From an uncultured Oscillospiraceae bacterium (GTDB taxonomy: Bacteria; Bacillota; Clostridia; Oscillospirales; Oscillospiraceae): DNA of 44,729 nt. The translations under genes and the position numbers were made by a program. Position 1 is the stretch's first letter, and each line of letters begins with the position of its first letter. The stretch is from NCBI GenBank assembly GCA_947627285.1, contig CANQVL010000019.1, positions 1 to 44,729 of the forward strand. Reading direction: 5' to 3'. Of this stretch, positions 1 through 44,729 are shown piece by piece. A model generated the notes under the pieces. That model ran no database searches and was not told the DNA's origin. It saw only the letters and a program-made list of their open reading frames with translations.

Positions 1-74
1 ATGCTGTGTTAGAGGCACCTGTGTTTCATCTCCTTTGGTGCCTTGAAGCGCAGCGGAAAGGAATGGTCATAAAC

Positions 75-281
75 ATGGAAAAACAATTCAGAACCTACGA
101 TGACCTGCCGCTGATGTTGTCGGTGCAGGACGTATCGGCGGTGCTTGGAATATCCAGAGCCGGAGCCTATGAGCTTGTCAAAAGCGAAGGCTTCCCGGCG
201 ATGAACATTGGCAGTCGGATCATCGTGCCGAAAGAGGAATTCATCCTCTGGATCAAGCAAAAAGTTTCCGAGAAAAAGTAG
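75..281 (+). CDS. Excisionase-like small HTH DNA-binding protein
   Basis: A 68-residue protein that is essentially one winged helix-turn-helix domain of the MerR/excisionase type. The stretch LSVQDVSAVLGISRAGAYELV is the helix-turn-helix, followed by a wing with GSRIIVPKEEF. Such proteins bind DNA beside integrase genes and steer recombination toward excision. It lies 62 bases upstream of a tyrosine integrase on the same strand, the classic xis-int order. The frame is open upstream, but ATG 75 is preferred: the purine-rich GGAAAGG at 55-61 is too close to ATG 63 and tolerably spaced from ATG 75. Its role as excisionase is inferred from fold and neighbour; it could also repress the integrase promoter. 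Confidence 0.8.
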   Translation: MEKQFRTYDDLPLMLSVQDVSAVLGISRAGAYELVKSEGFPAMNIGSRIIVPKEEFILWIKQKVSEKK

Positions 282-343
282 TAGCTTTTTCCCGGAAGGT
301 GTGGTATGTGTTGTGGTTACCAAAATCGAAGGAGGTGCCATAG

Positions 344-1492
344 ATGGCAAAACGCAGAGCCAACGGCGAGGGGAATATACGGAAAAGGCCAGACGGTCGT
401 TGGGAAGGGAGATACATCGCTGGCCACGACGAGAATGGAAAAGCTATCCGCAAGAATGTGCTCGGCAGGACACAGGCGGAGGTCAAGGAGAAGCTGAAGA
501 GAGCCATTGGGGAGTGTGCGGAGGTTGACGTTGAACGGGCAGAGGGATATACCGTCGGCGCTTGGGTCAGGACGTGGTATGAGACCTACTCCAAACCGCA
601 CGTCAGGGAGAGCACGCAGAGGTTCTATGAGGACTACATCGAACACCACATCGTGCCGAGGATTGGAAACATCAAACTCGCCAAGCTCACCGGGCGGGAC
701 ATACAGAAGATGTACAACGATGTCAAGGCAAAAGGACGAATCAGGAAGAAGGCGGACGGGGACACCAGCATGAGCGCCAGCTACGTCCGGGGACTCCACA
801 TGATGCTCCATAACTGCCTGGACCGGGCGGTGAAGGAGAGGTTGATCATGCGAAACCCGACAGAGGACTGCATAGTCCCCAAATTAGAAAGGAAGGAGAT
901 GCACATCCTGCGCCCGGAGGACATCAGTGCCTACCTCAAAGAAGCGGATAAACGGGGCGTTCTGGCGATGTTCTTCCTGGAATTGACCACGGGTTTACGC
1001 AAGGGTGAGCTGGTCGCCCTGCTGTGGAGCGACCTCGATGAGAAAACCATGACCTTGAACGTCTGTAAACAAGCCGTCGGGATCAAAGGCGGAGGTGTGA
1101 AGGTCACAAGGCCGAAAACTGAGACGTCGATTCGGAAAATCTCGCTGTCGCAGGAAACCATCAACGTCCTGAAACGGGAGCATGAGAAGCATCCAGATCT
1201 TGAGATCATGTTCCCCTCCCCGAAGACGCTGGGCATGTACTATCCCGATTCCGTCACGGCCATCCACAACAAAATCCTCAAGTCCGCCGGTCTCCCGCAC
1301 ATACGTCTGCATGATCTTCGTCATACCTTCGCCACCCTGGCGCTGCAAAACGGCGTGGACGTCAAGACCGTCTCCAGCATCCTCGGCCACTACGACGCTG
1401 GGTTTACCCTCCGCACTTACACGCACGTCACCACAAAGATGCAGGAAGAAGCCGCGGCAACAATGGGCAAGCTGATTGGGGCGAACGTATGA
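344..1492 (+). CDS. Tyrosine-type site-specific integrase
   Basis: A 382-residue tyrosine recombinase of the Tn916/phage type. The N-terminus (MAKRRANGEGNIRKR) looks like an AP2-like arm-binding domain, followed by a SAM-like core-binding domain around residues 65-165. The catalytic domain shows the first Arg in TGLRKGEL, the HDLRHTFAT box (His and Arg), LGH, and the nucleophile Tyr in RTYTHVT, so all catalytic residues are present. A strong GGAGG site at 331-335 precedes ATG 344. The gene reads toward tRNA-Tyr, whose 3' end is 227 bases downstream, the usual geometry for an element inserted at a tRNA 3' end. The element presumably extends left beyond the window. Length is normal and there is no frameshift. 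Confidence 0.95.
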   Translation: MAKRRANGEGNIRKRPDGRWEGRYIAGHDENGKAIRKNVLGRTQAEVKEKLKRAIGECAEVDVERAEGYTVGAWVRTWYETYSKPHVRESTQRFYEDYIEHHIVPRIGNIKLAKLTGRDIQKMYNDVKAKGRIRKKADGDTSMSASYVRGLHMMLHNCLDRAVKERLIMRNPTEDCIVPKLERKEMHILRPEDISAYLKEADKRGVLAMFFLELTTGLRKGELVALLWSDLDEKTMTLNVCKQAVGIKGGGVKVTRPKTETSIRKISLSQETINVLKREHEKHPDLEIMFPSPKTLGMYYPDSVTAIHNKILKSAGLPHIRLHDLRHTFATLALQNGVDVKTVSSILGHYDAGFTLRTYTHVTTKMQEEAAATMGKLIGANV

Positions 1493-1522
1493 GTAAAAAT
1501 GACACAGCCATAACTAAAATTA

Positions 1523-1549
1523 GGCCGTGGGACGCAAAATCCCACGGCC
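1523..1549 (+). terminator. Terminator-like hairpin after integrase
   Basis: A 10-bp perfect stem (GGCCGTGGGA with TCCCACGGCC) and a 7-base loop, 30 bases after the integrase stop. The following T run is weak (TTGTGCT), so termination efficiency is uncertain. Confidence 0.55.
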
Positions 1550-1587
1550 TTGTGCTATCCTGTCCTTTCCGCTCCGAAATCCCGTTG

Positions 1588-1606
1588 GGGTCAGAAGTGG
1601 GTCAGA
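1588..1606 (+). repeat. Short direct repeat between integrase and tRNA-Tyr
   Basis: GGGTCAGA occurs at 1588-1595 and again at 1599-1606, an 11-base period. It lies between int and the tRNA, where integrase arm- or core-type sites are expected. The function as a recombinase site is inference only. Confidence 0.35.
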
Positions 1607-1683
1607 GGCGGGGATGAGCGAAAATACGACATAGACAATTCGGATGGGTGCTGCCTCCATCCCGCAATTCCCAGAAATAACAA

Positions 1684-1717
1684 AAATCCCGATTTTGTTC
1701 TCAAAATCGGGATTTTT
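1684..1717 (-). terminator. Terminator of the tRNA operon
   Basis: A long perfect stem (AAATCCCGATTTTG with CAAAATCGGGATTT) starts directly after the encoded CCA of tRNA-Tyr and ends in a U-rich run on the minus strand. It is symmetrical and could also stop transcription coming from the integrase side. Confidence 0.85.
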
Positions 1718-1718
1718 G

Positions 1719-1804
1719 TGGTGGAGGAGGGTGGATTCGAACCACCGAAGGCATCGCCAGCAGATTTACAGTCTGTCCCCTTTGGCCACTCGGGAACTCC
1801 TCCA
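1719..1804 (-). tRNA. tRNA-Tyr (GTA)
   Basis: An 86-nt class II tRNA with a long variable arm. The acceptor TGGAGGA pairs with TCCTCCA, CCA is encoded, the T arm has GGTTCGAATCC, and the anticodon loop reads CTGTAAA with anticodon GTA. The first anticodon-stem pair (27-43) is A opposite C, a mismatch; the other four pairs are intact. It is the distal gene of a two-tRNA transcript and faces the integrase with its 3' end. Confidence 0.95.
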
Positions 1805-1815
1805 TATTCAGTTTC

Positions 1816-1891
1816 TGGAGCTGGTGGACGGATTCGAACCCCCGACCTGCTGATTACAAATCAGCTGCTCTACCGGCTGAGCTACACCAGC
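1816..1891 (-). tRNA. tRNA-Thr (TGT)
   Basis: A 76-nt standard cloverleaf: acceptor GCTGGTG with CACCAGC, discriminator T, encoded CCA, D arm AGCTCAGCCGGTAGAGC, and anticodon loop TTTGTAA with anticodon TGT. It is the first gene of the pair, 11 bases before tRNA-Tyr, downstream of a strong promoter. Confidence 0.96.
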
Positions 1892-1914
1892 GTTCCGTTT
1901 CATCAGCAAGAGAT

Positions 1915-1943
1915 ATGATAACAAAAAGAGCGCCGTTTGTCAA
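1915..1943 (-). promoter_or_regulatory. Sigma-A promoter of the tRNA-Thr/tRNA-Tyr operon
   Basis: On the minus strand, TTGACA (complement of 1938-1943), a 17-base spacer and TATCAT (complement of 1915-1920) end about 24 bases before tRNA-Thr. Confidence 0.88.
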
Positions 1944-1986
1944 CAACTATTTTTTGATTTTTTCAACAAACTTTATGTAAAACCGC

Positions 1987-2015
1987 TTGACAGCGTGAGG
2001 AAGGGCATATAAAAT
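1987..2015 (+). promoter_or_regulatory. Sigma-A promoter of the ABC exporter operon
   Basis: TTGACA at 1987-1992, a 17-base spacer, and TAAAAT at 2010-2015. This predicts a leader of about 175 nt before the GTG start at 2198. I see no recognised riboswitch in 2022-2197; the rest of the gene-free stretch 1892-2197 holds only this and the opposing tRNA promoter. Confidence 0.75.
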
Positions 2016-2197
2016 TAAAATCCTTTTCGTCCTGTACGGGCGGAGAGAGGGTATTCCATCCGGCGCGGGAGGGGCACGTTGCCGCCTGCGCCATCCCCGA
2101 TGAAATATTTCCCGCAAGCCTTAACGCCACGAAGGTTCCCAATGATCTTCCTCTGGCATGACCGCGGCGGGGCGATTTCTGAAAAGGAGCGGATACT

Positions 2198-2995
2198 GTG
2201 ATCGAAATGAAGGGTGTGAACAAATCATACCGGGTCCGCCGGCGGGAGGCGGGTCTGGGAAACGCTGTAAGGAGCCTCTTTTCCCGCGAATATGAGGAGA
2301 TACCCGCCTTGCGGGACCTGAGCTTCGCCGTCCCAGACGGGCAGATCATCGGCTACATCGGACCCAACGGGGCGGGGAAGAGCACGACCATCAAGATCCT
2401 GAGCGGCATTTTGCGCCCCGACAGCGGGGAGTGCAGGGTGAACGGGCTTGTCCCCTGGGAGGACAGGAAAAGGCACGTGGCGCGGCTCGGCGTGGTATTC
2501 GGACAGCGCAGCCAGCTTTGGTGGGACGTGCCTGTCATCGACTCGATGGAGCTTTTGCGGGACATCTACCGCGTCTCGGAGCCGTGCTTTCGTGAAAATC
2601 TGGAGCGGCTGACGGAGCTTTTGGACCTGGGGGAGCTTTTGAAGACCCCGGCGCGTATGCTCTCCCTGGGTCAGCGGATGCGGTGCGAGATAGCGGCGGC
2701 GCTGCTCCACTCGCCCCAGGTGCTGTTCCTGGACGAGCCGACAATCGGGCTGGACGCCGTGAGCAAGCTGAAGGTGCGGGAGTTCATTCTTGAGCAGAAC
2801 CGGCTGTGCGGGACGACCGTGATACTCACCACCCACGATATGCAGGACGTGGACGCCCTCTGCTCCCGCGTGCTCCTCATCGGCAAGGGGCGGCTGCTTC
2901 TGGACGGGACCACCGCCGAGATCCGGGCCATGGCGGGCGAGAATCTTTCCACAGAGGAGTCCGTGGCGGACCTTTACCGGCGCTTTGGGATATGA
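2198..2995 (+). CDS. ABC-2 exporter ATP-binding protein
   Basis: A 265-residue ATPase that powers an ABC-2 export complex at the inner face of the membrane. Walker A GPNGAGKST is at residues 55-63, the signature is LSLGQRMR (Gly replaced by Leu in LSGGQ), Walker B is VLFLDEPT, and the switch His is in TTHD. The insert before Walker A and the FGQRSQLWWD segment match the uncharacterised COG4586/NatA-like exporters. The start is GTG at 2198 with AAGGAG eight bases upstream. It is followed by two permease genes in one operon. The substrate (lipid, peptide or drug) cannot be told from sequence. Confidence 0.93.
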   Translation: MIEMKGVNKSYRVRRREAGLGNAVRSLFSREYEEIPALRDLSFAVPDGQIIGYIGPNGAGKSTTIKILSGILRPDSGECRVNGLVPWEDRKRHVARLGVVFGQRSQLWWDVPVIDSMELLRDIYRVSEPCFRENLERLTELLDLGELLKTPARMLSLGQRMRCEIAAALLHSPQVLFLDEPTIGLDAVSKLKVREFILEQNRLCGTTVILTTHDMQDVDALCSRVLLIGKGRLLLDGTTAEIRAMAGENLSTEESVADLYRRFGI

Positions 2996-3005
2996 GGCGG
3001 TCGTG

Positions 3006-3809
3006 ATGAAAAAATATTTTTCCTTCTTCAAAATGCGCCTTATGGCGGGCTTACAGTACCGCGCGGCGGCGCTGGCGGGGCTTTCCACCCAGTTTGTATG
3101 GGGAGGAATGGAGATCCTTATCTACAGGACGCTTTGGAACGCCGACCCGGAGCGGTTCCCCATGGGCGTCGAGGCGCTGGCGTCATACATATGGCTCCAG
3201 CAGGCGTTTTTGACCTTTTTCGCCCTCTGGCAATGGGAGCGGGAGCTCGCCGAGGCCGTGAGGGACGGGACGGTGGCATACGAGCTGACGCGTCCGACGG
3301 ACCTTTACGGAATGTGGTTTGCCAGGTCCCTGGCTGTGCGGCTCAGCCGGGGGCTCCTGCGCTCGGCGCCGGTTATTTTGCTGGGCGCGCTTATTCCCGC
3401 GCCCTGGGGCCTGCGGATACGGGTCTCCCCGGCGGTGCTGGGGCTGTTTTTTGTCTCCTCCGCTCTGATGCTGGCGGTGGTGTGCGCGTTTATCATGCTC
3501 ATTTACGCGCTGACCTTCTTCCTTGAGGACTCCCGGGGCGTCATGACGCTGGTCACGCCCCTTGCCGAGCTCCTTGGCGGCGCCATCGTGCCGCTGCCGT
3601 TTTTGCCGGAGGGCCTTCGGAAAATCGCGGAGCTCTCCCCCTTCGGCGCCATGCAGAACGTGCCTCTGCGGATATTCGGCGGCGACATAGCGGGAGCTGA
3701 AATAGCCCGCGCCATGGGCCTTCAGGTATTCTGGGCGGCGGTGCTGATACTGTCGGGGTACGCCCTCATGCGCGCCGGGCTCCGGCGGGTGTGCCTTGCG
3801 GGAGGTTGA
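3006..3809 (+). CDS. ABC-2 family permease (first of two)
   Basis: A 267-residue membrane protein with about six hydrophobic segments, resembling the COG4587-type permease that pairs with the preceding ATPase. Seen: a basic amphipathic N-terminus (MKKYFSFFKMRLMAG), a WLQQAFLTFFALWQWE loop, and a run of transmembrane helices to residue 260. ATG 3006 is chosen; an in-frame TTG at 2985 would overlap the ATPase gene and has no better ribosome site. It likely forms a heterodimeric channel with the next gene product. No nucleotide-binding motif is present, as expected for a separate permease. Confidence 0.88.
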   Translation: MKKYFSFFKMRLMAGLQYRAAALAGLSTQFVWGGMEILIYRTLWNADPERFPMGVEALASYIWLQQAFLTFFALWQWERELAEAVRDGTVAYELTRPTDLYGMWFARSLAVRLSRGLLRSAPVILLGALIPAPWGLRIRVSPAVLGLFFVSSALMLAVVCAFIMLIYALTFFLEDSRGVMTLVTPLAELLGGAIVPLPFLPEGLRKIAELSPFGAMQNVPLRIFGGDIAGAEIARAMGLQVFWAAVLILSGYALMRAGLRRVCLAGG

Positions 3810-3813
3810 CGGT

Positions 3814-4581
3814 ATGAGGCTTTATTTTCACTATATGTCCCTGCATTTCAAGAGCCGCATGGCATACCGCTGGTCCTTCTTCATCGAATGTCTGGGACAG
3901 CTGCTTATCGGCCTGAACCTTTTCCTGGGGCTCGTCTTCATCACCGGCAGGTTCGGCTCGGTGGGCGGCTACACCGCGCGGGAGTGCGCCCTGTGCTGTG
4001 GGACGGTTCTGATGGCGTCAAGCCTGGCTGAGTGCTTCGGGCGCGGGTTTGACAACTTTGCCCATGTGCTCTCCACGGCCCGATTTGACCGGCTCCTGGT
4101 CCAGCCAAGGCCGCTTGTGCTCCAGATACTGTGTACGGAGCTGCGCCTGAACCTGCTCCCGCGCATCGCGGAGGCCGCCGTCATGATGGCCTGGGGCGCC
4201 GGCGCTGTCAACTGGACGGCGGGCAAGGCGGCTGTATTGGCGCTGATGGTTTTCTGCGGCGCCGGCGTCTTTCTGGGGCTGTTCCTCCTATATGCCGCCC
4301 TGTGCTTCTTTACTCAGGAGGGGCTGGAGGTTATGAACATCTTCACCGACGGTGCGCGGGAGTACGGAAAGTACCCCTTCGGCGTCTACGGCAGGGGGAT
4401 TCTGTGGGTCATGACGCTGTTGGTGCCCCTGGCGCTGTGCCAGCACTGGCCGCTCATGTACCTTCTGGACCGGGGGCCATGGTGGTACGGCCTTCTGCCC
4501 GCGCTGTCGCTTCTATTCCTGATCCCCTGCTTTCTCGCATGGAGCTACGGCGTCCGCCGCTACCGCTCCACCGGCTCATAA
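3814..4581 (+). CDS. ABC-2 family permease (second of two)
   Basis: A 255-residue protein with about six transmembrane segments, of the COG3694-like class that accompanies COG4586/COG4587 systems. ATG 3814 follows GGAGG at about 3801 with good spacing; it begins only 4 bases after the previous stop, so the two permeases are translationally coupled. Together with the ATPase they form a complete exporter. A strong bidirectional terminator follows at 4619. Confidence 0.88.
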   Translation: MRLYFHYMSLHFKSRMAYRWSFFIECLGQLLIGLNLFLGLVFITGRFGSVGGYTARECALCCGTVLMASSLAECFGRGFDNFAHVLSTARFDRLLVQPRPLVLQILCTELRLNLLPRIAEAAVMMAWGAGAVNWTAGKAAVLALMVFCGAGVFLGLFLLYAALCFFTQEGLEVMNIFTDGAREYGKYPFGVYGRGILWVMTLLVPLALCQHWPLMYLLDRGPWWYGLLPALSLLFLIPCFLAWSYGVRRYRSTGS

Positions 4582-4618
4582 GAGATTCGCAGGTCAAATA
4601 TTTAAAATTTAAAAACAT

Positions 4619-4651
4619 GAAGGACGGTAAGCGTGAGCTGTACCGTCCTTC
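4619..4651 (+). terminator. Bidirectional terminator between exporter and histidine kinase
   Basis: An 11-bp perfect stem (GAAGGACGGTA with TACCGTCCTTC), 11-base loop, then CTTTTT on the plus strand. It lies between the convergent permease and kinase genes. Confidence 0.85.
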
Positions 4652-4718
4652 TTTTTAATCAATGGGTCTGATACCGGTCTTTTTGTCAATTCATTCAACA
4701 AAACCGCCGCGGCTAAAA

Positions 4719-5924
4719 TCACGCGGCTGTGGGAAGCTCAACGAAGAAGGTATTCACTCCGCTGCCGCTCTCGGCCCATATCTTCCCCCTGTGGCGGGAG
4801 ACTATCTCATACGCTATGGCAAGGCCGAGGCCATAGCTCTCGTTCATGCGGCGCGCCTTGTCCGCGCGGTAGAAGCGCTTGAAAATATCCTGGAGCTCCT
4901 GCTTTGTCATCTCCTCCCCGGGCGTCGCCACGGAAAAAAGGCACCTGCGGCCCTGACGGCGCAGCTCCACGGTCACGGTCCCCGGCGCGGCGGAATATTT
5001 CAGCGCGTTGTCCAGAAGGACGTCCGCCAGGTGCGTCAGCTCCCGCTTATCGCCCATGACGTTTATCCCCCGCTCCAGGTCCGTCGCCGCCGTCAGCTCC
5101 CGCTCAAAAAACAGCGGCTCAAAGGACAGCATCGCGTCCTCCAAAAGCTCCGAGATGTCCACCCTTTGCGCGGGCTTTCGGTCCTCGTCGTTTTCCACGC
5201 TTGCCAGGTCCAGAAGGCTCCCCACAAGTCCCCGCATCTGCTGTGCCATGGTCAGTATGTTCCCGGCGCACTGCTCCCTGCCGCTCTCCGTCTGTCCGGC
5301 AGAGCGCAGGAGCTCGGCGTTTGTGGTTATCACCGTCAGCGGCGTTTTGAGCTCGTGGGACGCGTCGGCGACGAACTGCCTCTGCTGTTCCCACGCCCGC
5401 TCCACCGGCGCCACCGCCCAGCGGCTCAGAAAAACGCTGATGGCGAAGAAAACGACGGTGCTCGCCCCGCCGATTATGAACCAGGTGCGGACAAAATACC
5501 ATACGACCGCCCCCTCGCCGGACATATCCATAAACGCCACGCATTTGCCCGACTCGTTTTCTCCGAAGTAAAACCTCAGCCTGTATTCCTTCAGCTTTCC
5601 CTTTTCCTTGCCGCTCTCCATGGCGGCGGAGACTATTTCATTCAGGTACTCCTTGTCCGTCAGGTCGTAATAGCCCACGGCGGAGACGGGCTCCCCATCT
5701 TCGTCTATCTGGACCACGAAATACGGTGAGCTGCCGCTCACCCGCTCCTCGCCCGGGCGCAGGAACCTGAATGGCTCCTCCGCCGCCGCTCGCATGGCGC
5801 GGACGGACTCCCTTTCTATGTCCTGAAAGGTGATGAACAGGGCGATAAAGAACATGACGAACAGCACCGTCAGTACCACCGCCATGATTATCGCCACAAA
5901 TTTAAATCTCAGACGTCTGAGCAT
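4719..5924 (-). CDS. Two-component sensor histidine kinase
   Basis: A 401-residue membrane kinase. Transmembrane helix 1 is at about residues 10-33, an extracytoplasmic sensor of roughly 110 residues follows, and helix 2 is at about 142-165. The H box is FVADASHELKTPL with phospho-acceptor His190, the N box has DNALKY, and the G2 box is YGLGLAIAYEIV. All catalytic motifs are intact. It is translationally coupled to the response regulator, overlapping its end by 23 bases. The signal is unknown; the convergent ABC exporter is a plausible but unproven target, since such pairs often control ABC-2 pumps in Bacillota. Confidence 0.94.
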   Translation of the reverse strand: MLRRLRFKFVAIIMAVVLTVLFVMFFIALFITFQDIERESVRAMRAAAEEPFRFLRPGEERVSGSSPYFVVQIDEDGEPVSAVGYYDLTDKEYLNEIVSAAMESGKEKGKLKEYRLRFYFGENESGKCVAFMDMSGEGAVVWYFVRTWFIIGGASTVVFFAISVFLSRWAVAPVERAWEQQRQFVADASHELKTPLTVITTNAELLRSAGQTESGREQCAGNILTMAQQMRGLVGSLLDLASVENDEDRKPAQRVDISELLEDAMLSFEPLFFERELTAATDLERGINVMGDKRELTHLADVLLDNALKYSAAPGTVTVELRRQGRRCLFSVATPGEEMTKQELQDIFKRFYRADKARRMNESYGLGLAIAYEIVSRHRGKIWAESGSGVNTFFVELPTAA

Positions 5925-6594
5925 CAGACCTCGCCTCCAGATGGTATCCCTGCCTTCTTGCCGAGGCTATCTCCACATGGGAGCCGATGGCGGTCAGCTT
6001 CTTGCGCAGGAAGCCCACATATACCTCCACATGGTTCTCCACCGCGTTGGAGTCCTGCCCCCAGACGCGGGCGAGGATCGCCTCCTTTGTCAGATTCCGC
6101 TCCCCCGACTGCATGAGAAGCTTCATCACCTCAAACTCCCGCGCCGAGAGGCGCATACTCCGCTCGCCGCATATAAGGGTCGAGGACAGAAGGTCCAGCA
6201 CGGTATCGCCCCATCGGAGCTCCTCCACCTCCTTACCCTGGCGGCGCAAAAGGGCGTTGACGCACGCCAGCAGCTCCCTGGAGTCAAAGGGCTTTGTGAG
6301 GTAGTAGTCCGCGCCGGCGTTTAGCCCCGTCACCCTGTCCTCGATGCCGCCGCGGGCGGTGAGCATGAGTATCGGCGTGGGCGTAAGCTTCGCCCTCACC
6401 GCCCTTGCCACCTCAAAGCCGTCCCTGCCGGGCAGCATCACGTCCAGTATGATGAGGTCGTATTCGCCGCTCAGGGCGCGCTCCGTTCCGGTGTCCCCGT
6501 CATATACCGCCAGGGCGTCAAAGCCCTTGTCCCTTAAAAGCGCCGCTATGGAGCTTGCCAGAAGGACCTCGTCCTCAACGATCAAAATTTTCAT
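5902..6594 (-). CDS. OmpR-family response regulator
   Basis: A 230-residue regulator. The receiver has acidic residues EDE near residue 8, phospho-acceptor Asp51 in IILDVMLPG, and Lys in LTKPFD. The C-terminal winged helix (residues about 130-222) has the typical ending VEVYVGFLRKKL. ATG 6594 is used because it starts at the conserved MKILIVEDE and is preceded by AGGAGGGG; a longer open frame upstream has no family match. It is co-transcribed with and overlaps the histidine kinase. Confidence 0.95.
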   Translation of the reverse strand: MKILIVEDEVLLASSIAALLRDKGFDALAVYDGDTGTERALSGEYDLIILDVMLPGRDGFEVARAVRAKLTPTPILMLTARGGIEDRVTGLNAGADYYLTKPFDSRELLACVNALLRRQGKEVEELRWGDTVLDLLSSTLICGERSMRLSAREFEVMKLLMQSGERNLTKEAILARVWGQDSNAVENHVEVYVGFLRKKLTAIGSHVEIASARRQGYHLEARSDAQTSEI

Positions 6595-6635
6595 TTCATT
6601 CCCCTCCTGTCGGGACCCGCGTAAAAAGCGCAAGA

Positions 6636-6654
6636 GGCACGGAAAATCCGTGCC
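6636..6654 (-). terminator. Weak terminator-like hairpin after the glycosyltransferase
   Basis: GGCACGGA pairs with TCCGTGCC around an AAA loop; on the minus strand a CTTTTT run follows only after about 8 bases. It may partly separate the lipid genes from the two-component genes. Confidence 0.4.
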
Positions 6655-6669
6655 CCACAGCTTTCCCAG

Positions 6670-7779
6670 TTATTTCGCGCCCGCAAGCCTCGCCTCCATG
6701 AGCTCGCAGAGGGCACCGGCGGCGTTTTGCGGAAGGTTCCCGCGCTGATTTTCCCGCATTTTTGCCCGTTCGCCGGCGTTCATAAGCCTGTCGCAGGCGG
6801 CAAGCAGCTCCCTTCTCGGGCGCTTCACCGGTATGCACATGCCGTTCGCGGCGAAGAACTCCATGTTCCGCGTCTCACAGCCCGGAATGGGCGTCACGTG
6901 TATCAGCGCAGTTCCAACAGCCGCCGCCTCGGTGGAGGAGAGGCCGCCCGGCTTTGATACAAATATGTCGCAGGCCGCCATCAGATCCGCCATCCTTGAG
7001 GTGTATTCAAGCGCCGTTATCCGTCCCCCGTGGATGCGCCGGAGCTTCTCATAGAGGGCGGCGTTGCTGCCGCAGATGACCGTGAGCTGTGCCTTTGGAA
7101 GGTGCTCGTACAGCGTCCCCACCGTCTCGCTCATGCTCCCCGCGCCTATACTCCCCCCGGCGACGAAAATAAAGAGCCTGTTGGGGTCAAGCCCCAGGCG
7201 GGAGCGGGCGCCCTCCCTGTCGCATTGCGTAAATTTCCGCCCGACGGGTATCCCCAGCGGAACTATACGGTCCGCCGGTATGCCCCTGCCCGCGAATTCC
7301 TCCGCGAGAGGTGCGGCGGGTATCACGTAGAAGTCGCAGTCCGTCTCCTCGGTGAAGGGTATGCAGGTGTAGTCCGTCGCGATAAAGTACGTCGCCGGCA
7401 CTCTCATGCCGCGCCTTTTCATGTCCGTGACGATCTCCGCCGGGAAGAGGTGGGTCATAACTATGGCGTCGCAGGGGTGGGTGTCCAGATACCGCTCCAG
7501 CACCGGCGCCATGGACCTGTTGGCGTGGTACACAGGCGACTTCCCCGGAAGCCTTCTGTACGCGTTTCCCAGCGCGTAGACGGCGCCGAACGCCGCCGGA
7601 GCCTTCTGCGCCATTGAAATATATGTCTTGTTGATCGCCGAGGAGGTACGCGGGCCCCTCAGCGTGTACGGGTCAAGGAAGCTGACGTTGTGCCCCCTTG
7701 CACGAAGCTCCTGCTCCACCGCGCGGCCCGCCGAATTGTGACCGCCGCCGGTGCCGCAGGAAAGGATCAGCGCTTCCAT
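6670..7779 (-). CDS. Glycolipid synthase-like GT28 glycosyltransferase (UgtP/MGDG synthase family)
   Basis: A 369-residue GT-B enzyme of the family that transfers a hexose from a UDP-sugar to diacylglycerol at the membrane. The N-terminal signature ILSCGTGGGHNSAGRAV is the MGDG synthase N-domain; the C-terminal sugar-nucleotide site has SKPGGLSSTEAAAVG. Typical UgtP length is 380-400. It overlaps the end of plsY by 13 bases, so the two are co-translated, which fits membrane lipid synthesis. MurG is a relative, but the N-terminus and lack of the MurG loops argue against it. Sugar specificity is unknown. Confidence 0.88.
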   Translation of the reverse strand: MEALILSCGTGGGHNSAGRAVEQELRARGHNVSFLDPYTLRGPRTSSAINKTYISMAQKAPAAFGAVYALGNAYRRLPGKSPVYHANRSMAPVLERYLDTHPCDAIVMTHLFPAEIVTDMKRRGMRVPATYFIATDYTCIPFTEETDCDFYVIPAAPLAEEFAGRGIPADRIVPLGIPVGRKFTQCDREGARSRLGLDPNRLFIFVAGGSIGAGSMSETVGTLYEHLPKAQLTVICGSNAALYEKLRRIHGGRITALEYTSRMADLMAACDIFVSKPGGLSSTEAAAVGTALIHVTPIPGCETRNMEFFAANGMCIPVKRPRRELLAACDRLMNAGERAKMRENQRGNLPQNAAGALCELMEARLAGAK

Positions 7780-8381
7780 AAAAGCTTTACCTCAAATCTC
7801 TCTTTCTCCTCATGCCCCAGATAGAGCCGCAGGCACACAAGCCCCGTGATGAGCAAAAAGCTCACGCACACCCCGGAGCTTATATGCGTGGTGAGCATCA
7901 TCGCCGCCGCTGTGAGATACGAGGCGACGGTCCTGTAATAATGGGGGAAGATGCGCACGCAAACGGAAAAGAATATAAACGCCGCCGCCAGAAGCAAAAG
8001 CGGCCTGAAATACGGCAGGAGCCCCGCAAGGCTGCCGAAGGTCACGGCTATGCCCTTTCCCCCGCGGAAGCCGTAAAACACCGGCAGAATGTGCCCCACC
8101 ACCGGAGCCGCCACAAGGAGCGGGAAGCCCCAGCTCAGAAATCCCGGCACGTTCCTCAAAAAAAGCACCGGCAGGGCGCCCTTTGCGACCTCAAATATAA
8201 GCGTCAGAGTACCGCACCAAAAGCCGCCGTATGTATAGGCGTTTGAAACGCCGGGATTTTTGTCCGCGCTCTCGGCGTACCTTTCCCTGACCCCGAAAAG
8301 GTCGCCGAAGATGTTGGCATAGAGAACGCTCCCGGAGAGGTAGGCGATCAAAATACAAAGCGCCGTCTTTCCCATGTCCAT
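7767..8381 (-). CDS. plsY: Glycerol-3-phosphate acyltransferase PlsY
   Basis: A 204-residue integral membrane acyltransferase that uses acyl-phosphate to make lysophosphatidic acid, the first step of phospholipid synthesis. Family motifs are visible: the start with LIAYLSGSVLYANI, the NPGVSNAYTYGG segment (the common motif is NPGATN), and the GGKGIAVTFG box. Several hydrophobic helices span the length. ATG 8381 is used; ATG 8375 is a second possibility. A promoter lies about 50 bases upstream and the glycolipid glycosyltransferase overlaps the 3' end. Confidence 0.93.
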   Translation of the reverse strand: MDMGKTALCILIAYLSGSVLYANIFGDLFGVRERYAESADKNPGVSNAYTYGGFWCGTLTLIFEVAKGALPVLFLRNVPGFLSWGFPLLVAAPVVGHILPVFYGFRGGKGIAVTFGSLAGLLPYFRPLLLLAAAFIFFSVCVRIFPHYYRTVASYLTAAAMMLTTHISSGVCVSFLLITGLVCLRLYLGHEEKERFEVKLLWKR

Positions 8382-8429
8382 TCCCCCATCGCGAAAGACA
8401 TATATTTGTCTATATTAACGCTTTATAAA

Positions 8430-8458
8430 GTTATACCACTATTTCGACCTTATTTCAA
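8430..8458 (-). promoter_or_regulatory. Promoter of plsY
   Basis: On the minus strand, TTGAAA (complement of 8453-8458), 17 bases, then TATAAC (complement of 8430-8435). Confidence 0.65.
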
Positions 8459-8477
8459 GATGTAAAGGTGCCAATTT

Positions 8478-9161
8478 TCAGGCTTTAAGGAGCTTCATTA
8501 TCTCCCTCTCCCCCGCCCCGGGCAGCTTTGCTCCCAGGTGCTCCGCCATCAGCTCCAAAGACTTTCGCGGCTCGCGGGCGTATGCCGAGGTCACACTGTC
8601 ATATCCGAAAACCGTCTCCGGCGTTGAATACTCCGCCACTCCCCAGCCGTAGGGCTTTCCCTTTTTGTCCCGCATATACACAAAGTCCGAGATGATTATG
8701 TAGGTCCCGCTTTGCAGGCGGGTCATCACGGTGTCGAAGCCCTTGTTCCCGCCCCGGCGGTAATTGAGCTCGTCCTTCAGGTCCACAGACAGCACCCGCC
8801 CGCGCTCAGCCACGGCGTCGTACACGTTCTTGTCCTTTGTGGCGGCAAGGCCGTCCTCATAGCGGGCGTCAAAGTCGTACCCGTCCCGCCGCCAGTTGCA
8901 AAGCTCCGGCAGCCATTCGCGGCTCACAAAGCCCGCCTTTCCCCCGTAAAGCTTTCCGTAGGCGCACTCCCCTGTCCTGACGGCAGGTCCCTTCCACTCC
9001 CAGGGGCCCTCGGCGGTGTCGGAAAACCACAGCTCCGGCGGACAGCATTCCTCAACGGAAAAGTCCTCCACCGCCCCCTTGAAAAACGGAAGGAAGCCGT
9101 ATTCCCTTACAAGCTCGACCATGTCCTCAGCAGAGCGTATTTTCGACAGCTCAACAGCCAT
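8478..9161 (-). CDS. AlkZ-related hypothetical protein
   Basis: A 227-residue soluble protein without signal or membrane segment. The pattern (EYGFLPFF near residue 20, PPELWF, WEWKGP, AYGKLYGGKAGFVS, YDFDARYEDGL, then a helical C-terminus) matches a conserved Clostridia family usually labelled AlkZ-related, distantly tied to winged-helix DNA glycosylases. I recognise the family from these blocks but cannot confirm any glycosylase activity. It starts 16 bases after the stop of the upstream hydrolase gene, so the two are probably one transcript. Confidence 0.6.
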   Translation of the reverse strand: MAVELSKIRSAEDMVELVREYGFLPFFKGAVEDFSVEECCPPELWFSDTAEGPWEWKGPAVRTGECAYGKLYGGKAGFVSREWLPELCNWRRDGYDFDARYEDGLAATKDKNVYDAVAERGRVLSVDLKDELNYRRGGNKGFDTVMTRLQSGTYIIISDFVYMRDKKGKPYGWGVAEYSTPETVFGYDSVTSAYAREPRKSLELMAEHLGAKLPGAGEREIMKLLKA

Positions 9162-9177
9162 ATTCTCCCGCTTCCCT

Positions 9178-10059
9178 TCAGGTGTTCCTCTCCAAAAATT
9201 CCAGCACCGTGTTCCATTTGAGCTCCCGGTCCTCCCTCTCGTTCAGGAACTCGTGCCTGCCGTTTTCAAAAAGCACCGCTGTCACGTCCCTCATGCCCGC
9301 CTTGCCGGTATAGAAATCCCTCAGCTTCATAACGCCCTTGCCCATGGCGCCCACAGGGTCGCGGGCACCGGAGACCAGCAGCACCGGCAGGTCGCGGCGA
9401 AGCCCGGAGATGTATTTTGGGGTGTAGAGCCCTATGAGCCCGGTAAAGAAGTCGCGGTAAAATCTCGCGGAGCACGTGAAGCCGCAGAATCTGTCCGCGT
9501 CGTAGGCGGCGTTGTTTTCCGGGTCGTTTGACACCCATTTTCCGTCGGGAAACGCCTTGGAATAGGCCCCGAAGGAGAGCTTTTCAATGAATTTCGCGGG
9601 CTTTTTCGCCGGGATCAGGTGCGCCGCGAGCCAGCCGAAGTACACCTCGTAGTCCTTTTTATAGCTGCTCCCGCCGATCACAGCGCCGGTCACCTTGTCC
9701 CCGTACCTGCTTATGTAGCACTGAGTTAAGAACGAGCCGAAGGAGAAGCCGAAGATAAAATAGGGCAAACCGGGGTATTTTGCCCTGTAATACTCCGTTA
9801 TCTCCGCCTCGTCACGCACCACGTCGTTGAACATATCCCCGTCGCAGTATCCGGGCGTCGCCTCGTCGGTGAGCCCGTGGCCCCTGTGGTCGTCGGCGAC
9901 TACCGCGTAGCCGTGCTCGTTGAGAAAGGCGGCGTACGCCCCGTATCTGGCGCCGTGCTCCGCCATTCCGTGGACTATCTGCACCACGCCTCGGGGATTT
10001 TTTACATCTGTCCACTCATGGACATATATTTCCTTCCCGTCAAAGCTCTTGAATCTCAC
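9178..10059 (-). CDS. Alpha/beta hydrolase, monoacylglycerol lipase-like
   Basis: A 293-residue serine hydrolase. The oxyanion motif is VHGMAEHGARY, typical of monoacylglycerol lipases and lysophospholipases; the nucleophile elbow is GFSFGS, the acid is in SGARDPVG, and the catalytic His is in GRHEFLNE. No signal peptide, so it is probably cytoplasmic and acts on lipid esters. The start is GTG 10059 with GGGAGGGG just upstream. It heads a two-gene unit with the AlkZ-related gene. Substrate specificity is inferred from family only. Confidence 0.85.
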   Translation of the reverse strand: MRFKSFDGKEIYVHEWTDVKNPRGVVQIVHGMAEHGARYGAYAAFLNEHGYAVVADDHRGHGLTDEATPGYCDGDMFNDVVRDEAEITEYYRAKYPGLPYFIFGFSFGSFLTQCYISRYGDKVTGAVIGGSSYKKDYEVYFGWLAAHLIPAKKPAKFIEKLSFGAYSKAFPDGKWVSNDPENNAAYDADRFCGFTCSARFYRDFFTGLIGLYTPKYISGLRRDLPVLLVSGARDPVGAMGKGVMKLRDFYTGKAGMRDVTAVLFENGRHEFLNEREDRELKWNTVLEFLERNT

Positions 10060-10080
10060 CTTTACCCCTCCCGTCTTTTT

Positions 10081-10125
10081 TATAGCTGACGGAAGTCGAC
10101 GCGGGTTCGGCTTCCGTCAGCTATA
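10081..10125. repeat. 15-bp inverted repeat in the divergent intergenic region
   Basis: TATAGCTGACGGAAG pairs perfectly with CTTCCGTCAGCTATA around a 15-base loop. It sits in the 5' leader of the minus-strand hydrolase and upstream of the plus-strand esterase promoter. A T-rich stretch follows on the plus strand, but no plus-strand gene precedes it, so it is either a barrier terminator or a regulatory hairpin. Confidence 0.75.
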
Positions 10126-10179
10126 TTTTACCCGTCTTATCCCGCTTTTGCAAGTCTTATTCCTATTTTGTAAATCCGA

Positions 10180-10209
10180 TTGACATTCTTCCCGTCTCTT
10201 TGTTATAAT
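10180..10209 (+). promoter_or_regulatory. Consensus sigma-A promoter of the esterase/DUF3842 unit
   Basis: Perfect TTGACA (10180-10185), 18-base spacer, perfect TATAAT (10204-10209). Predicted start near 10216, about 24 bases before the ATG. Confidence 0.92.
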
Positions 10210-10239
10210 GGGTCCAATGTTTTTTATGGAGGGGACCGT

Positions 10240-11010
10240 ATGAAAAGAGAATATATCGGCCATTACAGCCGTCATCTGGGCCGTGAGATGCACATGATAA
10301 TCCACGGGCACACCGGCGTGCCGCTGGTGGCGTTTCCATGCCAGGACGGAATGTGCGACAACTGGGAGAGCTTCGGGATGCAGGACACCCTCGCGCCCTT
10401 CATCGAGAGCGGCGCGGTACAGCTCTTCTCCGTGGATACCGTGGACCGCGAAAGCTGGTCTGACGTATACGGCGACAAGGGCCACAGGGCGTGGATGCAG
10501 GAGTGCTACTACAATTACATCGTGGAGGAGGCGCTGCCTGTAATTGCCATGATAAACTCCACCGGCAAAGCCCCTGTACTCACCGGCTTCAGCCTGGGCG
10601 CCACCCACGCCGCAATAGATTTCCTCCGCCGCCCGGAGCTTTTCACCGGCATGGTCGCTCTCTCCGGCTGCTATGACGCCTTTCATTTCTGGGACGGCTG
10701 GTCCAACGACATACTTTACAACAACTCCCCCGTCCACTTCCTTGAAAATATGCCCGCGGACCACCCGTACATCGGGCTTTACAACAGCCGGCGCTTCGCC
10801 ATATGCGTGGGCCAGGGCGCCTGGGAGGACGAGGGACGCCGCACCTCCGGGCTTTTGAAGGACATCTTCCTCAGGAAAAATATCCACGGCTGGGTGGACT
10901 TCTGGGGCTATGACGTGAACCACGACTGGCCCTGGTGGAGGAAGCAGATATGGTACTACCTGCCCTGGGTCCTGGGCGGGGAGCCCGGCGACGCCGCCGC
11001 GTTCATCTGA
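10240..11010 (+). CDS. Esterase-like alpha/beta hydrolase
   Basis: A 256-residue putative esterase of the esterase D/COG4947-like group. It begins MKREYIGHYSRHLGREM, has the nucleophile elbow GFSLGATHA and a likely catalytic His in DVNHDWPWW. Many aromatic residues near the end (WWRKQIWYYLPW) are typical of the group. ATG 10240 is chosen because GGAGGGG precedes it by 6-7 bases and the predicted transcript starts near 10216, which rules out the longer open frame from 10180. No signal peptide. It shares a transcript with the DUF3842 gene 11 bases downstream. The substrate is unknown. Confidence 0.8.
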   Translation: MKREYIGHYSRHLGREMHMIIHGHTGVPLVAFPCQDGMCDNWESFGMQDTLAPFIESGAVQLFSVDTVDRESWSDVYGDKGHRAWMQECYYNYIVEEALPVIAMINSTGKAPVLTGFSLGATHAAIDFLRRPELFTGMVALSGCYDAFHFWDGWSNDILYNNSPVHFLENMPADHPYIGLYNSRRFAICVGQGAWEDEGRRTSGLLKDIFLRKNIHGWVDFWGYDVNHDWPWWRKQIWYYLPWVLGGEPGDAAAFI

Positions 11011-11021
11011 CGGAGGTCTAA

Positions 11022-11429
11022 ATGAACATACTTGTAATTGACGGGCAGGGCGGCAAGCTTGGAAGGACGCTGGTGGAAAACATAAAGTCCCGCTGGCCGG
11101 AGACGATCGTCACGGCGGTGGGAACCAACTCCATCGCCTCCTCCGCAATGCTCAAGGGCGGCGCCGACAGGGTAGCAACCGGGGAAAATCCCGTGATTGC
11201 CGCCTGCCGCACGGCGGACATAATCGTGGGGCCCATAGGAATCGCTATGGCGGACGCGCTGGTCGGCGAGATCTCCCCGGCGATGGCAAACGCCGTCGCC
11301 TCCGCCCGCGCCGCGCGGGTGCTGATACCCATGAACCTGTGCGACACATACGTAGCCGGAGTAACCGCCGGCTCCGCCGGCATAATGGACGACGCAATGC
11401 GGCGTATAGCATCACTTATGGGAAATTAA
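11022..11429 (+). CDS. DUF3842 family protein
   Basis: A 135-residue protein matching the DUF3842 family of Clostridia. It opens with a Rossmann-like MNILVIDGQGGKLGR nucleotide-binding loop and has the conserved LIPMNLCDTYVAGV block. Function unknown; the fold suggests nucleotide binding. GGAGG precedes ATG 11022 and the gene follows the esterase closely. The stop codon lies inside the first stem of the composite repeat that follows. Confidence 0.88.
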   Translation: MNILVIDGQGGKLGRTLVENIKSRWPETIVTAVGTNSIASSAMLKGGADRVATGENPVIAACRTADIIVGPIGIAMADALVGEISPAMANAVASARAARVLIPMNLCDTYVAGVTAGSAGIMDDAMRRIASLMGN

Positions 11430-11711
11430 TCAAAAAGGGCTTCGCCCTTTTTGATTAAGGGGAACGTGCGGAAAAAAGCCGTGAATTTTGCGAAATTCAC
11501 GGCTTTTTTCCTGCCGTCACGCTGCGCGCTCGTCGTCGCTGAAGCCGCTTAACCTCGCGTCCTCGCGAAGCGAGAACGCTCAGGCGCTCTCTTAGCTCCT
11601 CCTCTCCCCACGCAATCATGATTGCGTGGGGACCCCATATGGCAGCACACTTGCGTGACAAAAGGTGATTTTTCCGACGTACATGCCGCCGGAAAAATAT
11701 TAAATTATAGG
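11426..11711 (+). repeat. Composite hairpin repeat, copy A (expanded)
   Basis: Longest of three related elements, in sense orientation after DUF3842. Order: hairpin 1 (15 bp, 11426-11440/11444-11458, terminator-like), block GGGGAACGTGCGG, hairpin 2 (19 bp, 11470-11511, loop TGCG), long-range stem P3 (GTCACGC 11516-11522 with GCGTGAC 11653-11659), then ACAAAAGGTGA and hairpin 4 (11669-11697, TTTTTCCGACG with one A-C mismatch). Between the P3 arms lies about 130 bases absent from the other copies, holding a CTCGC/GCGAG hairpin (11562-11574) and a 26-base perfect palindrome (11606-11631). No coding sequence. It fills the whole gap to the convergent CBS gene. Confidence 0.85.
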
Positions 11712-11737
11712 TTTTTTGACGGTCTATAAATCCGCGG

Positions 11738-12169
11738 TCATTCCTCGAAAAAGGCGCCGTCTGTGGGTGGGAGGTCGCGACCGGCGAGCTCGGCTATTAG
11801 CATTCTGCGGGTCACTATCCCGCAAAGGGCGCCGCGGTCGTCCACCACCGGCACGAAATTTTGCTGGAGGGCGGCGTCGATAAGCTTATCCTCGCTGTCG
11901 GTTATCGCCACGGGCGGGCAGAAGTCCTGGCGCATTATCTCCCGCACCGTATGCGTCTCATGCTCGCCGGGGTCCACATGGCCCTGGGTGAGTATGAACC
12001 TGAGGAAGTCCCTGTCGTTGACGCACCCCAAGAATTTCCCGTTCATGTCAAGCACGGGTATGGCGGTGTACCCGTGGCGGCGCATTACCTCCACCCCCTC
12101 GCGGACAGTGTCGTTGGCGCTCAGGCACACGGTAAGGGCCTTCGGGACCATTATTTTCGCGATGTTCAT
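11738..12169 (-). CDS. CBS-domain pair protein
   Basis: A 143-residue protein made of two CBS repeats (about residues 7-62 and 75-130), each with the typical IPVLD or VPVVDD strand followed by G..T/DRDFL or GIVTRRML. Such stand-alone pairs bind adenine nucleotides and act as energy or c-di-AMP sensors, usually by regulating a partner. No enzyme or channel domain is attached and no partner is adjacent. It is convergent with DUF3842 across repeat copy A. The ligand is not deducible here. Confidence 0.88.
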   Translation of the reverse strand: MNIAKIMVPKALTVCLSANDTVREGVEVMRRHGYTAIPVLDMNGKFLGCVNDRDFLRFILTQGHVDPGEHETHTVREIMRQDFCPPVAITDSEDKLIDAALQQNFVPVVDDRGALCGIVTRRMLIAELAGRDLPPTDGAFFEE

Positions 12170-12286
12170 GTGAAACCCCCAAAAAAGTATTCCTTAATTT
12201 TATTAAAACACATAATTGTTACAAGCCGGTTAAAATTTCACCGAATTTACAAATTGTTTAAAACCGCGTTACAGCCGCGATTTCAG

Positions 12287-12315
12287 TTGCGAAACGCGGC
12301 GAGTTGGTTTAAAAT
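12287..12315 (+). promoter_or_regulatory. Probable promoter of mnmG
   Basis: TTGCGA (12287-12292), 17-base spacer, TAAAAT (12310-12315), ending 26 bases before ATG 12342. The -35 box matches only four of six positions. Confidence 0.55.
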
Positions 12316-12341
12316 AGACCCATGGAAACGGAGGCGAGCCC

Positions 12342-14204
12342 ATGGAATACCCAGCGGGAAAATGTGATATAGCTGTGATCGGCGCGGGTCACGCCGGGAT
12401 CGAGGCGGGGCTTGCCGCGGCGCGTCTTGGCTGTGAGACGGTGGTGTTCACCATCAACCTTGACGCCGTGGGGAATATGCCCTGCAACCCCGCCATAGGC
12501 GGCACCGCCAAGGGGCACCTGGTGAGGGAGCTTTCGTGCCTGGGGGGAGAGATGCCCCGGGCGGCGGACAGAGCGTGCATACAGTACCGTATGCTGAACC
12601 TGGGCAAGGGTCCGGCGGTCCACTCACTCAGGGCCCAGGCGGACCGGCGGGAGTACCAGAAGGTGATGAAGGGCGTCCTGGAGGGGCAGGAGCGTCTGCG
12701 GCTGGTCCAGGCGGAAATATCGGAAATACGCGCGGAAAACGGCGCCGTTTCCGCCGTGGTGACACGCTCCGGCGCGGTCTGGGAATGTAAAGCCGCCGTT
12801 GTTTGCACGGGCACGTACCTCAAGGGGCGCACCATTGTCGGCGACGTCACCGAGGAGAGCGGGCCGGACGGTATGCACGCCGCCGGAGCCCTCACCGACT
12901 GCCTCAGGTCCCTGGGACTCTCCCTGCGCCGCTTCAAGACAGGGACCCCGCCGAGGGTAAACGCCCGCTCCATCGACTTTTCAAAAATGGAGCTCCAGCC
13001 CGGAGACGAGCACCCGGAGCCCTTCACCTTTGACGGCGAAGCCCCGCCGGAAAATCGGGCGGTGTGCTGGCTCACCTACACAAACGAGCGCACCCACGAG
13101 ATAATCCGGGCAAACCTCCACCGCTCGCCGCTGTATTCCGGCGTCATTGACGGCGTGGGGCCCCGCTACTGTCCCTCCATTGAGACGAAGATAGTCACCT
13201 TCCCCGACAAGCCCCGCCACCAGCTGTTCATCGAGCCCATGGGTCTTGGCACGGAGGAGATGTACATCCAGGGGCTCTCCTCCTCCCTGCCTGAGGATGT
13301 TCAGGTGGAGATGCTCCACACCATACCGGGGCTTGAAAGGGCGGAGATACAGCGGTACGCCTACGCCATTGAATACGACTGCGTCGACCCCACGGAGCTT
13401 CGGCTTACGCTGGAATCCAAAAAGGTACCGGGGCTTTACGGCGCGGGGCAGTTCAACGGGAGCTCCGGCTACGAGGAGGCGGCTGTACAGGGCTTTGCGG
13501 CGGGCGTAAACGCCGCGCTGAAAATACAGGGGCGCGAGCCCATGATACTCGACCGCGCCGGGAGCTACATCGGCACGCTCATTGACGACCTGGTGACCCG
13601 AGGCACCAACGAGCCCTACCGCATGATGACCTCCCGCTCCGAGTACCGGCTCTACCTGCGCCAGGACAACGCGGACATACGCCTTTGCGCCACAGGCCAC
13701 GCCCTCGGGCTCATTTCCGATGCGCGGTACGAACGTGTTCTTGAAAAGTACGAAAAGGTCAGGCGCGAGATCTCCCGGCTTGAGTCCGCCTACGCCCCGC
13801 CCTCGGAGGAGCTGAACGCCTTTCTCCGCGACCGTGGGCAGCCGCCTGTCTCCACGGGCGTAAGCATAGCGGGGCTCATACGCCGCCCGCAGCTCGACTA
13901 CTCCTCCACCGCCCCCTTTGACCCGGCAAGGCCGGAGCTTTCGCGCGACGTGATAAAGGAGGTGGAGATTGAGCTGAAATACGCCGGCTACATCGAAAAG
14001 CAGCTGCGGCAGATAAAGGAATTTCGCCGTCTGGAGGTCAAGAAGCTCCCTCCGGACATAGATTACAACTCCATTCAGGGGCTCCGGCTCGAGGCGCGGC
14101 AGAAGCTCTCCGCCATACGCCCGGAAAATCTGGGTCAGGCGGGGCGTATATCCGGCGTCTCCCCCGCCGACGCCGCCGCGCTCATGATATATCTTGGCAA
14201 ATAA
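12342..14204 (+). CDS. mnmG: tRNA uridine-5-carboxymethylaminomethyl modification enzyme MnmG
   Basis: A 620-residue FAD protein that, with MnmE, installs carboxymethylaminomethyl at the wobble uridine of certain tRNAs. The dinucleotide fold is [11 protein letters not shown] near residue 13, followed by the family blocks [53 protein letters not shown] and [10 protein letters not shown], and a C-terminal helical domain for MnmE/tRNA binding. Length is normal. GGAGG at 12330-12334 supports ATG 12342 over the nearer ATG 12322. The usual neighbours mnmE and rsmG are not in the window. Confidence 0.98.
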
Positions 14205-14236
14205 AAACGCTGTCAAAAGGAGGCATTAATGTAAAT

Positions 14237-15001
14237 ATGTGGAACTCATTCAAAACCGACGCCTACTCCGGCATTTTGGCTGAGACGGTGGTGCTCCCCG
14301 GCCGCCGGAACGTACCGATCCACGCCTACTGGTCCCGCCCGCTGGGGACGCGGTCCGCGCCGTCTCTGGTGCTGATCCCCCATATGCCCGGCTGGGACGA
14401 GTGGTGCAGGGAGACGGCGCGGCGCTTTTCGGAGCACGGCTACGCCGTCCTGTGTCCCAACATCTACGAGGAGGTGGGCCACGGCACGCCCTCGGAGGTG
14501 GCCCAAAGGTCAATGGACCGGGGCGGCGTGCCCGACGGCGACGTGATGGGCGACGTGGCGGCGTCCCTGGGCTTTTTGAGAGCACAGCCCGCGTCCAACG
14601 GGAAGGTGGGCGTCATCGGCATGTGCTCCGGCGGACGCCACACGTTCCTCGCCGCATGCACCGTCCCCGGCATTGACGCGGCGGTGGACTGCTGGGGCGG
14701 CGGCGTGGTCTGCCCGCCGGAGAAGCTGACCCCCGCCCGGCCCGTGGCGCCCATCGACTACGCTGAGGGTCTTCAGTGCCCGCTTCTCGGCATCTTCGGC
14801 AACGAGGACTGGAACCCCACCAGGGAGGACGTGGACGTGCTGGAGGCGCGCCTGAAGGAGCTTGGCAAGGATTACGAGTTCCACCGCTACGACGGGGCGA
14901 GCCACGGCATCTGGTACTACCACCGCCCCATGTACCGGTGGGACGCCGCCATGGACTCCTTTGATAAGACGCTGGAATTTCTGGACAGGCATTTGAAATG
15001 A
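14237..15001 (+). CDS. Dienelactone hydrolase family protein
   Basis: A 254-residue alpha/beta hydrolase of the dienelactone hydrolase type. The nucleophile is Cys in GMCSGGRH, the acid is Asp in GNEDWNPT, and the His is in GASHGIWYY, the Cys-Asp-His triad of this family. Cytoplasmic, substrate unknown. AGGAGG (14218-14223) sits 13 bases before ATG 14237, unusually far; in between is an ATG immediately followed by TAA at 14229-14234 at ideal spacing. The gene end overlaps the radical-SAM gene start by ATGA, so they are coupled. Confidence 0.82.
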   Translation: MWNSFKTDAYSGILAETVVLPGRRNVPIHAYWSRPLGTRSAPSLVLIPHMPGWDEWCRETARRFSEHGYAVLCPNIYEEVGHGTPSEVAQRSMDRGGVPDGDVMGDVAASLGFLRAQPASNGKVGVIGMCSGGRHTFLAACTVPGIDAAVDCWGGGVVCPPEKLTPARPVAPIDYAEGLQCPLLGIFGNEDWNPTREDVDVLEARLKELGKDYEFHRYDGASHGIWYYHRPMYRWDAAMDSFDKTLEFLDRHLK

Positions 15002-16182
15002 GCGAAAAGCTGCCCTTTGCGGTGATGGCGAAGCCCGTGGGCTCCCGGTGCAATATGCGCTGCCGCTACTGCTACTACCTGGATAAGGGAAAATATTCCT
15101 CCCATGCCCGCCAGACGCGTATGAGCTTTGACCTACTGGAGCGGCTGATCCGCCAGACGGTGGAGGCCTCTCCGGGGCCGGTGGTATCCTTCACCTGGCA
15201 CGGCGGCGAGCCCACGCTGGCGGGTCTTGACTTCTACAAAAAGGCCGTGGAGCTGGAGCGGAGGGCCCTCCCCGCCGGGTGGACGGCTCTCAACAACCTC
15301 CAGACCAACGGACTTCTCATAAACGACGCCTGGTGCGCGTTTCTGAGGGAGAACAGCTTTGATGTGGGGCTGTCCGTTGACGGCTCCGAGGCTGTCCACG
15401 ACGCAAACCGCCGGGACATGGGCGGCAAACCCACCTTCGCCAGGGTCCGGGAGGCGGCGCGGCGGCTCATAAGGCACGGCATCGAGCCGGATATTCTCTG
15501 CACAGTCAACGCGGAGAGCGAAAAGAGGCCCCTGGAGGTCTATCGGACGCTCCGTGAGCTGGGGAGCGGCTGGATTCAGTTCATACCCATTGTGGCGAGA
15601 CGGCCTGACGGCTCAATGGCGCCGGAGTCAGTGTCGCCGGAGGGGTACGGGGACTTCCTCATCTCCTGCTTCGACGAGTGGAAGGCCCGCGACCTGGGGC
15701 GGCTTGATGTACAGCTCTTCGCGGAGATCTCCCGCGTCTGGGCGGGCGGGGAGGCGTCGGTTTGTACGATGCGCCCCGAGTGCGGACGTGTGATGGTGGC
15801 GGAGGAGGACGGGGCGGTGTACGCCTGCGACCACTTCGTGGATCCGGAGCACCGGCTGGGGAATTTGATGGGCGGAAGGCTGGAAACAATGGCAAATTCC
15901 AGTGTCCAGCTGCGCTTCGGCGAGTCTAAGAGGGCGTCTCTCACCGCCAGGTGCCGCGGCTGCCCGTGGCTGTCCGTGTGCAACGGAGGTTGTCCCAAGG
16001 ACCGTTTTGCCCTGTCCCCTGACGGGGAACCGGGTCAGCACTATCTGTGCCCCGGCATGGAAAAATTCTTTGCCCACGCGAGACCGGCGGTGGAGCGGAT
16101 GATGGAGCTGAGCCGCGGCGGGATGGGTCCGGAGGATATAATGAAAACGATTTTGGAGGAAAAAATATGCTCAAATCCATAG
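14998..16182 (+). CDS. Radical SAM/SPASM enzyme, anaerobic sulfatase-maturating type
   Basis: A 394-residue anSME-family enzyme, which converts an active-site Cys or Ser of sulfatases into formylglycine. The radical SAM cluster motif CNMRCRYC gives Cys18, Cys22 and Cys25; SFTWHGGEPTLAG is the SAM-binding GGEP motif. The C-terminal SPASM region carries the cysteines for two auxiliary clusters (CTMRPECGR, CDHF, CRGCPWLSVCNGGCPKDR). No sulfatase gene is in the window, so the target is elsewhere or it is a peptide modifier. It overlaps both its upstream (4 bases) and downstream (16 bases) neighbours. Confidence 0.9.
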   Translation: MSEKLPFAVMAKPVGSRCNMRCRYCYYLDKGKYSSHARQTRMSFDLLERLIRQTVEASPGPVVSFTWHGGEPTLAGLDFYKKAVELERRALPAGWTALNNLQTNGLLINDAWCAFLRENSFDVGLSVDGSEAVHDANRRDMGGKPTFARVREAARRLIRHGIEPDILCTVNAESEKRPLEVYRTLRELGSGWIQFIPIVARRPDGSMAPESVSPEGYGDFLISCFDEWKARDLGRLDVQLFAEISRVWAGGEASVCTMRPECGRVMVAEEDGAVYACDHFVDPEHRLGNLMGGRLETMANSSVQLRFGESKRASLTARCRGCPWLSVCNGGCPKDRFALSPDGEPGQHYLCPGMEKFFAHARPAVERMMELSRGGMGPEDIMKTILEEKICSNP

Positions 16183-16901
16183 TTCTTGCCGCCGGCAAGG
16201 GCACGCGCCTTGCTCAGGAGGGCATCGACCTGCCCAAGGCCATGCGCCTCGCCCTGAATAAGCCCCTGCTGAGGTGGGTGCTCGACGCCCTTCCCACGGG
16301 CAAGGAGGACACCGTTATAGTTGTGGGCTACAAGAAGGAATACATACTTGCCGCCTTCCCTGAATATGTCCACGCCGAGCAGACGGAGCAGCTGGGCACC
16401 GGACACGCCGTCATGTGCGCCGTCCCCGCGCTGGGGGACCACAGCGGCGACGTGCTCATATGCTGCGGCGATATGCCGCTGGTGCGCCCGGAGACCTACG
16501 CGGCGCTGGTGGAGGAGCACAAGAGGAGCGGCGCCGCCTGCACCGTCCTCTCCGGCGTTTCCGACGAGCCGCTCCCCTTCGGGCGCGTCCTGCGGGACGA
16601 AAACGGCGGCTTTGACCGGATAGTTGAGGATCGGGACTGCACCGCCGAGCAGAAAATGGTGCGGGAGCTCAACTCCGGCATACTTGTGGTCAACGCCAAA
16701 AAAATGGCCTCCGCCCTGGGTGAGCTCAGGACCGACAACGCCCAGGGGGAATACTACCTCACCGACCTGCCACTCATACTCAAGTCCCGCGGCGAAAGGG
16801 TCGGCGTATGTGTGCGCAGCATGGGCGACGAGCTCATAGGTGTCAACACCCCCGCCCAGCTTGCCCAGGTGGAGGAGATACTGTCAAAGCGCCAAGGCTG
16901 A
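16167..16901 (+). CDS. GlmU-like sugar nucleotidyltransferase, single domain
   Basis: A 244-residue nucleotidyltransferase matching the N-terminal uridylyltransferase half of GlmU: LAAGKGTRLAQ at the start, DLPKAM, EQLGTGHAVMCA, CGDMPLVRPET, and ELNSGILVVN. It lacks the roughly 200-residue left-handed beta-helix acetyltransferase domain of full GlmU, so it can at most make a UDP-sugar (UDP-GlcNAc or related) from a sugar-1-phosphate. GGAGGA precedes ATG 16167 by 6 bases; the start lies inside the end of the radical-SAM gene. This is a natural single-domain form, since the frame ends cleanly at 16901. Confidence 0.82.
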   Translation: MLKSIVLAAGKGTRLAQEGIDLPKAMRLALNKPLLRWVLDALPTGKEDTVIVVGYKKEYILAAFPEYVHAEQTEQLGTGHAVMCAVPALGDHSGDVLICCGDMPLVRPETYAALVEEHKRSGAACTVLSGVSDEPLPFGRVLRDENGGFDRIVEDRDCTAEQKMVRELNSGILVVNAKKMASALGELRTDNAQGEYYLTDLPLILKSRGERVGVCVRSMGDELIGVNTPAQLAQVEEILSKRQG

Positions 16902-16928
16902 CAGTCGCGGCAAACCGTCAAGAAAGGC

Positions 16929-16957
16929 TTGACAGCGGGGATTTTATCTGCTACAAT
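16929..16957 (+). promoter_or_regulatory. Promoter of the TPP riboswitch-thiT transcript
   Basis: TTGACA (16929-16934), 17-base spacer, TACAAT (16952-16957), directly upstream of the aptamer. Confidence 0.88.
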
Positions 16958-16967
16958 TCGTCTTGCA

Positions 16968-17055
<88 letters not shown>

Positions 17056-17080
17056 CGGGGGTATTTTTGCGCCCGTTTTC

Positions 17081-17114
17081 TTTCCGTCCGGCATTGTCCA
17101 GGCGGAAATTTTTT
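17081..17114 (+). terminator. Riboswitch expression-platform terminator
   Basis: TTTCCGTC (17081-17088) pairs with GGCGGAAA (17101-17108, one G-U pair), followed by T6 at 17109-17114 and then the ribosome site GGAGG. It is a transcriptional switch. Confidence 0.8.
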
Positions 17115-17128
17115 CGGAGGTAACAAAA

Positions 17129-17740
17129 ATGGACGACAAAAAAGAAAAACAGGCAAAAACGGCGGCAAGCTCCCACAGCCGCGTAATGCACATCGTTGAG
17201 GGCGCCATGATGGTGGCGCTGGCGGTGCTTCTGGACTATCTGGTCCTCTACAAGCTCCCCGACGGCGGCTCCATCACCCTAAAGCTCATCCCCATCGTCT
17301 TCTTCGCCGTTCGCTACGGCTGCGGCTGGGGCTTCCTGGCGGGGCTTGTATTCGGCGGGCTCAACTACATAAGCGGCAACGGCGTCGCCATCGACTGGAC
17401 CAGCATCATCTGCGACTACTTCCTCGCCTTCGGGCTCCTGGGCTTCGGCGCGGGACTTTTCAAGGGCAAAAAGCTCTCCGCGATATGGGGCTCCGTCGTG
17501 GGCGGACTTCTGATGTTCGCCTCCAGCTACCTGGTGGGCGTGTTCGTCTGGGCAAGGAACCTGTCGGCTGCCGATCCCTGGGACTTCCTGGGCATAACCT
17601 TCACCAACCCCTGGTTCTACTCCCTAGTATATAACGGCACCTGGGCGCTCCCCTGCATTATCCTTGCCGTTGTTGTCTTCGCGCTTCTCTATCAGGTCAA
17701 GCCCGTCAGACGTCTCCTTGACCGGGCGGACCTCAAATAA
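17129..17740 (+). CDS. thiT: Energy-coupled thiamine transporter ThiT
   Basis: A 203-residue integral membrane S-component of an ECF transporter that binds thiamine outside the cell. About six helices follow a charged N-terminus. Family features are the VEGAMMVALAVLLDYL helix, KLPDGGSITLKLIPI, and a late W-rich segment (FTNPWFYSLVYNGTW) that contributes to the thiamine pocket. GGAGG at 17116-17120 supports ATG 17129. Control by the upstream TPP riboswitch confirms the assignment. The ECF ATPases and T-protein are not in the window and are presumably shared. Confidence 0.95.
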   Translation: MDDKKEKQAKTAASSHSRVMHIVEGAMMVALAVLLDYLVLYKLPDGGSITLKLIPIVFFAVRYGCGWGFLAGLVFGGLNYISGNGVAIDWTSIICDYFLAFGLLGFGAGLFKGKKLSAIWGSVVGGLLMFASSYLVGVFVWARNLSAADPWDFLGITFTNPWFYSLVYNGTWALPCIILAVVVFALLYQVKPVRRLLDRADLK

Positions 17741-17756
17741 AAATCCGCTTAAAAAG

Positions 17757-17791
17757 GCCCGGCGCCCTCCGGTTTGGGAGAGGCGCCGGGC
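17757..17791 (+). terminator. Terminator after thiT
   Basis: GCCCGGCGCC pairs with GGCGCCGGGC, extended by inner CTCC/GGAG, followed by TTATTTTACTTT. It also faces the convergent MATE gene. Confidence 0.85.
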
Positions 17792-17796
17792 TTATT

Positions 17797-19131
17797 TTAC
17801 TTTATAAGTCCCTTCTTCTTTCTGATAAAATACACCCCGAACTCAAATATCAGCATACACATCCACCCCGCAAAGCAGGCGTAGGCCTCGCCCACTATGC
17901 CCATTTTCGGGACCCAGGCGATTACGCAGACGGTTCGCACGGAGATTTGTATTATGGTGGAGACGAGCACCACGGTCATGGAGCCCAGCCCCCGGAAAAA
18001 GCCCTGTATGGCGTTGGTGAGCCCCGGCATTATGAAAAACCACGCCTTCACCGCAAGGTACGCCACCCCCGCCTCCACTATAGCCGCGCTCCCGTCCGGG
18101 GAGAGGAGACGCATGGCTGGTTCCTTCAAAAGCTGGACGATGACAAATATTATCGGGTAGTAGCATAGGGCGATGACGAGCCCCCGCCGCAGGGTCTTGC
18201 GGACGCGCTCCGTCTCGCCCGCTCCCCGGTTCTGGGCGGTGCAGGTCATTATGGCGCTGCCAAGGCTCTGGGTGGGTATGCGGGCGTAGTCGTCGATCCG
18301 GCAGGCCCCGTTGAAGGCGTCTATGGCGACAACGCCCTGGAGGTTTATAGTCCCCTGAATAAGAACCTTTCCCACCGGCTGCGCCGCCTGCTGGAGGGCC
18401 GTCAAAGCGCCGTTCTTCACCGTCTCCCGCAGAAGCTCCCTGTCCACACCGATGTCACCCCGGCGCAGGGAGAGGTCCGGCACCCGCCGCTCTATCCACA
18501 AAATGCACAGCGCCACGGATACCGCCTCGGCGATGACCGTGGCAAGCCCCGCGCCCGCCACTCCCATGCGGAGGGCGGCGACGAACAGAAGGTCCAGGCA
18601 TATGTTTATCCCGCAGGAAATGCCCAAAAACCACACCGAGGTGCGGGAGTCGCCTATCGCCCTGAGAGCGGAGGAGAGTATGTTGTACTGGAACGTAAAG
18701 AGGAAGCCCACGAAGATGATGCGCAGGTATGTAAGCGCCATTTGAAACGACTCCTCGGGCGCTTTTATCCACCTGAGCAGCCGCGGCGCCAGCAGGAGCC
18801 CCGCCAGGAAAACGGCAAGGGAGAAAAACAGCCCGAAGATCAGGGTGGTGGAAAACTCCCGCCGCAGTCTTTCCCTGTCATGCGCCCCGTAGAAGCGGCT
18901 CATGAGCACCGACGCGCCGATACCCATGCCCGACGCCCCCAGGACCATGACCGTCATTATCGGCTCCGACACGCTCACCGCCGCCAGCGCGTCCTGCCCC
19001 AGGTTCTTGCTTATGATGATGGAATCCGCCGCGTTGTACGTCAGCTGCATGATGTTCCCCAGCACCATGGGGACGGTATATTTGAGAAGATGCCGCGTGA
19101 TGGACCCGCGCGTCATATCCGTCTTAGCCAA
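17797..19131 (-). CDS. MATE family efflux transporter
   Basis: A 444-residue multidrug and toxin extrusion protein with twelve predicted helices in two MatE halves. The start (DMTRGSITRHLLKYTVPMVLGNIMQ) and the block AADSIIISKNLGQDALAAV are typical of the Clostridia branch. It probably exports cationic compounds using an ion gradient; the substrate is unknown. The start is TTG 19131, preferred since AAGGGG lies upstream; ATG 19116 is the alternative. It has its own promoter with a palindrome at the transcription start. Confidence 0.92.
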   Translation of the reverse strand: MAKTDMTRGSITRHLLKYTVPMVLGNIMQLTYNAADSIIISKNLGQDALAAVSVSEPIMTVMVLGASGMGIGASVLMSRFYGAHDRERLRREFSTTLIFGLFFSLAVFLAGLLLAPRLLRWIKAPEESFQMALTYLRIIFVGFLFTFQYNILSSALRAIGDSRTSVWFLGISCGINICLDLLFVAALRMGVAGAGLATVIAEAVSVALCILWIERRVPDLSLRRGDIGVDRELLRETVKNGALTALQQAAQPVGKVLIQGTINLQGVVAIDAFNGACRIDDYARIPTQSLGSAIMTCTAQNRGAGETERVRKTLRRGLVIALCYYPIIFVIVQLLKEPAMRLLSPDGSAAIVEAGVAYLAVKAWFFIMPGLTNAIQGFFRGLGSMTVVLVSTIIQISVRTVCVIAWVPKMGIVGEAYACFAGWMCMLIFEFGVYFIRKKKGLIK

Positions 19132-19155
19132 GCCGCCACTTCCCCTTGAGGTTTT

Positions 19156-19197
19156 TGTTTATAAACATATTATACAACCTGTTTCCGCAGTTGTCAC
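19156..19197 (-). promoter_or_regulatory. Promoter and candidate operator of the MATE gene
   Basis: On the minus strand, GTGACA (complement of 19192-19197), 17 bases, perfect TATAAT (complement of 19169-19174). A 12-base perfect palindrome TGTTTATAAACA (19156-19167) covers the predicted start site, a position where a repressor would block initiation. Confidence 0.72.
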
Positions 19198-19223
19198 CTG
19201 AAACATGTGCCGCCGCACGCTTT

Positions 19224-20255
19224 TCAGCTTATCGACCGGTAGTTGAACATCACGGGCTTTGTGTCGGGGGTCAGGGCGGCGAAGGTGTAGCCCTTTTCAC
19301 GAAGCTTTTCTATGAGCTGGGGCAGGGCGCGGGCGGTGGTGGTGCGGGCGGAGGAGTCGTGCATAAGCACCACGCCGCGGGCCACGTTCCCGGCGCTCAG
19401 CACATTGGAGATTATGTCCTCCACCGGCAGAGGCGTCTTTGTGGCGTCCTGGGCCGACATGTTCCAGTCGCAGGGCACAAAGCCCCTGCGGAGCATTTCG
19501 CTTATGATGTCCTGATATATGCCGTAGTCGTAGCTGTTCAGACTGCCGCCGGGGAAGCGGAAGTAGGTGGGGGCGGTGCCGGTCTCATCCCTTATGAGCG
19601 TGAATACCTTGTACATATCGTCAAGGAACGCCTCCACGCTGGCGTATATCTTCTTGTAGTCATGGGACCAGGAGTGCATACCCACCGTATGCCCCGCGTC
19701 CGCGATTGCCTTCAACCGGCTTTTGTTCGCCTCGCCTGTGCGCCCGACAATAAAGAATGTGGCCTTTATCCCCTCATTCTCCAGCGTCTTGAGTATCTCG
19801 TCCGTCCTGGCGGAGGGACCGTCGTCGAAGGTGAGGTATATCGTCTTGTCCGGCGCCTGAGAGGCGTCAAGGGGCTGAGGGGCGTAAAAATCCGGGTAGA
19901 GCTTCTGGTATTCCGGTCCGTCTGGGTCAAAGCGGAATGGTTGGCTCAGCTCCAGAATTTTCGCCCGCGCCTCCTCAAGGGCGTTCTCCGCCTCCTCAAG
20001 CCTCCCCTCAAGCCCGTCTCTCTCCGCGCCCAGAGCGTCAAGCCGCGCCTCGAGCTCATCACACTCCTCCCGGTACGCCGCCCTTGAGCTTTCAAGCTCG
20101 GCGGCGAGCTCCTCCATCGCCGCGTCGGTCCGGGCAAGAGCCCTTTGCGCCTCTTTCAGCTCATTGTCCCTCGCCACGGCAAAATATGTGGGCACGGAGG
20201 CGAGCATCACGGCGGCAAGCACCGCGGCGGCGGTCTTCAAAATGTTCTTCCTCAT
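19224..20255 (-). CDS. Membrane-anchored polysaccharide deacetylase
   Basis: A 343-residue secreted or anchored CE4 deacetylase. A signal anchor occupies about residues 8-27, a heptad-rich coiled coil about 32-100, and the NodB domain about 133-335. Catalytic motifs: TFDDGPS (base and metal Asp), HSWSH (metal His pair), RFPGGS and DWNMSAQD. It probably removes acetyl groups from peptidoglycan or another glycan outside the cell. The coiled coil may space the enzyme from the membrane. No operon partner is close. Confidence 0.92.
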   Translation of the reverse strand: MRKNILKTAAAVLAAVMLASVPTYFAVARDNELKEAQRALARTDAAMEELAAELESSRAAYREECDELEARLDALGAERDGLEGRLEEAENALEEARAKILELSQPFRFDPDGPEYQKLYPDFYAPQPLDASQAPDKTIYLTFDDGPSARTDEILKTLENEGIKATFFIVGRTGEANKSRLKAIADAGHTVGMHSWSHDYKKIYASVEAFLDDMYKVFTLIRDETGTAPTYFRFPGGSLNSYDYGIYQDIISEMLRRGFVPCDWNMSAQDATKTPLPVEDIISNVLSAGNVARGVVLMHDSSARTTTARALPQLIEKLREKGYTFAALTPDTKPVMFNYRSIS

Positions 20256-20394
20256 TTTCGCTTCTCTCTTTCTGTTGGGTTTTCTTTATGATAGCACGTT
20301 TATGTATCACATATGTATAAGATCCCCCGTGGATTTCGCTCCGGGGCCAGCCCGTTCCGATTTTCCCCGGCGAACACCGGAACCGGAAACATTT

Positions 20395-21441
20395 TCATTG
20401 CTCCTCCGCCATGTTTATCTCGCCTGAGGACAAGATATGCTCGCTGTCAAAGGTCACCAGGAACTCCACATGGGCCATGGTTATGTCCTCGAATGTCTCC
20501 ATCGGGAAAACCACGGCGTTCTCGGCTGTGTTCACTACCTTCGTGGCAAGAAGCTCGGTGAACTCCGCCATCTCGGTGCCTGTGGGGGTGGCGAAGGCCT
20601 GGACCTTCCAGGGCTCCCTCCCCTCCCAGCTGACGCGGACGGAACCCACGCGGTCGATAAAGTACCACCCTGCCTCAGGCTCCAGGACCTGCCCGTTCTT
20701 ATCAAGGACGGTCACCTCCACGGAGGCGTCGCTGTAAATGTCCTCCCTGCTCCTTGTGACGGCGTCGGGGCGGTTTATGAAATCGTCCGCCTCACCGATC
20801 TCGTAGTCGTCAAAGACCGCGAAAAAGGAGCCGTCGTCGCGAAGCTCAACGGTGACCGCCTTGACGGTCTTAGCGCCGTTTTGAAATGTTATCTCCATGA
20901 CGATAATATCCCGCCGAAGCTCCTCCGGGATGTCTCTTATCGAGCCGTATTCCCCGTCCCGAAGTCTGGAGATGATGTGCTTGGGCATCCAGTCGACGAC
21001 CAGGAAGCTGTACTCGCTCTCCCGCTCCCCGTAGGGCACGGTAATGTTCCGTGCAAAGCCGAACTCGTCCCGCTGTTCGGTGAGGTCAACGAAGTTGATG
21101 AACTCGTTTTTTACCGAAAACCTCACCGTGTCGATGTTCTCCCCCGTGAGGTAGAACATCAGCGGGTGGCCTGTGAGCTCCCCACTGTCGCTGATCTCGC
21201 CGGTGGTGAAGCTCTCGCCCGCCCCGGTCAGCTCCGTGTCCGTCCCGGCGGCATAGGCTGAGACGGTCACACCCTTTGGCGTCAGGAGGAACCACATTCC
21301 CCCGACCAACACCGCTATCGCCAGCACAGCCGCCAGAGGGCGCCAAAGCCACGTCCTCACTCGGCGCTGTCTTGCGTATCCGGCACTCACGTGCCTGTCG
21401 GCTATGCCGCCGACGGCGTCCGATATGTATTCCCTGTTCAT
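20395..21441 (-). CDS. Membrane protein, probable anti-sigma factor or sigma partner
   Basis: A 348-residue protein with a short cytoplasmic N-terminus (about 30 residues), one transmembrane helix near residues 31-53 (LWRPLAAVLAIAVLVGGMWFLL) and a large extracellular domain rich in beta strands. It starts by ATGA overlap with the end of the ECF sigma gene. That arrangement and topology are typical of a membrane anti-sigma factor, but no zinc-binding anti-sigma motif (HxxxCxxC) is visible, so the role is inferred. The extracellular domain is not recognised. Confidence 0.68.
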   Translation of the reverse strand: MNREYISDAVGGIADRHVSAGYARQRRVRTWLWRPLAAVLAIAVLVGGMWFLLTPKGVTVSAYAAGTDTELTGAGESFTTGEISDSGELTGHPLMFYLTGENIDTVRFSVKNEFINFVDLTEQRDEFGFARNITVPYGERESEYSFLVVDWMPKHIISRLRDGEYGSIRDIPEELRRDIIVMEITFQNGAKTVKAVTVELRDDGSFFAVFDDYEIGEADDFINRPDAVTRSREDIYSDASVEVTVLDKNGQVLEPEAGWYFIDRVGSVRVSWEGREPWKVQAFATPTGTEMAEFTELLATKVVNTAENAVVFPMETFEDITMAHVEFLVTFDSEHILSSGEINMAEEQ

Positions 21442-21995
21442 ATTTCAATTCCCTCCGAAATAAGGTATTTTCGCAGCTTCTCCCTGATGCGGTGAAGCCT
21501 GACGTACAGGCTGTTGGGCGTGGCGTGAGACTCCTTTGCCAGCTCATCTACCGTGTCCGAGTACCAGTAGCGCCGCACAAAGAGGTATCTGTCACTGTCG
21601 GGCAGGGAGTCCAGGAAGCTGTCCAGGAGCCCGCTCAGCTCCCGCGCGCTCAGCTGGTCCTCCAGAGAGGCGGACCCGGACAGGCACTCCTCGAGCTCGT
21701 CCAGCGCCGCGTCGTATTGGCTCCTGCGCTTTTGAGCCGTGTTCCCGCGGAGGCGTTTGACAGCCAGGTTCCGGGCTATCCGGTAGATATACGCCTGAAG
21801 CGGGTCCGGCTCCTTTGGCGGGACGGAGCTCCAAACGCCCAGGTACGTGTCGTTGACGCACTCCTCCGTGTCCCGGAAATCTCCCAGTATGTTTCCGGCG
21901 ATCCGCCGGCACCCGGCGCCGTACTTCCTCTCAAGCTCTCCGATGGCAGCCTCGGAGCGCCGGAAAAGGAGCTCGATTATCCCGGCATCCTCCAT
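21438..21995 (-). CDS. ECF-type RNA polymerase sigma factor
   Basis: A 185-residue sigma-70 factor with only regions 2 and 4. Region 2 spans about residues 15-85 with DTEECVNDTYLGVW and YIYRIARNLAVKRLR; region 4 spans about 125-180 with LPDSDRYLFVRRYWY and a helix-turn-helix SDTVDELAKESHATPNSLYVRLHRIREKLR. It overlaps the downstream membrane protein, its likely regulator. Target genes are unknown. The stimulus is probably sensed at the cell surface through the partner. Confidence 0.92.
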   Translation of the reverse strand: MEDAGIIELLFRRSEAAIGELERKYGAGCRRIAGNILGDFRDTEECVNDTYLGVWSSVPPKEPDPLQAYIYRIARNLAVKRLRGNTAQKRRSQYDAALDELEECLSGSASLEDQLSARELSGLLDSFLDSLPDSDRYLFVRRYWYSDTVDELAKESHATPNSLYVRLHRIREKLRKYLISEGIEI

Positions 21996-22151
21996 GTCCC
22001 CGCACCCCTTCCCTGTGCTTTATGAGAACGTCCTCACCTTATAAATACCTTTTTCGGTTGAAATTCTTACATGGGCTTATTAGATTTTAATTCAAAAAGT
22101 CGTTTTTTTGTTGAAGACCGGAAAGGCGGCGCTCTCCCAGTCTCCCGCGCG

Positions 22152-22192
22152 AAAAAATGTGGGGTCCGGCGCCGCCGGATCCCACATTTTTT
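22152..22192 (-). terminator. Terminator of gapA
   Basis: A nearly perfect 19-bp stem (AAAAAATGTGGGGTCCGGC with its complement, one G-U pair) and a 3-base loop, flanked by A6 and T6. It works in either direction; it lies about 50 bases after the gap stop. The rest of the gap 21996-22243 shows no gene. Confidence 0.92.
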
Positions 22193-22243
22193 GCAGGATT
22201 TAATTTGGGCTGAAGGGCGTTTGTACAGTCCCTTCAATCAAGC

Positions 22244-23380
<1,137 letters not shown>

Positions 23381-23414
23381 TCAGCCATAATTTTTTGAAA
23401 CTGACAATTTTTCG

Positions 23415-23443
23415 TTGATTAAAAGCGAAAATTCTGTTATCAT
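23415..23443 (+). promoter_or_regulatory. Probable promoter of the histidine kinase-like gene
   Basis: TTGATT (23415-23420), 17 bases, TATCAT (23438-23443). The predicted leader contains a 9-bp hairpin (GTTGGCGCG with CGCGTCAAC) before the start. Confidence 0.55.
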
Positions 23444-23528
23444 GGCGAGTGCAGGTCAAATTTGGCTGTGTTTCGTTGGCGCGTGAGCCGATTAACCGGC
23501 GCGTCAACGGCATATACATATATGTAAG

Positions 23529-24653
23529 ATGGCGGGGAACGGACCTGAGTCATCTCAAATAAACAGGAAGGAGCCCAAAGGGGCGCGGGGTAAATTGGAG
23601 AGCGGTTTAGATATTTTTGAGTGTCTTCCGGAGCCTGTTATGGCGGTCCGGGACGGCAGGGTTATTTTTGCGAACAGCTCCGCGAGGAGGCTTTTTGTGG
23701 AGCTTGCGCCCGGAACAGATGTGTGGGGGTACTTTGACGACAGGCTTCTCGCCCACGGGACGCCCTCTGTCACCGGGGCATATTCCTCAAAGTACGGCGT
23801 ATGCTCCGTATGCGCCGTGGACATGGGACAGCTGAGGGTCCTCACCTTCAGCACCGGCGGCGGCAACTCCGAGCCCGCCCTGCGCAGCCTCACGGAAAGC
23901 GTCCGCTCGGGGCTTGGCACGCTCTTTGCCTCCATGTCGCTGATGAACGATCATATCCCCAACGAGTACGGACAGGTGCTTCGCTATTATATGGCAAAAA
24001 GCGACAAATCCGCCTGCATACTCGGCAGGGCCGCGGACAATTTTGCCAGGGTCTTCTGCGGCTTCGATATGGAGGCCGACCCCGCGCCGCTGGATATGGA
24101 GATGCTCGTTTCCGAGCTTGTGCGCACCGTCAGGTCCCTGGTCCCCGCATCCGCGCCCAAGCTCGTCTTCACCGGTATGCGGGAGACCGTCCCATACATG
24201 GGCGACGGGCGGCTCATTGAGATCATGCTCATGCAGCTTCTCTCAAACGGCATCAAATACTCCGGGGCGTCCTGCATAACCGTGAGCCTGCGGAGAGGGC
24301 GCGACAAGCTCACGCTCACCGTCTCCGACGACGGTCAGGGCGTGCGTCCCGAGCTTTTGCCCGATGTGTTTTCCGCCTACTCCTCCTCCGTCCGGTTCTC
24401 CGAGCCCCGCGCCGGCTCCGGGCTGGGGCTGGGTATAGCCCAGATGATAGCGTCCCTCCACGGCGGGAGCGCCATAATGGAGAGCGTCTACGGTCAGGGC
24501 GCCGCCGTCACCGTAAGCCTCCCCCGCCGCGACCCCGAAAGGCCCAGAAAGGTACACCTCCAAACCGCGTACCGAAACGACATCTCCGTCTTCCTCGTCC
24601 AGCTTTCAGATGTCATTGACTCGGAGATCTACGAAAAACGCTGGAAAATGTAG
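23529..24653 (+). CDS. Histidine kinase-like ATPase without a canonical phospho-His
   Basis: A 374-residue cytoplasmic protein with a PAS-like N-terminal region (about residues 28-110), a helical segment (115-175) and a GHKL ATPase domain (about 190-335). The N box has LLSNGIKYSG (Asn240), the G1 box DDGQGV (267-272), and the G2 box GSGLGLGIA (296-304). In the helical segment where SHELRTPL would stand, the sequence is LTESVRSGLGTLFASMS, with no His at the expected position. About 40 extra residues follow the ATPase domain. No adjacent response regulator. ATG 23529 has no clear ribosome site; a TTG about 66 bases downstream is an alternative start. Confidence 0.78.
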   Translation: MAGNGPESSQINRKEPKGARGKLESGLDIFECLPEPVMAVRDGRVIFANSSARRLFVELAPGTDVWGYFDDRLLAHGTPSVTGAYSSKYGVCSVCAVDMGQLRVLTFSTGGGNSEPALRSLTESVRSGLGTLFASMSLMNDHIPNEYGQVLRYYMAKSDKSACILGRAADNFARVFCGFDMEADPAPLDMEMLVSELVRTVRSLVPASAPKLVFTGMRETVPYMGDGRLIEIMLMQLLSNGIKYSGASCITVSLRRGRDKLTLTVSDDGQGVRPELLPDVFSAYSSSVRFSEPRAGSGLGLGIAQMIASLHGGSAIMESVYGQGAAVTVSLPRRDPERPRKVHLQTAYRNDISVFLVQLSDVIDSEIYEKRWKM

Positions 24654-24672
24654 CCCCTAAATTTCGCAAAAT

Positions 24673-24860
24673 CTCAAATTAAATATTTTTCCGACGGCAT
24701 GTACGTCGGAAAAATTTCCTTTTGTCGCACAAGTGTGTGACCCTTCGGGTCACGCGCGCAGCGCGACAGCATGGAAGCCCCCGTGAAAGGTCCGCAGACC
24801 TTTCACGGGGGCTTCCCGCACGTTCCCCCTTCCCAAAAAGGGCAACGCCCTTTTTGGGAA
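24673..24860 (-). repeat. Composite hairpin repeat, copy B
   Basis: Minus-strand copy, beginning 5 bases after the htrA stop. Sense order: hairpin 1 (24830-24860, CCCAAAAAGGGC type, terminator-like), GGGGGAACGTGCGG, hairpin 2 (24773-24816, 20-bp stem, loop TGCG), P3 (pairing 24723-24728 with 24763-24768) enclosing a 7-bp hairpin (24737-24753), CACACT and ACAAAAGG, and hairpin 4 (24686-24714, 11 bp perfect, 7-base loop), then an AT-rich tail like that of copy A. It separates the convergent kinase-like and htrA genes and contains no coding sequence. Confidence 0.85.
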
Positions 24861-24865
24861 AGTTT

Positions 24866-26416
24866 TTACCAGTTCCACCCAAACGGCCAATCGAAGCCGA
24901 AGCCGCCCTGGGACTGCTGCTGTTGCTGCTGGTCGTTAGTGGTTTCCTCCTCCTGGAGCTCGCCGAAGGTGACTGTCAGCTCGATGGACTGACCGCTCAG
25001 GTCGGAATTCATGCGGTAGACTGTCAGGGTCTCCGTGTCTCCGGGTGCGTAGCGGCGCAGAGCCATTTTCAGCTCGTCAATGCTGGACACCGCCTTGCCG
25101 CCCACCGCTGTGATGATGTCGTGGACCTGGACGCCCGCCTTATCCGCGGCCTCGCCCTCGTTGACCTCCACCACATAGCAGCCGGAGGGAATGTTGTAAT
25201 ACTCGATGGCGTAGGACTTGTAGAACTCCTCCACGTTGGTGCCCTTGATACCCAGTCCCGCGCCGGTCACGTACCCGCGCTCGATGAGCTGGGTGGCGAT
25301 GGACACGGCGTCGTTGATGGGGATGGCGAAGCCCAGGCTCTCAATGCCCTCCTCGGCGTCGGAGTATTTCGCGGTGACTATGCCGATGACCTCGCCGCGG
25401 GAGTTGTAGACGGGTCCGCCGGAGTTGCCGTGGTTGACGGCGGCGTCTATCTGGAACATATTGATGGAGGTGGTGGCGCCGGAGATGTCGTCGGTGGTGG
25501 TGATCACCCGGTCCTGGGCGCTGATGTTGCCGAAGGTCGCGGTGTACTCCAGCTCGCCCAGGGGATTGCCGATGGCGCAGACCCACTCGCCCACGAGCAT
25601 CTTGTCGGAGTCGCCAAGCGTGACGGGCGTAAGCCCTTTGGCGTCGATCTTGATCACGGCAACGTCGTTTGACTCCACGTAGCCCACGATCTGGGCGGGA
25701 TAGGAGGTGCCGTCCTCCATGAGCACCGTCAGGTCACCGCCGTATACCACGGCGTAGCTTATCACGTGGTAATTTGTGAGGATATAGCCGTCCTCGCTGA
25801 TGATAAAGCCGGAGCCGGACACCGCGCGGGTGGTTGTCTGACCGAAGATGTTGTAGTTGTTAAGGGCGGTGTTTACGCCCACTACCTGCTTGAGGCCCAG
25901 GTTGTATATCTGGTTTGCCGTCAGCGTCCCGGACTCGTCCGGCGCGGCCGTCTGGTCATTGGCGACGGTGCTTGCCTGATTTATCACCACCTGCCTGCCG
26001 TCGCTTTCCGCTGCGTTGTGTTCAAGCATGTAGTCGCACACGGCCCAGCTCGCCAGCCCCGCCACCAGCGCGCAAACCACCACGAGGCAGGCGGCCTTCA
26101 AAAATCCGTGGCTCTTCTTTTTCTTCGGCTTTTCCGGGGCCGGCTGCGGCTGGTAGTTTTGCGCGCCGTAGGCGTAGCGTCCCGGGGTGTAAGCCCCCTC
26201 GCCGCTTCCCGCCGCCTCGTAGGTGGGCTCGCGCCAAGTCTCCCGCTCCTCGTTGTAGGGCTGGACCGGCTGGGGGCGGCTGAAGCTGTTATTTACCGGC
26301 TCCGGCGCCTTTGGCGCCTCCGGCTCGGTCCCGGGGTCCTGACCGTATGTCTGAGGCTCCTCAGGAGACTCGGGGGTGTTCATTTCGTCTATCCTGTCGT
26401 TTTCATCAAACAGCAT
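24866..26416 (-). CDS. HtrA/DegP-like membrane-anchored serine protease
   Basis: A 516-residue protease for extracytoplasmic protein quality control. A Pro/Glu-rich cytoplasmic region (1-98) is followed by a transmembrane helix (about 105-127), a trypsin-like domain (about 170-365) and a PDZ domain (about 385-485). Catalytic residues: His217 in TNYHVIS, Asp251 in ESNDVAVIK, Ser332 in GNSGGPVYN. The C-terminus is a Gln run followed by an aromatic Gly-rich tail (GGFGFDWPFGWNW), unusual for the family. AAAGGAGAG precedes the ATG. Divergent from uvrA. Confidence 0.95.
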   Translation of the reverse strand: MLFDENDRIDEMNTPESPEEPQTYGQDPGTEPEAPKAPEPVNNSFSRPQPVQPYNEERETWREPTYEAAGSGEGAYTPGRYAYGAQNYQPQPAPEKPKKKKSHGFLKAACLVVVCALVAGLASWAVCDYMLEHNAAESDGRQVVINQASTVANDQTAAPDESGTLTANQIYNLGLKQVVGVNTALNNYNIFGQTTTRAVSGSGFIISEDGYILTNYHVISYAVVYGGDLTVLMEDGTSYPAQIVGYVESNDVAVIKIDAKGLTPVTLGDSDKMLVGEWVCAIGNPLGELEYTATFGNISAQDRVITTTDDISGATTSINMFQIDAAVNHGNSGGPVYNSRGEVIGIVTAKYSDAEEGIESLGFAIPINDAVSIATQLIERGYVTGAGLGIKGTNVEEFYKSYAIEYYNIPSGCYVVEVNEGEAADKAGVQVHDIITAVGGKAVSSIDELKMALRRYAPGDTETLTVYRMNSDLSGQSIELTVTFGELQEEETTNDQQQQQQSQGGFGFDWPFGWNW

Positions 26417-26542
26417 TTCGATTCTCTCCTTTTCGGGGACTTCCTCCCCTTGAATGACCTAATAGTACCCCCATTTTATGACTATTTCATGACCAAACTA
26501 AAAATATTATTGAAATTGGGGATTTAATTTTTGTGAATTGAG

Positions 26543-26551
26543 TGATACAAT
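26543..26551 (+). promoter_or_regulatory. Extended -10 promoter of uvrA
   Basis: TGATACAAT fits an extended -10 element 63 bases before the uvrA ATG; no good -35 box is seen. The region 26417-26613 separates divergent htrA and uvrA; no LexA-like box was recognised. Confidence 0.45.
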
Positions 26552-26613
26552 AGAATTTACTGTTCCGATACTTTTACCGTTCTGAAATAATTTTTATCTT
26601 CAAGGAGCAAATT

Positions 26614-29466
26614 ATGCGCGACAGCATTTTTATAAAGGGCGCCAGAGAGAACAACCTGAAAAATATCGACCTGGAGCTGCCACGGGACAAGCTGGTGGTG
26701 CTGACCGGTCTCTCCGGCTCCGGCAAATCCTCCCTGGCCTTTGACACCATCTACGCCGAGGGCCAGCGGCGGTACGTGGAGTCCCTCTCCGCCTACGCCA
26801 GGCAGTTTTTGGGGCAGAAGGAAAAGCCCGACGTGGACGCCATCGACGGGCTCTCCCCCGCCATATCCATCGACCAGAAGACCACCAACAACAACCCGCG
26901 CTCCACGGTTGGCACCGTCACGGAAATATATGACTACCTGCGCCTTTTGTATGCCAACATCGGCATACCCCACTGTCCCAAGTGCGGCAAGGAGATACGC
27001 CAGCAGACGGTGGACCAGATGGTGGACCAGGTGATGGCGATGCCCGAGGGAACGCGCGTTATGGTAATGGCGCCGGTCATCCGCGGGCGCAAGGGTGAGC
27101 ACCTGAAGGTGTTTGAGGACGCCAAAAGGTCCGGCTACGTCCGTGTCAGGGTGGACGGCGAGATGCACGACCTGGAGGACGAGATAAAGCTTGACAAGAA
27201 CAAAAAGCACCGCATCGACGTGATAATCGACCGCCTTGTTGTCCGCGAGAGCATACAGCAGCGGCTCACCGACTCCATCGAGACAGCCTGCAATCTCTCC
27301 GGCGGCATAGTCACGGTAGGTATCCCCGACGAGGAGCGGGAGGTGACCTTCTCCCAGAATTACGCCTGCGAGGACTGCGGCATATCCATCGAGGAGATGT
27401 CCCCCAGGTTCTTCTCCTTCAACGCGCCCTTGGGCGCCTGCCCCGAGTGCTCCGGCCTTGGCGTCCAGCGGCAGGTGGACCCGGCGCTCATCATGCCCAA
27501 CATGACCCTCTCCATTCTTGACGGGGGCATACAGGCCAGCGGCTGGGGGAACATCAAGAACGACTCCATCGCCCTCATGTACTTCAACGCCCTCTCAAAG
27601 CGCTACCACTTCCGCCTGGACACCCCCCTGCGGGACCTTCCCGACGAGGTCATAGACGTGCTCCTCTACGGCACGAAGGGCGAGGCGCTGACCCTCAACT
27701 ACACCACCGACCGGGGCCACACCACCATGACCCGTCCCTTCGAGGGCATAATCTCAAACCTGGAGCGGCGCTACCGGGAGTCCAACTCCATCTACGCCAA
27801 GTGGGACCTGGAGCAGTACATGACCGACCACGACTGCCCCGCCTGCCACGGGAAAAGGCTCCGGCCCGAGGTCCTTGCCGTCACCGTTGGCGGGAAGAAT
27901 ATCGCGGAATTTTGCGAGATGTCCGTCACCGACGCGCTGGCTTTCATAAACGGCGTCCAGCCCACACTCTCAGAGAAGGAGCACATGATAGCTGACCGCA
28001 TCTTCAAGGAGATACGCGACCGCCTGGGCTTTTTGGAGTCAGTGGGGCTCCAGTACCTCTCCATGTCCCGCTCCGCCGGCACTCTCTCCGGCGGCGAGAG
28101 CCAGCGTATACGCCTTGCGACGCAGATAGGCTCGTCACTCATGGGCGTTTTGTATATCCTTGACGAGCCCTCCATCGGGCTCCACCAGCGGGACAACGCC
28201 AAGCTCATCGCCACCCTCGAGCGTCTGCGGGATTTGGGCAACACCCTTTTGGTGGTGGAGCACGACGAGGACACCATGCTTGCCGCCGACTACATCGTGG
28301 ACATAGGCCCCGGCGCCGGTATCCACGGCGGCGAGGTGGTCTTTGCCGGCACGCCGGAGGAGATAAAAAGGAGCGAAAAATCCATCACCGGGCAGTACCT
28401 CTCCGGCAGGAAATTCATACCCATTCCCAAAAGCCACCGCAAGGGCACGGGTAAATTCCTGAAAATAACCGGCGCCGCCGAAAACAACCTCAAGGGCATA
28501 GACGTGGATATACCCCTGGGCACCATGACCTGCGTCACCGGCGTCTCCGGCTCCGGCAAGTCGAGCCTTGTGACCGAGGTGCTCTATAAGACCTTGGCGG
28601 CGGAGCTGAACCGGGCGCGCATACGCCCCGGCAAGCACACGGGCATCTTCGGCCTGGAGCAGCTTGACAAGGTCATCGACATCGACCAATCCCCCATCGG
28701 CAGGTCCCCCAGGTCAAATCCCGCCACCTACACCGGCGTATTCAACGACATCCGCGCCCTTTTCGCCCAGACCTCCGACGCCCGCGCCAGAGGCTACGGA
28801 GCCGGCAGATTCAGCTTCAACGTCAAGGGCGGTAGGTGCGAGGCGTGCCAGGGCGACGGGCTCATAAAGATAGAGATGCACTTCCTGCCGGACATCTACG
28901 TCCCCTGTGAGGTGTGCAAGGGCAAGCGCTACAACCGGGAGACGCTGGAGGTGCGCTACAAGGAGAAGAACATCAGCGAGGTCCTGGACATGACCGTGGA
29001 CGAGGCGGTGGAGTTTTTCGAGAACGTCCCGAAAATCGCCGACCGCCTTCGCACCCTCCAGGACGTGGGACTGGGGTATATTAAGCTCGGTCAACCCAGC
29101 ACCACCCTCTCCGGCGGCGAGGCACAGCGCGTAAAGCTTGCGACGGAGCTGTCAAAGCGCTCCACCGGCGCAACCTTCTACGTGCTGGACGAGCCCACCA
29201 CGGGGCTCCACACCGACGACGTGCGCAAACTGGTGGACGTGCTCAACCGCCTTGTGGACGCGGGCAACACAGTGGTCGTCATCGAGCACAATCTGGACGT
29301 AATCAAGGTCGCGGACCACATCATCGACCTGGGCCCCGAGGGCGGCGACGGCGGCGGTGAGGTCGTCTTCACCGGCACCCCGGAGGAGTGCTCCCGCTGT
29401 GAAAAAAGCTACACCGGGCAGGTTTTGAAAACCTACTACGACGCCCACCCCGGGCAGAGGATATAA
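26614..29466 (+). CDS. uvrA: UvrABC excinuclease subunit A
   Basis: A 950-residue ABC-type damage-recognition ATPase of nucleotide excision repair. The first Walker A is [14 protein letters not shown] near residue 31; the second is [14 protein letters not shown] near residue 645. Zinc fingers are visible as [18 protein letters not shown] with [14 protein letters not shown], and CEACQGDG with CEVCKGKR. Two signatures ([12 protein letters not shown] and [12 protein letters not shown]) and [16 protein letters not shown] Walker B motifs are intact. AAGGAG precedes ATG 26614. Length is standard. uvrB and uvrC are not nearby. Confidence 0.98.
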
Positions 29467-29477
29467 AATCATCACAC

Positions 29478-29509
29478 CGCGGCGCGGGACCTTAAAGCCC
29501 CGCGCCGCG
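29478..29509 (+). terminator. Hairpin after uvrA
   Basis: An 11-bp GC-rich stem (CGCGGCGCGGG with CCCGCGCCGCG) 12 bases after the uvrA stop, followed by TCTTG rather than a clear T run, so possibly a weak terminator. Confidence 0.6.
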
Positions 29510-29511
29510 TC

Positions 29512-29540
29512 TTGACATTTCACTCATTTCGGGATACACT
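29512..29540 (+). promoter_or_regulatory. Promoter of the second MATE gene
   Basis: TTGACA (29512-29517), 17 bases, TACACT (29535-29540). It starts only 2 bases after the uvrA hairpin. Confidence 0.75.
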
Positions 29541-29580
29541 GTCTCCCAAACTATATTCAATCTTATACTTGAGGCGTTTT

Positions 29581-30912
29581 ATGCAAATAAAGCTCTCCGA
29601 CCACTTCACATATTCCGGGCTCCTTCGGTTCACCCTTCCCAGTATGGCGATGATGCTGTTCACCTCCGTCTACGTGGTGGTGGACGGATTTTTTGTGTCC
29701 AATTTCGTGGGCAAGGAGGCGCTGGCGGGGGTCAATTTCATCTATCCCTTTTTGATGATCCTCGGCACTGTGGGCTTCCTCTTCGGCACAGGCGGCGGGG
29801 CGCTGGTGGCGATAACCATGGGCGAGGGGGACCCGAAAAGGGCAAACGAGCTGTTCTCCCTCTTTGTGTACGTTTCCCTGGGGCTGGGCGCGGCGTTCAC
29901 CCTCCTGGGCTTTGTCATGCTCCGCCCCGTGGCTGTTTGGATGGGCGCTGAGGGGGAAATGCTGGAGGACGCCCTCACCTACGGGCGCTGGTATTTGATG
30001 TCCTTGCCGCTTTTCATAGTCGAGCACGAGTTTGAAAGCTTCACCGTCACCGCCGAAAAGCCCCGTCTCGGGCTATTTTTCAACCTTGCCGCCGGCATGA
30101 CAAACATCGTCCTTGACGCCGTGCTCGTGGGCGTCCTTCGCATGGGTATAGACGGCGCGGCGGTGGCGACGGCGCTGTGCCAAACGGTGGGCGGCGCGGG
30201 ACCGCTCATATACTTCTCCCGCAAAAACTCAAGTCTCCTGCGCCTCGGGCGCACACACTGGGACGGCAAAGCTCTTATCAGGTGCGTCGGCAACGGCTCC
30301 AGCGAGCTCATGAGCAACATCTCCATGTCCCTGGTGGGTATTCTCTACAACATACAGCTCCTGCGCATAGCAGGCGAGGACGGCGTGGCGGCATACGGGA
30401 CCATCATGTACGTGAACATGGTGTTCATCGCCGTATTCATCGGCTACTCCATAGGCTCCGCGCCGGTCATAGGCTACCACCACGGAGCCGGCGACAAAGC
30501 GGAGCTCAAGTCGCTTTTGAAAAAGAGCCTGGTGATCCTCGGCGTCATGTCCGTGGCGATGCTTGTGTTCGGCGAGACCATGTCCGGGCCCGTGGCGAGG
30601 ATATTTGTGGGCTACGACGACGCGCTCATGGATATGACGCGGGACGGCTTCCGCCTGTACTCCACCATGTTCATCTTTTCCGGCTACGCCATATTCGGCT
30701 CGTCCCTCTTTACCGCCCTGGGCGACGGCGTGACCTCCGCCGTCATATCCGGGCTGCGCACGATGGTGTTTGAAACCGCCTCGGTCCTGCTTCTCCCGTT
30801 GGCGCTGGGTCTTTCCGGCATATGGCTCTCCGCGCCCCTGGCCGAGGCTATGAGCGTGGTTTTGTCCGGGTTCTTTCTGGTCAAAAAGAGGGATAAATAC
30901 GGATATTTCTGA
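29581..30912 (+). CDS. MATE family efflux transporter (second)
   Basis: A 443-residue MATE transporter with about twelve helices, different in subgroup from the one at 17797. The start MQIKLSDHFTYSGLLRFTLPSM and the block TSVYVVVDGFFVSNFVGKEALAGVNF are typical of the Clostridia DinF/NorM-like branch, and the second half has FSGYAIFGSSLFTALGDG. ATG 29581 is chosen over an upstream start at 29512, which would lie in the promoter. The ribosome site is weak (GAGG). Substrate unknown; probably an independent transcript from the promoter at 29512. Confidence 0.9.
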   Translation: MQIKLSDHFTYSGLLRFTLPSMAMMLFTSVYVVVDGFFVSNFVGKEALAGVNFIYPFLMILGTVGFLFGTGGGALVAITMGEGDPKRANELFSLFVYVSLGLGAAFTLLGFVMLRPVAVWMGAEGEMLEDALTYGRWYLMSLPLFIVEHEFESFTVTAEKPRLGLFFNLAAGMTNIVLDAVLVGVLRMGIDGAAVATALCQTVGGAGPLIYFSRKNSSLLRLGRTHWDGKALIRCVGNGSSELMSNISMSLVGILYNIQLLRIAGEDGVAAYGTIMYVNMVFIAVFIGYSIGSAPVIGYHHGAGDKAELKSLLKKSLVILGVMSVAMLVFGETMSGPVARIFVGYDDALMDMTRDGFRLYSTMFIFSGYAIFGSSLFTALGDGVTSAVISGLRTMVFETASVLLLPLALGLSGIWLSAPLAEAMSVVLSGFFLVKKRDKYGYF

Positions 30913-30978
30913 CGCCCACGGATCGGATACATTATGGTGCGCCGCTTTCGCGCCTGCCAAAGCATTCGTCAGCTTCGG

Positions 30979-32085
30979 TCACACCAACACCGTCAGCAAG
31001 AGCAGGGCCGCCAGGAACAATACGTTCCACAGTGTGAATACGCCCAGGTATTTCCCCTTGAGCTCCGGGGAGCGGCGGGCGACCTGCTTGTAGGATATGA
31101 GGCTCGCCATTGACGCTATGAGCGTCCCGAGCCCGCCGATGTTCACGCCGACGAGCAGGTCCCTCCAGTCGGTGGTAAAGCCCCCCAGCAAAAGCGCCGC
31201 GGGGACGTTGCTGATGACCTGCGAAAGCCCCGCCGACACCCCCAGTACATGACCGTCGAGCACAGAAAGCACGGCGTTTTTGAAGGGCTCAAAGCGTCCC
31301 ATGTTGCCGATGAACACGAAAAACGCCAGGAACGTGGCAAGGAGGCTGTAATCCACCCGCAGGAGCAGTCTCCAATTTTTCACCGCCACGGCAATTACCA
31401 CTGCCGGCAGGAGCACCCAGATGCTCACAAGCTTTGCCACAGCCAGGACGCAGAGTACAAAAAGCGCCCCGAAATACGCAAGGTCAAAGCGCTTTATCTC
31501 AGCTCCTCCGCCCTCAAGCTCCACCCTCACCGGCAAATTCCTCACCGTCAGCGCGGACAGCGCCAGAAGGACGGCGGAAAAGGCGGCGTATGGCGCGACG
31601 GTGGCAACAAACTCCCCAAGCCCCATGTCGGATACGGAGTAGATATACAGGTTCTGCGGGTTGCCTATGGGCGTGAGCATACTTCCCAGATTTGCGGCGA
31701 CGGTCATTAAGGTCACGGTGAGGCACATGGAGTCCGTTCGCCCCTCCATGTCGAATATCATTATCGCCAGCGGCACGAAGGTTATCAGCGCCACGTCGTT
31801 TGTGATGAGCATGGAGCTCATAAAGCACAGGGCGATGAGCGTCAGCGTCAGCCCCCGCCGGTTTTTCAGCCTGCGGAGCAGTCCCTCGGCAAGCCGCCGG
31901 AAAAGCCCCAGCTCCCGCAGTCCCGCCATGACCGCCATAAGGCAGAAAAGCACAACGAGGGTGTCCCAGTTTATGTAGTCAAAATAGCCCCTGTCCGGCG
32001 GCACGAGAAAGCACGACGCCATGGCAAGCAGCGCCGCGGCGCAAAGCACCGTCTCGTCCGCGAAAACCTTGAGAATTTTCTTCAT
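30979..32085 (-). CDS. SLC13/ArsB-NhaD superfamily anion permease
   Basis: A 368-residue membrane protein with about ten helices. The blocks FMSSMLITNDVALITFVPLA and NLGSMLTPIGNPQNLYIY match the two helix-reentrant repeats of the ion transporter superfamily, where NP and SN/TP motifs bind ion and substrate. It likely moves a di- or tricarboxylate, or another anion. It lies downstream of the cysteine desulfidase-like gene with a 74-base gap, perhaps one transcript. The substrate cannot be assigned. Confidence 0.83.
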   Translation of the reverse strand: MKKILKVFADETVLCAAALLAMASCFLVPPDRGYFDYINWDTLVVLFCLMAVMAGLRELGLFRRLAEGLLRRLKNRRGLTLTLIALCFMSSMLITNDVALITFVPLAIMIFDMEGRTDSMCLTVTLMTVAANLGSMLTPIGNPQNLYIYSVSDMGLGEFVATVAPYAAFSAVLLALSALTVRNLPVRVELEGGGAEIKRFDLAYFGALFVLCVLAVAKLVSIWVLLPAVVIAVAVKNWRLLLRVDYSLLATFLAFFVFIGNMGRFEPFKNAVLSVLDGHVLGVSAGLSQVISNVPAALLLGGFTTDWRDLLVGVNIGGLGTLIASMASLISYKQVARRSPELKGKYLGVFTLWNVLFLAALLLLTVLV

Positions 32086-32159
32086 TTTTTACTCCGTTTT
32101 AACGAATATCCGCACCACAGGCCCCTTCTCCCGAGGCTCCACAGTCGTGGCTGTCGCCT

Positions 32160-33437
32160 TTACTCCCCGCCCATCATAAGGCGCAAGATCTCATTGTCCG
32201 TCTCCCGCATACCCTCGCGGGCAAGGCGGCTCACGGCGTCGATGGTGTTCTCCACGCCCTTTATGACGATCCCGTCGCCGCCCACAAACTCGCTCCCCTG
32301 CCGGTTCATGCTCCAGCCCAGGAGCCCCGCCTCCACAGCGGAGGCGATCTTCGCGGCGCAGCTCGCCTTTGCCCCGTCGCAGATCATGCCGGAGTTTATG
32401 GCGAGGGCGTTCACCACCGTGTGGGCTATCTCCTCGTATCCGCCGCCGTAGAGGAAGCATATCCCCGCCCCGGCCCCGGCGCCGGCGCTGGTGGCGCCGC
32501 AGTAGGCGGAAAGGGCGCCGATGCCGTCCTTCAGGTGTACCGTCACAAGGTTGGAAACCAAAAGCGCCCGCAGGAGCGTGTCCCGGGACACGCCCAGTTC
32601 ATTCGCGTAGACTATCACCGGCACGCTGGCGGTTATGCCCTGGTTGCCGGAGCCGGAATTTATTATCACCGGCAGCTCGCACCCGCTCATCCGCGCGTCC
32701 GACCCGGCGGCGGCGTACGCCTTTGCCCGGTTCCAGACGGTGGAGCCGTAGGAGCTGAGCAGTATCCTCCCGATCTCCGCGCCCCAGCCGCCCCGCAGTC
32801 CCTCCCCGGCGATGGCCATATTGAGCTCCATCTGCCTTGAAAGCACGGGCCGCACCTCCTCCAGGTCCACCCCGCGCGCGTACTCCACAATGTCACGAAC
32901 GGTGAGAAGCTCCCGCCTTCCCTCGGGCTTCACGGTCTCCCCGGAATATGGTGCGTCCACCAGAACCGCGCCGTTTTTCTCCACCCGCACCACGTTCGTG
33001 TGGTGCCCGGTTATACGCACAAGCGCCGTATCCTCTCCGGCGGCAAGGCGGACCTGGATGTCAAATGGGCAGGGGGAATCGGACCTGCTCACCGCGATGG
33101 GAACGCTCTCCAAAAATCCGTCAAGCCTCGCAAGCTCCGCCTGCGCAACGCCCGGCAGCACCTCCAGCTCCCGGTCCGGGTCCCCGCAGACGATCCCGGC
33201 GGCGACGGCGGCTCCCAGCCCCCTCCTGCCGCCGGTGTGGGGGACTATCACGCTTTTGACGTTCTTTATTATGTTGCCGGAGACGGCAAGCTCCACCCTC
33301 TCCGGCGCTCTCCCCAGCTCCCTCCGGGCTAACGCTCCCGAGTAAGCCACGGCGATGGGCTCGGTACACCCCATGGCGGGTACGAGCTGTTCCTTCAATA
33401 TCCGCGTGTACTCTCTCCACAGCGCGTTTTTCTCCAC
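32160..33437 (-). CDS. L-cysteine desulfidase/L-serine dehydratase-like enzyme (UPF0597, CyuA family)
   Basis: A 425-residue iron-sulfur enzyme of the UPF0597 family. Cys in LVPAMGCTEPIAVAY, the block HTGGRRGLGAA, and SGMICDGAKASCAAK are the family cluster-binding signatures. Members such as E. coli CyuA break down cysteine to pyruvate, ammonia and sulfide; database names often call them L-serine ammonia-lyase alpha subunit. The start is GTG 33437 with GAGGTGA upstream. The neighbouring permease could supply or export its substrate or product. Confidence 0.85.
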   Translation of the reverse strand: MEKNALWREYTRILKEQLVPAMGCTEPIAVAYSGALARRELGRAPERVELAVSGNIIKNVKSVIVPHTGGRRGLGAAVAAGIVCGDPDRELEVLPGVAQAELARLDGFLESVPIAVSRSDSPCPFDIQVRLAAGEDTALVRITGHHTNVVRVEKNGAVLVDAPYSGETVKPEGRRELLTVRDIVEYARGVDLEEVRPVLSRQMELNMAIAGEGLRGGWGAEIGRILLSSYGSTVWNRAKAYAAAGSDARMSGCELPVIINSGSGNQGITASVPVIVYANELGVSRDTLLRALLVSNLVTVHLKDGIGALSAYCGATSAGAGAGAGICFLYGGGYEEIAHTVVNALAINSGMICDGAKASCAAKIASAVEAGLLGWSMNRQGSEFVGGDGIVIKGVENTIDAVSRLAREGMRETDNEILRLMMGGE

Positions 33438-33467
33438 CTTCTCACCTCATTCATCTCCGTCATTTCC

Positions 33468-33498
33468 AAAAAGTGCCCGGAGCGTCCGGGCACTTTTT
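33468..33498 (-). terminator. Terminator at the end of the pentose operon
   Basis: A 14-bp perfect stem (AAAAAGTGCCCGGA with TCCGGGCACTTTTT), GCG loop and flanking T run on the minus strand, directly after the transaldolase stop. Confidence 0.93.
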
Positions 33499-33511
33499 TA
33501 TTTATATTGCA

Positions 33512-34165
33512 TTACTCACCGAAAACGGCTATGTAGTCCTTCTTGAACTTCTCGATCCCGGCATCGGTCAGGGGGTGATGTATCATCTGCTCGATGACGG
33601 AATAGGGTATCGTGGCGATGTGCGCCCCCGCCAGCGCGCACTGGGTGACGTGGATGGGGTTGCGGATGGAGGCGCAGATGATCTCGGTGTCAAAGCCGTA
33701 GTTGTCAAAGATGGTGACGATGTCCTCGATGAGCGCCACGCCCTCGGTGGAGATGTCGTCAAGCCTTCCGAGGAACGGGCTTACGTAGGTCGCCCCCGCG
33801 CGGGCGGCGAGAAGCGCCTGGTTCGCGGTGAAGATCAACGTCACGTTGGTCTTTATCCCCTCGGAGTGCAGGACCTTGACGGCCTTGAGCCCCTCGGCGG
33901 TCATGGGAATCTTCACCACCATGTTGGGGTGAATGGCGGCGATCTCCCGCCCTTCCCTTATCATGCCCTCGGCGTCGGTGGTGGTCGCCTTCACCTCGCC
34001 GGAGATGGGCCCGTCAACGATGGAGGTGATCTCGCGTATTACCTCCTTGAAGTCCCTGCCCTCCTTGGCGATAAGGCTGGGGTTTGTGGTTACTCCGCAG
34101 ATGACGCCCAGGTCGTTTGCCTTTCGGATGTCCTCCACGTGAGCGGTGTCGATGAAAAGCTTCAT
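33512..34165 (-). CDS. Transaldolase/fructose-6-phosphate aldolase family (TalC/Fsa)
   Basis: A 217-residue short transaldolase. Signature blocks: [33 protein letters not shown], the Schiff-base Lys in VVKIPMT, and ASIRNPIHV. It moves a dihydroxyacetone unit between sugar phosphates in the non-oxidative pentose phosphate pathway. It ends the minus-strand pentose operon, 27 bases after transketolase. Short members can be either transaldolases or fructose-6-phosphate aldolases; the transketolase neighbours favour transaldolase. Confidence 0.93.
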
Positions 34166-34192
34166 GGTAATTTTCCTCCTATATGATTAGTA

Positions 34193-35131
34193 TTAAAGCT
34201 CTTTGGCAGTCTTTGCGATGTTCTCCGCGCTGAGCCCGAACTGCTTCAAAAGCGGCACGGCGGGACCGGAGTGACCGAACTCGTCGTTTACGCCCACGCG
34301 CTTCACCTTGCAGGGTATGCCGGACTCGGCGACGGCGGCGCAGACCGCCTCGCCCAGGCCGCCGATTATGCTGTGCTCCTCGGCGGTAACTATCCTTCCG
34401 CACTCCCTTGCCGCCTTCAGGACAAGCTCGTCGTCCAGGGGCTTTACTGTGCACATATTGATGACCCTGGCGCTTATCCCCTCGCCCGCAAGCTGCTCCG
34501 CCGCCTGAAGCGCCTCGTAGACCATGAGCCCCGTGGCGATGATGGCCACGTCTCCGCCCTCACGGAGCGTCTCGCCCTTTCCTATCTCAAATTTGAAATC
34601 TTTCTCGTCGTGGAACACGGGTATCGCCAGGCGCCCGAACCGCAGGTACACGGGGCCCACGTGCTCATAGGCGGCGCGGACCGCGGCCTCCGCCTCCACC
34701 GCGTCGGAGGGGCACAGCACCACCATTCCGGGAATGGAGCGCATGAGGGCGAAGTCCTCACAGCACTGGTGTGACGCGCCGTCCTCGCCCACGGAGATAC
34801 CGCCGTGAGTCGCGCCGATCTTCACGTTCAAATGGGGGTAGCCGATGGAGTTGCGCACCTGCTCAAAGGCGCGCCCGGCGGCAAACATGGCAAAGGAGCT
34901 GGCAAAGGGCACAAGCCCCATGCTCGCCGCTCCGGCGGCGACCGCCATCATGTTCCCCTCGGCTATGCCGCACTCAAAATGCCTGTCGGGGAAGGCCTTC
35001 CTGAATACGCCCGTCTTTGTGGCGGCGGCAAGGTCCGCCTCGAACACCACTAAATCCTCATGCTCCGCGCCAAGCTTTGCCAGGGCCGCGCCGTAGGCGT
35101 CGCGGGTCGCCATTTTTTTCACATCTGCCAT
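34193..35131 (-). CDS. Transketolase C-terminal subunit
   Basis: A 312-residue half-transketolase holding the pyrimidine-binding and C-terminal domains. FECGIAEGNMMAVAAG carries the catalytic Glu that activates thiamine; THGGISVGEDGASHQ is the conserved loop, and GRIVTAEEHSIIGGLG the C-terminal domain. It starts 1 base after the stop of the N-terminal half. Two-gene transketolases are normal in many Clostridia, so this is not a broken gene. It acts with the other half and transaldolase on xylulose-5-phosphate. Confidence 0.95.
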   Translation of the reverse strand: MADVKKMATRDAYGAALAKLGAEHEDLVVFEADLAAATKTGVFRKAFPDRHFECGIAEGNMMAVAAGAASMGLVPFASSFAMFAAGRAFEQVRNSIGYPHLNVKIGATHGGISVGEDGASHQCCEDFALMRSIPGMVVLCPSDAVEAEAAVRAAYEHVGPVYLRFGRLAIPVFHDEKDFKFEIGKGETLREGGDVAIIATGLMVYEALQAAEQLAGEGISARVINMCTVKPLDDELVLKAARECGRIVTAEEHSIIGGLGEAVCAAVAESGIPCKVKRVGVNDEFGHSGPAVPLLKQFGLSAENIAKTAKEL

Positions 35132-35132
35132 C

Positions 35133-35978
35133 TTATTTCGCCTCCAGTTCCGCCAATTTCGCGTTCAATTCGCTCATCGCGACCTCATACTCGGCGTCGT
35201 TGGGCGCCTTTCCATGCCACTCCACGGAGTTTGTCATGTAGCTTACGCCGGTGCCCTTGACGGTGTGCATGACGATTCCAAAGGGCTTGCCCTTTGTCTC
35301 CCGCGCCCTGTTGAAGGCCGCCTCCATCTCGTCAAAGTCGTGCCCGTTTATTTCCACCGTCTCAAAGCCGAAGGCCCGCATTTTTGCGGCGATGTCGCCG
35401 GAGTCCATAACGTCCTTTGTGGGCCCGTCGATCTGAAGCCCGTTCTTGTCCACGATCGCCACGAAGTTGTCAAGCTTGTAGTTGGCGGCGAACATAAACG
35501 CCTCCCAGACCTGCCCCTCCTCGATCTCTCCGTCGCCCAGGAGCGTGTACACCCGGCAGGACTTGCCCATGTACTTTGCCGCCTTCGCCATTCCGGCGGC
35601 GCAGCTGACGCCCTGTCCCAGGGAGCCCGTGGACATATCCACTCCCGGCGTCATGTTCATGTTGGGGTGCCCCTGAAGGTGGCTGCCTATCTGCCGCAGG
35701 GTCTTCAGATCCTCCCAGGGGAAGAAGCCCCTGAGAGCCAGCGCCGCGTAAAGCCCCGGCGCGGTGTGGCCCTTGGAGAGCACAAACCGGTCACGGTCGG
35801 GGTTTTGGGGGTCGGCGGGGTCAACGTTCAGCTCCTTGAAATAGAGGTAGGTGAACAGGTCGGCGGCTGAGAGTGAGCCGCCCGGATGCCCCGCCTTTGC
35901 CGCATGGGTCCCCTCAATGATCCCCATACGGACCCGAGTCGCCATAATGGCAAGTTCTTTCTTCTCTTCCAGTGTCAT
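35133..35978 (-). CDS. Transketolase N-terminal subunit
   Basis: A 281-residue half-transketolase holding the thiamine pyrophosphate-binding domain: HAAKAGHPGGSLSAADLF, LSKGHTAPGLYA, MSTGSLGQGVS, and GDGEIEEGQVWEA with the downstream N (VDKNGLQ) as the metal/TPP motif. ATG 35978 starts the conserved MTLEEKKEL and follows GGAGGA; the open frame runs much further upstream through repeat copy C but without family similarity. Repeat copy C lies upstream, between it and araD. Confidence 0.95.
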   Translation of the reverse strand: MTLEEKKELAIMATRVRMGIIEGTHAAKAGHPGGSLSAADLFTYLYFKELNVDPADPQNPDRDRFVLSKGHTAPGLYAALALRGFFPWEDLKTLRQIGSHLQGHPNMNMTPGVDMSTGSLGQGVSCAAGMAKAAKYMGKSCRVYTLLGDGEIEEGQVWEAFMFAANYKLDNFVAIVDKNGLQIDGPTKDVMDSGDIAAKMRAFGFETVEINGHDFDEMEAAFNRARETKGKPFGIVMHTVKGTGVSYMTNSVEWHGKAPNDAEYEVAMSELNAKLAELEAK

Positions 35979-36053
35979 TTTGTCCTCCTGATTAAATAAA
36001 TGAAATAATAAAAAGATGAAATTACCGCCCGAGCCAAAACTTAAATCCAAACA

Positions 36054-36228
36054 TTTTTCCGACGGCATGTACGTCGGAAAAATCACCTTTTGTTTTGCGG
36101 AGTGTGCGGCTCTGTGAGCCGTGCGCGAAGCAAAACAGCAGGAAAATTTTTTCTGAATTTCGCAAAATTCAGAAAAATTTTCCGCACGCATCCCCTTTGC
36201 CAAAAAAGGCAAAGCCTTTTTTGGCAAA
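36054..36228 (-). repeat. Composite hairpin repeat, copy C
   Basis: Minus-strand copy, sense to araD. Sense order: hairpin 1 (36196-36228, 15-bp stem, AAAAAAGGC core), GGGGATGCGTGCGG, hairpin 2 (36141-36183, loop TGCG, one bulge), P3 (36091-36098 with 36130-36137, 8 bp) enclosing a CGGCTC/GAGCCG hairpin (36107-36121), CACACT, ACAAAAGGTGA and hairpin 4 (36054-36082, identical to copy B). An extra hairpin (36236-36259) sits between araD and hairpin 1. It is located inside the pentose gene cluster and could act as an internal terminator or processing site. Confidence 0.85.
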
Positions 36229-36235
36229 CTTGGCA

Positions 36236-36259
36236 TTTGAAGCCCGAACGGGCTTCAAA
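36236..36259 (-). terminator. Hairpin directly after araD
   Basis: An 11-bp stem (TTTGAAGCCCG with CGGGCTTCAAA) and an AA loop, 7 bases after the araD stop. No strong T run follows, so attenuation rather than full termination is likely. Confidence 0.55.
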
Positions 36260-36266
36260 GCCAGTT

Positions 36267-36959
36267 TCATTGCCCGTAATACGCGTTTTCCCCGTGCTTG
36301 CGCAGGTAGTGCTTGTCCAGAAGCTCCTGCTGCATTATCGGAAGTCCCGGAGTGAGTGCCATAGCGTGGAACGCCATAAACGCCACCTCCTCCAGAACCA
36401 CGGCGTTGTGTACGGCGTTCATGGGGTCGGCGCCCCAGGCGAAGGGGCCGTGGGAGCGCACCAGCACGGCGGGTATGTCCACAGGGCTTATGTCCCGCTT
36501 TACAAACGTCTCAATTATTACATTCCCCGTCTCAAGCTCATAGTCCCCGGCTATCTCCTCAGGCGTCATAGCGCGGGTACAGGGTATCTCCCCGTAAAAA
36601 TAGTCCCCCTGTGTGGTGCCGAAGGGCGGTATCCCCCTGCCGGCCTGGGCGAAGCTTGTCGCCCAGCGGGAGTGGGTGTGGACTATGCCCCCCAGCGCCG
36701 GGAACGCCTTATAAAGCGCCACGTGGGTGGGCGTGTCGGAGGAGGGCTTGTACCGCCCCTCCACGCGTTTGCCGCTCATATCCACCACCACCATGTCCTC
36801 CGCCTTCATGCCGTCATATTCCACGCCCGAGGGCTTGATGACCACCAGCCCCTTTTCCCGGTCGATGCCCGACACGTTCCCCCAGGTGAAGGTCACGAGC
36901 CCGTGCTTCGGCAGCATGAGATTTGCCTCCAAAACCTGCCGCTTCAGTTCCTCCAGCAT
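36267..36959 (-). CDS. araD: L-ribulose-5-phosphate 4-epimerase
   Basis: A 230-residue class II aldolase-fold epimerase that converts L-ribulose-5-phosphate to D-xylulose-5-phosphate, the entry of L-arabinose into the pentose phosphate pathway. Motifs: [18 protein letters not shown], the zinc His pair in [23 protein letters not shown] and [12 protein letters not shown] 36959 has GGAGGAG just upstream. It follows the CPCC-HAD gene by 13 bases. Related fuculose aldolases are similar in fold, but the THSR..., TTQGDYF and SHGPF set favours AraD. Confidence 0.93.
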
Positions 36960-36972
36960 ATTTTCTCCTCCT

Positions 36973-38088
36973 TTATTCAGTATCAAAAAGCTCCGTCAAA
37001 AGGTCCGCTATGGCGTCGGAGTCGTTGTCCCCGATGACTATATCCGCGGCGCTCTTTGCCTCCGGCACGGCGTTGCCCATAGCCACGCCCAGCCCTGCGG
37101 CGCGGAGCATCTCCACATCCGCCAGATCGTCGCCGAAGGCGATGATGTTTTTTGGGCTCAACAGCAGCTCCCCGCAGAGGGCTTTAAGCCCCGACGCCTT
37201 GGTTATCCCCTTTTTCGTCAGCTTGTACCAGTCGGAATTTACAAACCTCACCACGTCCGCGAAGGGCAGCGCCCTTCTGAGCTCCTCCGCTCCGGCGGCG
37301 TCATAAAGCTTTACGCAGAACATCAGCGGCTCCGGCGGCGGGCTGGAGAAGTCCGTCTCCACGCACTCCTCAAACCCTGCGGAAAACTTATGCTCGGTGA
37401 CGGGGTAGTTGCGGTAGTGGGTGTCGGGTGTGTCCGAATCCATCAAAACCTCAGGCCCCGCCGTATCCCGCGCCGCCCGGATTATCTCCTCCGCCTCCTC
37501 CGCCGTGAAGGGCGCGGAGAAGATCACCCGCTCCCCAACCCTCACGTGCGCCCCGGCGCTGGTTATAAGCACGTCGGGGCGAAGCTCTCCGGTAAAAATC
37601 TCCGCGTTTTTCTCGCTTCTGGAGGTGGAAATACCTATTTTCATATTCCCTGCCCGCCGAATATCGCGCAGCTTTTCCAGATTGCGGGGCGATATTGTCT
37701 TGTCGCTCCTCAAAAGCGTGTCGTCCAGGTCAAAAAGCAGGAGCTTGTACTTATACCTCAAAAGGTCCCGCCGGACAATGCCCTGGGCCCTGTAGAGCTC
37801 CCGCGCCTCGGTGAGGCTCAGCCCTCCGTTTTCGTCGCTGGGCTCGCCGTCGCTTTGGGTAAACACGTCGTTCTCCCAAAAGCACACCGGGCAGATATAC
37901 GCTATTGCCTCCTCCCTCGGCACGGGGTAGGTGATCTCCCCGCAGCAGGGGCAGGGATATTTAAACGAGTACCCCTTTGGAACGGGCGGCTCCGGCTCCG
38001 GCATCATATCCCCCGGCAGATCGCTGCGCGCCGTTGGGAGAAACAGGTATTTCCTCTCCGCCCCGCCGATAACCTCGCCGCCGGTCAT
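36973..38088 (-). CDS. CPCC zinc-finger/HAD phosphatase fusion
   Basis: A 371-residue two-domain protein. Residues about 40-103 form a cysteine-rich CPCC domain (Cys46, Cys48, Cys49, then Cys66 and Cys69 in [11 protein letters not shown], followed by the [10 protein letters not shown] helix). Residues about 112-371 form a Cof-type HAD hydrolase: FDLDDTLL with nucleophile Asp120 and Asp122, STSRS as motif II, the motif III Lys near [13 protein letters not shown], and [11 protein letters not shown] as motif IV. The two parts are read in one clean frame. It overlaps the FGGY kinase gene by ATGA, so it belongs to the pentose operon and may dephosphorylate a sugar phosphate. Confidence 0.87.
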
Positions 38089-39656
38089 ATGAGCCGCGCC
38101 GCCAGCCGCTCCACCGGCATGGCGCTCACGTATTTTTCCAAAAAGGCGTTGAAGCCGTCAATATCCGTCTTATCCGCCGTCAGAGTTGAGGATATGGCGC
38201 CGCCGAAGACCCTGTTCTCCAGGTAATCCTCCAGCGTCTCGTCCTTGCCGCGCCGTAGCATGAACGCCGCCAGAAGCGCCATTCCGTAGGGCCCGCCCTC
38301 CCCGGCAGTCTCCATAACCGAGACGGGCACACCCGCGGCGGCGGAGAGCATACGCTGTCCCACGCCGGGCGTCTTGAAAAATCCCCCGTGCCCGTAGAGC
38401 CTCTTTATCTCCACCTTCTCCTCTCCGGTGAGTATGTCAAGCCCTATTTTCAGCGTGGCGAGCGCCGAGAGCAGATGAGTCCGCATGAAGTTGGCAAGCG
38501 TCATTCTGGCGTCGGGCGCGCGGGTGAACAGGGGTCTGCCCTCGTCCAGGTCCGTGACGCCCTCGCCGGAGAAGTAGTTGTAGCTCATAAGCCCGCCGCA
38601 GTCCGGCTCGCCCTCCAGCGCCTTTTTGAAAAGAAGTGTGAAGAGCTCGCCCCTGTCGATCTTTATCCCCGCGGCGCCCGCGAATTCCCCGAAGAGGTTT
38701 ACCCAGGCGTTTATATCCGAGGTGCAGTTGTTGCAGTGGACCATCGCCACCGGCGCGCCGGCGGGAGTTGTCACCATGTCTATCTCCCTGTGTACGCCCA
38801 GGGGCTTGTCCACCACCACCATGGCAAAGTCCGAGGTCCCGGCGGACACGTTCCCGGTGCCCACGCGCACGGAGTTTGTCGCCGCCATGCCAGTGCCCGC
38901 GTCGCCCTCGCAGGGGGCAACGGGTATGCCTGGGAGCAGGTCGCCGTCCGGGTCGAGGAATCTCGCCCCCTCCGCCGTCAGCGTCCCGCCGCTTTCACCG
39001 GCGGCAAGCACCCGCGGCAGCACGTCCCTGAGCCTCCAGGGAAAGCCCCTCGGGGCGATGAGCCCGTCAAACTTGTCCGCCATGCGCCTGTCATAATCGC
39101 ACGCGGCGCTGTCTATGGGGAACATCCCCGCCGCCTCGCCCACGCCCATGACGTGCCTGCCCGTCAGCTCAAAGTGTATGTACCCCGCCAGCGTGGTCAG
39201 GTGCGCAAGGCGCGGCAGGTGCTCCTCGCCGTTCAAAATTGCCTGATAGAGGTGGGCTATGGACCACCTCTGGGGGATATTGAAGCCGAAAAGCTCCGTA
39301 AGCTCCGCCGCCGCCTGCCCCGTTATGGTGTTGCGCCAGGTGCGAAACTCCGCAAGCTGCCTCATATCCCCGTCAAAGGGCAGGTAGCCGTGCATCATCG
39401 CCGAGACGCCAATGGCTCCCACGGCGGTGAGCCTCACGCCGAATTTCTCCATCACGTCCCGCTTCAAATCCGCGAAGCACGCCCGGAGCCCCGTATGTAT
39501 GTCCTCCATGGAGTAGGTCCACACGCCGTCCACAAGCCGGTTCTCCCACTCGTGGTCGCCGGAGGCGATGGGGATGTGGTCCCCGTCGATGAGCACCGCC
39601 TTTATTCTGGTGGACCCCAGCTCAATTCCCAGCACCGTCTTCTCAAGGTCGATCAT
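38085..39656 (-). CDS. FGGY-family carbohydrate kinase
   Basis: A 523-residue sugar kinase with two actin-like domains. The N-terminus [17 protein letters not shown] is the phosphate-1 loop; [11 protein letters not shown] and FRTWRNTI are substrate-side blocks; the second ATP loop includes [14 protein letters not shown] and the C-terminal [18 protein letters not shown]. It phosphorylates a ketose, most likely L-ribulose or a xylulose, judging by araD and arabinosidases in the operon, but it is not a standard AraB. It starts 13 bases after the GH27 stop and overlaps the next gene. Confidence 0.88.
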
Positions 39657-39669
39657 TTTTCCCAGCTCC

Positions 39670-40911
39670 TTATAATCTTATGAGCCTGCACCCGTGTGGC
39701 GGTATGACCTCCCCCGCCCTTTCACCGGTCCAAACATCTGTGCCCTTTTCCTCCGCCGCTGCCGGCTCGTCCGTCAGGTTGAAATCCGCCTTATAGCGGA
39801 CACCCTTGCCCGTGACCAGCTCCCAGACCACCCTTTTTTCGTCCCCGTACAGCTCCCGCCGGACGTTCTCCGGGTCAAGGAGCGACAGGACCTCCCGGTT
39901 CGTAATGAGCGACAGCGTCCACCCGTCCATCATCGTAAGCTCTGCCCCCATCATCAGCGGCGAGCCGAATATACACCAGAGCGTCATCACCGTGCGCTGT
40001 TCATCGCGGGTAAATCTTGTCTGCCTCTCGTCAAGGAACCCCTTCCCGATGGTGCCCAACGGGAGCATATCGCAGTCCGGGTAGCACCCGCGCCGCCCCA
40101 CGCCGCTCCACTCCCGGCACCTTTCAAACATGGTGAGCACATTGTCCCACCTGTCCCACATATCGTCGGTTATCCGCCACATATTGGCGTAGGCGCTGTA
40201 AAAATCCGCCTTGTCCCGGAGCGCCGGTCCCGGCGAAAGCGACAGCACTATCTCACGCCCGCTCCTCTCTATCGCCCTGTGGAGCATGGCGATCTCATGC
40301 TTCCGCTCAAACGCCCTGGCGCTCCCCGGGACCCAGTTGTCCGTGTTGCAGATGTCGTCGCACTTTATAAAATCCACGCCCCAGGAGGCGTAAAGGGCAA
40401 TAACGCTGTCATAATACGCCTGACCCGCCTCGCTGTCCCTGACGCCGTACATATCCGGGTTCCACCGGCAGGTGCTCAGGGGATCCGCCACCGTATCCGC
40501 TCCCGCGTCCGCGCCCAAAACGGGCATCCTCGCGTGGGCGGCGGCGCGGGGTATGCCGCGCATTATGTGTATCCCGAATTTAAGCCCCAGTGAGTGTATA
40601 TGATCCGCCAGCGGCTTAAACCCCGCCCCTCCCGTGGAGCTTGGGAACCTCTCCGGGTCCGGCAGGAGCCGGGAATATCCGTCCATGGCGAAGCGTCCGA
40701 AGGGGACGTACTGGAAGCTCTCCCTCATCGCCCCCGGGTCAGCGGCGTACCACTGGGCGTCAATGACCACATACTCCCAGCCGTACTCCCTCAGATTTGC
40801 CGCCATATACTCCGCGTTTGCCCTGACCCGATCCTCCGTCACCCCGGAATCGTAGTAGTCGTAGCTGTTCCACCCCATGGGCGGACGGGGCGCGAAATCA
40901 TTTTTGTCCAT
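39670..40911 (-). CDS. GH27 glycoside hydrolase (alpha-galactosidase or beta-L-arabinopyranosidase)
   Basis: A 413-residue (beta/alpha)8 glycosidase. GH27 landmarks: [37 protein letters not shown], nucleophile Asp in FIKCDDIC (about residue 184), and acid/base Asp in [10 protein letters not shown]. No signal peptide, so it acts inside the cell on imported oligosaccharides. GH27 enzymes cleave alpha-galactosides or beta-L-arabinopyranosides, which share configuration except for C6; the arabinose genes around it favour the latter, by inference only. Confidence 0.9.
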
Positions 40912-40975
40912 TTTACCACCACCCGGTCATTTTTGCAATACCGTAACCGCTCCGCTCACGCTCCGAGGCGCCGCG

Positions 40976-42295
40976 TCACTTCGCCTGCTCCCCCTTCGAC
41001 GCGTCAAGCGCGCTCTGCATGGCGTCCGCCGCCCCTTCGCAGTATTCCCAGGCGGTCACGTCCCCCGACAGAAGCTTTGAATATCCGCGCTTTAAAAACT
41101 CATCCCGCCAGCCGCCGGGGACCAGGTCCCTTTCGGGGATAACGCCCACATATCTCTCCGTGCTGTCAAGACAGCTGAAAATTATCTCATGGTTGTCGCC
41201 GTACCTGAGCTCCCCCGTCCCGATCCTCTCGGAAAACTCCCCCTGGGCATATGAGCGGATGTTCGGTATCCCTGTGGCGCCGCCGCTCCCGCCGCACAGG
41301 AGCTTCTGCCCCTCCGGGTCGGTGGAGAACAGGGCGATAAGCTCCGCGCAGGCCTCAGGGTCCTTCGCGCCCGACGACACGGCAAAGGCGCTCGCCTCGA
41401 CAACAGCTGCGGACTTTCCCGACGCCCCCGCCGGCCAGCCGCAAAAGCCCCAGTTGTACGCAAAGCTGTCCGGGTCGGTAAATTCCGCCGCTTCGCCGGT
41501 GCCGCACGGATAAAACGCCGCGCGCCCGTCGAGCCAGCACCGGAGCCCCGTACCCTCCGGCGCCGCCACCTGGTACTTGCAGGTGAGGTCGGCGAAGAAC
41601 TGGAGCGCCTCCACAAACTCCGCGGTCTCTATATTCGCCCCCGTCCCGCCGCCGCTGAGGTACGATGCGCCGTTGGTGTATACAAACGTGTCAATGGACT
41701 CGTCAAATCCTCCCGCCCAGCCCCACTGGTCGATGGAGCCGTCCCCGTCCGTGTCGCGGGTCAGCCTCTGGCATACCGCCAGGAACTCGTTCCAGGTGTA
41801 GGGCTCCCCCGGCTTTGGGTACGGCTCTCCGGCGGCGTCAAATATGTCCTTGTTGAAGGCGAGCATATCCACGCAAACGCTCTCCGGCAGGGCATACAGC
41901 TTTACCTCTCCCTCGCCGTCCTCAAAGCTGTAGGCGTCAGTGAGGACGGTCCACACATCCTCCGCCGCCCCGCTGTCAATATACCCGTCCAGCGGCAGTA
42001 AAAGCCCCTCCCCGGCGTAAGAAGCGGCCTCTCCCGGCGTCACGCAGAATATGTCCGGCATTTCTCCGTCCGCCTCCGAAAGCGCGTTCTCATACTCGCT
42101 CTCGCCCGCCGTCCTCAGCTCCACCTCAACGCCCGTCTCCTTGACGTACCGCTCCGTCAGCTCCCTGTATACCTTGACCGTCTCCTCGTCCTGTTCTCTC
42201 AGGAGCACGACGAGCTTCTCGCTCCTCCTGCCGCAGCCCGCCGCCGCGGTGAAAATCATTGTCATCGCCAAAAACAGCGTCAAAAGCTTCTTCAT
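40976..42295 (-). CDS. Extracellular sugar-binding lipoprotein
   Basis: A 439-residue family 1 solute-binding protein. The signal peptide ends in lipobox TAAAGC with lipidated Cys21. The body has the usual features: LVVLLREQDEETVKVYRELTERYVKE at the start, a DIFCV segment, LPLDGYID, and AFNKDIFDAAG. It binds a sugar or oligosaccharide outside the membrane. No transport permease genes accompany it here. It follows the GH127 gene by 65 bases and precedes GH27 with a 64-base gap, fitting a role in capturing arabinosides. Confidence 0.93.
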   Translation of the reverse strand: MKKLLTLFLAMTMIFTAAAGCGRRSEKLVVLLREQDEETVKVYRELTERYVKETGVEVELRTAGESEYENALSEADGEMPDIFCVTPGEAASYAGEGLLLPLDGYIDSGAAEDVWTVLTDAYSFEDGEGEVKLYALPESVCVDMLAFNKDIFDAAGEPYPKPGEPYTWNEFLAVCQRLTRDTDGDGSIDQWGWAGGFDESIDTFVYTNGASYLSGGGTGANIETAEFVEALQFFADLTCKYQVAAPEGTGLRCWLDGRAAFYPCGTGEAAEFTDPDSFAYNWGFCGWPAGASGKSAAVVEASAFAVSSGAKDPEACAELIALFSTDPEGQKLLCGGSGGATGIPNIRSYAQGEFSERIGTGELRYGDNHEIIFSCLDSTERYVGVIPERDLVPGGWRDEFLKRGYSKLLSGDVTAWEYCEGAADAMQSALDASKGEQAK

Positions 42296-42360
42296 TTACC
42301 GGTCCTCCTGTGTTTTCTGTTTCTCCGCCGAGAGGAGCTTTATATACGCGCTCCGGTCCT

Positions 42361-44277
42361 TCACCCACGGCGCACCCATACCGCCATCTCTCCCGGTCCC
42401 CGGTTGTCCCAGAGGCAATACGGCACAAACGTGAGCTCGGCAGGCTCCCTTTGTGGCTCATCAAATCTGTAAAGCCCGCCGGAGGGGTCGTCAACGTCCC
42501 TCCACCCCCGAGCTCTTATCACCGCCGTGCCGCCCAAAAGCTCCGGGCGGTACTCCTCCGCGAGCCCCGCCTCGGTGTCCACGGTGAGGGCTGATAGATT
42601 CGTCCCGTTGTCCGCCTCCTCCAGGCAGTACACCACCGGCCCCTTCATCACCGCGACCCGCCCCGCGCAGGCGCGCAGGCGCGTATCCGCCCAAACAAAC
42701 ACGGGCGGTATCTCAAGCCGGTACTCCACCGTGTCGTTGTCCCAGGGTCCGGAGAGGTAAAGATACCCGTCCCGAAGCTCCGCCCCGGTCCTTTCCCCGT
42801 TGCGCAGTACGGCGTATTCCCGGACGTACCCCGGCAGTCTCAGCGCCAGGCGCCCTCCGCCGCCCTCTATTTTCAGCGTGACGCTTCCCTCAAAGGGAAA
42901 GCGCGTCCTGACCTCCACCTCTCCCAGGGGCGTTTTGTACCTGCCGGAGATGAAAAGGTCAAGCCTGAAGTCCTCCTCGTCCTCCGTGGCGGCGTACCCC
43001 GCGAGGCCCGCCAGGGTCCTTGCTATATTTGGCGGACAGCAGGCACAGCCGAACCAGCGCTGGCGCACGGGCTTTACGTGCTCCATGCTCGTGCCCTCCA
43101 CACAGCTTTCCGGCCAGACCTCCAGGGGATTTACGTAGAAAAACTCCTCCCCGCCGAGGCTCACCCCCGCCGCCACCGTGTTGTAAAGTGCCCTCTCCAT
43201 GGTGTCAGCGTACCTGCCGTCGCCGGTGCCCGTCAGCATCCTCCGGCAGAACATGGCAAGCCCCACCGAGGCGCAGCTCTCGGCGTAGCCGGAGGCGTTG
43301 GGCAGGTCGAAGTCCGCAGTGAACCGTTCCCCCGCGCCGGAGGAGCCTATGCCCCCGGTTATATACATCCTTCTGTCCACTATATTGCCGTAAAGCGTCT
43401 CGCAGGCGCGCAGAAGGCTCTCGTCCCCGTACTCAAAGGCTATGTCCGCCATCGCCGAGTACAGGTACGCCGCCCTCACCGCGTGTCCCTCCGCCGTCTT
43501 CTGCTCCCGCACCGGCAAATGGCACTGGTGGTAGAGCCTGTCAAGCCCTCCCCGTCCCCATATTGTCACGTAGTCCGGGTGCTCCTCCTCCCTGGCGAAC
43601 CAGTCCGGGTCGACGCCGCGCCTTTCCACAAACGCCCGCGCCATGTCGATGTATCTCTTCTCCCCCGCGGCCTTCCCCAGCTTAAAAAGCCCCAGCTCTA
43701 TCTCCTCGTGCCCCGGATACGCCGCCGAAAACTCCGGCGTGTTGAATTTGTCGCATATGAGGTCCGCCGTCCGGCACATTATATCCAAAAACCGCCGCTT
43801 CCCCGTGGCGTCAAAATACGCCGCCGCGCCCTCCATCATGTGCCCCATGACGTAGAGCTCGTGTCCCTGGCGCAGGTTGCGGAATTTTGCCCTCGGCGCC
43901 TCTATGGTGAAGTAGCTGTCTATATACCCGTCGGGCTCCTGCGCCCTTCCTATGAGCTCTATCGCCTCGTCGCACAGCCTCTCCAGCGCGGGGTCGGGGC
44001 GCCAGGTCAGGGAATAAGCCGCCGCCTCCAGCCACTTTGCCAGGTCCGAGTCCTGAAAAACGTACCCGTGGAACCGCCCCTCCCGTTCACCGGCGGCGAT
44101 ACGCAGATTTTCAACGCACCCGCTTTTCTCCGCCCCGGGGATCAGGTCATTCAGCGCCCGCCACTGGTATGGCAGAAGCTTTTCCGTCACAAGCCTGGTG
44201 TACCTCCCCCAAAAGGGGTCGTCAAGCCGCGCGTTTTTCAAGGCTATGGCCTTTGCGTTCCTTATCTTGGCTTCCAT
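42361..44277 (-). CDS. GH127 beta-L-arabinofuranosidase
   Basis: A 638-residue enzyme of the HypBA1 type that removes beta-L-arabinofuranose from plant hydroxyproline-linked glycans or related oligosaccharides. Visible family blocks: DPFWGRY near residue 20, QEPDGYIDSYF, GHELYVMGHM, RMYITGGIGSS, YAESCASVG (catalytic-region Glu and Cys), and the Cys cluster FGCACCPPN near residue 412, which includes the Cys nucleophile and zinc ligands. A (alpha/alpha)6 barrel is followed by beta domains. No signal peptide, so cytoplasmic. It is the first gene of the minus-strand pentose operon. Confidence 0.95.
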   Translation of the reverse strand: MEAKIRNAKAIALKNARLDDPFWGRYTRLVTEKLLPYQWRALNDLIPGAEKSGCVENLRIAAGEREGRFHGYVFQDSDLAKWLEAAAYSLTWRPDPALERLCDEAIELIGRAQEPDGYIDSYFTIEAPRAKFRNLRQGHELYVMGHMMEGAAAYFDATGKRRFLDIMCRTADLICDKFNTPEFSAAYPGHEEIELGLFKLGKAAGEKRYIDMARAFVERRGVDPDWFAREEEHPDYVTIWGRGGLDRLYHQCHLPVREQKTAEGHAVRAAYLYSAMADIAFEYGDESLLRACETLYGNIVDRRMYITGGIGSSGAGERFTADFDLPNASGYAESCASVGLAMFCRRMLTGTGDGRYADTMERALYNTVAAGVSLGGEEFFYVNPLEVWPESCVEGTSMEHVKPVRQRWFGCACCPPNIARTLAGLAGYAATEDEEDFRLDLFISGRYKTPLGEVEVRTRFPFEGSVTLKIEGGGGRLALRLPGYVREYAVLRNGERTGAELRDGYLYLSGPWDNDTVEYRLEIPPVFVWADTRLRACAGRVAVMKGPVVYCLEEADNGTNLSALTVDTEAGLAEEYRPELLGGTAVIRARGWRDVDDPSGGLYRFDEPQREPAELTFVPYCLWDNRGPGEMAVWVRRG

Positions 44278-44324
44278 AGGCGAAATTTCCCCGTCTCAAA
44301 AAAATTTCAAAAAACTTTCACCCA

Positions 44325-44353
44325 ATTATATAACCGCCACAGTGAAAAATCAA
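44325..44353 (-). promoter_or_regulatory. Promoter of the pentose operon
   Basis: On the minus strand, TTGATT (complement of 44348-44353), 17 bases, perfect TATAAT (complement of 44325-44330), 47 bases before the GH127 start. Confidence 0.82.
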
Positions 44354-44381
44354 CACGGTACAAGGAAAGCGGCAAAAAAAT

Positions 44382-44397
44382 TTGTTAAATTTCACAA
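44382..44397. promoter_or_regulatory. Candidate operator between divergent promoters
   Basis: TTGTTAAATTTCACAA is a 16-base palindrome with one mismatched pair. It lies between the two -35 boxes, where one regulator could control both the pentose operon and the transport ATPase gene. The regulator is not in the window. Confidence 0.5.
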
Positions 44398-44405
44398 TCT
44401 TTCTC

Positions 44406-44434
44406 TTGACAACCGCCTTATATACAATTAAAAT
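44406..44434 (+). promoter_or_regulatory. Promoter of the transport ATPase gene
   Basis: Perfect TTGACA (44406-44411), 17 bases, TAAAAT (44429-44434). Predicted start near 44441. Confidence 0.85.
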
Positions 44435-44440
44435 AATAGT

Positions 44441-44641
44441 TGCGGTATTGTATTGCCGATACCGACACTTTCAATTAAGGCGGGAGCTTCTACTCCACGG
44501 GGCATCACCCCCCTAAGATCCTCTCAGCCCGAAAAAAAGGAGGAAAAAACCGTTAGCTCACGGTGCGGCAGTGTGGAGACCTGTCGTATAAGCGGACCGC
44601 CTGTCGCGACGGACGCGAGGCACAGGCAAGCGGAGGCTCCT
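44441..44641 (+). promoter_or_regulatory. Structured leader upstream of the transport ATPase
   Basis: About 200 nt without an obvious gene. Stems seen: CGGTAT/ATACCG (44443-44464), ACCG/CGGT (44549-44564), and GCCTGT/ACAGGC (44599-44604/44622-44627) with inner CGCG pairs. An alternative pairing GGCACAGG (44619-44626) with CCTGTGTC (44639-44646) would put the ribosome site GGAGG (44632-44636) in its loop and pair the GTG start, excluding the former stem. It matches no riboswitch class I recognise. Confidence 0.5.
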
Positions 44642-44729
44642 GTGTCAGAGCAAAAAACTATGGCAAGCCTTACCCTGAAAGACATCAAGAAGGTCTACCC
44701 CAACAGCGAAGAGAAGAAGTCGAAGAAAA
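44642..44729 (+). CDS. Sugar ABC transporter ATP-binding protein, UgpC/MsmK type (partial)
   Basis: Only about 29 residues are in the window. MASLTLKDIKKVYPN is the characteristic N-terminus of the MalK/MsmK/UgpC ATPases, followed by a Lys-rich stretch (EEKKSKK) as in some Clostridia members; Walker A would come beyond the edge. Such ATPases often serve several sugar permeases, which fits a binding-protein gene lacking its own ATPase nearby. The start is GTG 44642, which has GGAGG 5 bases upstream; the family start ATG 44660, in frame, lacks a ribosome site. Cut by the window end. Confidence 0.8.
   Translation, partial: MSEQKTMASLTLKDIKKVYPNSEEKKSKK

What the first reader, a model, noticed from the sequence alone, without database searches (positions are those of the whole stretch)
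11426..36228. Three-copy composite multi-hairpin intergenic repeat family
Copies at 11426-11711 (+), 24673-24860 (-) and 36054-36228 (-) share the same order: A-rich/G-rich hairpin 1, a GGGG..CGTGCGG block, hairpin 2 capped by TGCG, a long-range stem P3 around variable hairpins, a CACACT motif, ACAAAAGG, and hairpin 4 built on TTTTTCCGACG. Hairpin 4 is identical in copies B and C. It encodes no protein and fits no feature type I recognise; it may be a structured RNA family or a non-autonomous structured mobile element.
Basis: seen in the sequence. Interest (0 to 1): 0.78.

Follow-up and report, generated by a model that had tools for sequence, protein, structure and literature searches.

The report
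Mini-transposons lodged at gene terminators
The three repeats are copies of a small non-coding mobile DNA element, present about a hundred times or more in this gut bacterium, that carries the end sequences of a transposon family known to jump into hairpin-shaped DNA, sits mostly just behind genes, and at some sites stands where a close relative keeps an ordinary transcription stop signal.

Summary
The three window copies share one architecture, and a covariance model finds about 114 copies or more in this 2.8 Mb genome; 23 of 34 genomes of the genus match. Rfam has no convincing match. It is best read as a MITE, a non-autonomous transposon. Its better preserved copies end in two kinds of terminal repeat, and the same two kinds bound IS1182-family insertion sequences in this genome and genus. 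Seven of 10 such IS loci are flanked on both sides by one identical palindrome. Like IS1272 (PMC5678879, PMC4923244), the element goes to stem-loops: a few copies have a terminator doubled around them, and at 3 of 5 sites empty in a ~95%-identical relative, window copy A among them, that relative has a plain terminator-like hairpin. Its first hairpin faces a gene end in 101 of 118 copies and may serve as replacement terminator. Hairpin P2 is 98.2% Watson-Crick paired over 82 different arms and often differs between orthologues, which points to DNA-level hairpin copying and exchange. A P3-P4 core recurs in other genera, unexplained.

The parts
11426..11728 (+). Copy A, insert-bearing type; its P1 overlaps the stop codon of the upstream + ORF (11022..11429)
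   Evidence: right end; orthologous site in G015 (L086) has a terminator-like hairpin instead
11426..11458 (+). P1 of copy A (left terminal repeat in its 5' arm; A-tract/GC stem/T-tract, terminator-like)
   Evidence: sequence; pattern
11459..11471 (+). GGGGAACGTGCGG block of copy A
11470..11511 (+). P2 of copy A (perfect stem, TGCG loop)
11516..11659 (+). P3 of copy A (GTCACGC 11516-11522 / GCGTGAC 11653-11659) enclosing the ~100-nt insert
   Evidence: similar insert in L036 and L040
11669..11697 (+). P4 of copy A
11711..11728 (+). right terminal repeat GTTTTTTGACGGTCTATA
   Evidence: 3 mismatches to the pattern
24655..24860 (-). Copy B, between convergent ORFs; low-coordinate end estimated, right repeat not recognised
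24830..24860 (-). P1 of copy B
24773..24816 (-). P2 of copy B; the orthologue in G015 has a different, also paired P2
24686..24714 (-). P4 of copy B
36028..36228 (-). Copy C, between two co-directional ORFs; low-coordinate end estimated, right repeat not recognised
36196..36228 (-). P1 of copy C
36140..36183 (-). P2 of copy C; the orthologue in G015 differs
36054..36082 (-). P4 of copy C, identical to that of B
36232..36268 (-). optional upstream block ACTGGC-hairpin-TGCCA (P0), seen before a minority of copies

Best explanation
The repeats are MITEs: short transposons without a transposase, moved by IS1182-family transposases. Their ends are terminal repeats of two kinds, (A)GCTTGTCAAAAAA...TTTTTTGACAGTCTGA and (A)GCTTGTGGACAAA...TTTGTCAACAGTCTGA, matching two kinds of IS1182 element in the genus. 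The transposase picks stem-loops by shape, mostly intrinsic terminators behind genes, and either doubles the stem-loop around the element or leaves the element in its place. The left-end hairpin P1 (A-tract, GC stem, T-tract) then sits at the stop codon and probably terminates the upstream gene, which would make the insertion tolerable and could explain the orientation. After insertion the stems stay nearly perfect while their sequence drifts, through fold-back template switching, and P2-P3 segments are exchanged among copies. Shown: copies, ends, IS with the same ends, duplications, empty sites, orientation, stem statistics. Inferred: movement in trans, terminator activity of P1, template switching, exchange between copies.
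For: Partner: a right-end pattern (21 hits, 1 for the reversed control) led to a complete IS in contig C11 (L146) with repeats TTCAGTCTGTCGACAAAC/GTTTGTCTACAGTCTGAA and the same 23-bp palindrome on both sides; its 537-aa frame is IS1182 transposase (NF033551, 440 bits, cut-off 270). Seven of 10 IS1182 loci scanned (L146, L160-L165) have such repeats and an identical palindrome on both sides; five have the one kind of repeat, two the other. Ends: right repeat at 3 mismatches or fewer in 15 of 118 copies (0 in each of three controls), left repeat in 19 of 118 (0 in two controls) (the strings were chosen from the IS and from good copies). Flanks: direct repeats of 11 nt or more in 6 of 118 copies against 0.2% of mismatched pairs, two of the six being orthologues; in L050 a whole 32-nt terminator hairpin is doubled. 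Empty sites: 5 of 34 G000 copies with both flanks mapped have no element in G015; three of the five G015 sites hold a strong hairpin (-25.9, -30.0, -29.8 kcal/mol), one (L080/L118) shows a 10-bp duplication. Orientation: P1 faces the 3' end of a same-strand gene in 101 of 118 (56 of 62 in the own genome), 3 between divergent genes. Stems: 2144 Watson-Crick, 28 G-U, 12 other pairs in 115 copies, 82 distinct arms.
Against: Most of the 118 copies have no recognisable right end (103) and no flanking repeat of 11 nt (112). Five genomes of the genus with 19 or more repeat matches (G013, G015, G020, G024, G027) gave no IS1182 match, and G006 has an IS1182 match without the repeat (drafts). The weak end of the IS1182 search is unspecific: it rings in 6 of 14 control genomes. 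Of the 10 IS loci scanned, one has other repeats, one none found, one is cut. The interior is not derived from any of the 12 IS loci scanned (no P4). One empty site (L051) has no hairpin. Two genomes polarise insertion against loss only where there is a duplication. The 118 copies include orthologous pairs. Terminator activity and transposition were not measured.
Confidence: 0.85

Rival explanations
1. A structured non-coding RNA family: the hairpins act in the 3' untranslated RNA or as an independent transcript, and the copies are many genomic genes of that RNA.
For: Fixed order of hairpins, 23 of 47 consensus pairs with changes on both sides; a P3 stem with changed arms and the motifs CRCACTT or CRCGTTT next to P4 recurs in other genera.
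Against: No Rfam match at gathering score, only chance-level ones below it; 1.3% G-U in P2; P2 differs even next to the loop in 13 of 27 orthologous pairs at ~95% flank identity; insertion polymorphism, terminal repeats and duplications are those of a transposon. Expression was not examined.
Confidence: 0.1
2. A REP/BIME- or BOX-like mosaic repeat spread by another mechanism (for example a tyrosine transposase of the RAYT kind), the IS1182 resemblance of the ends being secondary.
For: Mosaic, modular hairpins in intergenic regions; no P4 in the IS1182 loci scanned.
Against: Two kinds of terminal repeat each match an IS1182 subgroup of the genus, and both elements and IS show doubled palindromes.
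Confidence: 0.06
3. Stems are kept by RNA-level selection (terminators, mRNA 3' protection) with compensatory point mutations, without template switching or exchange between copies. This concerns how the stems evolve and can hold together with the MITE reading.
For: P1 has a GC run followed by 4 or more T in 84 of 118 copies; position at gene ends; 3 of 11 same-class orthologous P2 differ on one arm only.
Against: Few G-U or mismatched pairs; 13 of 27 orthologous pairs differ even in the six loop-proximal bases of P2; in L034 one P3 arm is the exact complement of the other over 26 bp.
Confidence: 0.25

Closest known systems
MITEPye1 of Paracoccus yeei (PMC11578231; passages seen)
   Same: MITE whose terminal repeats resemble IS1182-family IS; preferentially intergenic; folds into stem-loops.
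   Different: 1-3 copies per chromosome there, about 114 or more here; the passages seen do not speak of terminators as targets or of a multi-hairpin core.
ISMac2-related MITEs of Methanosarcina acetivorans (PMC3852290; table rows seen)
   Same: IS1182-family MITEs of 160 and 169 bp, 14 and 7 copies.
   Different: Other organism and sequence; nothing about hairpin targets in the passages seen.
IS1272 and TnSha1 of staphylococci, IS1182 family (PMC5678879, PMC4923244; abstracts and passages seen)
   Same: Insert into stem-loops, several of them terminators, without sequence preference; the published model allows replacement or duplication of the stem-loop.
   Different: Autonomous or composite elements; insertions in both orientations are described there, whereas here P1 faces the gene end in 101 of 118.
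BOX/RUP/SPRITE of pneumococcus (review PMC10969869; passages seen); REP/BIME (recalled)
   Same: Modular intergenic hairpin repeats, some terminator-like.
   Different: Other transposition systems (recalled); RAYT not tested here.

Membership tests
MITE (non-autonomous transposon) | short, many copies, no transposase | tested here: met
   about 190-300 nt, 114 copies or more; too short for a transposase; short ORFs inside were not examined
MITE (non-autonomous transposon) | terminal inverted repeats shared with an autonomous IS in the same genome or genus | tested here: met
   recognisable at 3 mismatches in 15 (right) and 19 (left) of 118 copies only
MITE (non-autonomous transposon) | target duplication or precise empty site | tested here: met
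   6 of 118 copies with 11 nt or more; clean empty site L080/L118; not seen in the other 112
MITE (non-autonomous transposon) | mobilised in trans | not testable with these tools
   needs a transposition assay
IS1182 family (of the partner) | IS1182 transposase | tested here: met
   NF033551 440 bits, PF13751, PF05598
IS1182 family (of the repeat itself) | encodes a transposase | tested here: not met
   search of the own genome with the transposase gave three places, in C11, C27 and C18, none in the window's contig
structure-dependent insertion as in IS1272 | stem-loop replaced or duplicated at the site | tested here: met
   IS: 7 of 10 loci with a doubled palindrome; repeat: hairpin doubled at L050/L033, diverged doubles at L028 and L095, hairpin in the empty orthologue at 3 of 5 sites, none at L051, weak at L118
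Rfam RNA family | score above a family's gathering threshold | tested here: not met
   window; 7 loci, permissive threshold
REP/BIME with RAYT | associated TnpA_REP tyrosine transposase | not tested
   no search made

The most novel reading that the evidence does not exclude
An old MITE lineage spread over at least seven other genera of the family shares a P3-P4 core that does not come from the insertion sequences seen: paired stems of changing sequence with constant motifs beside them and a 29-nt P4 palindrome kept at 91-97% identity even in another family of the order. The core would be a structure read as folded DNA (or RNA) with its own task, for instance capture of structure-seeking transposases, so that covariation usually taken as the mark of an RNA gene would here be produced by DNA hairpin recognition and DNA hairpin copying, while the left end serves as a portable replacement terminator.
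Probability: 0.35. Interest if true: 0.75.

Novelty: new variant of a known kind. Interest (0 to 1): 0.55.

Why it matters
About one such element per 25 kb stands between genes, mostly at a gene end, so the family may supply many of the genome's transcription stops. If P1 really replaces terminators, insertions that remove a stop signal are made harmless by the element itself. The stems are also a warning: strong covariation (23 of 47 consensus pairs changed on both sides), normally taken as the mark of an RNA gene, may be built up in a transposon by DNA hairpin copying and exchange between copies. With some hundred copies in each of two close relatives this is a good natural test set for stem-loop-targeted transposition and for template-switch evolution of hairpins.

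Tried and rejected
Rfam at gathering and at permissive threshold: nothing at the copies beyond hits that look like chance and lie below the families' gathering scores. A test of similarity between the 5' arm of P1 and the reverse complement of the region behind P4 in the same copy gave only a weak excess (11.9% against 5.6%), probably because most ends have decayed; the test against consensus repeats was clearer but its strings were partly chosen from the copies. A first naive ORF choice gave mixed orientations, with long antisense ORFs picked; it was replaced by a codon-usage choice and only that is used. The script failed; the P1 and P4 columns are unreliable and not used; the script failed and was repeated. 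The cross-genus MAFFT alignment misaligned the P3 5' arms and was dropped; P3 pairing was tested directly, where the window can also catch another hairpin, as at L130. PMC6053426 (passages) has an abundant MITE ascribed to another IS and was set aside. Rows dropped: insert-bearing copies are not among the 118; 3 of the 118 without a TGCG-loop hairpin are not in the P2 count; 3 of 30 orthologous pairs without a measurable P2 in one member are not in the 27; L168 was fetched but not scanned for ends. The mean P4 difference printed is inflated by shifted frames and not used. A few gap values (L096/L015, L100/L028, L074) are alignment effects or, at L100/L028, a bare hairpin in G000 against a full copy in G015; they are not counted as empty sites. 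Considered and not pursued: RAYT/REP partner, integron attC sites, group II intron ends.
Full report
Check of the observation. The three copies read as described and align over their whole length. From the gene side outward each has: hairpin P1 with an A-tract, GC core and T-tract; a GGGG..CGTGCGG block; a long hairpin P2 capped by TGCG; a long-range stem P3 around an inner hairpin; CACACT; ACAAAAGG; and P4, TTTTTCCGACG-loop-CGTCGGAAAAA (CGCCGG in A). Copy A has about 100 nt more in the P3 loop. The window is contig C19 of a 2.8 Mb draft genome. A blastn-type search with copy B lists about 40 further places. A covariance model from 21 copies gave 150 hits in the genome: 90 at 85 bits or more; the other 60 are 24 pairs of neighbouring halves and 12 single weak hits. 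Window A and L036 show that such pairs are copies with a loop insert; the other pairs were not read. That makes 114 copies or more; 150 of 1542 candidates were scored.

Distribution. In a draw of 200 genomes of the family 30 match, three of them of this genus; in a draw of 295 of the order 10 match. Outside the genus the matches are mainly the P4 region, 74-97% identical, and 91-97% in four genomes of genus g112 of another family. The GTDB scan with an exact 41-nt pattern gave 26 stretches, 25 in one species, CANPYX01, an Oscillospiraceae MAG of sample Lapin-001, and one in a second bin of the same sample (the own genome may be left out there). Its model hits are those of G015, so I take them as the same genome; its matching flanks are mostly 93-98% identical to ours.

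Position. I collected 118 non-identical copies without loop insert and with a readable P1, 62 from G000 and 56 from G015; orthologous pairs are both counted. With genes chosen by codon usage, P1 faces the 3' end of a same-strand gene in 101 of 118; 54 lie between convergent genes, 43 between co-directional ones, 4 have no gene called downstream. Of the other 17, 11 lie reversed between co-directional genes, 3 between divergent genes, 3 have no gene called upstream. In the own genome alone it is 56 of 62. Of the 101, P1 begins -20 to +8 nt from the stop codon in 66, +17 to +55 in 24, farther in 11; in the second group I often see another hairpin between gene and element.

Ends and partner. Copy L080 is absent in G015: the site there reads through, and ours has a 10-bp direct repeat on both sides, which puts the right end about 26 nt beyond P4. 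Direct repeats of 11 nt or more flank 6 of 118 copies, against 0.2% of mismatched flank pairs: L050 (a complete 32-nt terminator hairpin), its orthologue L033, L028, L080, L124 and L095; at L028 and L095 similar but diverged hairpins stand on both sides. A right-end pattern with up to 3 mismatches hit the own genome 21 times, once when reversed. Two of the hits face each other in contig C11 and bound a complete insertion sequence (L146) of about 1.65 kb with the same 23-bp palindrome on both sides. Its frame is an IS1182-family transposase. The own genome also has an interrupted relative in C27 and a distant IS1182 in C18. In the genus 20 of 34 genomes match the family model and 8 exceed its cut-off; the search rings in 6 of 14 control genomes, over the cut-off in one. 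Presence of IS1182 and of the repeat do not match one to one: G013, G015, G020, G024 and G027 have the repeat without an IS1182 match, G006 the reverse. I read the ends of 10 IS1182 loci: 7 have the same kind of repeats and one identical palindrome on either side. Five (L161-L165) have CAGNYTGTCAAAAAA-type repeats and two (L146, L160) CAGTCTGTCGACAAAC-type; L166 has other repeats, at L159 none were found, L167 is cut by the contig end. These are the two types of end seen in the repeat. In the 118 copies the right repeat is found with 3 mismatches or fewer in 15 (0 in each of three controls) and the left in 19 (0 in two controls) (strings partly chosen from the copies).

Targets. Of 34 G000 copies whose two flanks map together in the G015 stretches at hand, 5 have no element there. 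At three of these, window copy A among them, G015 has a strong terminator-like hairpin (-25.9, -30.0, -29.8 kcal/mol); at L051 there is no hairpin, at L118 a weak one. This agrees with the published behaviour of IS1272, an IS1182-family member that inserts into stem-loops and replaces them, with a model that also allows duplication of the stem-loop (PMC5678879, abstract and passages; PMC4923244, passages). I infer that the same structure-directed transposition placed these elements.

Stems. P2 pairs over 115 copies: 2144 Watson-Crick, 28 G-U, 12 neither, with 82 different 5' arms; 84 of the 115 have Watson-Crick pairs only. Of 27 orthologous pairs with P2 readable in both, 3 are identical, 11 share the six loop-proximal bases (7 with changes on both arms, 3 on one arm only, 1 by length), and 13 differ even there, while flanks average 95-96% identity. 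In L011/L040 P1 and flanks are shared but P2 and the P3 loop are of another copy type, as expected from exchange between copies. In L034 the two sides of P3 are exact complements over 26 bp, unlike the other copies printed. Template switching in replication is a known way to make and mend hairpins (PMC8794818, abstract). I take exchange plus template switching as the likely cause; selection for terminator or folded-DNA function may act as well.

Other genera. Around P4 matches in other genera 20 loci were fetched. Read in our orientation, a left-repeat-like motif stands upstream in 7 of 20 and CTCTGCGAG with up to 2 mismatches behind P4 in 13 of 20 (no control made for these two). A stem of 7 bp or more in the P3 position is present in 8 of 20 against 10 of 380 mismatched pairs; the arms differ (CAGGCCGC/GCGGCCTG, CGGCCCGC/GCGGGCCG, CATCACGC/GCGTGATG and others) while CRCACTT or CRCGTTT recurs beside them. 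P3-bearing loci come from seven genera (g22, g89, g77, g34, g84, g44, g23). None of the 12 IS loci scanned contains P4. So the core seems older than the genus and not a remnant of these IS; its role is open.

Relation to print. IS1182-related MITEs are known: MITEPye1 (PMC11578231, passages) and ISMac2-related ones (PMC3852290, passages). Searches for IS1182 with palindromes, MITE, terminator and stem-loop, for IS1272 with stem-loop replacement, and for the bacterial family names with miniature inverted or intergenic repeat listed nothing that I recognise as this family; of the larger result sets only the first 12-15 titles were seen, and the library holds open-licence PMC papers only. I therefore call it a new variant of a known kind.

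Noticed in passing
window 44475-44665 (+): malK-I RNA motif, 112 bits.
   Followed up: no
window 16961-17068 (+): TPP riboswitch, 57.9 bits.
   Followed up: no
window 1722-1891 (-): Two tRNA genes.
   Followed up: no
window 36232-36268 (-); also L004, L009, L024, L026, L036, L082: A second small repeat, (A)ACTGGC-hairpin-TGCCA, stands behind stop codons and before a minority of the copies; its hairpin also varies with pairing kept.
   Followed up: partly
L149 around 2010-2056; L150; L148: Reduced forms: a bare P1-like hairpin made of two facing terminal repeats (L149), P1 plus right end (L150), and a form without P2-P3 (L148).
   Followed up: partly
L031 1628-1669: P4 stem replaced by another hairpin (CGCGAGGC..GCCCCGCG) inside an otherwise normal copy.
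   Followed up: no
L010 1526-1793: Partial second copy without P1-P2 directly behind a full copy.
   Followed up: no
L146 1268-2881: The transposase frame runs beyond the right end of the IS (about 2838) and stops in the flank; a passage of PMC4923244 says the same of IS1272.
   Followed up: no
L146, right of the IS: A third, slightly different copy of the flanking palindrome (CGCTAAGCG for CGTTAAACG, changed on both sides) with similar neighbouring sequence follows further right.
   Followed up: no
G015: Carries a similar number of copies but no IS1182 transposase match was found; draft assembly.
   Followed up: no
G236, G259, G277, G319 (another family of the order): The P4 palindrome recurs at 91-97% identity over 29-35 nt.
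   Followed up: no
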